Shown one piece after another: positions 1 to 64,000 of a stretch of DNA of 64,000 bases. Both the position numbers and the translations under genes were made by a program. Position 1 is the stretch's first letter. The number at the start of each line of letters is the position of its first letter. Source of the DNA: Liolophura sinensis (lineage: Eukaryota > Mollusca > Polyplacophora > Chitonida > Chitonidae); contig NC_088295.1 in the NCBI RefSeq assembly GCF_032854445.1, positions 22,183,385 to 22,247,384 of the forward strand, written 5' to 3'. A model generated the notes under the pieces. The model worked only from the letters and a program-made list of their open reading frames with translations. It was not told the origin of the DNA and did not search any database.

Positions 1-179
1 TTGAATTATATTTTCTTAAAGAGTTTATCTTACGCCTTATTTTTAAATTGCTGCAATATTACTACAGTATCCAGGCCTAAGGAAAACTGAAGGGCTCCAA
101 TTATGACTGCAAAAGGAAGTATCCTTCGTTTGGTGTGGTCTTATTCAGTGAAGAGCCATGGATAAGGGGTCAGCGTTCC

Positions 180-330
180 AGCACAATGCAATGACTGGAG
201 GCTCTGACCAATGCGATTATCCATCCTTCCTTTCTTTTCATATCTGGGAAGATCTGCCAGCAAGCAACAGATGATTGTGGCTTTCCCTGGCCTCTGCCTG
301 GTTTCCTCCCTCCATAATATGGCAAGGGCT
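180..330 (+). mobile_element. Diverged SINE fragment
   Basis: It contains CTGACCAATGCGATTATCC and GAAGATCTGCCAGCAAGCAA, then CCTCTGCCTGGTTTCCTC and CTCCATAATATGG, matching in order the middle of the SINE at 6429-6683. Head and tail are not clear. Confidence 0.5.
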
Positions 331-593
331 TCTTTTCAGGGTTAACACACATGTACTGTCCATGAACGAGAACTCTGTCCGGACCCAAAAGGCCATAAGG
401 AGTTGTTACTGTGATTTTTGTATTTCGCACTTAAACAAACCAAAGCGACTATGTGGTAAACAGAACATTTTATCGCATATTATGATTTACTGGAAAAAGC
501 ATATTTAGCCAGTAGTGAAGAGTACAAAGAAAATGCTCCACAGACAGGATAATAATAGAAATAGCTGTTACAATTAGTCAGAACACGGTACAG

Positions 594-640
594 TCTTCCA
601 GCAACCTGCAGATCGTCGTGGGTTTCCCTTGAGCTATGTG
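594..640 (+). mobile_element. Short SINE fragment
   Basis: CTTCCAGCAACCTGCAGATC followed by GTCGTGGGTTTCCC matches the SINE body (CTGCCAGCAACCTACGGATG, GTTGTGGGTTTCCC). No head or tail is present. Confidence 0.4.
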
Positions 641-1392
641 TGAAGGAGCAATGTGGTAGAAAAATACCCCTCTGACCCTAAGAGGGCAAATCACAAGAAA
701 CACAAAATTAACTGAACATGGCCTAACTCTGGTTTTGCTGTGGTTAACATAAAATGGCCCCAGCTTCAACAATGTGTTGCATGAATTTGAAGCTGGATTT
801 CCACAACTGCTCAGTTTACAAGAAGCCCCAGAGTAAGGTATTTCAAGTATGTGAGGTGTTGCATGTACGGCATAGAGCAAAGGTTAAAGCCACAGTTAAG
901 AAAGGGATTTCAACTTCAAAGGCACCATCTACAATTACAAGTCTCACAAATCTGTAAAAACCTGTGTCACAGAAAGGTGGGCACATTTGAGATCATTTCC
1001 CGCCTGAATCCGATTCATGGGTAGATTGACGATCTGGTCAATTCTATACATACCTGATGTGTCAAAATTGTAGAAGTATTTTCCAAGAATTTGATTTAAG
1101 AATTTGCTCTATTTAGAAATTTAGTGATTTCTCAACAAATACTTGTCCAGTGTTACATTTGACATATACATGTAGCTTATGTACAGACAAGACAAGTAAA
1201 TGTAAACATGATAAAGTTTGTTTTGTATAAATTTTCCCAGCCTTTATGGCTTACGCCCCAGATTGCCATTTAATTTTGTGATAGTTCATCAATAGTCTAT
1301 CGGAAGAGTGAAGTCTATTTAACATGTATGTACGTGTATTTGCTACAAAGTACTCGGTCTGTAATCTCTGTATTTGCTGTAATGTGTTTCAG

Positions 1393-1500
1393 GAACTGTT
1401 AACAAGGGGTAGACAACAAAAGCTTATCACCATGGCTGATGTTGAAATGACTGAGACAGTTGATGATGTGGCCAAAGTGAGTGATCCTGTGGAGAATCGG
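1393..1500 (+). CDS. Gene A first coding exon with 5'UTR part
   Basis: Acceptor-like TGTGTTTCAG ends at 1392 and donor GTGAGC starts at 1501. The first 39 nt are untranslated. Translation starts at 1432 (MADVEMTETVDDVAKV...), giving 23 codons with phase 0 at the donor. Because the exon opens with an acceptor, the promoter and at least one noncoding exon should lie upstream, perhaps before this window. Confidence 0.75.
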
Positions 1501-4500
1501 GTGAGCAGTTAGTTGCAGTTCATGGTGATGGCATTTCACTTTCGTTAGCTGTGGGTGTGGGTATACTTTTGTCCCCGCCATTCTTTATTCATGGATTAAA
1601 ATTAATTAAATACACATTAACAGTGTTTCTGCTGATCCTAAGTTTTGCTGGATGTGCAAACAGGCAACCTGATTAGCCCCTTCAAACTTCAGTTGGTTCC
1701 TTTTTTTTTTTTTTTGTTTCTTCACATTACCAGCATATTTTTAAAAAATGCACCACAGAACCAACCACTGCACTGAAGACACCACTGATATGGTCAACTG
1801 CTCAGTTTACAAGAAGCCCCAGTGTAAGGTATTTCCAGTACATCTTCTTCATGAACATGCTTTGAAGATGTACACCTATTTAAAGGGGCATACTGCCAAC
1901 GTCCAAAAAAATTGTGCTGTTATTTTAGATGTCATTTACCTAAAGTTTAGACTTCTCCTGTTGCTGAATTTAGAAAGCATGATTGTTTTTTTTTGTCCGT
2001 TAACTCCCCTTGTTGTCTAGACAACGGGAGATGTTCATTGAACTTTCAATGTCAGACATGGTATTTTGTTTGTAACTTTTGTTCGTACCGTGTAAATTCA
2101 GTACTACCATACAGTTGGTTGGGAATTACGAATACTTCATGAAACATTATTGATATAAAGGAATATTGTATTTGGTTTACTAGACTTATAGTTCACTTGT
2201 AGTCCATCGTATTGTTTATATGTGAGATCCACGGGTGAACGTTGCATTTTGGGAATCTTTGTGCTACCTCATTTGCATGTTATCTTGTCCTGTGACGAAT
2301 TTCTCCCTTATAGATTCCCTCTTAATTGACATTTTTTGGAAAATATAGGCTGCGGAGGTTTAGCTAGGAGTCAAATGCAGCTCATTTTTAGCTTGGCTTA
2401 CGAAATAAGGAGAGGTATTGTGAGAAGGGAATCAGCTGCAGTGGCGGTGGCCAGTTTGGTTAAAGGTTTTGGCCAATCATAGGGTTGCACTGGCCACCCA
2501 TAGTACACAGATAGCCAATCATCAGTATCAATTTACAAGACCAAGGAAGTCTTTCACCTCAGCACATTTTACTCAGCTATTCACAGGGTTGCAGTTGCCT
2601 GCAATAGTACATGGACTGCCAAATGCAGTACGCGATTTGCATATCAAAGATGTCTGTGGTAAATTTGGGCACTAACTCTCCACAGTACCACCACATTGAT
2701 TTACAACTCCATAACATATGAAGTCACTTTATCAATAAAAAAAAGAAATACAAGAATGAATGCTGATTTCAAGGTATCATGAATCAATTTAAATAAACGC
2801 ACTCTTGTTTCTCTTCTTTTTTGCTTTCCCCTCTTCCGTCTGGCTGCTCTGCAATCGTTGCATATACGATAAAGTCATAATTGTGACAGTATAATGATTT
2901 TGTTCCTTCTTGTTGATTCCATGGCAAAATTGTAGCAGTATATAATTAGCGGATAATATCTGTGTATGACAGTGTCAATCATTCTACTTTCTTTTTGGGG
3001 TTTAGAGGTTAATATTTGAGCGTATCACATGACTTGAGCATTATGCAGTTTTACAAACTGCTCAATCAGGCAAGCTATCAGCACTCTCTGAATGCCTGGT
3101 TGTATTTAGCTGAGCCACCTCAAAAATTCTGATTTTCTTAGAGTGCTATGTCCCTTTAATTCTTAGATTGTTAATCTATTTTTCCCCAAAGTTTTCAGGG
3201 TTTAAATCAGGGCAGTTTGTAAGCCTGTGGTTCCAGAGTAAGATTTTATGTTCGAGTCATTTTCAAATTCATATAGCTCAACTTGGCTAATTTCTGTACA
3301 TTTAGTCACATGGTAAAGTTTTATGTTGGGCCAACTAGTCTTACAGTTTTAACTACTCCTCACTCTTAATAAACATGCTGTGAAAATGCATCTTTGAATA
3401 TGAAGTAATCACTGCTGGCAAAAAGTGTCAGGTTGGCCTTGTTTCCTTTTTGCATGGCCAACGCATTAGAATCAAATGTTGTGATCATCAGATGGTTTCT
3501 TTGTATGGAAGTGTCTTATTTAATGAAACACTCTCTTATTATAAGGTAAACCAGAAAGGTCTTTGTCTCAAAGCTTTAAATTTGTGCATATTATGTTGGG
3601 TGAGCTGAAGGTGGAATAAAATGAAAAGTGTTTAGCTAGGATTTCCCCTCCGTACAAATATGCACTCATGCATGGGACATTTTCAGCTTATGATCTGTTC
3701 TCTAAGGGTAACTTGAAACTACTCATTGGCAAATGATTGCTCACTACGGCAATCTGTGGATGTGACCTCGAGGAAATCATTTGTTTGGTACATTTTTAAT
3801 GGTCAGACCAGGCGGTGAAACCAAGAATAATGTTACAAAGCCTTTGTATCAAGTGCTAATCATTTTAAGCAACATACCCTGTCTGAAACTAAGTTTTCAT
3901 CAGTTTTCCACTATTTGGTGTTATTGTGTATATGTTTTTCAGCATTTTATGTGTAATATTATTTGTTTGTATTGGTTTTCAGGATGAACAGGCAGAGCGT
4001 TTGGTTGAAGAGATTATAGGAAATGATGTACCAGGTAAGACTCTGCATGCATTTCATTTAAAGGTGTGATTCGGCAAGCTCCAAATGTGAAAAGTGACCA
4101 GATCTTCCCAAAGTTTGGAGATAGGGATAGATTTGGCCAGGTTGATGTCTTAGTGCCTTTGATTTGTTTATTTAATTGAAGAATTAAATCAAGACTCAAG
4201 AATATTTCATTTTTACAACAGCGACTAGAATTATGGTGGGAGGGAATCGGTACTTTTGAAACACCCAATTCTGACAATATTAACATGGAAGATAAAAATT
4301 GAAAATGAGGCACCCTGATTACCAATTCTGGCTAAATCTATGGCCAGTGATAACATACATATATTACTCCCAAGACACGTACAGGAGTTTACTATTGTAG
4401 GTTTACACTTCGTCAGTCAATCAGTTTTCCAGACTTTTGTTAATATGGTGTATTATATTTATTTATTTCATTGGTGTTTTATGCCATACTCAAGAATATT

Positions 4501-7500
4501 TCACTTATGCAACGTCAGCCAGCTTTATGTTGGAAGTTGGGTTACTATATTGAATTGAGATTTGGTACATGGCTTCGCTATGGCAAGTGACAGAGCCAAG
4601 TTTGAGTTAGATGTTGTTTTCTCAAGTATCTACAAAATTAGGGCTATTCTATCTTGTTCTGGTTCATAATTCTGAATTGTCACATGTCTTCACCAAGAGG
4701 AGTTGCAGATCAGGTTTTGAACGAATTTGTTAATTTTCTACTAAATTATGCCCTATCTCTGAACTTTAACATGGCTATTATTCTCGAAGGGGTATGTATT
4801 GTGAAAACGATGCCTCCAGAATACTTGTTTTATCGGATTTCCACAGATGTATGATGTTGTTTTCATTCACTGTATCACTATTCTTCCACATAATCCTGAG
4901 CTTATTTTAACAAAATAAATTCGAATTTGTGTCTAAAGTTAAGTGAAAATGCTTATCGAGTCCACTTCTTAATTTATTACATTACATTACGGACTTGCGA
5001 TGAACTAAGTTTTATCCCAGCTAGTTTGAATTACATGTTGTGATATACCCTTTATCTATGCACCCCCCCCCCCCCCCCACCACACACACACACACACAAA
5101 AAAAAGAAGTGTGCAACCAGGTTCATAACTAATTTATATATACCTTGTATTGGCAGTTAGCTGCTTATTTTAGTCTCATACATTTGTTCAGGTTCCTGAA
5201 TTGAAAGAATCAGATGAAATAGACATGCATCTTGATTTTTCTGATTTCAAATCTGACAGATCAAGAAAATAAATACTTCCTATGTAGGTAATAGTGTTTA
5301 TTATGCGATCAGATTCTACCTCCACCACTGAAGTAAAAGTATCGGAGGAGATGGAGCAAGACAACGGAAATGGAACGGATGAAAAGGAGGATAAAACTGA
5401 GAAAGGTGATGGGGGTGAGGAAAAAGATGGTGATGAGGAGGAAGGAGATAGTGATGCAGAGAAAGGAGATGATGGTAATTCAGGAGATGAGCAGCCAGAC
5501 GGAACAGAGGGGAAAGCCAAAAAGAAGAGAAACAAGAGTGCGTTTATTTAAATTGATTCATGATACCTTGAAATCAGCATTCGTTTTTTTTTTGTTTTTT
5601 TTTTATTGATAAATTGATGGTTGTTCAACACCATGCTTATAATTTAAGCTCGCATGGAGATAAATTTTATAGGTGGAGATAATCCACCTACCTTTGACAA
5701 GTTAACGACAACTTTCCCACCTGCATGTATGATTTATAGACTTTCACACCATATTTATTGAAGACAGACGAGACTGTGCAAATGGCCACAAGTTATTTCA
5801 TCTTATTTAGAAATTCTCTCTCCATGAAAATGGTGTTCACAATTATTATACATGTTAACATCCTTAACTTTCTGAATTACAGGGAAAATTTAACATTGAC
5901 ACAATGAGAAATTAGTGATTCTAAACATTTGTGAGAAACTTTCTTCAGTATATTAATAAAGTGAAAAACCACAAACCTGGATTAGTGGAAGAGTAGGTGT
6001 AGGTTTTGTTGATTGTGTAGCTAAAGTTTTTTAAGGATGTTCAACACAGTTTATCTTTGATCTCGGTGCTACATATAGGTCTGCTCTACATGTGATTCTT
6101 CAGACGGATTGCAGAGATATTTGTATTGTTTCATGCAGTGGGATTATGACAATACCAAGTATTGATCAAATAGAAAATTTCAAGCCACTTGAAGCTTGCT
6201 CATGTGCATTGATATATTTTTCAGATGCTCATGTTATCTATGTGTATCCTGTGAAATTGAAGGACTTGGTCCAGCCAAAGCTCAGCGACTTTCTGGCCAC
6301 CTGTTTTTTCTACAGCATACATTTTGTTGAATGCTTTCAGAAAGGAAAAATGGGGTATGTTATCAGAAAGTACTAAATATTCTTACATACAATTTTATTT
6401 GAAATGTAGTATTTGAAGTACTACCTGAGGGGCCTCCATGGCTCTCAGTTGGTTAGCGCGCTAATGACCCAGGAGTCTCTCACCAATGCAGTCGCTGTGA
6501 GCTCAAGTCCAGCTCATGCTGGCTTCGTCTCTGGCCATACCTGGGGAGGTCTGCCAGCAACCTACGGATGGTTGTGGGTTTCCCCCGGGCTCTGCCCGGT
6601 TTCCACCCACCATAATGCTAGCTGTCGTCGTATAAGTGAAATATTCTTGAGTACGGCGTAAAAATACGAATCAAATAAATAAATAAGTACTACCTGACAA
6701 GGTAGGATATCACAGTAGAAGTGGTGCTTGATATATGTCAGACTGAGGATCTAAATACATGTATGTCAGTCAGAAATGTTTGACAGTCTATAGTGCCTAC
6801 AGTGCATGTTGCACTTAGCAAGTCAGTTTTAATTTTAGAATAGAAAACCATGCATATCTCTGTATGTACCCACAGCTGCATTCACCTGGTGACCTTGCTG
6901 TATATGTAAATGGTGAAATCAAGAAATGATATATAGGTGTACCACATAAAGACCTAATAATTCAGTGTTCATATTATCTCTACATCATGACACACACAAA
7001 AAAAATGGAAATAGAGCACTAAAGTATAAAAGTTTTTGTTCTGCACACCTACATGTAATGTGACAGGTTCATTGATGTCGATTTCCTATGTACCGTAAGG
7101 CAAAACTTCAATAAATAAATATTTTAGTAATTTATGACCTTCAAGTGTATCCATATTGAATATTTTTTCGTTTTACCTCCCATCTATATTTTTAAGAGTA
7201 ACCTAGGACAGACAGACTTGTGACCTACTTTATTAATTATGATAAGTGTTCAACATTTCTTGCGGTCAAAATTAGCCATTTTTTTTTAGATTTATTAGTC
7301 TTAAGAAATCATAAAAGTTAAACAGTATATTTGTGTTTGTTCCAATGCAATATGCAAAGGATTTATGTAGAAAAATCTATCGGGGGGCCTATCGAATGAC
7401 CCAGTAGTCTCCCACCAATGCGGTAGCTGTATATTCTTGAGTACAGCATAAAACACCAATCCAATAAATAAATAAATAAATTTTAAATTGTCTCTGAAAT

Positions 7501-10500
7501 ACATGTATATATAAAACAAGTTTCAATTGATACTACTCTTGCTAGCTTTGTTAGTCCACAAATGCTATTACCTTTGACATGTAGAGCAGATGCTTCATGT
7601 TTCCAATCGGTGTCACAGTGGTCAACTCATGACACAGACTTCCCCATTGTAGTAGAAGTGTCAGTAACAATATCTTCAATAACCCTTACATTAAATGATA
7701 TATTGAGGACGGTGATGTAGGTTGAATCGACCCTTTACCTTGTTTTCGTCTGTTACTGTGAGTGAGCAGGATTTGCTATCTGCAGTCAATCAATGAAGCC
7801 AGCATGCTCAACATTCAGAAGCACCGAGTGTAAAGTCAAGAATAATCAAGGGATATGTTGGTAGTGTTGACCCCAGAAACATCTTTCTGTGTCTGGCTTA
7901 GGTGTTTTAATTGAGTTTTTTTCCCAGAAGGAATGAATATTTTGTGTTACATGCTTCTTTCTCTGTTGTCAGAGTGCTTGAAGTGAGGTTTCAGGGAGAC
8001 AAACCCCCAAATCTGGAAGAGTTACAGACTCTCTTGAACAACTTTAAGGTGGAAAGTGGTCAGTGTCCTACCCTACGACCATGGACCCTTGCGGATGCCA
8101 AAAAAAGTAATACATGTACTTCTACTCCATATATTGCCATACACCGCGAACCGTAGAAGTTTTATGAAAATGATGTCAAAAGCTACTTTATTTGAAATAA
8201 CCTTACGAAGTTGGACAAGGACAAGAATTCCACTAGGGGTGACTGCTTTATTTTCATTTTATCTCCCTGTTCTTTAGTATTTGAATAGGTGTTTTGTCTT
8301 CATGTTATATCATTGAACAGATGTTGAAATTACTTTTGTGGTCCATTTTTCAGATAAATTGGCAGCCTGGAAAGAGGAAAATGAAGCCCCCACTCCTGAA
8401 GGTAGGCATTGCTTTGTTGACACTTCTGGAATGTTTTGAACTAACACATCCAGATGCAAATCTGTCTGGATGGACTTTGAACCAAACAGATGATGAAATG
8501 AACATCTGATAAAACAAATCCATAAATGTAACATGGTTCTATCCTTAATTCATATTTTGAATCAGGCTGTGTGGCACAGTTAAGATTTTAACATGTACAC
8601 ATTTTGTTTATCTAATTATTGAAGGGACCACCAGAAGTTTTACACTAATTATACAACCAATATTGGTTGATTTACTTTGTTGCAGCTTTCCAAGAGTACA
8701 ATATATCCTGTATAATTGAAGGGATTTTTTATAGTGTGTCTTGAAAGTCTTGTCAGGTGTCCAGTATACAGAGAAAGTGTTCCCTGGTAATTCATGATAT
8801 CTGTGCTGATAGAACCCAGCCAGGCATCTACCAGACCCTTCATGAGAACTTGCCTCTAAGCAAGGGAAATGTCAGGCGGGTTGCTGTCAAATGGGTTTGT
8901 GTCCCGAAGGGCTCGGGTATAACCTCCTTCCTGTTTTACAGGTGATCAGGAGGAAGCTACAGTGTATATTGAAAACCTTCCTCCAGTTGCCAGGCCGGAA
9001 ATGCTGAAATTCCTCTACCCAAGAGCTACCCAAGTTGAGATCCCCACTGATACATCAGGAGAGTCCCTGGGGTAATTATACTGTGCAGGCTGCACAAGGA
9101 GACTAACACTCACTGTAAGAGTGGTGCTCTGGGCTCCTTTTACCAAATTCTTTCTCTAGTTGTTAGAGGATACTGGTTTGCCTGCATAGTTACCTAACAT
9201 GAAAGGGAGAGAACTCTATCTCCTGTGTTCAGGTTCTGATGTAAACGGGAAATACTTGGGCAGGGTGCTGAATAATACTTGGTCTCATTCTTATCTAACT
9301 ATCACAGTCATGGTTTATATATAAGCAGTTTTTCATCCAATATCAGTGTGTTCATTTTGAAGCAGGTGACATAAATTTATGTCAGTGATGTTTACATTTA
9401 TCCATAACCAGTTGTTTAAGGTTTGATGTTTTGTTCAGGAAAGTTGTTCTGGTTGTAGTCACGCGCTGCTGAAGTTTGCCACCACTGAAGAAGCTAAAGC
9501 TGTTGTGAAGAATGCTGCCATTTACAACCCCAAGATAGGGAAGAGGTACCTGGCTGTGAAGTTTATGGATGCAGAAGGACAAATTCATGGTGGGTAGAAA
9601 TTAGGGTCTTTTTGCAACAGTTTTGGCAATTTTACTCGTCGTTTAATAGCCATTTGATACGTGGACTTCTCAGGTTGTCATGCTTTCAGTGATAATTGTA
9701 TCGGTTTAATAGGCATACAAGGAAGAGAAGCTTACATGCAGGTTTTGCTCATTAAGTATCATTTATCAGGTTGTTTTGGTGGATTCCAGAGGACTGATTA
9801 TTGTTGGAGACTGGTACTGTTCTGACTTCTTCATCACCATCTCCTCTATCTTTGATGCTTTGTTTTGCACTGGTAACAAGTCAGATGTCTAGTATAACCC
9901 CTGTTTGATTTATTTCAGAGGAACCATTGTTCAAGGGATTTGATTTGGAGGCAGAAGGTTTGTATTTGGAAGATATGTAATATGTAAATCGGGTGGGCAT
10001 AAAATAATAAGCCATACTTTGACATTCAATATCTCCGAAACCCTCTTACGTCAGCTTCTAAAAATTTACAATCTCAGAAAACATTTTGTCCTAAATATAT
10101 AGACCAAATTTCAATTTCGTCCTTTAAGATTTCTGTTCACGGAACCAAAATCAAAATAGAGTCAATAACGTATGTTCAAAGACATTTCAAAGTGATGCTC
10201 TACCTTGTTTTACTTGAAAAGGTGATCAATTGGTCCACCATCTTCTTGGTAGACGGTGCGCAAACGTTTTTTTCCGTGAACTGATTGGGACCCGAATCTC
10301 CTTAAGAGTAATTTTTTTTCCAGCAGTCCTTGATGCGTGTCACACAGGTGCAGCGCATGCTCTACTCATGACACCTGACAGGTGATGCAATGTGGGTCAC
10401 TGGAACCTGCGTTTTTGAGGCTATGTTTTCATTTAACCCTGTGTACAGACTACTCAAGCTGTGACCTTTTAAATTGGTCAGTATAGTAACAAAATCATGC

Positions 10501-13500
10501 CATTTGAATGTCTAAAGTTTGAAAAGGTTTGAACAAAAGATAATGGAGCAATGCAGCATCAGAGTACGGCCTATTTTTTATGCCCACCGTATATATAGGT
10601 ATAATATTTTTATTGAAACAAATTGCCTGTAGTAGTGAAGGCATTAAAAGTGAATTATCTGTTTGGAGTAACTTAGATCAAGAGTGATTTTTGCAATATA
10701 TCTGTCAATGGCTCATCTCTGGTCAATTTCTTTATCAGTAATTTTGTCTGCAGTGGTGTATGTGAAATAATTTAACATCACTAGCTCTTCAGTGCTCTTT
10801 GTTGTTGGAGATGTGGAATTATGCACAGGTGGCTAGTGTGGCAGTTATAGTTCATGGTCAGTATTTAAAATGTCTTATGTCAGCGTATAACATACCATTG
10901 GATTGTAAACTGCAACACACCTGGCAAGGCTGTCAGTGGGAAATAATGATTGCATCAATTTCAAATTTATCTGAAAATCTATTAAATAAATCCTCAATTC
11001 TTCAACCAGCCATTTCAAAAGCATTACTAGCCAAATGTAGACTGTGGCTGAATGGCATTATAGGTAACTGTTTTGTAATAGACTATACTTATGTTGTATT
11101 TGTGCAGTGTTATGTCATTTGTGTAACAATTTTTTTCCTTTCCTCCTATCAGAAAGGAAGAATAAGCATAGGAGATATGAAACCCAGGAAAGTTATGACG
11201 ATGGATGGAGGGATCGTAAGAAGAAGAGCAGGCCCCCAAAACACATGAGGAAACTCTTGGCTGCTCAAAAGGAAAAAGAAGCTGAAAGTGGCAAAAGTGA
11301 GGGAAATGAAAAAGACAAAGAGGGTGAAGCAGGTTACGAAGACAGTGCTGCAGCCATGGAGGAGGAGGAGGAAGAGGAAAACCAGGGGTACTGGGGACCT
11401 GCAGGTGGAGGCTGGGGAAATGAGGAGGAAATGCAGGACTACAGGAACAGTCGTCAAAATCGTAGAAATGACCGACCATGGAGGAGAGATCGAGACATGC
11501 CAGACTGGCACTCGCACCAACCTGACCGTCGGCGAGGTCGGCCGTTTGAGCGGGACTTTGGTTGGCAGCCACCTCGAGGCTTTGGTCGGGGAAGGCGAGG
11601 CCGAGACCATCGCTTTGACCCTTGGAATAGCTATGGGGAGGAGTATGAAGGGCCACCGCCACCTCATTTCCGAGGCATGCGCGGTGGATTCCGACCAAGA
11701 CCTCCACCAATGGATTACCAGGGAGGTTACGGAGGGTATGGCCCAGATGATGGCACATACGACCAATATGGAGATCAAGGTATAACTGCAAATCTCTCTT
11801 CTGTACATTGTAATTTTGTTGAATCAGACTTCCAAATCCTTCAGCAACGTACTACGTAGTATTTATTTTCACATTAAATGTCCCTGTTGCAATCAGATTC
11901 TGGTAAAGATTTTTTGAAGTCAACCTGTTGTTTTTAATATTTATGTACAAGTAAGTATTCATTTGTGTGGGATTGTTTCAGGTTATTGGCTTGGACCTGG
12001 GGACGGCTTTCAGCGTGTGAGTTATCTTACCCGTACATTTTCAGTATGTGCATTCTGTATACCGGTAATTTATTCTTGGAAATGAACTACATTGAACCCA
12101 TTGCAAATCATATCATGTATCTTTTGCCTTTGACACATGTATACCTATAGGATATATATCATTTTATGCACAAATTGTTAGAGAACAGTATGGGCCAAAG
12201 TGATGTAAAAGTCCTGTATTTCATGTTCTATTTTCTAACTTCCAGGGTCCAGCTAACTGGGGCAATGAGCCTGCTGGGTAAGTGTTTTATTATTATTATC
12301 TTTTCATTATATAAATGTTGTCAGTATGGCTGCCAGCCTAGTGCCAGAATCATTTTGGTATATGTGGTCTACATACTGTCTATCAAAGAGAAGAAAACTT
12401 ATTGTGTCAATTCCTTTGAATGTCTTTATCTCTAGTTTCTTTTATAATACCAAGCAAGTGAATACATGAATTTCAGTCGAAAAATGTGGTATGAATTTGA
12501 AAATGGACATATTGTGGGGTGAAAATAAATTGCACATATTTTTACACCTCTGTTGTTCATAATTTTAACATGACACTGCAATAAAACCAGTAAACTCCTT
12601 TTGAATTTGCATTGTAGTATTGTCTAACATTAATCTTCTTTCAACAGACCACCACCACCACCACAACAAAAGCCTGAAAACCCACAGCTGGATAAACTTA
12701 AGGGAGAGTTGATGTAAGCATCAATGTGTGGTTAATTCTCATATATTGTACCCCAAAGTTGATCATAAGGCAACTTTAATTAGCATGATGGCTTTAATGC
12801 TCAGTTGTAATCTTCTAGCTTGCCCTCTGGGCTCCTGTTGATTTTTTGTACATCCACACAACCTGCCTAAATTCTTGAAACAACTGGAAAAATGTCCAAA
12901 TTCAGAATTTAAGGTCCATGTGTAATATGCTTTGATGTGTCCATATCACCATGTAGGGAAAGTGTGGAAGTACCTGGATATCAAGTTTTCGATGACATCT
13001 GTCCACATTGTCTAAACTGTCAAAAAGTATTGTTCTATTGTGAGTTCTAGTTATACCATCATCTCACTGCCTCATCTACAGCTTAAAGTGCGTAGGTCCA
13101 AAGCAGTTGCTATGAGTTCCAAGTCCAGCTCATGCCACCATAATGCTGGTCAGTATCGTATATTAGAGTGAAATATTCTTGTACGGCCTGAAAATCAAAA
13201 AAATTCAACATATATACTGTATGTATGTGCGAGTTGTTTAGTGAAGAGCAGTAGCATCGGGATTACAGTTTTATCCTCCCAAATTGTATTGTGTACTTAC
13301 CTAAGGGAATCCAACTCCTGCATAACATAAACACCAAAAGAAGTGAACTAATTGTTATGCTTGTAAACTGAGATACCTAATTACATATGTAATTCTTTTT
13401 ACAGGGATCAGCTGGGTAAGTTGGCCTCTGGGGATATGACCGACCCAGATACTCTGTCTCGTCTCGCTGAGAAGGTAAGGGAAGTACATACTGGAGATAA

Positions 13501-15758
13501 ACCAGCAAAGAAACCTCCGCAGACTGAGCCCAAACCATTCGGGTTTGGGAACCAGCCTTTTAAGGATAACTCAGTCCAACCAAAGCCTACTGCACCCCCT
13601 CCTCCCCCACCCAGCAACTATGGTACTCAGAGCTCTGCAAATGCCCCAGCCAGCTATACAACTTCTACAGGTGCCTACAACACTCCCACAGCCCCTGCTA
13701 GTAATAACAGCGTCTGGAGCACAGGTGGTTACCAGCAACAAGCTAACGCAGGTGGCTACCAGCAGCAAGCCTCCACAGGTGGGTTCCAGCAGCAAGCTAC
13801 CACAGGCGGCTACCAGCAGGCCACCAGTAATACAACTAGTACAACAGGGAACCAGTCCACCACGGATTCCATGTACAACAACTGGTTCCAGGGAGGGAAC
13901 AGTGCTTACCAGACTGGTTACTATCAGCAGACAGCAGGAGACAACCAGTACCAGACGGGCACATCTCAGGGTGTGTACTCAACACCAGGGACTGCAGCAG
14001 CATCAACAACAGCAGCTGCAACCAATAGCCAGAGTCAGTACCAGTGGGGAACAGACCAGTCACAGTATGACTGGTCAACCGGTCAGTCTCAGTATTCGGG
14101 AACGGACACCAGTAATCAATCAGGATACAACTACCAACAACCCAATGCCTCTGATACTGTTGGTCAGTCATGGGCTTACACAAGCTATCAACAAGCTTCA
14201 GGGGGGTACGGTCAGCCGGCAGCATATCAAACTGGCACAGGTAACCAGAGCAGCACAGCTAGTGGATCAGCCCCAACATACCAGACACCTAGCCCTGCCT
14301 CAGGCCCTGGCAGACCAGGTATGCTACTTCTGTAGTTATGACATGTTCAGGAATGTGTGCGATAACAGCACTAAAAATTGGTACATAAATTTTTGTGATT
14401 TAGAAATCATCTTGTAATCATCAACAAGGAATGTCTTTGATAGTTTAATATAGGGCAGAAATTCCCACAAAGAGACACTATATTCAAAACTAACTTATTT
14501 TGTCTTCGTCTAGCATTGGGTCACAAGCACTGCCTGTGAAAGAAAAAGAAAAAAACAAAACCAGCAAATAATAAGCTATGTTGTGTTAATCTTCTATCGT
14601 GTAATGAAATTTTGTTTGTTCTACTGTAGGTTTTGAAAAGGTTTATAGACAACTTTGTGTGAAAAATCTCCCTGAGTCCCTGGGTTCAGTAAGTATTTTT
14701 TGTTAGCTTACTCTTTTTGTGATAGTTTCTCTGTGAGCTTACTTTATCCCTTGGCTTGATGATTGCTGATATTTTTTTGAAACTATTTTTAGTTGAAAAT
14801 TAAACCTGTCTGGGAGCCTCACAGGCCAAGACCACTATGTCTTGACTATAAATGTTGCATGTCCAAATCCAGTTTTGTCTTCTAAGCTTCCCAAGGTTCC
14901 TGTGATCCCTGGCATGGTGTGGGATGGAGATCACTGAACTCTGACCGCATACCTCAACCATTAAACCTCTGTACAAGTGACATATTCCCGATTACAAGTG
15001 AAACACCCATGGAATAAATAATAAAAATATTAAAGTAAAAAAACAGTAATCTTGTTTGTATGTATTTTTACCAGTGATGTGAGTTCTATTGACACATTTG
15101 TGCAGGTAAAGAACACAAAAAGAAACATAGATAATGTATTGTTTTTATACCAAAAAAAGAAATAACAATTACCACCTTAAATATTACGGGAAATGCCAGC
15201 CATGAATAGCAATTTTGATACAGCAATGGTTTGATGTTCAACATAATCTGGTATTACAGATGGAAATTAAGGCATTCTTTGATGACATGATGGTGAAGAA
15301 TGGTCTAACAGACACGAAGCCTACTGTGGCATCAGTCTCTGTGGGCCCAAAGGTTACATTCATTGAGGTAAGTACTGTCACATGATGTGATCTATTACCA
15401 TTATTTCACCAATGGCACCACTGTATTTAAAGCGTGTTGTAGTACAAGTACAGTGCTACAGTCTTAATAGCAAACAATAAAATCAGGCAAATCTTTTTGT
15501 CATAAAGGTTGTCTTGTCCACCAGAACCGTAGTTCGAATGCATTTGCTTTATGACATGAAAAGTTATACCAGTCCATGGTCATAATGTACTCTCTCTTTA
15601 AAGGCAATGTATCGCATAAAACAATAATTAATTTGTTTTAATTCCAGTTTCTGACAGATGATTTTGCTACCAAGGCTCTGACACTGAATGGTATTTTCTG
15701 CCTTCACAAAACTCTGAAGATAGAGAGGACAAACAGGTACAAAAGTCTTACCGGATGA
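1432..15758 (+). CDS. Gene A: multi-RRM, RGG/prion-like RNA-binding protein with U2AF65-like C-terminal RRM
   Basis: Coding exons join(1432-1500, 3983-4034, 5313-5537, 6225-6354, 7973-8106, 8354-8401, 8942-9071, 9459-9589, 9919-9957, 11153-11779, 11982-12016, 12246-12277, 12648-12713, 13405-14318, 14630-14688, 15260-15367, 15648-15758). Lengths sum to 2910 nt, 969 aa plus TGA, and every junction keeps frame. The start ATG (CACCATGG) is in an exon opening at about 1393, so upstream 5'UTR exon(s) are probable. Order in the protein: acidic region (~40-110), degenerate RRM (~116-200), RRM (~222-300), R/E/G-rich region (~320-550), helix motif (~566-600), Q/S/T/Y-rich region (~600-877), U2AF65-RRM1-like domain (~880-969). 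RNA binding is inferred from the domains; nuclear splicing or RNP scaffolding is a guess. I recognise no named family. Weakest points are the acceptor at 5313 (poor pyrimidine tract) and the donor at 5538 (GTGCGT). Gene B is its paralog. Confidence 0.82.
4165..4252 (-). mobile_element. SINE 3' fragment, inverted
   Basis: Plus-strand CTCAAGAATATTTCATTTTT and AGAATTATGGTGGGAGGGAA are the reverse complement of the SINE tail and body. Only this part is recognisable. Confidence 0.5.
4451..4540 (-). mobile_element. SINE 3' fragment, inverted, with tail
   Basis: It starts TATATTTATTTATTTCATTG, the reverse complement of the (AAAT)n tail, followed by TGGTGTTTTATGCCATACTC and AAGAATATTTCACTTATG. The 5' head is missing, as usual for truncated retroposed copies. 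Confidence 0.65.
5313..5537 (+). CDS. Gene A acidic low-complexity exon
   Basis: It encodes a D/E/G/K-rich, disordered stretch (residues ~41-115) with runs such as EEKDGDEEEGDSDAEKGDD, ending in a basic KAKKKRNK patch that could serve as a nuclear localisation signal. The phase-1 acceptor after GCGATCAG makes codon GAT across the 4034/5313 junction. The stronger-looking acceptor at 5191 cannot be used from the same donor, because it reads into TGA within two codons. Confidence 0.65.
6225..8106 (+). CDS. Gene A exons 4-5: degenerate RRM-like domain
   Basis: Two exons (6225-6354 and 7973-8106). The first reads AHVIYVYPVKLKDLVQPKL..., the second VLEVRFQGDKPPNLEELQTL.... The spacing of a beta strand, a helix, a second strand and a second helix suits an RRM, but aromatic RNP residues are missing, so RNA contact is doubtful. 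The call rests on alignment by eye with gene B exons 27770-27917 and 28424-28575 (AVIIYHVKPDDLKDVL; LEARFSSQKEAKEQM), which have identical phases (entry 1, internal 2, exit 1). The intron between the exons holds a full SINE and a truncated one. Confidence 0.68.
6429..6683 (+). mobile_element. Full-length tRNA-derived SINE with perfect 13-bp target-site duplication
   Basis: tRNA-like head with a pol III A-box-like segment (TGGCTCTCAGTTGGTTAGCG) and B-box-like GAGCTCAAGTCCAG. The body carries GTCTGCCAGCAACC and CACCATAATGCTAGC, the tail is ATTCTTGAGTACGGC plus (AAAT)n. It is flanked by AAGTACTACCTGA at 6416-6428 and 6684-6696, identical copies, showing L1-type insertion. The 255-bp body matches the copy at 59.9 kb. 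Inserted just downstream of gene A exon 4. Confidence 0.85.
7382..7484 (+). mobile_element. SINE copy with large internal deletion
   Basis: It keeps the very start (GGGGGGCCT), a stretch of the head (AATGACCCAGTAGTCTCCCA, CCAATGCGGTAGCTGT) and then jumps to the tail (ATATTCTTGAGTACAGC and repeated AAAT). B-box and middle body are missing. Same family as 6429-6683. Confidence 0.7.
8942..9589 (+). CDS. Gene A exons 7-8: RRM domain
   Basis: Two exons (8942-9071 and 9459-9589). RNP2-like strand is ATVYIENLPP, the helix follows as RPEMLKFLYP, then the RNP1-side strand HALLKFATTEEAKAVV and the closing strand KRYLAVKFMD. The order of secondary structure is that of a canonical RRM, though the RNP1 octamer is poor in aromatics. 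Gene B has the same domain (RCVFVSNVPS ... CMLEYPTQEEAEEIV) split by an intron at the same place and phase (phase 2, after a glycine). The 9458 acceptor is TTGTAG with a short pyrimidine tract; frame and homology support it. Confidence 0.8.
9992..10588. mobile_element. MITE-like element with terminal inverted repeats in gene A intron 9
   Basis: The left end reads GGTGGGCATAAAATAATAAG and continues CCATACTTTGA. The reverse complement of the right end reads GGTGGGCATAAAAAATAGG and continues CCGTACTCTGA. This gives about 30 nt of imperfect terminal inverted repeats bounding 597 bp without coding capacity, typical of a nonautonomous DNA transposon. No clear target-site duplication is visible, so superfamily is undetermined. 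Confidence 0.6.
11153..11779 (+). CDS. Gene A exon 10: basic/acidic/RGG-rich linker exon
   Basis: A 627-nt exon encoding residues ~320-528. It opens basic (RKNKHRRYETQESYDDGWRD, KKKSRPPKHMRKLL), passes an E7 run, and ends in arginine/glycine/proline/tyrosine repeats (GFGRGRRGRDHRF, FRGMRGGFRPRPPPMDYQGGYGGYG). RGG/RG-rich tracts generally bind RNA, are arginine-methylated and promote condensation; that is family knowledge, not seen here. Long antisense ORFs over the exon are shadows of its GC-richer, repetitive codons. Confidence 0.82.
12648..14318 (+). CDS. Gene A exons 13-14: helix motif and prion-like Q/S/T/Y-rich domain
   Basis: The junction 12713/13405 assembles DKLKGELMDQLGKLASGDM, then DPDTLSRLAEKVREV, a short amphipathic motif also present in gene B (NLRGELLKQLQVLETGNVSD, PSDLSYIAQKLKQV) at the same intron position (phase 2). 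After it comes a ~280-residue low-complexity region rich in Q, S, T, Y, N and G, with four tandem units of the GGYQQQA(N/S/T) type and many QY pairs. Composition resembles the prion-like domains of FET/hnRNP-type proteins. The conserved motif could be a partner-binding or dimerisation element; its function is unknown to me. Confidence 0.78.
13085..13200 (+). mobile_element. Diverged, internally deleted SINE remnant
   Basis: GAGTTCCAAGTCCAGCTCAT (B-box part) is followed at once by GCCACCATAATGCTGGTCAG and GTGAAATATTCTTGTACGGC. Head-proximal and tail elements are therefore fused with the middle deleted. It lies in the intron before gene A exon 14. Confidence 0.55.
14630..15758 (+). CDS. Gene A exons 15-17: C-terminal U2AF65-RRM1-like domain
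   Basis: Three exons (14630-14688, 15260-15367, 15648-15758), phases 0 and 0 between them. The domain reads RQLCVKNLPESLGS, MEIKAFFDDMMVKNGLTD, VASVSVGPKVTFIEF, KALTLNGIFCLHKTLKI, then ends ERTNRYKSLTG and TGA. The spacing, the long first helix followed by NGLT, and the ending K-I-x-R-x-x-x-Y-x-x-L-x-G parallel RRM1 of the U2AF large subunit, which ends in the same Y-x-P-L-P-G type linker. I infer descent from, or convergence on, the polypyrimidine-tract-binding RRM. In gene A the domain is intact. Confidence 0.78.
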
Positions 15759-17242
15759 GGATAAGACAATGTCAATGATAACATTGATAATACCCATATG
15801 ATGTCAGAATTAATCATCAGTTTGTCTCTCTTGTATTTTCAAAGTGTGAATTGTACAGACTGGATCCAAACTAGTTGTCAGTTGCTGAAAATACCACATG
15901 AAAAACTGAGGATATTTAAGATTTTTTAACCATTTGCGTAGAACATTTTGAGACCCTTCTCATTTTTGTTGGCTCCAGTTGGTACATTAGTTCCCAATCA
16001 CTATAAAACTTTCTTTCAGTTACATTTCTAATACTGTATTTCACTCCACCAACTCAGTTTTTAAAAGAGCTGATGCAAACTGAGTACATATTTATTTTAA
16101 TGTTTAACTTGCATGATGAAGCAGCAGACTAAATACTACCTGTGTTAATGTCGAACATACGAATTCTTTATCAGCTGATGATTTATGTGTGCCAATTTGA
16201 GATAGTTTTGATGTCTAATTCCATAGTGTACATGTAGAAGCATATTATTGATGTCTTTTATGCACGTGATGAAATGTGGATTTCCACAATAACAGACTTC
16301 AGTGCCTGGCTGAATCATAGTTTATTCCAACACAATGCCACTTAATTTTTGAAGAAAAAATAGTATACTATTTTGTTGACTTAATTGGTGAGAGAATGGC
16401 ATTGATTCAACGTCTCTTGCACCTGCTCAATTTAATTGGCATTGTAAATGTAGGCGACTCTATGGAGATGTAATAGACTATGTTTTGTACAAGTAGTAAT
16501 ATGTCTTGTCTGCAATCATCACCTACTGTTTTAATTTCATTTTTATTCATTTGTTTTGTTGTCATACTATCATGCAATGTTCTGATTTCGTCAAGTTGTT
16601 AAAGTTTGTGGTGTACAGATATTGTTATATGTAGTTGTACAGTTTATCTGTATCTGGAATAGCTTCAACACTTAAAGGTTTTCAGTTTCCTTGTATTTCT
16701 TTATACCTTTTATACTACTGGGTTTGACTTTTGTGCACTTTGACGAGAATCCGGGCAGGAGCAGAACTTATGCATGGCTGTTCAGAAGCCTGACACTGGC
16801 AATATAAGGTGTCACTGAATAATTCTATGTTTTATGTGACATCCTTTTTTTTGCTTGTTGATTCTTAATTTTTTTTTTTTTGATCTATGGAAGTATTAAC
16901 TGCCGATGGATTCCAAGTCAAAAGTCAAGCCCTATACTAAAACATGTCATTGTGTCTAGTTTCAACGCTGACAGCTTGTCATGGATCATTGTAATATTTT
17001 TCATTTATTGCACTCATTACATTTTTGTCTGATACTGCATTCCATGAGTTCGCTGTTATAATTAGGGAAAAAATTACTGGTAAAGATACTGCTACAAATG
17101 TGAAAGATTCTCTACTTGTTTATTGTAGAGATTATGGATGAAAATTATTGTCATAACTGAGCTGGATTTGTGTGTAATTATACTTCAAAAGATAATCAAG
17201 ATGGACTTGCTTTGTCCGTGGGTCTTTTTGGTGTGAGGTTTA

Positions 17243-17248
17243 AATAAA
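17243..17248 (+). terminator. Candidate poly(A) signal of gene A (proximal)
   Basis: An AATAAA about 1.5 kb after the stop codon at 15758. The interval 15759-17240 has no ORF of note and is AT-rich, as expected for a 3'UTR. A second signal lies 295 nt further on. Confidence 0.4.
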
Positions 17249-17537
17249 TTGCATTATTCAGTCTTGTGACATGTCCTACAAATCTGCCCTTTCATTTGTT
17301 CCATGTATCATTGTTCCTGGTTACCTTAATGATGTGTATAATCGGTTTGATGTTTTATCCATACTCAGTGTCATATTAAACGTTGGAGTCCCTTGTTTGG
17401 TGACCATGAAAAGCACACCTTTGTGTGAGTCGTGTGAAAAATGTAAATATCATGAAGAATCTAGACTATGAATTACCTGTCATGAACTTTTTCACATCAC
17501 TGTTTTCTCAGACCACACAACTTGTTCATATATCTGA

Positions 17538-17543
17538 AATAAA
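17538..17543 (+). terminator. Candidate poly(A) signal of gene A (distal)
   Basis: AATAAA in TCTGAAATAAACAAAT. CpG content rises soon after this point, which fits the end of a transcribed, CpG-depleted unit near 17.6 kb. Which of the two sites is used cannot be told from sequence alone. Confidence 0.4.
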
Positions 17544-18324
17544 CAAATATATGACCCTATTTTGTGAAATTGTTACTTAGACTTTTTATTATACGAAAGT
17601 AAAGTATTGTCATACATTTTGCAGATGATAAATTTAATTCTGTTCAAACTCATTGGACGATGCACGTATGGACACGTACATGTACTACAGTGTTCTAGTG
17701 TAAGGGACGAGTGTCTTATCAGCACTGTCAGCAGGCGAGGATTTCCGGTTGACCGGCTGGAGGTCAGCAGGCGTCCTAACGCTTTAAGGCGTAGCTACGA
17801 ACAACCTTTTTCGCGAGTATAGCCCGTGATGTCCCAACGCCACGCGTCCTCACGCTAACCTCCCCGGGTGGATGGCACTACATTTCTCTTGGTATTGAAA
17901 AAACTTCATTTCGAACTGTGGAGCCAAATGCTAAGCGGCAAAAATCAGTTAAACACGTGTTGCCAATTGTATTTACGGTCCATTACGACTTTCATCTTCG
18001 TCTGTACTACAAGCCAAACAGCTATTCCAGGATGTACGTAGACTTGGAATAGATTAGGATCAAGATTTGCTCATTCGATCTTTCGATTATATAGAAAATC
18101 TCTGTGAACATGGTACAATCCTTTGGATTTTGGAGATTTCCGATGCCAGCGGTAGAGGCTAGAGTGTGGTTACCTACATTCTTCTTATAAACCTGCAAGA
18201 AGTAATCCACTCTCCCGTTGTTATCGCAAAATACAAAGCCGTGTCCCCTCTAGAAGATAACCATGATAGGGCGAAACACATTTTTAACACGTTTGTTACT
18301 AACCATCGAACAGAAGTTTTAGAA

Positions 18325-18651
18325 ATGTCTGAACCGAGTTCAGAATACATGGATACAAGCGGTAACCCAGCAGGTCAAGGGTCACGTGTACAAGACACGA
18401 ATCAAGGTGTCGAAGAGAATGGACGTTCCTGGTCAGTAATCGCTAGACCATTTTCCAAAACGTTCAACACAAACCACCAAAGAACTAACAAAGTAAGAAA
18501 TTATGACGGATTCATGCAGAGAATCAGTCAAAAGTTCCCAGTAATGACTGAAAGACAAGAAGACTTGTTTCAAGGTCATTCCATTCCGTGGATGCCAGAA
18601 TCAGGATGGACACATTGGCTGATGGCTACAGTAAAATCAGCAAACCAGTGA
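18325..18651 (+). CDS. Unrecognised coding-like ORF 1 (possibly a decayed fragment)
   Basis: A 108-aa reading frame begins MSEPSSEYMDTSGN, preceded by AGAAATG, and ends TVKSANQ and TGA; the frame is open upstream to 18166. Composition is normal for protein (ARPFSKTFNTNHQRTN, GHSIPWMPESGWTHW), with none of the low complexity of random AT-rich ORFs. I recognise no family. The next ORF begins about 10 nt downstream in another frame, so the two could be one gene broken by a frameshift, two exons, or chance. Confidence 0.3.
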   Translation: MSEPSSEYMDTSGNPAGQGSRVQDTNQGVEENGRSWSVIARPFSKTFNTNHQRTNKVRNYDGFMQRISQKFPVMTERQEDLFQGHSIPWMPESGWTHWLMATVKSANQ

Positions 18652-18661
18652 ACTTGCATGA

Positions 18662-19018
18662 GTTCCCTTTGTTTCTTGTGGCGAAAACTTAGCAAGGGCA
18701 GTTGCGTGGAGACATGTTGAGCATGGAGAAATGGCAGATTTTCGCAATGATCTGTACACGCCAGTGAGCCTCGTAGAACCAGATCCAGTAAAGAAACAAG
18801 TGATAGTGGACACGGAAATGAAAAAGTTTAAGCATCAGAACAGTGCCATGCTGAAGTTAAATTCTGTTCAGCTGAAGTCTAAAGTCAGCCGATTAGTGCC
18901 TTATACATATGTATGCCTTATACGCGAAGTTCAATGTAAATATTTCGCTGACGAGATTGAAGCTCTTTCATGTCAAGGCAATCAAACTTTCTCCGCAATA
19001 GCCCTCGAAGAAGAGTAG
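18662..19018 (+). CDS. Unrecognised coding-like ORF 2 (possibly the continuation of ORF 1)
   Basis: The frame is open from 18662 (VPFVSCGENLARAVAWRHVE) through an internal ATG at 18731 (MADFRNDLYTPVSLVEPD) to TAG at 19016-19018. The Met-initiated form is 95 aa. It has a balanced composition, no signal peptide or membrane segment, and some alternating charged/hydrophobic stretches (KKQVIVDTEMKKFKHQN). No homology is recognised. Its position in the CpG-retaining tract leaves open an inserted or old gene fragment. Confidence 0.3.
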   Translation, partial: VPFVSCGENLARAVAWRHVEHGEMADFRNDLYTPVSLVEPDPVKKQVIVDTEMKKFKHQNSAMLKLNSVQLKSKVSRLVPYTYVCLIREVQCKYFADEIEALSCQGNQTFSAIALEEE

Positions 19019-20449
19019 TCTAGACCCATTGCTGTTTTAAAAGATTAAGTAAGTGACAGACACGATCGCGCCAGCATTTATATTACGCTGCAAAACATCC
19101 CGTTTTGTCACCAAAGGGCTTCCCTCTTTCGATGAAATCCATAGATCAAATCCATAGGGGGCACTTGAGATATACGTACACGAGGTTTCACGAAAGGTGC
19201 TGGATTGTAGGAGCTAGCGGACGGCCAGTCAGTCAATTTTGTACAAATGCACACCCTATTCCAATGTACTTTCCAAAGGTAGATGTCCAGGAAAGGCCAA
19301 CTTTCAGAAGGATCGGTTTCCTGTCACGCCGACTCTGCGACAAAGAGAAATAGTATCATTTGTGACGTTGTAAATTATCTTTACTTGGATTGCAATATGC
19401 AGAAAGGCCCTGCAAATGACGCGTGCATATCGCACCTTTTAGCATTTGTTAGATCCTGTGAGTGATGTGATATTTTCGGCCAACGTCATTAGTTATTACC
19501 TCAAAAGCTGCATGGTGTGTCAAGCTTATTCCAGCAAACGTCTTAACATAAGTTTCTTAAGCATTGAAGTGAGTATAATTCTGTTTTAAGTAAATCTAAA
19601 CAGAACGCCCAGAATCTCTGGCACTCTGGTTCATATAACTTAGTTCAGTTCCGCTTAGGGCTGTATATTTTTCGTGTTGAATTAGATCGCTACGTTGGAA
19701 ATATGCATATTTTCAACCAAAGCGCAACTTATATATACACAGTTTGATTATCGACATCTTATGGCATAGTACACGATTTCATTCATTAGCCTACAACATT
19801 CCTCCGTCTTTTCAACGTTTTGGAGAGATATGGGGACGCTTGCAGAAGCTCTACTGCTCCCAACAGATTAATTATAAATATGGGGGTAAAAGAGAAAAAA
19901 ACATAGGAAAGAATTACACACGTTATGAAGCATGATATATCACACATAAGACATTTCCAGTCAGTCTGCAGTTATATTCAATTTGCTACAAATTTTGTAT
20001 ACTAACAATGAACTGATAATCCACACGTCACATAACACCAATAGTGCAATTAATTTACAGCCTGTACACCTATTTCCGCATGTTATAAATACGGTGTCGT
20101 CGTAGCGACAATGTTTACTTGGAGTCACACGCCGAATGATCTTCATCGGCCAGTCAAAGTTTTGTTAAAAATTATCTGACCTTCATCATCGTTGTTTCCG
20201 TCTCGGTTGCAAGGATTGGAGGAATTCCGGTCTCCTGCGGCTGCTCCAAAACGTATCCGTCATGCACTGCACGGCACGGTCAGTTTTCCGACTGTGTTTG
20301 AAAAATCGATGCTGACAAAACTAGGAAATTCCGTATCACACGCATGACACAGGGAATATGGGATGACTGTTCATATTGCATGATACGTCTGCCACGAAGT
20401 TCACAGGTACTTCACACATACTTCAGGCATCGCGGCGTCGAGAATCCTT

Positions 20450-20550
20450 AGTCCGAGTTGGTTGTGGAATATTTGGATACGCCAAATATGAGCAGCCATG
20501 AATATAAAGTCTCCAAATATCCCTCAACCAACAGTCAGTGCACTCGGACT
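20450..20550. repeat. Imperfect palindrome (stem-loop)
   Basis: The left arm at 20450-20477 reads AGTCCGAGTTGGTTGTGGAA then TATTTGGA. The right arm (20512-20550) is its reverse complement with an 11-nt insertion: TCCAAATATCCCTCAACCAA ... CTCGGACT. The loop is 34 nt. CGAGAATCCT also occurs on both sides as a direct repeat (~20439 and ~20552). Confidence 0.6.
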
Positions 20551-21216
20551 GCGAGAATCCTCCGCATAACACCTGTCATCCTCTCCGACACTCCTCTCAT
20601 AAAGGACGAATACAAGAAGTTAAAAATCCCGCAGGTACCAGCATTGCAGAGATATTTAACCATATAGCTAAGTGCATCGTCCACATTAATTGCATCGATT
20701 TCCACGAAGTTGTTGCACAATCTGACCCGTTTTCAGTCTTTCCTGATTTATCTTGGTTAGTATGAGAAATGATCTCATTTTCTTGAATAGAAGTGTTGTT
20801 TAGTAGAAGGCAGCTTGGCTTTCAGACAAGTACAGTATAATCACATAACGCGACATCAATTAAGTTCAAAACTGTAGTGTTTAGTACATGTGTACATGTA
20901 ACATGTTAGTGCAAGAACACATATGACGCGACATCTGAGCCGAGCGACATGGCATGGCCGTTTTTACCGTTGAAGAAAGAGAATAAAATAAGAAACTAAT
21001 TCAGGTAACTCGGGCAAAGTAATTTCCCCCGACTCCGGGGCCAATGAAAAATTATTTCAAATATCAGCATTTTGACTGGTTGGTTAAGTCGGGAGAAAGT
21101 ACTTTCCCTTGCATTAGCAGAACAGTTTTGTTATTCTGATTTTTTTTTCAATGGCTAAATAATGTAAGAATTATAAAACTACATGTAGGCCTGTGTCAGT
21201 TTCCGCGCGTTCGTAG

Positions 21217-21260
21217 CCTCCCCCCCCCCCCCCAAAAAAAAAAAACACACACACAAAACG
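21217..21260. repeat. Low-complexity poly-C / poly-A / (CA)n tract
   Basis: A C run is followed by an A run and ACACACACAC. The same C-run then CA-run arrangement occurs at 5062-5100 in gene A intron 2. Run lengths in the assembly should be treated as approximate. Confidence 0.7.
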
Positions 21261-22680
21261 GAAAGGGGGGGTGCCCCAGATGGACACATAGGCCTAAGGA
21301 CCGTTCTAAATGATAAGATATAAATAGAGATTTGCACGCTTTAGTCCATGTCATTGTCTTGGCATATAATTAGGTCAGCTCTTAAACACTGATCTGTTTA
21401 TATAGGCCTACGTTGTGCATAGGTCCTATTTGCTGTTTTAAAAAGATTATTGAGCCTTACACTGCAGCATTGTTATGTTTAAAATAACTTGAACGATTAA
21501 AGATATTGCAGAATAGAAATTTGTACTTTCAGACTTTAAGAGACGCTTAAATACCTCTATTCGTTGTTTCTACTTTTTGGTCTAAAGGTGGAGAGAGAGA
21601 CAAAGTTGGCTACTGGTATTGCAGAGAATTTTCATTTTAAGTCTATATTCACTGTATGCAACATGGATTATCTCAACCAGTAATATGAGAATTTTAAGAC
21701 CCTTTGATTCGAGGCTGGAAAAGTTCTCTAGTCTGCCATGTACCGGTTACGTACAAAAGAAAATGGAATCGTTAATGTACCGTAGTTGGATGGTACTTGT
21801 TTTTGAAGTATATACCACAAAGCACCAATTCCTAGTTTCACTGCCATCATTGGTAAAAAAAAATTGTCATCTGCTGTGACAAGCGTGCAGTAAATCTTCA
21901 AAACACAGCATAGTTATCGTTCTTGACCAGTTCGTGGATGCCGATCACTGAACTGAGCTCAGGCTATGAAACCGTATTCACTTTTGAAGAAGATTTGAAA
22001 TACTCGTGTAAGTAATAATGTCATAACGACAGCTCTTAATGTATACATAATTACTAGTATTCAAAGAATAAGACCAGCTTTGTTGTTGATCTGCAACGTT
22101 TGTTTGGAATGGAAGACACGAAAACTGAACCCCGTGTAATGAGCCTTTGTATTCCGCCATCCCCTTTCCCATATGCATGTAAAGGTGGAGTCAACCTTTT
22201 GGTGTTTAACCACATAGAATCATCTGGCCAAAGCATTTTGCCCATCTTTGCTGATGCTGTTTGTGCAAATTCTATAGAAATAGTAACGTTATGGAATCTC
22301 CTGTGAGTATAAGTTATCTCCCGTAACAGATAATTCAAAACATTTAATGAAAGGTCACAAAAACGCATTAAATGACCGTTGTTTCTCAATTGATAGAGCT
22401 ACACTGTAGACATTCTCCTTTCTCAATCCAAGTCCATTGAACATTTCATATTATGTGTGAGATGATAAGTAAACATTAAAACAACAATTGAAGACTGAAC
22501 TAAAAATAGGTGCAGTCAGCAATATGCAGCTCGCAGGAGAAGGAATCCAAATCTTTGCCGTATTTTGTTTTTTGATCTGGGAGAACCTGTTCTTGTAGAA
22601 AGTAGGTTTTGCAGTTCTGCAGTTGGATTGTTCATGAGTTTTACACTTATCAATATTTTCACTGACTGCAATTAGCCTGT

Positions 22681-23294
22681 CTGGCCTGAATTAGCCCCAT
22701 ATGGCTTTTTGAACTCATCTCTTTACACTGGGCTGGCAGAGTATCATAGTCGCAGCAGCAGCCAATGGTAAACCATACACTGTTTCACGCTATATCCGAT
22801 AAGTTCTTTCGAAACGATTATTTGTGCCTCTTACCTCTTAGCTTGTCCGCACACACAACAGCCTAAGTGTATTCTACTTGGTAATGGCACACTAGCTTTG
22901 AGTGTCACCGCTGATGCAGCGACCATTTTGCCTTCACCACAGTTGTGGATCTTGAAAAAGTTGTCATTCCTGGATGGCGCAGGTGTGTTAACCCTGAAAA
23001 GACAATCCAAATGGTAGACTTGTTTTGAAATAGGTTTCAGTGTTGTGAATACAGGGCTCGTGTGCCATAACTGAGTGGAATATACCTATTATGTTGTGTG
23101 CGCGGGTGAGCTGAGAGGTAGGTGGCACAGATGACTCCTGTCTTGGACTGCAGACATCGTTTCGAAAGGTCTTATTGGGCATGGCATGAAACAGGGTATG
23201 GTTTACCACTGGTTGCCCCTGTGGCTATAATACTCCACCAACCCAGTATAAAGAGAGGATTTGAAATGGTCACTTGGGCTAAGCCTGAATCATC
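22681..23294. repeat. Long diverged inverted repeat (arms ~225-245 bp, spacer ~145 bp)
   Basis: Left arm 22681-22905, right arm 23050-23294. Matching blocks, reading the left arm reverse-complemented against the right: GAAACAGTGTATGGTTTACC / GAAACAGGGTATGGTTTACC; GCTAGTGTGCCATTACC / GCTCGTGTGCCATAACT; GCTAAGAGGTAAGAGGCAC / GCTGAGAGGTAGGTGGCAC; CCAGCCCAGTGTAAAGAGA / CCAACCCAGTATAAAGAGA. The right arm has an extra ~22 nt near 23135-23156. The arms are clearly related but substantially diverged. Confidence 0.75.
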
Positions 23295-23826
23295 ATCTGT
23301 GTTTCGAAAGTTATGCAAGTCAACAAATATGTCACCTATTAACTGTATGTCACAGAAATGTTTCATGACAGTCTTTGTATTGAGTGTGTGACTCAAAGAA
23401 GAGACTTAGACCTGTCTAAAGTTGAGTTTGAAGGCTTTATTTCCAAAGTCCAGATCACCAAAATACCATGCATTTGCACAGGAAATGCTCCGTCAACGTT
23501 TGAACTCAAGTGTAAGTTATGGCGAGCACATGTTTAGAGGAAGCAACAGCTTAATATCATGGAGTAGTTAGATTCAGTATTGCATTACTGGCATACCATT
23601 ATGGTTCGTTAACCAGGATCAAAATGCTCTTTCTTGTTTAAGTATTCTAGCAACATAAAATAAGTAGCATAGCTCTTCAGCTCCTTTTTTACCAGTGAAA
23701 TATATGCCGCTGTTTTTTTTTAAATCTCTAAATAGTTGACCTTTGGAGCTCCAATTTTAAGCAACTTATGAAGTAAAAGCGTAGAATCAATGAGCGTTAT
23801 CAATTTTTTTCTGAAGGCTGCCAGCC

Positions 23827-24944
23827 ATGGCTGAAGCTCTCACTAAAGAATCAACAAATGGGGCAGATACAGAGCCTGATTCTGTGACAAATGTAGTGGC
23901 CTTTACTGCAGCAGATGCTAAAGAAGGAACTGAACCAAGTGGTGAGGAACTGTCAGAAGACATGAAGCAAGATGATGACTCAGATGATGAGAATACCTTT
24001 CCATTTGACAGCTTAGATGATTTTGAGGTGGTAGATGAGGTGGAGGACCCTGTTGATGATGCTGACAATGAGGCTGCTGATAAGGATGAACAAAACGGAA
24101 GTGAGGAGGGTTTACCTGAGGTGAACGAAGATGATGTAGTTATGGAAGAAACTGCAGAGATTGATCTAGAATCTGAGAGACCTGCTGAACATACATCACA
24201 GGAAGAACATGGTGATGCAGAGGAGATCAGTGGTTTGTTTGTTTTGATACATCCTTGATATTAATTTTTGTGTCATGTACTGTTCAACTTTTCAACTGTT
24301 TGGATTTAAATTTAAACCTCAGTTCTTTATTGTGACCTGAACAGATTATTGTTAAATAGTAAGTTTTGCAGATTTATTTAAAATTAGAATGTGATGCTTG
24401 GTCAAAGTATTGCATTCTTTTTGAAATTTGAAACATTTATGTGTCCACTTAAATGAGTTTTTGGATACTTTGTAAGATAAGTAGGATAACATTATGAATG
24501 GATGATATAACAGTTTGTTCTGTTGTAGGTATCTTAGTTGAGTCTTTGGAGGATCCTAATAAAGAAGAGAATATGGGTGAGGAGCGAACTAAGGAGCTGA
24601 AGGAAACTGAGGAGGTTGAGGAAGGAGGTGACAAGGCAGGAGACTATGAGGAGTTACAAGATGAGGATACAGTGGAGGGTGAAAAAGGGGCGGCAGAAGA
24701 GTATGAAGAAGAAGTAGAGGGTGAGGGTGAAGAAGTAGAGGGTGAGGAGGAGGAAGAGATGGAAGCTGAAGAACAGGAGGAATATGAAGAGGAAGAAGAA
24801 GTTGTAGAGGAAGAATACATTGAAGGTGAAGAAGTATGTGAAGAAGAGGTAGAAGAAGAAGAAGATGAGGAAGTAGTTGAAGGAGATGAAGAATTTATTG
24901 AAGGAGTGCAGGAAGTGGAGATTGAAGAGGAAGCCGAGGAGGAA
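23827..24944 (+). CDS. Gene B exons 1-2: acidic N-terminal region
   Basis: Exon 1 (to 24232) reads MAEALTKESTNGADTEPD and onward, with DDFEVVDEVEDPVDDAD. Exon 2 (24529-24944) is almost entirely E with V, G, Y and D (EEYEEEVEGEGEEVEGEEEE). The donor chosen at 24945 (GAGGAA|GTATTG, phase 0) joins exon 25440 (GCELPEEQALETEVEG). Without it the frame ends at TAA 24974-24976. Glutamate tracts are common in chromatin and splicing proteins; the long minus-strand poly-serine frame over exon 2 is only the antisense of GAA/GAG codons. Confidence 0.68.
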
Positions 24945-27900
24945 GTATTGGACACTTTTTTGTCAGATTGCAGATAAGACTAATTCTCCTCTTGTTTTCA
25001 AGACAAAATGTAATCAGATTTTCTTTTTTCAAACAGCTAGAGATGAAACTTAGCGAGTATCTTCCCTATAATCTAAATCTGTGCACGCATAAGTTTAATT
25101 ACAAACGGGTAATTATACACTGTATTTTCTTCTGATTGCTACATTTCTTCACACAGACTGGATGTACCAGTAATGCTTTCAGTGCACACCACAAATGGCC
25201 CATGGAACAATCTGTATGAAGCCAAACTAAGCAACATGATGTCCAGTCATTTCTTTTATGGTTTTCTTCCTTTTATTTTTGGAAATGTTGGGGGATGGAA
25301 GTGGGTATTGCAGACATCCGGATTCTATGTTGTGATATGTCTGTCTGGTGACCAATCAGCTCATAATGCATGCAACAAAATATGTCTGTTCAGGATGCTA
25401 CGTTCACTTGAGAAATAAAACATCTGTTCCTCTTTAAAGGGATGTGAACTACCAGAAGAGCAAGCTCTTGAGACCGAGGTCGAAGGAATGGCTGCAGCAG
25501 GTAATTTGAACATATTTCGATAAATATTGCAGGTCAAAGATGTTCTAAATATCTGCTGAACAATTTCTAGAATAAGTGGTCCAGAGATTCAAAACTGTCC
25601 AATTTAATTAAACTCCCAGTTACATGCAGGGGACGCAACAGTAATAAACATTTTTCTGTAGAGACTTTTCTGGTGAATTGTACATCTTTATTGGTAATAT
25701 TTTCCAGACAATCTACCATCTAAGGCCTCCAGGCAAAACCTCAGGAAGAAAACAGGTTATTTCTTGTTTCTTCCCATCATACATATGTACATTTTAGCGT
25801 CTTAAAAATTCATGCTGTCCCCTCTTGCCTGGTAACTGATTTGATCTTTTTTTGTGTACATCACTTCATCTTGCTGTTGAATCACCTATACCGTAGTGTT
25901 TATTATTTTGTTATTACCCTAATTCCTCAACCTTTTCACATATGAAATTGCAACTTTGAATGCAATTTATGCACATTTTTCATTTGATTTTGTAAACAAA
26001 ATTACTTTGGTTGGACTGGCTGGTTTCAGGGCTTCACAAAAAGTATAATTTTATCAGTCAACACAGAATAATGCCTTTAGAATATGCTTTGTTAAACAAC
26101 TTGAATGAAGCAATTGTATGGTTTACCGCACTCCACCTACTTGTGTTTGTGCATTGAAATCTATGATTTTACATGTTAAAGGTGAACTGTAAACTTTTTT
26201 TATTTGAAACTGAAAGCTAATATATGATGATGATAGTGTTCCATTTTCCCACTATTTTGTATACATGTATGGAATTTGTAGCTGATATATTGCGAGGAAT
26301 ATCACACAAATCTGGACAGCCTAAAATACGCTCAAAATGCCATGCCGTTTTAAACATGAATCACAGACACCACCAATGGCACCTTGAGATCTTAAAAACA
26401 AATTGAGATAAATGATGTATATTTTCTGGGCAATATTAGAGCCTCTTTATTGTCAAGACTTAAATGATATTGTCAAGGATTAAATGATAATGAATGAGAC
26501 CAAGCTTAAATTGCGTTCCTAAATCATACAGTACATGCAATTTATTAATACCACTTTTGTGAATTTTGGAGGATAGTATGGAAAGAGAAGTTTTCTGGTG
26601 TTTTCAATACCTGGTGTGACATCATGCAAAAACACATGCTGTCACCCATCGCTGACATACATTTACATGTATAGCCACTAATGATGCTGTACTTTCAAAT
26701 GCACTTGACCTTCCTGCCCACTAATGATGCTGCACTTTCAAATGCACTTGACCTTCCTGCCCACTAATGATGCTGTACTTTCAAATGCACTTGACCTTCC
26801 TGCCCACTAATGATGCTGCACTTTCAAATGCACTTGACCTTCCTGCCCACTAATGATGCTGCACTTTCAAATGCACTTGACCTTCCTGCCCACTAATGAT
26901 GCTGCACTTTCAAATGCACTTGACCTTCCTGTCCACTAATGATGCTGTACTTTCAAATGCACTTGACCTTTTTGCCCACTAATGATGCTGCACTTTCAAA
27001 TGCACTTGTCCTTCCTGCAAAACTGCATTATTTGACCTCCTATCTGCTTGAAATTATTATCACATCACACCAGGAAGATTTTACTGAAACTCAGATTTTG
27101 TTGTAGAGGACCCTTCAGTTGTTGTGGTATAATAGTGGTATTCATCGTACATCCTTTTAAAACCATGTTCAGTGTTGTTAGCGCTGTCGATAGGGTTTTC
27201 TTCAAATTAACTTCACATTTCCTTTTGGTTTCTTGTGGAACTGAAGTAGCACGCAATCCTATACAACAACACGAGTTAACAACAGTCTTGAATGCATTGC
27301 AGTTTACCTTCAGTGTGATTATTTTGTAGCCGTGATTGTCCATAATAGATGTGCAGAGGTCTATACTGGTTACAGCTTGTCTTGGTGCCCCAATTTCTGT
27401 TTCTGTGAAATATCTTTGTTAAGACTTTGTGGAATTATCTTGAATCACTAAACCTTGTTTATTTTATTTTCTACCAAGACATATCCAAAGGTTATCATGA
27501 ATATGTCAGAGATTGTATATCAAGAAACATATATACTTGCGTATATGCCTTAAGGTGTAGGATACAGGTATCTTGTAAGCATGCTTGCAAGCCTATGTAT
27601 TACTATAACATTGTCCTTTGTCAAAAACATCTTAAGTTAGGGATCAGAAATATCTCAACGAATAACACAAACATCTGTTCACATTGAATGGTTATGATTT
27701 AATTTATACTCAATTTATTAATATTATATAATGTTTTTAATACATTGCATTTTAATTTTGATGTTTCAGCTAAGAATCTACTAAATTTACAGAAAGCTGT
27801 TATTATATACCATGTGAAACCAGATGACCTAAAAGATGTCCTGCTGCAGCCTTGTCTGAAAAAGGCTGTATGTTTCTGTGTAAGATTTCTTGGCCCTAAA

Positions 27901-30900
27901 GGATGTACTAAAGGAGGGTAAGGCATCAATAATGACCATGTAATGAGAGTCTGGTGCCATCTGAACAAGCTGGAATGGGTCAGTGCTACAGTGTACATGT
28001 AAAAATGGTCTGTAATGAGAGTCCTGTGTTACAGTCCAACTTTACACAGCTCTGCAGATCCTCTTTCTTAAACCTGAGACCATAATATATCCCAGCTTAA
28101 ACAAGCATGGTAGTTTCGGGATTCTCGATAAAATTATAAAAGCTCACTTAGGCTAACATATTGTTGCCACCAGTTTTACATGTATATATCAGTGGATTTT
28201 GTATTTCTGTTCGAGTAAAACGTGGCTGAATAGATATACCCTTAAGTCATGTACTCCTCAAGACAAAAACATTAGACATGTGTATTTCATGTTTGATAGT
28301 GGAAATAATGGAGTAATTCAGTAAATAATATGACTTCTTGAACTAAATTGTTGTATTTGATAACTGTTTTTATCAAATTGTTTATCATGTTTATGCTCAC
28401 ATTATCTTGTCTTTCCTCTATAGTCAGGATTCATTGACTTTTTCCAGACATTTGGAAGCTCGCTTCAGTAGCCAAAAAGAGGCTAAGGAACAGATGGAAA
28501 TGATCAACAGTACTATATTTAAGAATGGGCAAAAAATGAAGGCTTTTTTGTTAGGACCTGGTGGAGGACCTATGGGTAGGATATCAGTGAAAACGTTGAA
28601 ACTATTAGCAGAGGTTGATGCTGAATAATGACTCCTAAAATTATAATTCTACTATACAGAGTGTATGATTTAGACAGAAAATATACAAGTTTAGGTTGAT
28701 TCTTGAGGCTAACAGGTTTAAATAAAATTTCATCATTGTCACAGTCAGTGATTTAGAATGCATTACAAATCTGACTAGTGAAACTTATTGGATTCCATTT
28801 GTGTTGCAGACTGGTTACTGAATGAATGGCAGAGATCTATATCACCAGCAGGTAATGTTTTCATACAAGAAACTTGTCATTTACTTGGCTGTTGTGATCT
28901 TCATAATAAACATTTTACTTATTTCTCTTTAATAGAACTTCAGACATATTCATATTCATTATTCAGTTTACATAATTTTTGCAATCTGACACCATTATTA
29001 TACATGTATATCCTCAAAAAAGCATCTAATATATAGACTTCCAATACACCTATATATCTGTAAAAAAGAATTACCTTAAGTCCAGGTGAATGGGCAGATA
29101 AGTGCAATGAGCCCATTTGTTTCTGAATCATAGTGAATAGAAGATTTAATTAGTATATATGTGTTTCAAAGTAAAGTTTAATGTGTAAAATTTGTGTTGA
29201 AATGTTATTTATTTTTTATTGTTAACACCATGTCCATACTGCATTAAGTTAGCTTTTTTACCTTTTAGCTGTACATTTGTCAGTAACTGTTTGATTAGTA
29301 ACCTTGTGATTGGGATTGTGTTACCCATGTGACGGCCATAAGAAAAAGATGCAAGGCATATTATTGTTCTTATGGTGTAAAAGTTTCTATGTGTCTCATA
29401 TAGATAGGTGGAGAACTTTAGAAGGACCTCCATTAAAAGGAATGATTATAGCTTTTAAATAATGCATCTCTTCTTTGCAAGCCTCGACAAGAATTGGACG
29501 TTCATTTGCATTATTTTTTTCCCTTGTTTTAACTTTTTATGTCCATACTCTTCACTGTTGGGGGGCTGTCCACATTATTGGTAAATGCCAGTTGTGATAT
29601 ACACCTGTAGTGTTATCTTCATCGCTTATCGCATGAAGTGATGGGCTGCCTGTGGACAGGAACATAAGGGGATGCACTTCTTGTACTTATTTGTTATGCC
29701 CGATGTTTGCTTTTAAACAGAAGTCCAGATCATTTCTGATTTGATAAGTGAAGTGCAAAAGAGAAATTAGGAATGTATTCTTGATAATCATTGTTCTGGC
29801 AATCTTCTCACTGATACAGATCTCGGAATGTGTTTGAAGTTTTAAGGTAGCTTTGAATGATAGTGTCATTGAAGTCAAAAAAGAGAAGATGGCACATGTA
29901 CACCATGTTATCTAACTGTCCATTTCATGGAAAAATTTGTCATGGATATGTTTTTCTGTTTGACTTTTATTCTTTTGTAACGCATTTACATTTGTTGTGG
30001 TTTCAATGAATGCATTGAAGCAAAAGTAAGAGAGCCAATGAATGACAGCCTGCGGGTATGGTTGTGCATATTGGGCCAGCTTTTGTGGACATATTTAGGC
30101 TGGCTTACAACATTACTATATTGATTATCTTCTTTCAATGCTGTGATGATGATTAATAATGGACCAGGTTATCCAGGATCTGATGCTCCCTCTCTGCTAA
30201 GCCTGATTTCTCTGAGCGTGCCACAGGGGAACTTATTAATGATGTGTATGGTACAACTGTAACACCCATCTTGAGTTTGTTTCTCAGCTGTGGATGTTCC
30301 AGGCAGAAAGGACAGGATTGAGGCGTGGAGGGAATATGTCCAAAACATGGTCTGTCTGTGTTGGCAGCTGAGGTGGGGAGATGGGAGCAGTGTTATCACA
30401 CCACTGGGCTATCAAGACTGTGTTGACGGTTTCACTTGATTGATGCCTGTGATAGATCGACATGTGTTTTGAAGCCTGAAACAAACTGTGATTAGCAGAG
30501 CAGAATAGATCAGGATTATGGATTGACTGGACAATCAGCACAGGACGAGAGATGACCTAGGAGATCTGGAATCAAGAGATGATCATTGTGTTGTATGCTG
30601 TGACTGTTTCCTTCAGAAAGGAAGATGAAAGATCCGATATGATATCTGAAATGATGGCAAAGACTATTGACAAGATGAGGGAATCTTGTGAAGTGGCAAA
30701 GCGTTGTAATATTTATCTGTCATTTCAATTCCACCAAGTTCAGGTTGTCACATGTAGAATGTAGTTTGATTTTATAATGTGTCCAGACACCTTTTGGTAA
30801 ACTTCACACACTTTATTTAAAATTCCAATAGAGAACAATGAAGATATTGATTTAGCAGCTGTTAAAACACTTCTTGAGCGGTGTTTGAAGCAATACCCAA

Positions 30901-33900
30901 GATTGTCCCCATGCACTGACATATACTGTATAGTACACAGATCTTGTATGGTCTCTTACATGATGTCTTATTTACATATATGTATACTGCACATGTCAGT
31001 GAAGCTACATTGTTTATTTATGCATTCATAAGTGCTCACATCTTAACACAGGATAAGAATGTTCATATCCTAGACTCTAGAACCTTTCAGACTTTGTCAG
31101 AGGAAAAGTTGTTTTTGGTAGTGACGGTAACTGTCAGTGTTCATGGTTTAGATAAAGATTCTCCATATATTTGCATTGTTGTTTGTTTCCACATCAAGTT
31201 GTGTCAGTTGTCCATGCTTACCGTGTATAAATTTAATGAAATGGTTGGTGTGCATGATAATCCCAACAACTGCAGCATTTCCCTTCAGAATTGTTGTTGT
31301 AATCTGCAGGTTCCAAATAACAACTGTTGTACAACAGATGTATGAAGGTAATATTTAAACCATTGGCTGAATGGAACTTATTTTGAAATGGTGCATTATT
31401 TTAAATATATAAAAGCATTTATTTCAGCAGCTATTGAAGAACAGTTGGCTGTTGTTGTCAGCCTTAAGAAAGGGGTTTCAGCGAAGTTTCGTAATGAAGA
31501 AGATGTCGGAAGATGATGTGGCGTCCCATACCGATACTGACTTTCAGCCTGTGATTCGAAACTGAATTTGGTCACAAGATGTATATTTTTGAGATTTGAA
31601 CATTGTTTTGCAGGTATCTTTGAGTCAAGATGTGTGTTTGTTAGCAACGTTCCGTCGTTTGCCCGTGAAGAAATGCTGCGAGCGCTGTATCCTACAGCCG
31701 AAAGTGTAAACCTCCCCTTGAAGCCAGACGGACAAACCAATGGGTAATGTGACACGGCAGACACCAGGGATTTGTTTGCTTATCTTATTATTTGACTCTA
31801 TATCATGTGTTCTTTTTGAATAGCTGTGTATTGTAAAAATATTCACAGACCGGGAGTCGTTTATGTACATGTAATTTGTAATATTATTAAGGAGATCTGC
31901 TTTTTGTGGCTCTTTTAGATCAGTAGAGTGTTGTTCTCTTAACATTTTCCATGTCTTCATATACCCATTGTTAGTGAAGAATTTGAATTCCAGAGATGAT
32001 TTCCTTTTCAGTATATTTTTGTAATCTTTGATTCATGAAAAATGTATATAATTGCTACTATTACATGTATAGTAAGTCCATGTAAAGGTGATATATAAAG
32101 TCTGCCTGAGACAGTATGGATTAAATACTCAGGTAATACAGACTAATTTTTTTGATACATTCTTGGTGATGTCACTGGGTTTCCCAAATCACTAAGGCAG
32201 TGTTGTGCGAAGAAGAGATGAGCAATGCAAAGAAGCCTAGCGTAGCCCAAAACTTTGTGGAAGTAGGATTCCTGGCCCTTGTTTTGGATGTCTCACCTTG
32301 TAATACCAAATACCTACAGACTCAGTACCCAGAGGAAGAAAAGAAGAACGACCCATGTTGGAACTTCAGGCTTCATGCAGTTTAAAAAGCCCGTTTGTTA
32401 AATCTGGGCTTAGGTGGCTGATGTGGGAATCACATAAGTCAACAGGCATTACATGTAGCTGAATATGTGGGGCCTGCACCTTCACCTAGAAGCTAGGATA
32501 TGTAAGCTATCGGAACTACATTCACGCCTCCTGGCAATGATGTTACACCTTAACAAGTCTTGGGCACAGAGCCCAATAGAGGGCTTGACACATGCCAGTA
32601 AAGCAGTACTAGAGATCTCAGAAAGAGCAACAAGTGGTAAAGAATTGATTTTTTAGCCTGGGCTATACTGGAGATGAGTCTCAGTAAAGAACTTCTGAGG
32701 GAATACTTTGAGGTTTCAGGCCACAGATTGTGAAGATTGTGAATTTTGCAGAGATCTTCCTAGCCATACCCAATCAAACCGCTTATTTGTTAATACACAG
32801 TTATTATAGTTTTACCTAAATGTTATTTACTAATTGAATTTGATAACTTAATGTTCTGATTGTGATTAAGTTCTGATTAGGATTTGTTCCCAGGCTTGCT
32901 ATATTTTGAAACACTCAGTGATTCCTGCCAGCCACACAGAAAGAAACTCTTAAAAGTTAAGTGGGAATTTGTTAAAAGCTTTTTTTGGTTATTGTCTGTT
33001 ATTGGGAAGAAAAAAAAAGCAGGTACACAGAGAGTAGAAATATACAAGGGCAAGTGTTCTAAAAGTGTAGATACACTGGCAGGTATTTGATAATTGTTTT
33101 GGAATAGAGTGAATGAAAGCATAGTTACATGTTACATGAAGAACACGTATGTAAGAAATGGTGAAGAAGAGTGCAGATGTCCTTGAAAATGTTGAAGAAG
33201 ATGACAACTGTACATATGTTGAAGAAAGGGCAAATGTACTCGCAGATGTTAAAGCAGAGAGCAGATGCATTTGCAAATGTCAAAGAAGACGGCAGATATG
33301 CTTGTACATATTGACGAAGAGATGCCCTTTCACATGTGAAAGAAAAGGAGGACATTATGTAATGTCATTGAGAAGAGAGAAGGTGTACGGCTGTATGTGG
33401 TGTAGAAGCAAACGTAGAAGAGTATATTTATTTTGGATAAAATGTCAGATGCATGTATACTGTTACATCTATGTTGGAGAAGAGAGCAGGCTCATTGGCA
33501 TATGGTGGGGAAAAGGCAGATGTACGACTTATGTCAAAGAAGAGGAAGATGTATGGCGTATGGTGAAGAAGAGACCTATGTAGGTGTATGACGAAGAAGG
33601 GACAGATGTATTGAATATGGTGAAGAAGAGACAGATGTAGGGTGTATTACGAAGAAGAGACAGATGTAGGACATATGGTGAAGAAGAAGCAGATGTACTG
33701 GTGTTTGGGACGAGAACAAATGTACTGGTGTTTGGTGGGGAAGTGGGCAGATGTATTGCAAGGCCTTGGAGAAGAAGAAGAGGAAAAACATGATAGTGAT
33801 TGTTAGAGAAGAAGCAGATGTACCTTTCATTGGTATAGAGGGCAGATATTCTAATATACTGATAACAACATAGATTGAGTGGAGGGATTGAGTCCTGATC

Positions 33901-36900
33901 TTCATGTACATCAACATAGATTAAAGGATAAATGTCCCGATTTAACTCCTGGCCCAAATTATAAAGATTATAACCTGTTTAAGCAGTGTATTACTGGAAA
34001 GGCTTCTGAGAAATGTAATGATGACTTTAAATCCATCAAAAACAATAGCTCTACTGCCCTAACTGATCTCCAGCATGCCCCCCTTGGATGGCTCAGAGGC
34101 TGACGTCGTAGGATGCCAACCCAAGTCTAGCTGGCCTGGGAATTTGTGTCAAAACGATGTCGTGATGGATAGTGGACGGCGCTGACGTTCCGATTTATGA
34201 CACTGAGATCTATAGCCATACTTCAGATTCCGAGTTTTAGGATGTTGAATTTGATCTTAAATTGTTCAGGCATTTCCGACAGCACTGAAAATACGGACTA
34301 GTTAGCTATAGCTTTATCATGTGTTACACTGTACCTGTGGTATGTTTATCTTAGGATTTAATGTTTGTTTAGTATTCTTTCTTTCTATCTGTTTCACAAT
34401 AAATATCATTCTGTCCCACAAGGTATTCTAAATTCATACCCATAGGCAATGACAATTACCGGTACATGTTATTGTCAGCATTCTGATCAGCCTATGCATA
34501 AAGGTGCAAATAGTAGTGTACAGAGATATGTTATCTATCAGTTTTCATTTCGGCAAGTAGTATTTCACAACCACTGTGTGCAGGTGCCATTGTGGTCATC
34601 TTTTTAGTCCAGCTGTATTTGTCTCATAGCTGTAAAATGGTGTGAGCAGGTATGGCTACTTTTGGAGGGTCCAAAATCTTCCGTCTTGTGCTGTAAATCC
34701 ATGCCTTCATGATGGCCAAATCGTCTGGGAACTTGTAAAAAACTCCAAGGTTCTTCAACGACGTGGATTTCACATCTGTATGCAGAACAACAAACCATTT
34801 CATGGCGTATTTGATATACCTGTTGTCACTCTTGGAGCTAATTGCTGCAAAGCCCTGACAGCTTGTAAAGGTTGGACTTGTATGATGGAGTCAGCAGAGA
34901 TTACCCAGTGTTGGTGAAAAACTGCATAAAACCAGCCTCAATATCTAGTGACTTCAAGTGCCATATTACTCAGATTATTGTACCCCTTTTCAGTACTTTT
35001 TTGCACTCAATTTATGCAGAGGAGTATCTGAATTGAATAGGTTATTACTTGTTACATAAATAATACAGTTATGTGTCTTATTGTTAGAAAGTGAATGTTA
35101 TGAAGGAGTGTTTTTATAGAAAAACTTCAAAACCTTACCTTTAATTTGTTGTCAAAATAAGTGTAATATCTGTACAAACTTAAAATACCATGTTGTATGT
35201 ATACATTGTGTTGGTCTTGTCAGTGCTTTGGCTGGAACTTATTTCCCTGAGCCAGTGTGTACTTTATGACAGGTTGCAGACTTTTCTAATTTTGGTGCCC
35301 ATTTATTCACAACACGACTGTATTTGACTGGTTGTTACTTACTACATGGGTGAAGATATAACTACAATGCCTGTCTGATTGATTTATTACTTGTACTATT
35401 TGACTGATGTTCTTCCGTCTCTGACTGGTTAATTACCCTGCCTGTCTGACTTGTTTGTTGCTCAGACTGACTGGTTGGTTTATTGCCCTGACAGTCTGGC
35501 TGGTTCGTTGCCTTGACTTTGACTGGTTCTTGGTTATAGGGTATGCATGTTGGAGTACCCCACACAGGAAGAGGCGGAGGAGATAGTACAGTACAGTGAA
35601 AAGTTCCAGGCCCGTATCGGCAACAGTAACCTAAAACTGACAATACTTGGCCAGACTAAGATACCGTCAGGCAATGGTAGGTCTACCTTGTTTAAATCTT
35701 GGAAGTGAAAATACATTTTAATATTATGTCATAGTATTATTGTACTATAATCAAAATTGCAACAATACAAACTGTTTTCCTATTTTAGATTCTATTAATG
35801 GCACTTCAAGAATATTTCCAGTCTTTTTCAAGATTTGTTTAAAGCCTACACCAGAATAGGAAATCGTTTATATTTAGTTTAGTTTTATAGTTTAATTTTT
35901 ATAAATGGGTACACTTTAGTGTCCTTGTATATCTTTGCGACAGAGATGACACCTGTTGAGCCAGCAGTACAGGCGAAGTCTGACAAGGGGTATCCACATA
36001 GTGATACAGGGAGCACTAGAACTAAAACACTCACTGAGTTCAAATCTGCTCAAGTTAAACAAACAGTGAAGCCAAAGTATAACAAGAACGATTCTGTGAA
36101 GGCTGACAGCTCAACCAAATTAGTCCCTAAAAAAGTTGATACTAAGGTGACTAAAGTATCAGAAAAGGAGAAAAATGATCCAAAGAAAGTCAGCAAGAGT
36201 ACTGATTCAGGAAAGAGGACTTCCGTGAAAGAAAGTGGGAAGGACAAGAAGGCTCACAGAAAAGAGAAACTGTCAGATAGTTCAAAGAAGAGCAACAGTA
36301 AAGATGACTTCAATAGGGGGAACAACAAAACTAGGAGGGACTCAAAACAAAGTGGCTCAACCTCTAGAAGGTCAGAGCGGTGGAGCCCAGGTCGATCATC
36401 CAGAAGTCACAGGTCAACTTCTAGCTCTCGAAAATCCCAGGAGTCAAGGTCTTCAGATAAGAAGAAAGTCAGTAGCTCGAGTGAAAAGGGCAGGAGTTCC
36501 AGTAAAAGTGTAGACAAGCCAAAGCACAAGGACACCAAGCCACAGACTGATGGTAAAAAAACAGACTTGAATGTAACTGGTAAGAAAGTTTCTGAGAATC
36601 AAGGTCGACAGAAAACTAATGCGACATCTGGAGAAAAGAAAAAAAGTGGTACTATCATTCCGGTTCAGCTAGGCAGAACAGGTAATGCTGCTAAACGTCC
36701 CATGGAGACCAGTGTCAATATCAACAGGTCTGACAAGCGCAGTAGGTTTGATGTGCCCACTACAGGTCCTGGGCCAGTGGGGCCATACCCCATCGGGATG
36801 AACCCAGGTTCAGGTGGACCCATGATGAGAGGGAACTTCCCACAGCAACAGCCTCATGTGGTGAGACCCCCTGTTCCACCCAACATGATGAATCTGGGGA

Positions 36901-39900
36901 TGGGAAGGATGCCCAGCCAGAACTTTTCACCACAGAACATGATGATGGGACAGTCCCAGCCCATGACCCAATCTGTGTCCCAACCGATGCCCCAACCTGT
37001 GTCCCAACCAATGCCCCAACCTGTGTCCCAACCTGGAATGAACACCAATATGGGTAAGCTGGCAAGGGTCATACTAGGTCTGTTGAGATGGATGGGTGTT
37101 GATTATAGTAATAGTAAAGTATCGTTCTGTATGTTAACACTGCTTGTTAGGCCTTGGTGACAGTAGATTGTAAGAGGTTGACACTGGTCAGGTGGTCATT
37201 TCCACTGTCTAATGTTTGTTGATGACCACTTGTCTTCCACCAGTATGGTGTGTATATCTGTGTTTGTCAGGTGTAAAAGTTTGCCAGTAATAACTTGCCA
37301 AACTCTGGTTTCCTCCTCCCAGATTGACAGCCATCAATAAGTGGAAACAACAATGAAATAAATAAATTGAATACTGTACTGGTACATTGATAATTTTATA
37401 CTGAATCAGAACATCACAACATTACATGGAAATCTCCCTGTTGACATGCTGTAAATATGTCCAGTGACTTTGTGATCTTCATACTGGTAAGGTAAACAGA
37501 ATTAGTGTGTTTGCATACAGTGAACGTTTATATCATGTGAAAACTATGCTCCCTTAGTCGAAGTATTCTTGAATGCTTTCCCTTTTTAAGCATATTTTCA
37601 TGTATGAGAGAGTCAGCAAACATCATTTGTACACATGCTCTTATTGAGTACATTAGGTAATTGCATAAGATTTTTAACCCTGCTCTTTTTGTATGAAATA
37701 TTATTGATCATACATAAAGCGGGTAACATTAGAGTGGTTAGTGTAAGAATGAAGAGAATAATATAGAAGGGAGCATTCAGTGCACACTTGCAATCACCAA
37801 AGCAGTGCCATCCTTAGATGACCTCTCAACAGTCCTCAGTCTTTTAGGTGATATTTAACAGTCAGTGTATACTTAATATCTTATAGCGACAGTTATTAAC
37901 GAAACAGGAAAGCTTGTCTGCATACCCTTACATTGCCCTCATGTCATTGTTTGCAGGTCCTTCTGGGGTCCCCTGTACAGGAGCACCAGGCCTGGACCAG
38001 CCCATGATGGGACCAATGTACATGGGACCACGGCAGATGAACCGACAACAACAGGTAAAGAAAAGCCATCATGTATGCGACACAAATTTCTTACACATCC
38101 TGATGAAACATTGATGCGATTAGCTGATTGACTGTGCCCAGACTTTTTTGATCTTGGTTTGATTTCGATAATGATTTACTATTAGGTGGTACCATTCATT
38201 TTTTGACTATTTCAAAAGCTCTTCTTGTTTGTAGGATTACGGCATTGTTTATGTGGGCAAGCTCTTGTTGCTCACAGGGCTATGATATGGTCTATCTGAT
38301 TCAACTTTTGTTTCTCGCAGGGTTATGGCATTGTTTATCTGGGCCAACTTTTGTTTCTTGCAGGGTTATAGTATTGTCTATCTGAATCAACCCTTGTTGT
38401 TTGCAGGGTTATGGTATTGTTTATCTGGGCCAACTCTTGTTTCTTGCAGGGTTATAGTATTGTCTATCTGAATCAACCCTTGTTGTTTGCAGGGTTATGG
38501 TATTGTCTATATAGGCTAACTCTTGTTGTTTACAGGGTCATGGTACTGTCTGTATGGGTCAACTGTTGTTGTTGGCAGGGTTTGGGTATTGTCTATCTGG
38601 GCCAACTCTTGTTTCTTGCAGGGTTTGGGTATTGTCTGTTTTGGGCCAATTCGTGTATTTGCATTATTATGGTATTATCTATTTGAACCAACTTTTACTG
38701 TTTGCAGGGTTATGTTATGGACAACAGAAATCCATCAAACTGGCCCCCTAACAGAAATTCTGGTAATATGGCCAACAACTGGTAAGTTTTATGTGGTTAA
38801 TGAATGCCATTAATGCCATTAATGGTATTGAATGTTCCCAGGGTTCTTATTATTGGGTTGGGGAGATTATAGGTGTGTCAGTGTGTCACAAAAGTTTTCT
38901 GGACTTTCTGAGAATGGTTTATCATATGGAATTGGTATGTGCCTTGACCCTAACAAGTTACAGATCAAGTTTTGTTTTACATGCATTTTGTTCATTTCTT
39001 TGGCTGTTTTTGTCCAGTTTGAACTTTAACAGTTATCCAGACATTTTTTTTTCTCAAGCAATTTTCTTGTAACAAATTGAAAGTTGATCCATGGTTTCAC
39101 AAGTACAAGTTACAGATCAAGTACAATTTTCAGGCTGTTGGTTCTGTTTTTCTACAGTATTATGGATGCTTTGTCTTGTTTCATTTAATTTTTAAGAAAA
39201 AGCAGTTATATTTTTCTTAAGACAAATAATAATGAACAGATATAATGAAAACCATCAACACATGCTAACACCAGTTGCACTTGTACATGAAACATTTCGC
39301 CCCTAGAGTATATGCAGTCTGATCTATCACAAAATATGAAGTAAGGCAATGGTGTTGTGTCTAATGTTTCTTGTTGAAAAAATTATATACTGGTATTGAA
39401 ACTTGACAATCTGTGAAGTGGCAACTTATCCGTGTTCTTAAAAATGGTTTTGAAGAAACTTACCCCATACAATTTTTCTGTCAATATGTCCTTCGAGTGT
39501 TGTTTGGGCTGTAGGGACAAGTCTGGTGGAGGTCGGGGAGAGTCTCCTGAAGAAATCCATAACCTGAGGGGGGAGCTGTTGTAAGTACACACTGATACAG
39601 TCATAGCAAGCTGCCAGTCACACTGCTAGGCTTTGTCCAGCTTCAAAGCTGGGACAGGTATGTGTCATATTCACCCTGCACTCTTGTTAGTCTCAAATCT
39701 CGAAAACATTCTCAATCATGATCAGAATGTTTGCAAATTGTTAAAGTGTTCAATTTCTGTAATGTTAACCCAATGAGAAAAGGGTGGAGCATGTGATTTT
39801 AATAGTAGAGCAGTACCAGTGATCACAAATTTAACTAAAGTGTATTTTTAATTATTTTTAGAAAACAGCTGCAAGTTCTTGAAACAGGGAATGTGTCTGA

Positions 39901-42900
39901 TCCCTCAGACTTGTCTTACATCGCTCAAAAACTGAAACAGGTGCAACAGTCTCGTAACCAAGGTGGGTTCACAGGCCCACAGCAGGGGGGCTTTCCGCGG
40001 GGTCCCCAGGGTAACCACCAGCAGCCCCAGACTGGACCGCAGCAGAATGTGCAGGGTAGCTTCGAGAATGCACCAAACATAAATCAGCAAGGAAATTTTC
40101 CCAGCCAGCCAAACATGCAACAACAACAGGCTGTATACAGGGACTGGCCCAGTCAGTCAAGTGGAGCTGCGCCTCAAGGGGATCCCAGCAACCAGTATGG
40201 TTATCAGAGCTACAGCAACAACAACCTGCAGTCCAGCATGCCTTACGAAGGGAAGCAGATGCATGGAGATAACAGTGGAATGCGCCACCCTGGGGGAATG
40301 GATAGTTACAACATATCAAGAGGTTGGTGTAGCTGCTCAGGGGAAATCGTTAATGGACATGTAACTTATGGAGTTAATTCCTGTAATAAGTGTCTGTTAC
40401 GGCCATGCAATAACAGTCTTAGCCTTAAGCAAGAAAGGATTAATATTTTATCTGTTTTCATGGAATGACTTGCTGGTGGACTGATGTTACCTGAATCTCA
40501 TATCCAGGTTGATGGTACAGTACAGCTGGATCCTAACCATCAACCCTATGCCCATTGTGGTCAGATGGTCCGTGTATCATACGCCTACTATACATCGACC
40601 CTGGCCAGGTTAAACAAACCTTCATCCTCCTCTTACCATCCGCATAGGTTGGCACACGGTCCGCCAACAGTCCGTGCATGGTGGCACTATAGTCAGTGTA
40701 TCATTTTACGACTCATTTATTTTTGTGAGTTTGATCGACATCGGACGCACTCTATAGGCCCTGTAAAATTAGCACGATTGAGTTTCAAGCCGTAAATGAC
40801 AAACTTGGACATGTACTATATAAATTGTTAAAATAATTCTAAAGTCTAATGCGAAATGCTCTATAAATTTTTGGAACTTTATTACCGATTTTGTACGTAA
40901 CATTTGCTCAGACGAGGCTGATATTTTGTGAAAGGTAATTATTTGGGCTATTCTAAAGTAACAGCAAAAACTGCATTGGATTTATGCTAATAGATTTTTT
41001 TTAATGGTACCAAAAATCTCTGGTTTTGATTTTTACTTTCTTTGGTGTAATTTCATAATTTATACATTGATAGTTAGAGGATTATCTCAAAATATGTAAT
41101 ACATTTTACAGCTTGCTAGGTTTAGGATACATGTATATATAGGCCTGGGGCCTATGTTGCACATGTACATGTATATAAAGGCAACATATGATTGCGTTGG
41201 TCGCGTTCAAACTTAGAATAAACAGTATAAGAATTTTGTGCTTACAAAACTAATAAACAATAGGATCGACAAGTGTAAAATACAATTTAGGAGCTCAAGA
41301 TTAAAAGGAAAAACATTAACATGCGTACCTTTATACATGTTAGTGGTGTGAATTTTTGTAGGCCTTTTGTGATGCATCGATATAACTCATTATATATATT
41401 ATACATATACATTTTCAGTATAGGTTTTTTACGCAAACTGACACACATCACACATGCCAAAGTCAGCTTATTCCTGCGTAATATTGTATCTGTGTGAAAC
41501 TGTGGTAAATTTACTAACTGAACTTGAGCCCATTCCCAAATGCTGAAACACATTCAGGGTTGTCATGTACAGCGCGGACTTCAGAGTAAGGAATGTGTTG
41601 CATATACATTTAGTTGTCGGCATATAATTCTGCCATAAATGCCTCTAAGTAGGCTTGTTATTTAATAATTAGTAAAGTAATTTATGTTCTATATAAGATA
41701 TTGTGTGCTCGAGATGCCCGGTAGAAACTTGAATCCCCTGTACTCAAGAGAATATTGTATATGGGTGGCGGAGCAAAACATTAGAGGTGCAAATAGTAAG
41801 CAGTTAAAACTCGAATTTTGTGCGAAATTTGTGTGCAAGTAAATAAGCTGCAGGTCATCACGGTGTTCATAAGAGGGATGACGGTTTACAGGAAATTGGG
41901 CCCGTATTTAACGTTAAAACATTTGAGTTAGTGAGTGAGTGCTTGGGGTTTAACGTCGTACTCAACAATTTTTCAGTCATATGACGACAAAGGAATCCTT
42001 AGGGTGCATGTACATGTAATGTGCCTCCTTGTTGCAGGACGGATTTCCACCGCTCTTTAATTTAGTGCTGCTTCACTGAGATGACTTACCGAAGGCGGTA
42101 AGCTGCCCCACCCGAGCCATTATACTGATACGGGTCAACCAGTCGTTGCACTATCCCCTTCATGCTGAATGCCAAGCGAGGAAGTTACAGCTTCCTCTTT
42201 TAAAGTCTTAGGTGTGACTCGATCAAGGATTGATCCTGGATCTACCGGTCCCATAGCGGACACTCTACCAACTGTGTTAAAGCATTTGATGATCATGCCA
42301 TTTGATGGCCGAGATATGAAGGTACATGGTGGGAGTATTGTACGCTGACCATGGACCGATCATCAGTGTATCCTCTGGCAACAATGGGTCTAAGATTGAT
42401 GATTAAGATCCGGCTGTACTGTATTTTTGAATGTCCATACTAATTACATGTCATCGCTATACGTGGCTGGGTGAGTAGGACCACATTGGTTTTGACAACT
42501 ACCACTTTACCTGTGAGATCACATGTTAGATGAGATGCAGCTGGCAGGGCTCTGACCAGTTTGTCATTTATTGTATCATGTGCGGTAGATTCTTCAGCTC
42601 ACCAAAAAAAAAAAACATGTTTCAAAGAAATGCGAAAGTGCAAAATATTGCAGTGTGAAGCACAATTTCTTCAAGGATTGCATCACTGTGATAACTGTAG
42701 TCATATCAACACAATGACATGTTTGTTATTGTTTTTAAACTTGATGTACAAACCTTGATTTGTCACAGCCAAGATTATTTATGTTGTTAAAAAAAATCTT
42801 ATTAGAGAATGTTGTAGATATGGTGTAAAAAGTCCACTATATGAAGTTTGTCTTCCTAGCATGGTTTTTCCTTGGCCAAGATAGCATGTTATTGTTTTCA

Positions 42901-44959
42901 AATGTATTTAACTACATGTATATTCCTTTGAAGCTAGTCAGTCAAGTGATTTCTTTATTGTGTTATGTTTGTTTTTTACCCAGGGTCTGGAATGCCTGGG
43001 GGGATGCCACCATATAATTCAGACAGGGGTGTAGACAGAAGAGACATTTCTGTATCTCAGCTCAAAAAGTTAAAAACCATTTGTGTACAGAATCTACCAA
43101 AGCCCATCAATTACGTGCGTAACTACCAAATTTAATAGAATTTTCTGCAGGATTGTAGCATGTACACAGTTTACAATGCAATGCCACTTTGAATTAACCA
43201 TTGCCCAGTTTGCTGATTTGTGATTAAAGTAAGTCTTAGCCAATCTACAGTCACATGTGCTTTGTTAAACAATGTTACATGTTTGATACTTCATGTGTTT
43301 CAATACTTTAAATTCCTCACTGTTATTATTGTTCTTCCTCAAATTATTATTCTATTCAGAATTTACTTTTTGCCATTTTTCAAGAAAACTGCAAAGTAAA
43401 GCTATAATTTTCTATTAGGTAATGTTTATTACCTAACCCCTTGGGCTACACAGTTCTATATAAAACTTTACGGATCACTGACCTACTTTGCTGCCACATT
43501 GGAGATATATCTAAATCCTTTATGGACCTTCTTCTCCAGAACTGCTAATCTGAGTGGCTTGAAATTTAATATGCATGGGCACACCTATGGGGTTATAAAG
43601 TTTGTGTGTAATTTGTTTAAATTGGCTGAAAACTGTGAAAGTTCCCTGTAGGCTGATTATGTGACATGACAACCTATGTTTTAATGTTTAAACATGCCGT
43701 TCGATCATGTTAGATTTGGCTTTCTGAAGACAAAATTGCAGTTTAAACACAAAATTGTGTGTGTGTGTTTTTGTTTTTTTTTTTGATGTGATGTAACCGG
43801 AAGCCATTGATTCTATGAAGCTGACAATAACATGTGACAATAACACTTACCTCCATATGCTCTTCCTTTCACCTAAAAATTGTGGTGCTCTAATGATAAA
43901 ATTGGTACACATGGTCGTCCATAGTTAGAAAAATGATTTGTAGTGTTTAATACATATAGCAGTGTACTGATACTCAAAATTCATTTCTCTGCAGCAATTG
44001 CTAATATATATCAAGTTTTAACCTGATACTACAAGTTTTAGCATAGGAGTAGTTAAAGTGATGGTGGTGTTGTTGTAATCTTTGCTATATGTTAATCATG
44101 GAGTAGGAGAAACAGACTTTCATCAACTCCAAATGCCATCAAGCAGAGAACAGTTATAAAACTGTGTATCTTTAAATACCAGCACTACTGATACCAAAAC
44201 ATTGTTTTGCCCTGAAATTGATCTGTACTGAAGCAGATGCTGAAAGTCATTCATGAAGACTGTTGAAACTGTGAAACTGCAGGTAGTTCTGCTTAATACT
44301 AGCACTGTTTTCCGGTTACAACCAGCATTTGTATATTATGAAGCCCAAATGTTCACAGAAGCTGTGGGAAGGGGGTATAATCAGTCTGCCTCATTACATC
44401 CCTTATATAATGCATATTCAAGAATAGGAAGATGCTGTACCCCAATTGATTATTGTTTTCATTTGTATTTGTTTTTTCCAGATTGAAGTGAAAAAGTTTA
44501 TCCGTAAAGAAATGGTCTCACGGAATCTCTGTAATCCCAAAGGACTTGCCAGTGATCTATGTTCATGCATCAAAGAAAGGCTACTCCAGTATTGTGGTGG
44601 GTTGAGTTTGAAACATCATATTTGTGGATGGGAAGGGAGGACATTCATGTGGTCATCTCTGAAAAGATATATCTTCTTGATCAGTAATAAAATGCTCTAA
44701 TGAACCAAATGAATAAACAGTTACATCTTGCTATGTTAGCATAGTGGTTTCATCAAGTAACTGCTAAGTGCTGCCACTTACATGTTGTTTTTAGTATATG
44801 TGTAAGTTACCATAGCTTCTTATTCACATTTTCTTTCTTTTAGTTTGACACGGAGATACGGCCAATAACGCTTTACAGCTTGATGGAATCAACTTCCAAG
44901 GCCATATCCTAAATATCCGAAAAAATGTGGCTTTGATGTTTGACATTCACCTGTCATAA
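23827..44959 (+). CDS. Gene B: paralog of gene A; acidic, RRM, RS/Q-rich RNA-binding protein with disrupted C-terminal RRM
   Basis: Coding exons join(23827-24232, 24529-24944, 25440-25500, 25708-25755, 27770-27917, 28424-28575, 28810-28851, 31614-31743, 35540-35676, 35944-37053, 37957-38054, 38708-38781, 39515-39580, 39862-40322, 42984-43114, 44482-44596, last exon from 44844 or 44856). The first 15 exons make 1160 in-frame codons. Order: E/D-rich N-terminus (~1-275), degenerate RRM (~315-400), RRM (~427-510), K/S/RS-rich (~515-720), P/M/Q-rich (~760-940), helix motif (~957-990), Q-rich (~990-1110), U2AF65-like RRM (~1125 on). Read literally, the C-terminal RRM is lost to a frameshift at ~44545-44550 and stops at 44846-44848. 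An alternative acceptor at 44856 restores the last part, ending TAA 44957-44959. The ATG context is CAGCCATGG. No named family is recognised. Confidence 0.76.
25910..26100 (+). repeat. Dispersed repeat, copy 1
   Basis: It starts TACCCTAATTCCTCAACCTT and includes GGGCTTCACAAAAAGTATAA then TTTTATCAGTC. A second copy lies at 51892-52085 in the same orientation. The family is not recognised; the copy may extend beyond the shared part. Confidence 0.6.
26676..27019. repeat. Minisatellite, 43-bp unit, 8 copies
   Basis: CACTAATGATGCTG(T/C)ACTTT followed by CAAATGCACTTGACCTTCCTGCC repeats with starts at 26676, 26719, 26762, 26805, 26848, 26891, 26934 and 26977. Copies differ by only a few substitutions, which points to recent expansion or homogenisation. 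It lies in gene B intron 4. Confidence 0.92.
27770..28851 (+). CDS. Gene B exons 5-7: degenerate RRM-like domain and linker
   Basis: Exons 27770-27917, 28424-28575 and 28810-28851. They encode AKNLLNLQKAVIIYHVKPDD, KAVCFCVRFLGPKG, SLTFSRHLEARFSSQKEAKE and FKNGQKMKAFLLGPGGG, then DWLLNEWQRSISPAG. Entry and exit phases (1, 2, 1, 1) equal those of gene A exons 4-6, and the linker aligns with KLAAWKEENEAPTPEG there. The RRM-like fold is inferred from strand/helix order; RNP consensus residues are absent. Confidence 0.7.
28852..31613. other. Gene B intron 7 (2.8 kb) with unproven exon-like segments
   Basis: Segments with acceptor-like starts at about 30288 (AVDVPGRKDRIEAWREYV), 30832 (ENNEDIDLAAVKTLLER) and about 31429 (AAIEEQLAVVVSLKKGV) read sensibly for 17-30 codons in the entry phase but lack good donors or meet stops. 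They are not in the gene model, because gene A goes straight from the equivalent linker exon to the RRM exon. They could be alternative or decayed exons. Confidence 0.35.
31614..35676 (+). CDS. Gene B exons 8-9: RRM domain split by a 3.8-kb intron
   Basis: Exon 31614-31743 reads RCVFVSNVPSFAREEMLRAL then YPTAESVNLPLKPDGQTNG. Exon 35540-35676 reads VCMLEYPTQEEAEEIVQYSE then KFQARIGNSNLKLTILGQTK. RNP2-like CVFVSNV is good; the RNP1 strand is weak. The split falls at the same glycine and phase 2 as gene A 9071/9459. The intron holds a degenerate AGAAGAGACAGATGTA-type tandem repeat (about 33.1-33.8 kb) and no other supported exon. Confidence 0.8.
33130..33860. repeat. Degenerate GAAGAAGAG(A)CAGATGTA tandem repeat
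   Basis: Purine-rich units containing GAAGAAGA and CAGATGTA recur at roughly 27-36 bp spacing through most of this interval (for example GAAGAAGAGACAGATGTAGG around 33620-33660). Several overlapping ORFs on both strands arise only from the repeat. It lies inside gene B intron 8. Confidence 0.65.
35944..37053 (+). CDS. Gene B exon 10: K/S-rich, RS-like and P/M/Q-rich exon
   Basis: A 1110-nt exon. It begins EMTPVEPAVQAKSDKG, continues lysine/serine-rich (KVSKSTDSGKRTSVKESGKD), then a serine/arginine segment (RRSERWSPGRSSRSHRSTSS), a short basic stretch (KRPMETSVNINRSDKRSRF) and ends in P/M/Q sequence with tandem 24-bp units (QPMPQPVS, about 36960-37030). RS-type regions in splicing proteins are phosphorylated by SR kinases and direct nuclear speckle localisation; that is family knowledge. 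In gene A the corresponding exon is RGG-rich, so linker chemistry has diverged between the paralogs. Confidence 0.8.
37140..37365 (+). mobile_element. Diverged SINE copy (second family)
   Basis: GATGACCACTTGTCTTCCAC, CAGTATGGTGTGTAT, ACTTGCCAAACTCTGGTTTC and CTCCTCCCAGATTG, then a terminal AATGAAATAAATAAA, run parallel to the element at 46330-46655 (GAAGACCATTTGTCTTCCAC, AACTTGCCATAGG, CCAGTTTCCTCCATC). No clear duplication is visible. It begins about 90 nt after the donor of gene B exon 10. Confidence 0.5.
38192..38707. repeat. 43-bp minisatellite of splice-acceptor units before gene B exon 12
   Basis: The unit is GGTTATGGTATTGTCTATCT plus GGGCCAACTCTTGTTTCTTGCAG. AG|GG boundaries fall at 38235, 38278, 38321, 38364, 38407, 38450, 38493, 38536, 38579 and 38622. 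The position expected at 38665 is degenerate, and the next, 38708, is the genuine exon start (CAG|GGTTATG). Every unit thus ends in a pyrimidine tract plus CAG and opens with the first ~7-13 nt of the exon. Confidence 0.92.
38708..40322 (+). CDS. Gene B exons 12-14: N/Q-rich segment and conserved helix motif
   Basis: Exon 38708-38781 (GYVMDNRNPSNWPPNRNSGN) follows the 43-bp decoy-acceptor array. Exon 39515-39580 (DKSGGGRGESPEEIHNLRGELL) and exon 39862-40322 together form NLRGELLKQLQVLETGNVSD and PSDLSYIAQKLKQVQQ, the motif shared with gene A. A ~130-residue Q/N/G/P-rich region follows (QQNVQGSFENAPNINQQGNF, NQYGYQSYSNNNLQSSMPYE). Intron phases 2-2-1 match gene A exons 12-14. Confidence 0.76.
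41935..42285 (-). mobile_element. tRNA-headed SINE, third family, inverted
   Basis: On the minus strand the head reads CACAGTTGGTAGAGTGTCCG, followed by GGTAGATCCAGGATCAATCC, giving A-box and B-box-like blocks about 40 nt apart. The other end on the plus strand is GTGAGTGCTTGGGGTTTAAC and GTCGTACTCAACAATTTTTC, a sequence I associate with molluscan interspersed repeats (recollection, not searched). It lies in gene B intron 14. Confidence 0.6.
42984..44959 (+). pseudogene. Gene B C-terminal U2AF65-like RRM, frame-disrupted
   Basis: Exon 42984-43114 ends LKTICVQNLPKPINY. Exon 44482-44596 starts IEVKKFIRKEMVSRNLCNPK. One extra nucleotide near 44545-44550 moves the conserved strand (PVIYVHASKKGYSSIV) out of frame. 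In the last exon (from 44844) TTTGACACGGAG lacks one nucleotide relative to the expected frame, after which DTANNALQLDGINFQGHILN continues. Compared with gene A, the two shifts are +1 and -1. Either both are assembly errors, or the domain is decayed, or use of an acceptor ending at 44855 rejoins the frame. The LDGINFQGHILNIR ending is strikingly U2AF65-like. Confidence 0.6.
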
Positions 44960-46111
44960 TACCAGGATTGCATTGTTCATTCAACGTACCCCTTGTTAAT
45001 ATTTTGCAGAGCTCAATCTGATAAGTCTTTCAAAGAATTTCTTGGATTTTCTACATTCTTTGTTTTGATATACACATGTCCTCGTTCAGGTAATGTTTTA
45101 AACAAAATATTTCTCTTACTATTCATTTAGCATACCACCACCAAATCATAGGCATAATATACATTTTGTGTTGTTTACAAATCTTCATTTTCAAGGTTTG
45201 ATACAGAATTTATGTAACCGGAGTATGGAAATATGTCAGGTATCCCTCTGAATGTACCCATTGTTCCACTCCTCTTGAAGCTCGGACATTCCAGTATTAT
45301 TGTTGCTAAAATCACACTAATTCTGCATCTGGTGCAGTAGAAAAAGAGGGTAATATGACAAGTGTACATTCTGATTTGTCTGAAAACTTAGGTTTATATG
45401 GAATTTTGATTGTACATGCAATAGACATGCAAGTCCTCCATTTTCTAACATAGGACATATTTTGTGTGCTGTAATGATTTGCATTTTAAAGTTACATGTA
45501 ACTGAAAGCTGTCAAGATGGTTGTTCACTGTGACCTAACATTTCAAAGATGGAAGTGTAATGTCTGAACCAGGTTGATTGTTCTGTTTGATTAATTAAAT
45601 TAATTTTTGTTTTAGAACTGGAAGTCCAGGGTACTACTGCAACATCTGCAGTGAAAGTTTTAAATGTATTTTCTTGTCACATTGATTTAGCTTGAAGGAT
45701 TTGTCAAAAGTTAAACACACAGGTAAAATTACGGACTGTGTATTATGCTTTCATTCAATGCTACATGTAAATTCAGTGTTCAAAGCTTTCTTGTTGAACG
45801 ATTTCCATGCAAAGAGTTGTCCAAGAAATTTACTGTTTTTTTTTTTTAAAAACTAGGAGTGAGCCAAGATTTAAGTGTATTTTCTCATCATATTAATTTA
45901 AATTGAGGGATATGTCAAAAGCTAAATATAAAGATAAGGTCACAAAGTCTTCAATATACTTTAAATTGTAAGTATCGTCTTAAATGAAGTGTGCTTTAGT
46001 TGAAAGAAAAACGCAAAGCTTGTCCATGAGTAATTCTTATGGATTTTGTTTAGATCAAGTACATGTGTATTCATTTATTATCTGTTATAGAAGTGTCTTA
46101 AATAAGTTGAT

Positions 46112-46117
46112 AATAAA
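46112..46117 (+). terminator. Candidate poly(A) signal of gene B
   Basis: AATAAA in TTGATAATAAATTATCC, about 1.15 kb after the last gene B stop candidate. It is the first good hexamer I noticed downstream, and no coding region intervenes. Confidence 0.3.
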
Positions 46118-46329
46118 TTATCCACACAAACATTTAGAATCTTCATAAATTTATTGTAAACATTAAGCTTTTGTTTGTTGGTGGTTTTATTTGCACTTTG
46201 TTCAGGTGCAAAAATTACTTTCAAATTTTGCATCCAGTATATGATGGGTTGATATATGTATGTGATATATATAGATGCCTTCCCCTCAAGATACGTTCAC
46301 TTTCACACCTCAGTCAGGTCTAAATTGTC

Positions 46330-46655
46330 AGTGGGAATGGGCTAAAGGTGGTTGAAGGTGCTTGCCTCTCAGTCACTAGGACAGGCAGTTTCAAGGCAGA
46401 GCTTGGACAGAGATTTTGTGAAATCTGTCTCAGCTGATAAGGCCATGGTGAAGACAAGAAGTCGACAAAGCTTATGTGTGCAGTCTGATGTCAGTTGAAG
46501 ACCATTTGTCTTCCACAGATGTGGCATGCACATCATGTGGGGAAAGTTCATCATTAACTTGCCATAGGTCAGTGGGTTTACCAGGACACTCCAGTTTCCT
46601 CCATCATAAAAGTGATGAAAATTCTTCAGTATGGCATTAAAAAACAATCAAATAA
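46330..46655 (+). mobile_element. SINE copy, second family
   Basis: It contains GTTGAAGACCATTTGTCTTC, CATCATGTGGGGAAAGTTCA, GGTTTACCAGGACACTCCAG and the ending AAATTCTTCAGTATGGCATT then AAAAAACAATCAAATAA. Its ending resembles the ATTCTTGAGTACGGCATAAA tail of the first family, so the two families share a 3' end. Confidence 0.6.
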
Positions 46656-46874
46656 CGACTTCATTCTTGGCAGGAGCAACATGGCTAGGTCTAAAAAAGA
46701 GAAAGAGATTTGAAAAGGGCATAATTGCTGGTGAGAATGGAACACGTGTGAGTGGTAAAGTGAGCAACCCATTAGCACAAAAGGTGTGGCTTCAATCCTA
46801 ACCATTAGTAGGAATTTCTAGATTTTCCCACTCTAGCTGGCTTTTTAAACCCCATTAGCCATACGCTTAGTATT

Positions 46875-46940
46875 TAGACTGCTTCGGTGGCCTGATGGTT
46901 AGAGCATCCGCCTTGAAGTCGGGAGACCTGGCATCAAACC
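46875..46940 (+). mobile_element. tRNA-like SINE head
   Basis: GCTTCGGTGGCCTGATGGTT then AGAGCATCCGCCTTGAAGTC then GGGAGACCTGG has the A-box, anticodon arm and part of the B-box of a tRNA. The 3' half lacks a proper T arm and acceptor stem, so it is a SINE head, not a working tRNA gene. Confidence 0.55.
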
Positions 46941-47149
46941 ATTAAAAACTGTGCAGACTGATGTCATTTGTCTTTGCAACGCTGCAAGTCATTGCCACCA
47001 AACCAGCGCTGCCTGCTGTTGACATGGCCTGCGTTACAAGTATTTTGCTTTAGCCCAACTTTACATATACACAAGATTGGCTTTCTATTTGAACATTGTA
47101 AGGACAAAAATCCACGTGTCGAAAAGAAGGGTATTTAACCCCTGGGTCA

Positions 47150-47740
47150 TTGCACAGTGCTAGCACGCTGTATACCTCAGCCACAATGGCCCCCCCCACC
47201 ACCACTAGTATCATTGCCGTGCTGGCATGCTATCCACCTCAACCACAGTGGCCATCCACTACCACTAGTATCGGCGCCATGCTGGCATGCTATCCACCAC
47301 AGCCCCCACTACCACTAGTATCATTGCCATGCTGGCTCGCTATCTGCCTCAGCCAAAGGCCTCCCCACCCCCACTAGTATCAGCACTGTGCTGGCACCCT
47401 ATCCAGCTCAGCCATAGAGCCTCCCACTACCACTCATATCAGTGCCATGCTGGTACACTATCCAGCTCAGCCACAGAGGCCCTCCACTATCATTTGTATC
47501 AGCGACATGTTGACAAGCCATCCATCTCAGCCCCAGAGGCCCCCCTCCCACTACCACTAGTATCGGCGCCATGCTGGCACACTATCCACCTCAGCCACAG
47601 ACCCTCCCCCCACCTCCACTAGTATCAGCGCCATGCTGGCACGCTATCCATGTCCGCCACATAGCTCCCCACCCCACCCCCATCACTAGTATCATCACCT
47701 TGTTGGCACACTAACTGCCTCAGCCACTACCATTAGTATC
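47150..47740. repeat. ~60-bp minisatellite, about 10 copies
   Basis: Units contain GCCATGCTGGCACACTATCC, ACCTCAGCCACAGAGGCCC, and CCCACTACCACTAGTATCA, with unit lengths from about 50 to 63. They are GC-richer than anything nearby. ORFs here on the plus strand are translated repeats. Confidence 0.85.
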
Positions 47741-48219
47741 CTGGCAATATGCAGAGATCAACAAACTCAAGACTCAAGTTGACATGGTAAGATTTATTTG
47801 AAGAAATTATCCACAAATCCTGAATCACACAGTCTTAACTTTGTCTATATACAAAACCATTATCGGAACATATACACCTGCTGTGCCATATTATCAGCCT
47901 TATATTTGTATATTGTTAATAATCATTTGATATATCCTGAGAGATGCGTACATCCAGTCAGTTCACTCGAAGAACCAGCTAAAAATCTCAGACAATCAAC
48001 AGAAATCGTAGAATTCCATCACAACATTATGTACATAGTAACAATAAACAATGTTTTGACATTCTGTGTATGGAATAGACACCATCGAAACTCTCAATTC
48101 ATTCACACAATACCAGAACGTCGTTCCTATCACTCAACGATTGACAAATGTACAACACAATTCATTTACAACACTGATATGGTGGATTCAACAGTCTACT
48201 ACTTCCAAATATCCAGACA

Positions 48220-48242
48220 ATGTGTATGTATGTATGTATGTA

Positions 48243-48273
<31 letters not shown>

Positions 48274-48285
48274 GTATATATTAAC
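48220..48285. repeat. (TATG)n/(TA)n microsatellite
   Basis: TATGTATGTATG is followed by a TA run interrupted by CATATATATA and GTATATA. Exact length is uncertain. Confidence 0.85.
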
Positions 48286-49455
48286 ATGTATAGTACAAGT
48301 CTGTACAGAAATTGACCACAATGTTCCTGGTTTCATCACTGCACATTGGAGAGGGCAGACTGGGCACTGGGCAACCAGCAGTTACTATTATAGTGAGTCT
48401 GGAATGGTATGTAGAGTAAAAAACATTCATGGCAGTATAAATTTTATCCTTCATTAATCAGTAGGCTACATGTGCATTTTGTTAACCTAACCATAATCAT
48501 TATTCTGTTTTTGCAATAATTTAATTTGTCAACAAACAAGAAATATCATGACCTGTAAATTTTAAATCCTTTTAAATAGTCACTTATAGTTTAATGATAG
48601 TAGAAGAAGAAAAGATAACGATATCAGTTGTTGTACCACGGTTTTCATAAATTCATTTGCCGAATTAATTTTTTCCTCTGGCACTGACTCCCTATGCTTT
48701 AATACTCACATACATGCCAGTTCACAGCAACAATACTATCAAAAACATTTGACATCAAAATAAATACCCAAGGCATTGTGCATGTGATTGTATACAATTT
48801 TCAAATGTTTACTTTAACACTGCCTTCTAGCAGTGAACTGTAAACTGTAAGCTGAGCTAATAGGTTGAACATTTATTTACCTATGGTAACTACATGTATT
48901 TTCAAAATCAAGAAGGTTTACTAGTTTGAACACAAGGCTTTACAGATGACATGATGAAATGAAGGTTTATGTAGGAGTTTATGTAGGAGTCTTATGTTAG
49001 GAGTTTTCTATCCTTGGCAAAAACCCATCTGGACTTCTAAGATAGACAAAGTGGTGAATACATCAGCCAATGCAACACTGACTACATTAACATTGTGGTC
49101 AGCCAATCCATACATGTGTTACATGGACTTGCCATGACAGGTCAGAGATTGGCTCTGGGAAAGACTGCCTGCTCACATGCCCTACACAGACAGCCAATGG
49201 GGTACCTTTTCCCTTGCAATGGCGACTCAGGTCCAAGCTGGAGGATTCACTGTTGTTCTGTTGTAATCCACTAGTACTACGTTACCAGTTTGCCCACAAT
49301 ATATCATCGCAAAGACAGGGATGAACAACAGACTACACAGCTTTGATCCGAATTACTTCAGGTGGGAAAGGTTCCTCCTTTGTGCGGCTGAGGTCACCCT
49401 GGGCCACGGGAAAGATGTACTCCTGCTTATTTACAGATCTATTCTACAGGCTTAT

Positions 49456-50157
49456 TTAGGAGTTGTCATTTAAATCACCATAGCGCTCTAAAACACTTGT
49501 TACATAACCAGCCATGTCAACTTCTTCATGTTCATATTTTACAATAAAGGGATGTTCTAGCAACTGAATGTAGTTGGCTCTCTTCTCCACTTCTTTCGTC
49601 AACCTTTTTAAGAAAAATATAAGATAAACACAGTGAAAAAAATATTCATTCAGTTACAAGTTTTCTATCATTTTTATTCTTAGCTTATCCATACACTGGG
49701 ATGGAGTTCATTAAGAACTAGCTGTGTCACATACATATTTTGTGTGCCTCCAATATTCTGTAACGTATCTCTACAAAATTTCACAGGTTAGTCAAAATTC
49801 ATGTGAAGCTCTGAGCTACAAAACTACATGTTCAACAGTGAGGAGTACTGTACGACAAGCTGAAAAATGGAAATGATGTGTTTTGGATCTAGAGAAAATA
49901 TCTTACTTATATGATATATTTATATTCATTAACTTCATCACATATTAGGATAAATGTAACTGATACAATGTTTGCTACAATTAACTCTCTCAACTTTTAA
50001 ACACACTCGAAACTTACGTTTGTACAATGAAATCCTCAAACTCTGTAGAGAATGTGTCTGGTGGCAATCGGGGTGGGGCCTCATTTACCACTTGTTTTAA
50101 CTGTTCAAAAGGAGTCTTCCATGAGCTATATGGGAATTTCCCTGTGGCCATTTCAAC
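49456..50157 (-). CDS. Kinase gene last two exons (C-lobe end and C-terminal tail)
   Basis: Exon 50157-50018 reads [20 protein letters not shown] then [20 protein letters not shown]. Exon 49603-49456 reads [20 protein letters not shown] and ends [10 protein letters not shown] and TAA. Subdomain XI usually contains an S-K-E-R-P type motif; here it is E-K-R-A-N, keeping the structurally important arginine but not the proline. The C-terminal segment matches the position of the DVD docking region of MKKs. Confidence 0.9.
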
Positions 50158-53021
50158 CTAAAACACAAACATCATCAATTCATAAATGTACCAAAATGAT
50201 TTTTGAAAATGTTACTTGTGTGACAGAGATGTGAGATAGAACAAATTATCTCATTATTAACCTTTTAGAGCTGTATAATATTAGACATTTAAATACAAAG
50301 AAATGGACAAAAGAACTTGTGATTTCACAGCAATATCTGTAAAGAATGGGTATGACACAGAACTGTTTTCTGTAAACTCTTAAGAAAAACATGATCACGA
50401 ATTTCAAAACCCCAGAATGCATGAAAGCGTCTCTGTCATAATTAGACCATGAGTCTTTTCTACCAGTTCTGGTGACTCACAGAAGAGGAACAGTCCAAAG
50501 CAGTTGATGATACTGACCATAGTTATGCCTAAACTCCACACATCTGAGCGGATATCATAACCTCTCTGTCCACTTGCTGGATTGATTCTCTCTGGCTGAA
50601 AGTGGAAAAGCAGAAACTAAAACAATGGGAAAGACAAGAGCATTCAAGGACATACAACTGATTGCAGTCCACAAAAAAATAACCATCCCAAATTCCAACA
50701 AATGTGCGCATAAAAATCTTAACATTTAACATTGTTTAAGCCATCATCAGAGTATGTCTGGATAACTTGCGACACAGCTAATTTGGTCATCAATAGCAGA
50801 GACATCTGATTTATATGTTACTCAGTAAACTTCTGTTTGTCAATATGTGATGATACTTACTGCCATGTACGGTTTACAGCCAGCATCTATTGTCTTGGCA
50901 ACAGAGTCCACTAAATATCCACTGATCCCAAAATCGCAGATCTTCACTTCTCCCCTCTTATTGATTAATATATTAGATGGCTTCACATCCCTGTGTATAA
51001 CTTTGAGTTCAGACTGTAGATAATGTAAGGCTTTCACAACCTGCAATTAATCCAAAAACAACAGGAAAAACAATCAGTCAGCAACACTTTCGCTCAGGAG
51101 ACATTTACTGACAACAGTGATGAGGTGAAGGTTGGTGGGTTTTCTACTGTTTGTCTCAGTGGGTGTACCAATTATTCAAAAGAAGTTTAACATGAAAAAT
51201 GCTTACAGAAAAGGCGATTTTCCCCAAGATTTTCTCTGGAATGGATGACCCATCTCCTCCTTCGTAGATTTTTTTGTAGAACTTGTCTAGTGATGTGTCC
51301 ATAACTTCCATGCAGATCCACACATCTCCCTGAAACATTCAACAACCCAGAGGCATAAGGGTGAGCTCTTCCATCAATTAAATGAACTGGTTAAACTATA
51401 AACAAAATATGCAAATTTCTAGTCTAAACAAGTATCAAATGTCAAACTGTGAAGTAGTCACGTTTTGATCACATGTATACAATGTACTATCAGTAATCAC
51501 AGGAAATTCATTTTCATCACAGAACAAAACAAAATTCTAGAACCTCCAGATATGCCTGTTGGGATGAATTTTCAAAGCTTTAAGGCCAGTAGGTAAATAA
51601 GGACATCAAGACTAAAAGTTCTATGTGAAGTGATGTAGTGTCAATGATATTAACAGGCAATACATTATGAAAAGGGCCATAACTCTGTAAAGTCTTTGTT
51701 GTCATGATCTAATTTCAACAGACTACTGATCAGCAGTTGGTACTTAAGCAGCACTCAAGTTAAAAGCTCTAAGTAAAGCAGTTCTGTACATATCGTGTTA
51801 CTAAACGCTGAAACATTTCAGGATGACAACACCTTACTATTATGGTAAGCATATAAAAATATAATTTTATTTATATCAAGAATATTTTATTTTACCCTAA
51901 TTCCTCAATCTTTTCCCATATTAAAGAGCTACTTTCAGTGCAATTTATTTCACCTTCTTAATTTGATTTTGGAGACTAAACTACACCGGTTGGATTGGCC
52001 AATTTAGGGCTTCACAAAAAGTATAATTTTATCAGTCTTCATAGAATAATGACCTAAGAATTTGCATGAATAAACACCTTGCCAACAATTAAAAAAATTA
52101 TAGCAATTCAACAGAACTTTGGAGACAAAAGAAAACAAAAAAAGGAAGTGCTACCTCTCTGAACAAGGCGCCGTAAAAGCGCACCATGTATGGACATTGC
52201 CCCGTTCTCATGGACACATCAAGGTCCATCAGTAACCTCTTCTGTTCCTCACTGTTCACTGTGGCTGTGATTCTCTAAAATGCAATAAACACATACCCCT
52301 AATTTCAATGCTGCATCATGGAAGATTCATTCATCTGTTATAACAGCAAGTTATCCAATGGCAAAACATAGTCACAACGGAAGTGGTGACAAATTATCAT
52401 GAAGAGAAAATAAATAAGACATTATTATTTCCCCAATTCCTCTTTTTGCATTTACATTGATTTAAGGTCTAGTGCAGACAAATTAGGTGACCTGGCTTGT
52501 ACATGTAACACTTTATGGACAAATCCTTACAAGCAACATTTTGTATTGTATTGTTTTTCGTCTATAAGTTCACATGAATACATCCAATACAGTTGGTAAA
52601 CTGGAGCCTACCTTAACAGCTAGAATTGTGTTACTGGGTCTGTGCTGCACTTTCTCCACCACTCCATAGGCTCCCCTCCCTAACACACATAATGTCTTTA
52701 AGTCATTTGCCTCACAGTCAAATGTCTGACCATCCACAACTATGGTGGCTCTTGAGTCCATGCCGGGGCGTGGAGGTCTGTTAGAAAAATGTACGTATTA
52801 CTTCACTGACAGTCAGGTACACAAGCAAGTAATTAAGCAAACTTGTCAATCAGATGTATGTAATGCTGAAGAAAATTTGTCTTTTACAGACAAAAACAGA
52901 TGAAGTCACTATCCACCAACAAATTGACATAGTCTTTAAGCTGAGTTTTAATACACACTATATTTTCTATTGTGTAATTCATCAGCAATTCCTCTGACAA
53001 CAACATTTACGTATGTTTATA

Positions 53022-53077
<56 letters not shown>

Positions 53078-56000
53078 GTGTATATAAATACATATAATAA
53101 ACCTGTTCCGGCTTGCATTCAGAATTTTAATGAATCAATGACCCGGCCAATTTGCCTTATATTTATGAATAAGATGAACTAGGGCTTGTCGGTGTGCAAG
53201 AAATGTCACACCTTTACCTGTTATTTACTGTAAGTACATACACTCAAGACTGTGTTTCTAAATATAGCCAATATGAACTATATATAAAATACATCTGTGT
53301 TCGTCATGATGTTAAAAATAGTAATTAACACATCTCTCTGTCACCTCCAATGTGGTCTGCTGTGACATGGTAACACATAGTAATGTGTAATGTACATGTA
53401 CATCATTTATTATCTGAAATTCCTTCTATTAGCTGACCCCAAAAGTAAAATGATTGGCTTTGGCTCCTATGGTCAAAGTTTTGATGCTTTCAAGGTTATG
53501 ACTTTGAACATCAGCTGATAAGTTGAAAATTCTCATCTCTGTGATGAGTTGAGATCAGAACTCCACCTTACAACAAACACAGCCAACTGTGTTGCAACAA
53601 ATGCTGCACTGCTCTGCCTGATATCACAAAATGCCAGAGTTAACTTAAAAAAAAAGAAAAATTAAACATTCTGACGAGTGCAATGTTTTCCAAATCACTT
53701 GAATTATCATGAAGAGGCAAAGGCACTTTTGTGTAATTTCAAAATATCAATATCTTGTGACTGGATAATTCAAAACTCAAAAATTTTTCCCAATTATATG
53801 ATGGCAGTCAGTTTCATGGGTAGAGGAAACCAACCTCTGCAAGTTACTAACAAACTTTCCCACATGTCTCATGTAGATATTCACACCATAATGATGTGAG
53901 GCAAGTGGTCTTCAATGGGCATTACACTGTGTAAATGGCCACATGAAAGTCTCTGATCACTTGTCGTCACCAATGCCCTATGTACAGTGATCTTTGATCT
54001 ACAAATTCCCAGCACCTTGTGTGTTCTAGTGACTAGTGAGAGGTCAGCAGGAGTAGAGATACTTACACAGGACTGGCTGGTGGGACATCTCTCAGATTGA
54101 ATGGTGTAGGCCGCTTCCTGGGAGTACCTGCTGCAAGAAAACATATAACACATCAGTTAATCAACAAAAACAAAAAATAACACTACACAATGATAACACT
54201 GATGGAACCAATACACATTGGCACATTTCAGTGACATTTTCTAGACGATGTTGATCAAGGGAACTGTAAAAAGTCTACTAAATATAAATACAGCACCTTC
54301 ACTGTTCTTTTAGAAATATACAAGCTTTCTAAACAAACGTAATTTCCCTTCAACATGTTAGGTGAATGTACATGTATGATGTGTATACTAGTATACATCT
54401 GTCTGAATATACACTCAAAATCAACCATTACATCTAAAATACTAATTGTGTCTTTTAGTTTACCTATATGTAATACTGATACAAACATGCCACTTCTTTG
54501 ACAGATGCAATGAAGAAAAAATTCCTGTAGAAAAAAATAATGTACATATACAATTATTTTGACCTGTCCCAAAGTTCATGTTGGTTCAAACATGGGTCAG
54601 ATCATCACCCATGATATTGAACATACTTAATTTTTGATATTTTTTTCCCAATGCTGATACCTGTCTATAAAGAGATCTGTTCATTAGCTATAATGGATAA
54701 CCCAATAAAGTAGGAGAATAAAAACAGAACTAATGTATTTACTAATCTATTTCTGAGCTAAAGTACTATCAGCTATATAACACTGTTCACAGATTTTCAG
54801 TCACTTAAGAATGAAGCCTATTTCCAGAGTCAACATGTGTTGACTTAGCATTCCACTGTCTGGTTAACCCAGGCAACATCATACATCACAAACCCTTAGA
54901 CACATGTGTATGCTCCACATGAACAAGAAATAAGCAAACATATCATTAATAGCTTTACCAGGCATAGCTGCTTCCTCTGCTGTGTTAGAGGAGGAGGTAG
55001 AGTGGGACAAGCAGGTCAGCAAGCCTTATGGATGGACAACCGCCCCCATAGTCACACCCACACAGCCTACAGCTTTGGGGGCACATTCATGATCCTGGGA
55101 ACAGTATATCCTCAGGCCCCATTCTAAATGTCTGGCAAAATGAGTCTCTCACCAGCACCCACAGTTCTACACATACAATAGCTGCTAATGAGGAAATCCA
55201 AACAGTGAGGCTTCAATAAACACTCACTCTGCAGTAATTCTCACAGCATATGAATAACAGCCTAGTATATAATATCTCATTAATCTAATTATAGATGCAT
55301 ATTTTTAATATTCTGAGAAAATCTTGACACCTACATGTACATGTACCCTTATTTGTATAATGTTTCTATAAAATGCTCAAATTGGGATATACATAAGTCT
55401 ATATATTACGCTTTTATTCAAAATGTAGTTATTTTACTCTGTAAAATCACCAAAAGATTCAGGAATACACAGAAAAGGTTTATGGCATGATATTTCCATG
55501 AACATTACACTAATCTAGGCCTTTCAATGCTATCTAGATCTACATGTTTGTTCACGGATGCATAATATATCTGTTCTCAGCTTTATACTTATAGCTGAGG
55601 TTATTTTCGTCACCACTGAAGATATTCCCTATTTAACACAAAATATACATGTATGTATGTATCTTTTTGATAGGTGAGGAGGGAGATGCAAGTAAAATCT
55701 GAGTTAGACATTTAGTATACACATTAGCATTCTGGGCAGGTACATTTTTTTACAGTTTGCTTCCAGTGATGTGCATGCGAATCTGACTGTCTGCACCCAG
55801 TATAAAGCACATGTTCATGCACCTCCAGACTTTAGCCCTACCCCCCTACACAAAGACCTATATATACAGCTGTGCCTATCTTATCTGACTTAGGCGCCAG
55901 CATTGAGAATTATGAACTTGCTGGACTTTTAACTGACCCACTCATTCAGGGCTTAAATTTACATCTGAATAGAAATGAGCTAGGAAAGTCCCTCAAGCAT

Positions 56001-59000
56001 GCCTTAAGTATGGGCATAGTAGGCTGACCTCACTGAAGGCTACACATGTAGGTACTGGCCTCAGGCTATACACTACATGTACATATGTAGTATGTATGTA
56101 CATATGATCAGAGACCAGTGCCAGGTCAACTTCAGGTCTGCTGGGGTTATAACACAAGTAGCCCTCTGTGTGTGTCCCATGTCATGGCAACTATTAACAT
56201 CATTCAGTTCAGTCCCAATACTAAGTGCACAGCATGTAACAGGAGAAGTGGCTACTACACTATCCTCATAGTCAAGATCAGAGATACTTGCTGGAGGAAA
56301 GCTTAGATTACTTGTTTTCTTGTACAAAACTACATTCACTGCAGTCAAACTTTGGAAACTACTCCATGAATAAAATTCTTGAGAGAGTGGCTTCTCATGC
56401 CCTTAATCCTTGTATAGTTTACCCCTTAACAGTAACCTGTTTCCTGTCACAGAATATGTACACGGTGAAACAGTAGAAAACAGACATCCTCACATTATTA
56501 TCTCAGTGGAACTATCAAAAAAATCTAATCTAAAACAGGTTTGTTAACTGTACAGCACACATGTGTTTTCTTTACATTTTCTTCAAAATTCATATCAACT
56601 GCAGCCAAACGTTCAGCCAAACGTTCATCCCAGTATATGTAAAGCAGAACCTATAATATACATGTATGATATATCCTGAAAAAGGGTTACATGGCAGACT
56701 GACTGTGACCAGAACATTTCTTTCACTGAATCAACAAACATGTATGTGCATGCTGACAGTTCAACTGGCTTAATTATGCCACATCCTTTAATAACATCAA
56801 AAACATGCCACAAATTATGTGCATGTACACTAAACGTACAAAACAGGTTCAAACCAGCCGCTGATAAAGGATGTTTCCTTGTCCTGATTCCAGTGAACCG
56901 ATATCAGTAAAGATGTTGTGTAACAATGTGTCCACCACACCCATTCAGCAAGGGCAAACTGTGCTCAGGAATGCCCAACCAGTACAGAACTTATCCCCCA
57001 GCCCTGCCCAGACATTTGACCTCAAATTACAGCTGGAATGATCTATAGAAACCAACAAACATCCGGTCCTTTTTCCCCACGTGGTCACCACTGATCAAAC
57101 ACAAACCTGGCCATAAAATAGGTGGCAGAAAAGTGTACTGGGTAACAGCTCCACTAAAGAGGTCACAATCTGGATAACTTAAGAGGCAAGATCTTTAATA
57201 GGTCAAAAGAGAACACAAGGTACAATGAACGCTGCCTCTACCTGTCCACACTCACACCTGTAAACACTCACATTCATATCTATTTTCATACTTAATGTGT
57301 AACAAAGTAGTGAAAACTAAAATATAAAAATAATCTCACAAAGAACTGTACACTTTAGATTTGATTTGTCCTTATTTCCTTTGTATGTCGTCAGCCAAGG
57401 CTTCAGTTATCAATATGTACACCTTAACAGATCTGTACTACTGGGTAATATGTGAAACATACATGGTGACTATAAAAATACAACAAATACTGTACATGGA
57501 TACCATGCAGTATGGTTTATGGTGATAAGGAACTTCCATCATGCACCATACATGAGCTTTAACATATACATGTAATGTACATTCATGTACATGGATACCA
57601 TGCATTATGGTTTATAGTGACAATGAACAGGTTCTACACAAGTAGTGTAACTCTGAAAAGTGAAAGTTTCATTTTGACTCAATATTTCAGCATTTTATTA
57701 TGCCATCATCATGAGTAACATAAAATGGGCAGCAACGACATATTAATAGGGCTAGGAAGTATAGGCTTAACATATCTGAACACACACTTATCAGTAAAAT
57801 CATAGCGTATTTGTAGTGCACAGTTCACATAAGACATAGAAGCAAAAACAATAATAGAATCAATGGTCTAAACAGGGTATGAAAATCCATGGTGATAGAC
57901 ACATGTAGAAAGAAAACAAAATAAATTAGATCAGTTAACCTGACTTGGTAAACATGACTTAATATGGCTGTTTCAAAACAGGACAAGTACAGGAATTAAG
58001 CAAGAAAAAAAGACAGGAAAATGGGAGGTGGGGGCTGAGTGAAATAACACAAGTTCTTTAGATGCTTTTAACTCATGAATCAGGTTAGGCCAGGTTCTGA
58101 ATTGTGGCAATGAACATGTACTGTTTTGTGGCAATGAATATGGCTAGTATTGAGACAATGATCATGAACTGTACAGTGACAATGAACAAGTACTGTACTG
58201 TGGCAATGAACATGACTTGTATTGTGACCATGAACAGGTACCGTTTTGTGGCAATGAATATGACCTGTATGGTGAAAATGAACATGTACTATATGGTGAC
58301 AATGAACAAGTACTGTACTGTGGCAATGAACATGACTTGTATTGTGACCATGAACAGGTACCGTTTTGTGGCAATGAATATGACCTGTATGGTGAAAATG
58401 AACATGTACTGTATGGTGAAAATGGGCATGTACTGTATTGTGGTGACGATCATGGACCGTATGGTGACAAAGAACATGTACTGTATAGTGAAAATGATCA
58501 TGTACTGTTTTGTGGCAATGAATATGTACTGGTTTGTGGCAATGAGCATGTACTGTATTGTGGCAATAATCATGAACTGTACGGTGACAAAGAAAAATGT
58601 ACTGTATAGGGACAATGAACATGTACTGTTTTTAGACAATGAACATATACTATATTGTGGCAATGAACATGTACTGTATTGTAGCAATGAACATGTACTG
58701 TATAGTGGCTATTAACATGTACTGTATGGTGACAATGAACATGTACTCTACAGTGACAACAAAATACACAAGATATATACCATGTTAACTAAGTTGTATC
58801 ATCACTTAAACTTTGCAAAAAATATTTATTATATAGTATATGTAACATCATGATAAATGTACTGAATAGTTTTACAAATAGTTTACTTGCCTGTTGATTC
58901 CATGGTGTGTATCATGTGAAACCTGCTAGTAATAAATTGACAGCTCATAATAGAGGACGCTCACGCTAGTGCATAGTGAATCTATCATGAGGACATGTAG

Positions 59001-61388
59001 TAGGCTTAAGGCATGTTTATAAGAGGATGGTATTGTGTAATGTCACTAACTGAATGAATCAGTATCAGAGTGGATGGGGCTCAACAGTGCGGACGTCATC
59101 CTCTCTGACGATCGATACATGATCAAATCAGGATACACATGTATGTCAGCTGTGTTTTTGTGTCATGGAATTCCCTGATTGAACTCTGAGTCAGGGTCTT
59201 GTGCTATCCCACAGTCCATGATTACAGATGAACCATCACAAACAACTTGACATCCATCACAGCACATTTCAATCTGACTAGAATGAACCCTTTCAAATTT
59301 ATATAAGTACACATGTATAGGCATATCCAACATATGAGCAGCATAGCTAAGCTAAAGTCTACCAATTCCAACAACACATATTATATAGCAGCTAGAATTA
59401 TCTTTTCACACACTGCATGGACATAATGGGCTATTCTGACTGGATACATAGAATCACAGCAAAAACATGTCTTTTTCTTCTGTAACTCTATGGTACCTGC
59501 GTACTGTCTAAATGTTAAGAGCTAGAATATATGAATACAATGAAATTTGTGCCATACTACAGGAAAAACATGTACATCTACATATTTTTTAATGCTTTGT
59601 TAAACACAAGAAAGAGTAATAGTGAGGGTAAAAAGCATCAAAACATTTGCATCATGCACATTTTTATTCATGAAAATTCAACATGAAATTCTTCAAAAAT
59701 ACTGAAATGGCATAGAATCAAAGTACATTTCATATGTATATGTATGTATACTCATTTTTCTTTTCTCAGCCCCTAATGCTCCATGATCACGAATAAACCA
59801 GTAGAAAATTTATATGTTTATAAATATTGTATATACATGTATGTTTACATAGTGCATGTAGATCATGTTGTCTAAGTATAAATTATTTCACACACTGGGG
59901 GCCTCCGTGGCTCAACTGGTTAGTGTGCTAGTGCAGCGTTATGACCCAGGAGCCTCTCATCAATGTGGTCACTGTGAGTTCAAGTCCAGTTCATGCTGGC
60001 TTCCTCTTTGGCCGTACGTGGGAAGGTCCGCCAGCCAGTTTCTCCTGGGCTGTGCCCGGTTTCCTTCCACCATAATGCTGGCCGCTGTCATATAAGTCAA
60101 ATATTCTTGAGTACGGCATAAAACACCAATAAAATAAATAAATAAATTTCACACTCTGATGGGAGGTGCAGAATGCATCAGTCAGCTGACACATACTACA
60201 CACCTCGGGTACTCAGGTGCACTCAGGTGACTATACCACACCGCCCAAGCAGACCTATAAGGTGGTTGTACTCAGTAACATGCACCTTAGATAGTGTTAT
60301 CCTTGTACACAGGACAGTGACTCATCCCTTGCTCGGCCGGGATTCCCTAACCTAAGCTGTTAACATACCAGAATTACTACACCTTACACACGCTGCCCAG
60401 CCACGACCACTCAATGGAGCTGACTCACCCCAGCCCGCCCACCAGTCCCCCCCAAAAATATCACCCTCTTGCTTGTAGCTCGAAGCTCAACAACATGCTT
60501 CTGTAGGTTCAAATAACACCAGATACACACATCACCTTGACACAAGTTATCTCAGTAATATACAGTGAGCTGATGAGTCGTAAATTATCACTGCTCTCAC
60601 ACAGCGGGAACCAAGACAAGTATCTTTCCTGATTCTTGTCAAAACTATTTGTCCAAACGTCATAAAATTACACAGCACATCTAACTTTCAAATCTACCAA
60701 ACATCAGCTGAATCCCTGGTATAGAAAATAGTGTGAAACAACATACCTATAACATATTTCATTAATCTCTTATTACTTCCTAAAGCATGTGCACTTCTTA
60801 GATAATACTTTACATACACCATAGATGAACATGTGAATTATCTTCCCCACCATGTGACAATGACTAAGGTCACATCAGCCTATAAGATTACTATACAGTC
60901 CATGGTGACTCCACACAGACAGGTCACACCCATCATACCATCTTCAAATTAACACAGCTAGGGAAACACACACTTCACTTTCTTCATTCTGATACATGCA
61001 TGCAAGATCAAACTTTTGTCATCAACATGAACTGTAATTTGGGCCATAAAGTTATCTATACGAAGCTGCTTTTTAAGAATTCTGTATACTAATTACATAA
61101 AGGAGTAACAAAGCCACTCTTACAAAGTTACTCTTTATATGTACATGCCCTGTGAACATGTGAAGCTTATACTGTAAAATCAAGAAAAAAAAGGTTTTTT
61201 TGTCCTTAACACTTGAAGATCCATGGATAAGAACTAAAATAGGTTAAGACTGTATCAGTATCTAGCATGTTTTTTTTTTTTTTAAATGAACTGTCCAACC
61301 ACTGTGCCTTGGTCAAACATCACATAGATAAAAACATGTACTGTGTCTTACCTTTTCCTCCCACCCTGCCAAGGGATGCTGAGTCCAT
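49456..61388 (-). CDS. MAP2K6: MAP kinase kinase of the MKK3/MKK6 type
   Basis: Dual-specificity kinase that activates p38-type MAPKs in stress signalling. Coding exons in transcript order: 61388-61352, 54130-54067, 52777-52612, 52274-52155, 51329-51207, 51040-50861, 50595-50518, 50157-50018, 49603-49456; 1056 nt, 351 aa plus TAA, all junctions in frame. Glycine loop GRGAYG (67-72), ATP lysine K89 (LAVK), HRDVKPSN (186-193), DFG (206-208), activation segment SVAKT with phosphosites S216 and T220, APE at 230-232. The activation segment and [19 protein letters not shown] identify MKK3/6 rather than MEK1/2 or MKK4/7; 351 aa is near the family's usual length. N-terminal RKRPTPFNL fits a MAPK docking motif. 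The symbol is by family; I cannot tell whether the lineage has separate MKK3 and MKK6. Confidence 0.94.
50518..52777 (-). CDS. Kinase domain core exons of the MKK3/6 gene
   Basis: Exons 52777-52612 (N-lobe with glycine loop and VAIK-equivalent lysine), 52274-52155 ([20 protein letters not shown], helix C and beta 4), 51329-51207 ([20 protein letters not shown], hinge), 51040-50861 ([30 protein letters not shown]) and 50595-50518 ([20 protein letters not shown] then SLGITM). Lengths 166, 120, 123, 180 and 78 nt; the four after the first are all phase 0. The junction 50861/50595 re-forms the APE motif, a good internal check on splicing. Confidence 0.95.
51892..52085 (+). repeat. Dispersed repeat, copy 2
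   Basis: TACCCTAATTCCTCAATCTT through GGGCTTCACAAAAAGTATAA and TTTTATCAGTC, aligning with 25910-26100 along its whole length with scattered substitutions. It lies in the kinase gene intron between the exons at 52155 and 51329. Confidence 0.6.
53023..53080. repeat. (TA)n microsatellite
   Basis: An uninterrupted TA run of about 27 units between ACCATATATA and TATACGTGTATATAAATAC, in the kinase gene intron upstream of the exon at 52777. Cruciform-prone; length may be collapsed or expanded in assembly. Confidence 0.9.
54959..54979 (-). CDS. Possible 21-nt microexon of the kinase gene
   Basis: On the minus strand a pyrimidine-rich CTCTACCTCCTCCTCTAACA then CAG precedes CAGAGGAAGCAGCTATGCCT and G, then GTAAAG. 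Entry and exit are both phase 1, so inclusion would add seven residues (EEAAMP with a junction alanine) before the docking motif without shifting frame. Presence of all signals is seen; use is inferred. Confidence 0.4.
55140..58080. other. Large kinase-gene intron without supported exons
   Basis: I see no exon with both splice signals and protein-like content in this span. ORFs up to 91 codons are within what AT-moderate noncoding DNA gives. ACATGTAC-type words recur (for example around 55325, 56075 and 57571). Confidence 0.45.
58100..58745. repeat. 24-bp minisatellite with 120-bp higher-order unit
   Basis: The unit is TGGCAATGAACATGTACTGT plus ATTG, about 27 copies. Blocks 58201-58320 and 58321-58440 are nearly identical for their first ~110 nt, a 5 x 24 bp higher-order duplication. 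As 24 is a multiple of 3, every frame without a stop stays open, giving ORFs of 130-203 codons on both strands, all 8-residue periodic. It lies in the kinase gene's first intron. Confidence 0.93.
59898..60145 (+). mobile_element. Full-length tRNA-derived SINE in kinase-gene intron 1
   Basis: It begins GGGCCTCCGTGGCTCAACTG with tRNA A-box (TGGCTCAACTGGTTAGTG) and B-box (GAGTTCAAGTCC), carries the CCACCATAATGCTGGCCGC body motif and ends ATTCTTGAGTACGGC then (AAAT)n. Flanks ATTTCACACACTG (59885-59897) and ATTTCACACTCTG (60146-60158) form a 12/13 target-site duplication. Antisense to the kinase gene. Confidence 0.85.
61352..61388 (-). CDS. Kinase gene first coding exon
   Basis: [12 protein letters not shown] then a phase-1 donor (AAAG|GTAAGA). 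The ATG at 61388-61386 is preceded by GTGTGTT, a moderate context with G at +4. It is the only supported ATG-containing exon in phase with the exon at 54130. Any 5'UTR continues above 61388. Confidence 0.75.
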
Positions 61389-61459
61389 AACACACGGGTG
61401 TGAGGGTAATACTTGATGGTATCCACCCTGCTGCACAACACTTTGCATTTTTCAAGTCC

Positions 61460-64000
61460 ACAATGAGTCAAAATGTCCCTTATTTTCCAAGATTACTGTG
61501 TTAGAGTCCAGTGTCAATGTACATTAAACAGCCCCTTCACAAATGATGACAGTCTAACCAAACGTCAGAACATAATTCACGGCAGTAAATTTTCCAAATC
61601 ACTCGTGTTCGTGGAATGTAGACTTTCACAAACACGTTCTTCAGACCACGACTATTGATAAACCTGGTTCATACCACATCTGAGTTCAAACAGCTCTCAT
61701 TGGCTTACATTTGCTGCCCCATTTCCTCATTTGGAATTTCAGAGTGACATCATCATGCACTTCTGAGTCAGAGCATTCTGATTGGACCAGGCAGTATTCT
61801 GATGAGGGGAATCCCCTTAGGTCTGGCTGATCTCACTGCCTGGATAGGTACACCAGGTGAGCAGGCTATGTGAATGAAGCCAAGGGTCCTCATGTAGAAA
61901 AAAATTACACAACTATAACCACCACTACAGCTGAAAAGCCTTTGTTGCTAATGTACACACAAAACAACAACCTCAATTAAGCTCATCATAAGCCATTGTT
62001 ATACTAAAGCTATATAATGTGTGTACATGTACAATACACATGATTAAAACTTATATGTACGTGTAAGTCCTGCAGTACAAAGAACCAAACTGTACTCATG
62101 TATATTTCTGCTCACATCATTACACATAATGGAATGAGGAAGCATGACATGCATTTATACAGGTACAAGCATGATAACAGATGGTACATAGCAACACACT
62201 TCCCTCAGCTGGAACGTTTGGGGAGATTAAGGGAAATTCCCAACCACAACAGCAAGGAGTGACTGGTGCAGTACCATGAACACCATCGCAGCAAAAATTT
62301 CAAGCACACTATCCATTACAGGTATTAGTGTCGTTTAGTTCATTTCTTGTTTAACACAAAAATAAAATGAAATATAAATTTTGACTTTTGGTGTGATCTT
62401 TTGGGGTGGGGGGCATGGATGAGCTGAAGTCCTAGCTAAATAATTAGCAACAACTGGATTCAAGCACGATTCCTTGAAAATCAGTAATGACAGAAAACTG
62501 TGGCACTTGATAATCAACGGAAGATTTTTTAGTATGCACATATTATATACATGTACATGAATGAACCATGGAATGTTTGGCTCTTGTCAAAAGTAAAACC
62601 ATCCCTTCATTAACTCTCTATGTTTATATCATCGCAGTCAGAGATCACAATTGACAATGCAATTTTGCTAGCTTTATAGGAAACCAGACAGAAACTACTG
62701 CCGCTTTCTAACAGGCATAAACTTCCTCATACTGATGAAGACAGAAGTTTATTACGATGTCATTTCTAATTATGATGTGCTTTTATCGAAATGAACAGGC
62801 AATGTGACCTAAGTTTTGTTGTTGTTTTTCCACTAATTTCTATCATGTCTACTCTGACTCAAAATGACCCTTTCCCTTACCTTTAACAAGTCAATATGCA
62901 AGGACTTATATTTTGCGCTAGCACTTCTTGTACGTCTACTGTGAAACAAATTTATTCCATATAGCACATACTTGTCACTACAGCCACATCCCATGTTGTT
63001 TTGAACTCCTTTCAGCATCAGTAACTAAGATGCCAGCCGTATGATCTGACTGGACCATTAATCATGCATATTTATGAAGAAAAGTTCAAGGCTTTGAAGA
63101 GTTAACATGGCTCAGTAAATCAAGGTAGATAATGTTGGACAGCACAAGATTGATTACATGAAGATGGGCAAAAGTGGAGTATTTTGTAAGTCCTTTCAGC
63201 AATCCGGGAATACTCTTCGAGAAGACAATGAAGTTCACTTATTCTGATAAACCTCCTGTGGAAAGCTGGATGACTTAGATTTAAGCACTCAACATTTTAT
63301 TTATGGTCAAGGACAACAGTTTTTAGAGAGCGTTAATGCCTTGGACCACTGAGCTGGAAGATGTTCAGACACCTGGGGCACATTTTAAAATGGTGTCGCC
63401 ACATTATGTCAAACGCATTTACTATAAAGACGTACCTCTTCACTATATCTTCTCAATGAAGTTACACCAGGCATAATTTCCAACTGTTTTGAAAAACAGG
63501 CACAGGTGTAGAATCAACATGTATGATGTGAAATCTATGATTATCTTTGCTAGATATGCCATACTTACAACAACTTATTAGATAATACAATAGACCAGGC
63601 AGAAATCTTATTTTTAATGTAATAGCCTCTACCGTTATGATACAAACAAAGCCTGGAAATACACCAAATTAAAAATTATTATTTCTAGACTAGAAATTCA
63701 GCTCAATGTTTTGTAATCATGAATATTACTTGTATGTACATATAGTACCACAAATTGTGATACGGAGTTCTAAAGCAGTATATATTCATGAAATCCAACC
63801 TAAAAATAGTCTCCATGTAAGAAGACATTTAAAAGTAAAGGGCTTAGTGTCCAGATTTGTCATTTACTCATAATTAGCTATCCAAGTAAATATTGCTAAA
63901 CTGAGCTTAAAAAAATTCTTTAAAAAGGGTACATCAATTAATTTTGTATCCGCAAAACATACATCTAGCTGTACCTGCTCTTGTCATTTTTCATCTGAAA
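61460..64000. other. Region upstream of the kinase gene
   Basis: No gene is firmly supported. On the minus strand a 61-codon frame (63018-62836) has an internal MGCGCSDKYVLYG and meets a donor-like GTAAGG at 62880, so it may be a first exon. At the window edge the minus strand reads TTTCAG then ATGAAAAATGACAAGAGCAG then GTACAG. Neither joins the known kinase exons in phase. The rest is AT-rich, without repeats I can name. Confidence 0.4.

Follow-up and report, generated by a model that had tools for sequence, protein, structure and literature searches.

The window analysed here, 64,000 nucleotides of Liolophura sinensis DNA (NC_088295.1, positions 22,183,385 to 22,247,384), carries two tandem genes, A and B, both on the forward strand. 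Gene A was modelled as 16 exons which are joined at GT/AG junctions into one frame of 963 amino acids with a single terminal stop. Exon 1 (1432–1476; ATG start, donor phase 0), exon 2 (3983–4034; donor phase 1) and exon 3 (5313–5537; itself acidic, with KKKRNK at its end, donor phase 1) together encode an acidic N-terminus. A putative, degenerate RRM1 follows in exon 4 (6225–6354; first half, donor phase 2; aligned to B 27793–27917) and exon 5 (7973–8106; second half, donor phase 1, alternative same-phase donor at 8058). After exon 6 (8321–8401; donor phase 1), the halves of a nucleolin-like RRM2 lie in exon 7 (8942–9071; donor phase 2) and exon 8 (9444–9589; donor phase 1), the latter with a weak acceptor, GGAAAG/TTG. 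The extra 39-nt exon 9 (9919–9957) is followed by exon 10 (11153–11779; donor phase 1), an R/G/E-rich linker with 10 RG/GR, and by exon 11 (12253–12277; phase 1 to 2, alternative phase-0 acceptor at 12246), which encodes NWGNEP. The GEL helix module begins in exon 12 (12648–12713; phase 2 to 2), and its remainder (13406–13486) is in exon 13 (13405–14318; phase 2 to 1), which continues as a T/Q/S/G-rich linker. The C-terminal, U2AF2-type RRM is encoded by exon 14 (14630–14688; beta1, phase 1 to 0), exon 15 (15260–15367; alpha1 to beta3) and exon 16 (15648–15758; last part), the frame ending in KSLTG and TGA.

The original prediction had given the donor phases of A from exon 4 as 2-1-1-2-1-(1)-1-0-2-2-1-0; the spliced model gives 2-1-1-2-1-(1)-1-2-2-1-0-0. 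Position 11779 joins 12253 in frame, so that the additional 0 is unneeded. Open phase 1-to-0 candidates are found between 11779 and 12246 (e.g. 12045–12064 and 11982–12064); none of them resembles exon 11 of B, and a phase-0 exon in this interval was rejected.

In gene B, exons 5 to 15 form an open frame of about 870 amino acids; their donor phases, 2-1-1-2-1-1-0-2-2-1-0, are exactly those predicted. Upstream are two acidic open frames unjoined to the spliced model, a probable exon 1 (23827–24229, end approximate) and a probable E-rich exon (24530–24940, ends approximate). Exon 5 (27770–27917; donor phase 2) and exon 6 (28424–28575; phase 2 to 1) carry the two halves of the putative RRM1, exon 7 (30832–30945; phase 1 to 1) has weak splice sites, and exon 8 (31614–31743; phase 1 to 2) and exon 9 (35540–35676; phase 2 to 1) carry the halves of the nucleolin-like RRM2. 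The linker in exon 10 (35944–37053; phase 1 to 1) is S/K-rich overall with 13 RS/SR, running from a K/S/RS-rich into a P/M/Q-rich part. Exon 11 (37957–38054; phase 1 to 0) has no recognised counterpart in A, and the acceptor of exon 12 (38708–38781; phase 0 to 2) falls in a 43-nt tandem array, within its final unit. The first part of the GEL module is in exon 13 (39515–39580; phase 2 to 2), and exon 14 (39862–40322; phase 2 to 1) holds its remainder and a Q/G/S/N-rich linker (39862–40310). Exon 15 (42984–43114; phase 1 to 0) encodes beta1 of the U2AF2-type RRM.

Beyond this exon the C-terminal RRM of B is broken in this assembly. Exon 16 (44482–44596) is 115 nt long, no multiple of three, and its conserved residues switch from frame 0 to frame 1 after NLC. 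Read on from exon 16, the last exon (44844–44959) gives a single residue before TGA; its own conserved residues occupy a different frame. An intact B was rejected on the length of exon 16 and the two changes of conserved frame. It is possible, though we lean against it, that B is a decaying pseudogene and that the working genes are A and some of the other members only. The two frame changes required and the early stop speak for such decay, whereas exons 5 to 15 remain open, conserved residues persist in the shifted frames and, with HiFi coverage of only 14x, base errors are possible.

A and B are paralogs, as had been claimed. Their exon translations are collinear, the RRM2 stretches (8932–9072 and 31604–31744) match with E 1.8e-10 at 43% identity, and the GEL motif is common to both (exons 13397–13486 and 39854–39943, E 7e-5); identity between the two is low, 26–43%. 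The predicted common phase string stands at ten paired donors, and the eleventh differs, being phase 0 in A (15367) and, as read, phase 1 in B (44596). The chance of agreement at 10 of 10 is at most 3^-10, a figure which makes the case look stronger than it is because the models were picked for open frames. The 39-nt exon, proposed as the sole difference, indeed lacks a counterpart in B, but exon 11 of B is unmatched too, so that two exons seem to separate A from B. The proposed domain order holds in A, with the first RRM itself putative, but not in the broken tail of B. Linker chemistry has diverged between the two genes, although tyrosine, which had been listed for A, is not among the six commonest residues of A 13405–14318. 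A profile search of Pfam gave one generic RRM_1 in each gene, in line with the claim that the layout belongs to no named family, and no family of this layout was among the papers listed from the open-access (PMC) literature. These results support the view that A and B are tandem paralogs built on one exon plan, with an order of domains that no Pfam family has. Scans of the whole window for Rfam families and tRNAs were empty; beyond about 46,500 the window was covered by Rfam, tRNA and tandem-repeat scans only.

Related loci on chromosome 1

L. sinensis has at least eight related loci, A and B among them. All eight (A, B, C, C2, D, E, F and G) are on chromosome 1, in three groups at 22.2, 23.4–23.5 and 36.8 Mb, and the genome search returned eight RRM2 exons of the family, all on a single contig. 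A search index of one contig only, as the cause of this clustering, was ruled out by a control search with RRM_1, in which 150 of 314 candidates were scored and matches fell on C1 to C14 and on two scaffolds (32 of the 150 on C1). The original prediction had overlooked the family of at least eight loci, the nucleolin-like RRM2, the two introns that the C-terminal RRM has in common with U2AF2 RRM1 and the broken tail of B.

Several exons absent from the models were recovered by search: RRM2a (2e-9) and RRM2b (1.5e-7) of E, RRM2a (1.4e-8) and GEL (1.7e-4) of C2, GEL (6e-8) and the last exon of the C-terminal RRM, R3 (5e-5), of C, and the last R3 exon of F (7e-4). The RRM2a exon ends in a phase-2 donor of the GG/GTAA type in 7/7 members (E left out), and the GEL exon has a phase-2 acceptor in 6/6. 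The complete layout is seen only in A, in B with the broken tail and in C as pieces. No U2AF2-type exon was seen in the stretches fetched for C2, D and E, and no GEL match at E 0.05 was obtained for F and G in 36804001–36880000.

Nearest relatives of the RRMs and of the GEL module

The first RRM of A and B has no covering match in Pfam or PDB. RRM2, on profile comparison, is nearest to RBD3 of nucleolin: the nucleolin score of 4e-28 is a sum over three RRMs, and RBD3 alone is matched at 1.8e-12, a small margin over Nop4 at 2e-11. With B alone as query, nucleolin was found at 2.9e-8. In a tree of 21 RRMs with moderate supports (3 of 18 inner branches starred), R2 forms a clade (98/96) and groups with the nucleolin RRMs (90/88), and R3 groups with RRM1 of U2AF2 (84/83). 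A human nucleolin query of the whole genome returned no family member among 37 matches. In all seven members compared (E left out), a phase-2 intron divides RRM2 at the beta2-beta3 loop; the same intron occurs in nucleolin-like genes and is therefore not specific to the family.

The GEL module with its internal phase-2 intron is present in six of the eight members (A, B, C, C2, D and E). A known family for the motif was sought and rejected, the best values being 0.011 for the six members against Pfam and 0.07 for the profile against PDB, both at chance level. AlphaFold places helices at residues 2–7 and 14–28 of the 35-residue stretch, with a mean pLDDT of 71 in a prediction made from two sequences, which is weak support.

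For the C-terminal RRM, the R3 profile matched U2AF65 at 1.6e-14 in one stretch, and the next single-stretch protein was nucleolin at 1.5e-9; PABP stood at the top of this search by summing several RRMs. R3 of A alone found U2AF65 at 1.7e-6. In the whole genome, the same R3 query returned only itself at E 1, and the human U2AF65 query found U2AF2 with no family member among 40 matches. The likeness of R3 to U2AF2 thus emerges from profiles and intron places, whereas plain searches of the genome do not show it. RRM1 of chiton U2AF2 is split after NIPFGVTE and after NFAFLE, both in phase 0, with a middle exon of 117 nt. The C-terminal RRM of A has the same two phase-0 introns, and its middle exon is 108 nt, phase 0 to 0. 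The first intron place is also found in RRM2 of U2AF2, and several other RRM matches of the RRM_1 control end near the second (a comparison of place), so that neither place is unique.

Gene G contains seven U2AF2-type RRMs in a row. They retain the RNP1 aromatics, and the middle exon of their cassettes is as in U2AF2 RRM1, being 117 nt in six of the seven and 117 or 120 nt in the sixth cassette of the row. The U2AF2-type RRM with its phase-0 introns is clear in A and G, partial in C (last exon) and F (middle and last exons) and broken in B. In A it is without the chief aromatic residue of RNP2, and is probably a weak RNA binder or a binder of protein. The U2AF2 gene itself is on the same strand as member E and about 19 kb away from it (RRM2a of E at 23524070; nearest U2AF2 exon found at 23543012).

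Proposed origin of the family and comparison with known systems

With modest confidence, we favour an origin of the family from a nucleolin-like front and a copied U2AF2 RRM1 cassette, spread by duplication and giving nuclear RNA binders; the direction of copying and all of the biochemistry are inferred. The common ancestor would have combined a nucleolin-like front (acidic N-terminus, degenerate RRM, nucleolin-type RRM) with a three-exon copy of RRM1 from the neighbouring U2AF2 gene; a low-complexity linker and the short two-helix GEL module would have lain between the two. Local duplication would have expanded the family, with fast divergence of the linkers, and the cassette would have been amplified to seven copies in G. 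The products are most probably nuclear RNA-binding proteins, of conjectural function and targets, in which the nucleolin-type RRM, and in G also the U2AF2-type RRMs, would hold single-stranded RNA. The linkers (RGG and T/Q/S/G-rich in A, RS/K-rich in B) could determine nuclear compartment and partners, and the GEL helices may serve in partner binding or self-association.

An older origin is the less probable reading, yet one with some weight. Here a lophotrochozoan or metazoan family would have been kept and multiplied in the chiton, and the likeness to U2AF2 would reflect deep RRM divergence and no copying from a neighbour. The distance of R3 of A from U2AF2 RRM1 (branch 1.46), the failure of plain searches of the chiton genome to link the two, and the low A-B identity, which fits great age, agree with it. 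It is opposed by the match of two introns to U2AF2 RRM1 in place and phase, by the 117-nt middle exon that G also has, and by the member lying so near to U2AF2. It is improbable that A is simply chiton nucleolin with a modified tail, despite its acidic N-terminus, nucleolin-type RRM and RG-rich stretch, given that its tail is a U2AF2-type RRM with no RGG tail and that separate nucleolin-like RRM exons at C1:11.80–11.88 Mb were picked up by the human nucleolin query, which missed A.

If the copying from U2AF2 is true, other genes have borrowed one domain from a core splicing factor, and a single chromosome shows the donor, the recipients, the introns common to them and the extreme amplification to seven cassettes. 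The stepwise birth of an RNA-binding family by exon copying would then be traceable, and its effect on splicing testable. A more speculative extension, to which we give little credence, is that local copying of U2AF2 RRM1 exons gave rise, in the chiton lineage, to a family of proteins that compete at 3' splice sites or enhance their use, and that G, with its seven U2AF2-type RRMs, reads long uridine-rich tracts multivalently, as no known splicing factor does. The fast-evolving linkers on a constant exon plan are a natural experiment for low-complexity domains.

Four known systems were compared. The tail RRM of A and the seven RRMs of G are like RRM1 of U2AF65 (U2AF2) in type and in phase-0 introns, and those of G also in middle-exon length. 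In A, however, no RRM2 or UHM follows the U2AF2-type RRM, the frame ending at KSLTG and the stop a few residues on, and A has C for Y152 and K for G154 of U2AF65. Nucleolin is resembled in the acidic N-terminus, in an RRM2 nearest to RBD3 and in the RG-rich stretch of A, but that stretch is internal (11153–11779) and is followed by the GEL module and a U2AF2-type RRM, with no C-terminal RGG tail, and the other nucleolin RRMs are unrecognisable in the A/B family. Like the FET proteins (FUS, EWS and TAF15), A combines an RRM with adjoining low-complexity segments rich in Q/S/G and in RG, but its RRMs are of other types and the order is different, and a search of the complete A protein against Pfam at E 0.1 gave RRM_1 only, with no zinc finger of the RanBP2 type. 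Drosophila LS2 is a U2AF2-derived paralog which has its own role and retains the U2AF2 layout, whereas in the chiton family a single U2AF2 RRM sits on another protein.

Exon plans of genes A and B

Gene A of the tandem pair was modelled as 16 exons with GT/AG sites and one 963-aa frame, with the sole stop at its end. The acidic N-terminus, with KKKRNK as its last residues, is followed by a degenerate RRM-like region (exons 4–6), an RRM (exons 7–8), a 39-nt exon, an R/G/E-rich linker, the GEL module (exons 12–13), which is a short GEL(L/M)xQLxxL-type motif region, a T/Q/S/G-rich linker and a U2AF65-like RRM, R3 (exons 14–16). At a Pfam threshold of E 0.1, this last RRM was the only match across all of A (4e-4; 20.5 bits vs the cut-off of 20.7).

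The spliced model of gene B was collinear with A from exon 5, and open up to and including exon 15. Its donor phases, 2-1-1-2-1-1-0-2-2-1-0, were as originally predicted; those of A in the new model, 2-1-1-2-1-(1)-1-2-2-1-0-0, differ from the predicted string. Of the phase string proposed to be shared, ten donor pairs agree and one, A 15367 with B 44596 at position eleven, disagrees. The 39-nt exon is extra in A, but it is not the only difference as had been claimed: B exon 37957-38054 is also unmatched, no counterpart in gene A being recognised.

In the 115-nt B exon 44482-44596, residues resembling A and U2AF2 lie first in frame 0 (EVKKFIRKEMVSRNLC) and next in frame 1 (PKDLPVIYVHASKKGYSSIV). 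Reading past this exon meets a stop after one last-exon residue, and the conserved residues of the last exon sit in another frame. Since assembly coverage is modest, these frame changes may reflect either assembly error or decay. A 43-nt tandem array of 11.6 copies (38219-38718) overlaps B exon 12 (38708) by about ten bases. Because its consensus unit holds a TTGCAG|GGTTATGG stretch resembling the acceptor of this exon, many similar copies seem to precede the true 3′ splice site, itself the final one. Other minisatellites of the window lie at 26675-27018, 33496-33697, 47158-47727 and 58097-58759, with periods of 43, 29/58, 59 and 24.

Further family members on chromosome 1

The genome (609 Mb, 632 contigs; chromosome 1, C1, of 96,433,062 bases) was first published under Liolophura japonica as 609.5 Mb in 632 scaffolds from PacBio HiFi at 14x (PMC11068029), the species name being later corrected to L. 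sinensis (PMC12441733). A genome search with RRM2 of A, the nucleolin-like RRM, gave four more places besides A and B, all on C1. RRM2 of gene G gave 12 matches, on C1 only, adding member C2 and a weak match at 11.80 Mb. This restriction is not an index effect, since a control RRM_1 search matched 16 contigs. Two more tight exon groups, C3:12322769-12488171 and C1:36272906-36298813, were seen in the control search. Family profiles searched across 18 genome pieces regained seven exons left out of profile building; a weak RRM1 profile match (0.034) was rejected as a cross-match falling on the R3 exon of C. No description of the family was present among the matches listed in the open-access literature.

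A and B lie at 22.18-22.23 Mb, in the window (C1:22183385-22247384). The 23.44-23.53 Mb group holds C (minus; RRM2 23451242, GEL 23444614, last R3 exon 23441488), C2 (minus; RRM2 23475730, weak GEL 23464855), D (plus; RRM1, RRM2 and GEL, 23488358-23496039) and E (minus; RRM2 23524070 and 23516372, GEL 23509575). The 36.8 Mb group consists of two plus-strand members, F at 36808988-36829283 and G at 36843115-36873427. The donor of RRM2a, the first half-exon of RRM2, is GG|GT in phase 2 in 7/7 members (A, B, C, C2, D, F, G), a count leaving out E, whose junction was cut off by the edge of the sequence piece. The phase-2 acceptor of the second half-exon, RRM2b, is plain in six of seven, A having a weak acceptor only, and the GEL-exon acceptor is in phase 2 in six of six members examined. 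Repeat-like open frames occur near exons of D (L013:868-4623, piece-local as for the following) and G (L011:2007-3272). E has a 2.3-kb open frame (L014 reverse strand 4141-6453) in which a charged segment of DHRRDTPDQRRDTP type recurs, as well as, about 3.6 kb downstream, a second GEL-like stretch (L014 reverse strand 7991-8269).

In G, seven U2AF2-type RRM middle exons were found in order at 36849777, 36853574, 36858631, 36861744, 36866077, ~36869014 and 36872705. All are open from phase 0 to 0, and six are of 117 nt, the sixth in order being 117 or 120. Seven last exons come after them in the profile search, beta1 exons were found for two cassettes (fifth, seventh), and both RNP1 places are aromatic in 7/7 ([YF]QF). 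From this order and phase, we infer that a single transcript would cover all seven cassettes.

Origins of the two RRM types

The RRM2 profile matched the nucleolin chain at 4e-28, summed over three stretches. By profile score nucleolin is nearest to RRM2, with a small lead, since RBD3 alone gave 1.8e-12 vs 2e-11 for Nop4. A human nucleolin query gave no family member among 37 matches; it did match RRM exons of nucleolin-like type within C1:11.80-11.88 Mb. The phase-2 intron is common to these exons too, so by itself it is not family-specific. These exons, in three stretches (11797001-11801000, L032; 11852001-11860000, L030; 11874001-11880000, L031), are possibly a second expanded family.

The R3 profile, built from one copy of A and seven of G (eight in all), matched U2AF65 at 1.6e-14 in one stretch. 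The PABP chain outscored it by summing three stretches, and nucleolin was the next single-stretch protein (1.5e-9). Chiton U2AF2 lies on the minus strand at C1:23543012 to ~23547657, the outer position being calculated from the locus offset. RRM1 of this gene has two phase-0 introns at the places of A and G R3, and a 117-nt middle exon. U2AF2 RRM2 shares the first intron place, whereas its second intron is further on; the nucleolin-like RRMs at 11.8 Mb, unlike U2AF2 RRM1 and A and G R3, are split at a phase-2 place. Some results weigh against a U2AF2 origin of R3: an intron at the second place is not rare, as several RRM_1 control matches end near it; a genome search with A R3 at E 1 matched itself alone and did not find U2AF2; and human U2AF65 gave no family member among 40 matches. 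The nearest family exon found to U2AF2 is RRM2a of E, 19 kb away on the same strand. A tree of 21 RRMs fits, with moderate support, a U2AF2 origin of R3 and a nucleolin origin of RRM2. R3 would have arisen when RRM1 exons of U2AF2 were copied; the conservation of U2AF2 suggests that it was the donor.

Predicted function of the U2AF2-type module

Members of the family are predicted to be nuclear proteins that bind RNA, combining a single conserved nucleolin-type RRM with linkers that vary and a module of U2AF2 type. In U2AF65 RRM1, Y152 stacks on uracil, and G154S/V impair splicing (PMC7408900). Two short helices were predicted, with modest confidence, in the GEL stretch. The residues at the Y152 and G154 places suggest that the U2AF2-type module would bind RNA in G and perhaps protein in A. 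In a by-eye alignment with U2AF65, A R3 has cysteine at the Y152 place and lysine at the G154 place, and is therefore probably altered; the fifth copy of G has phenylalanine and glycine at these places, and the seventh histidine and glycine.
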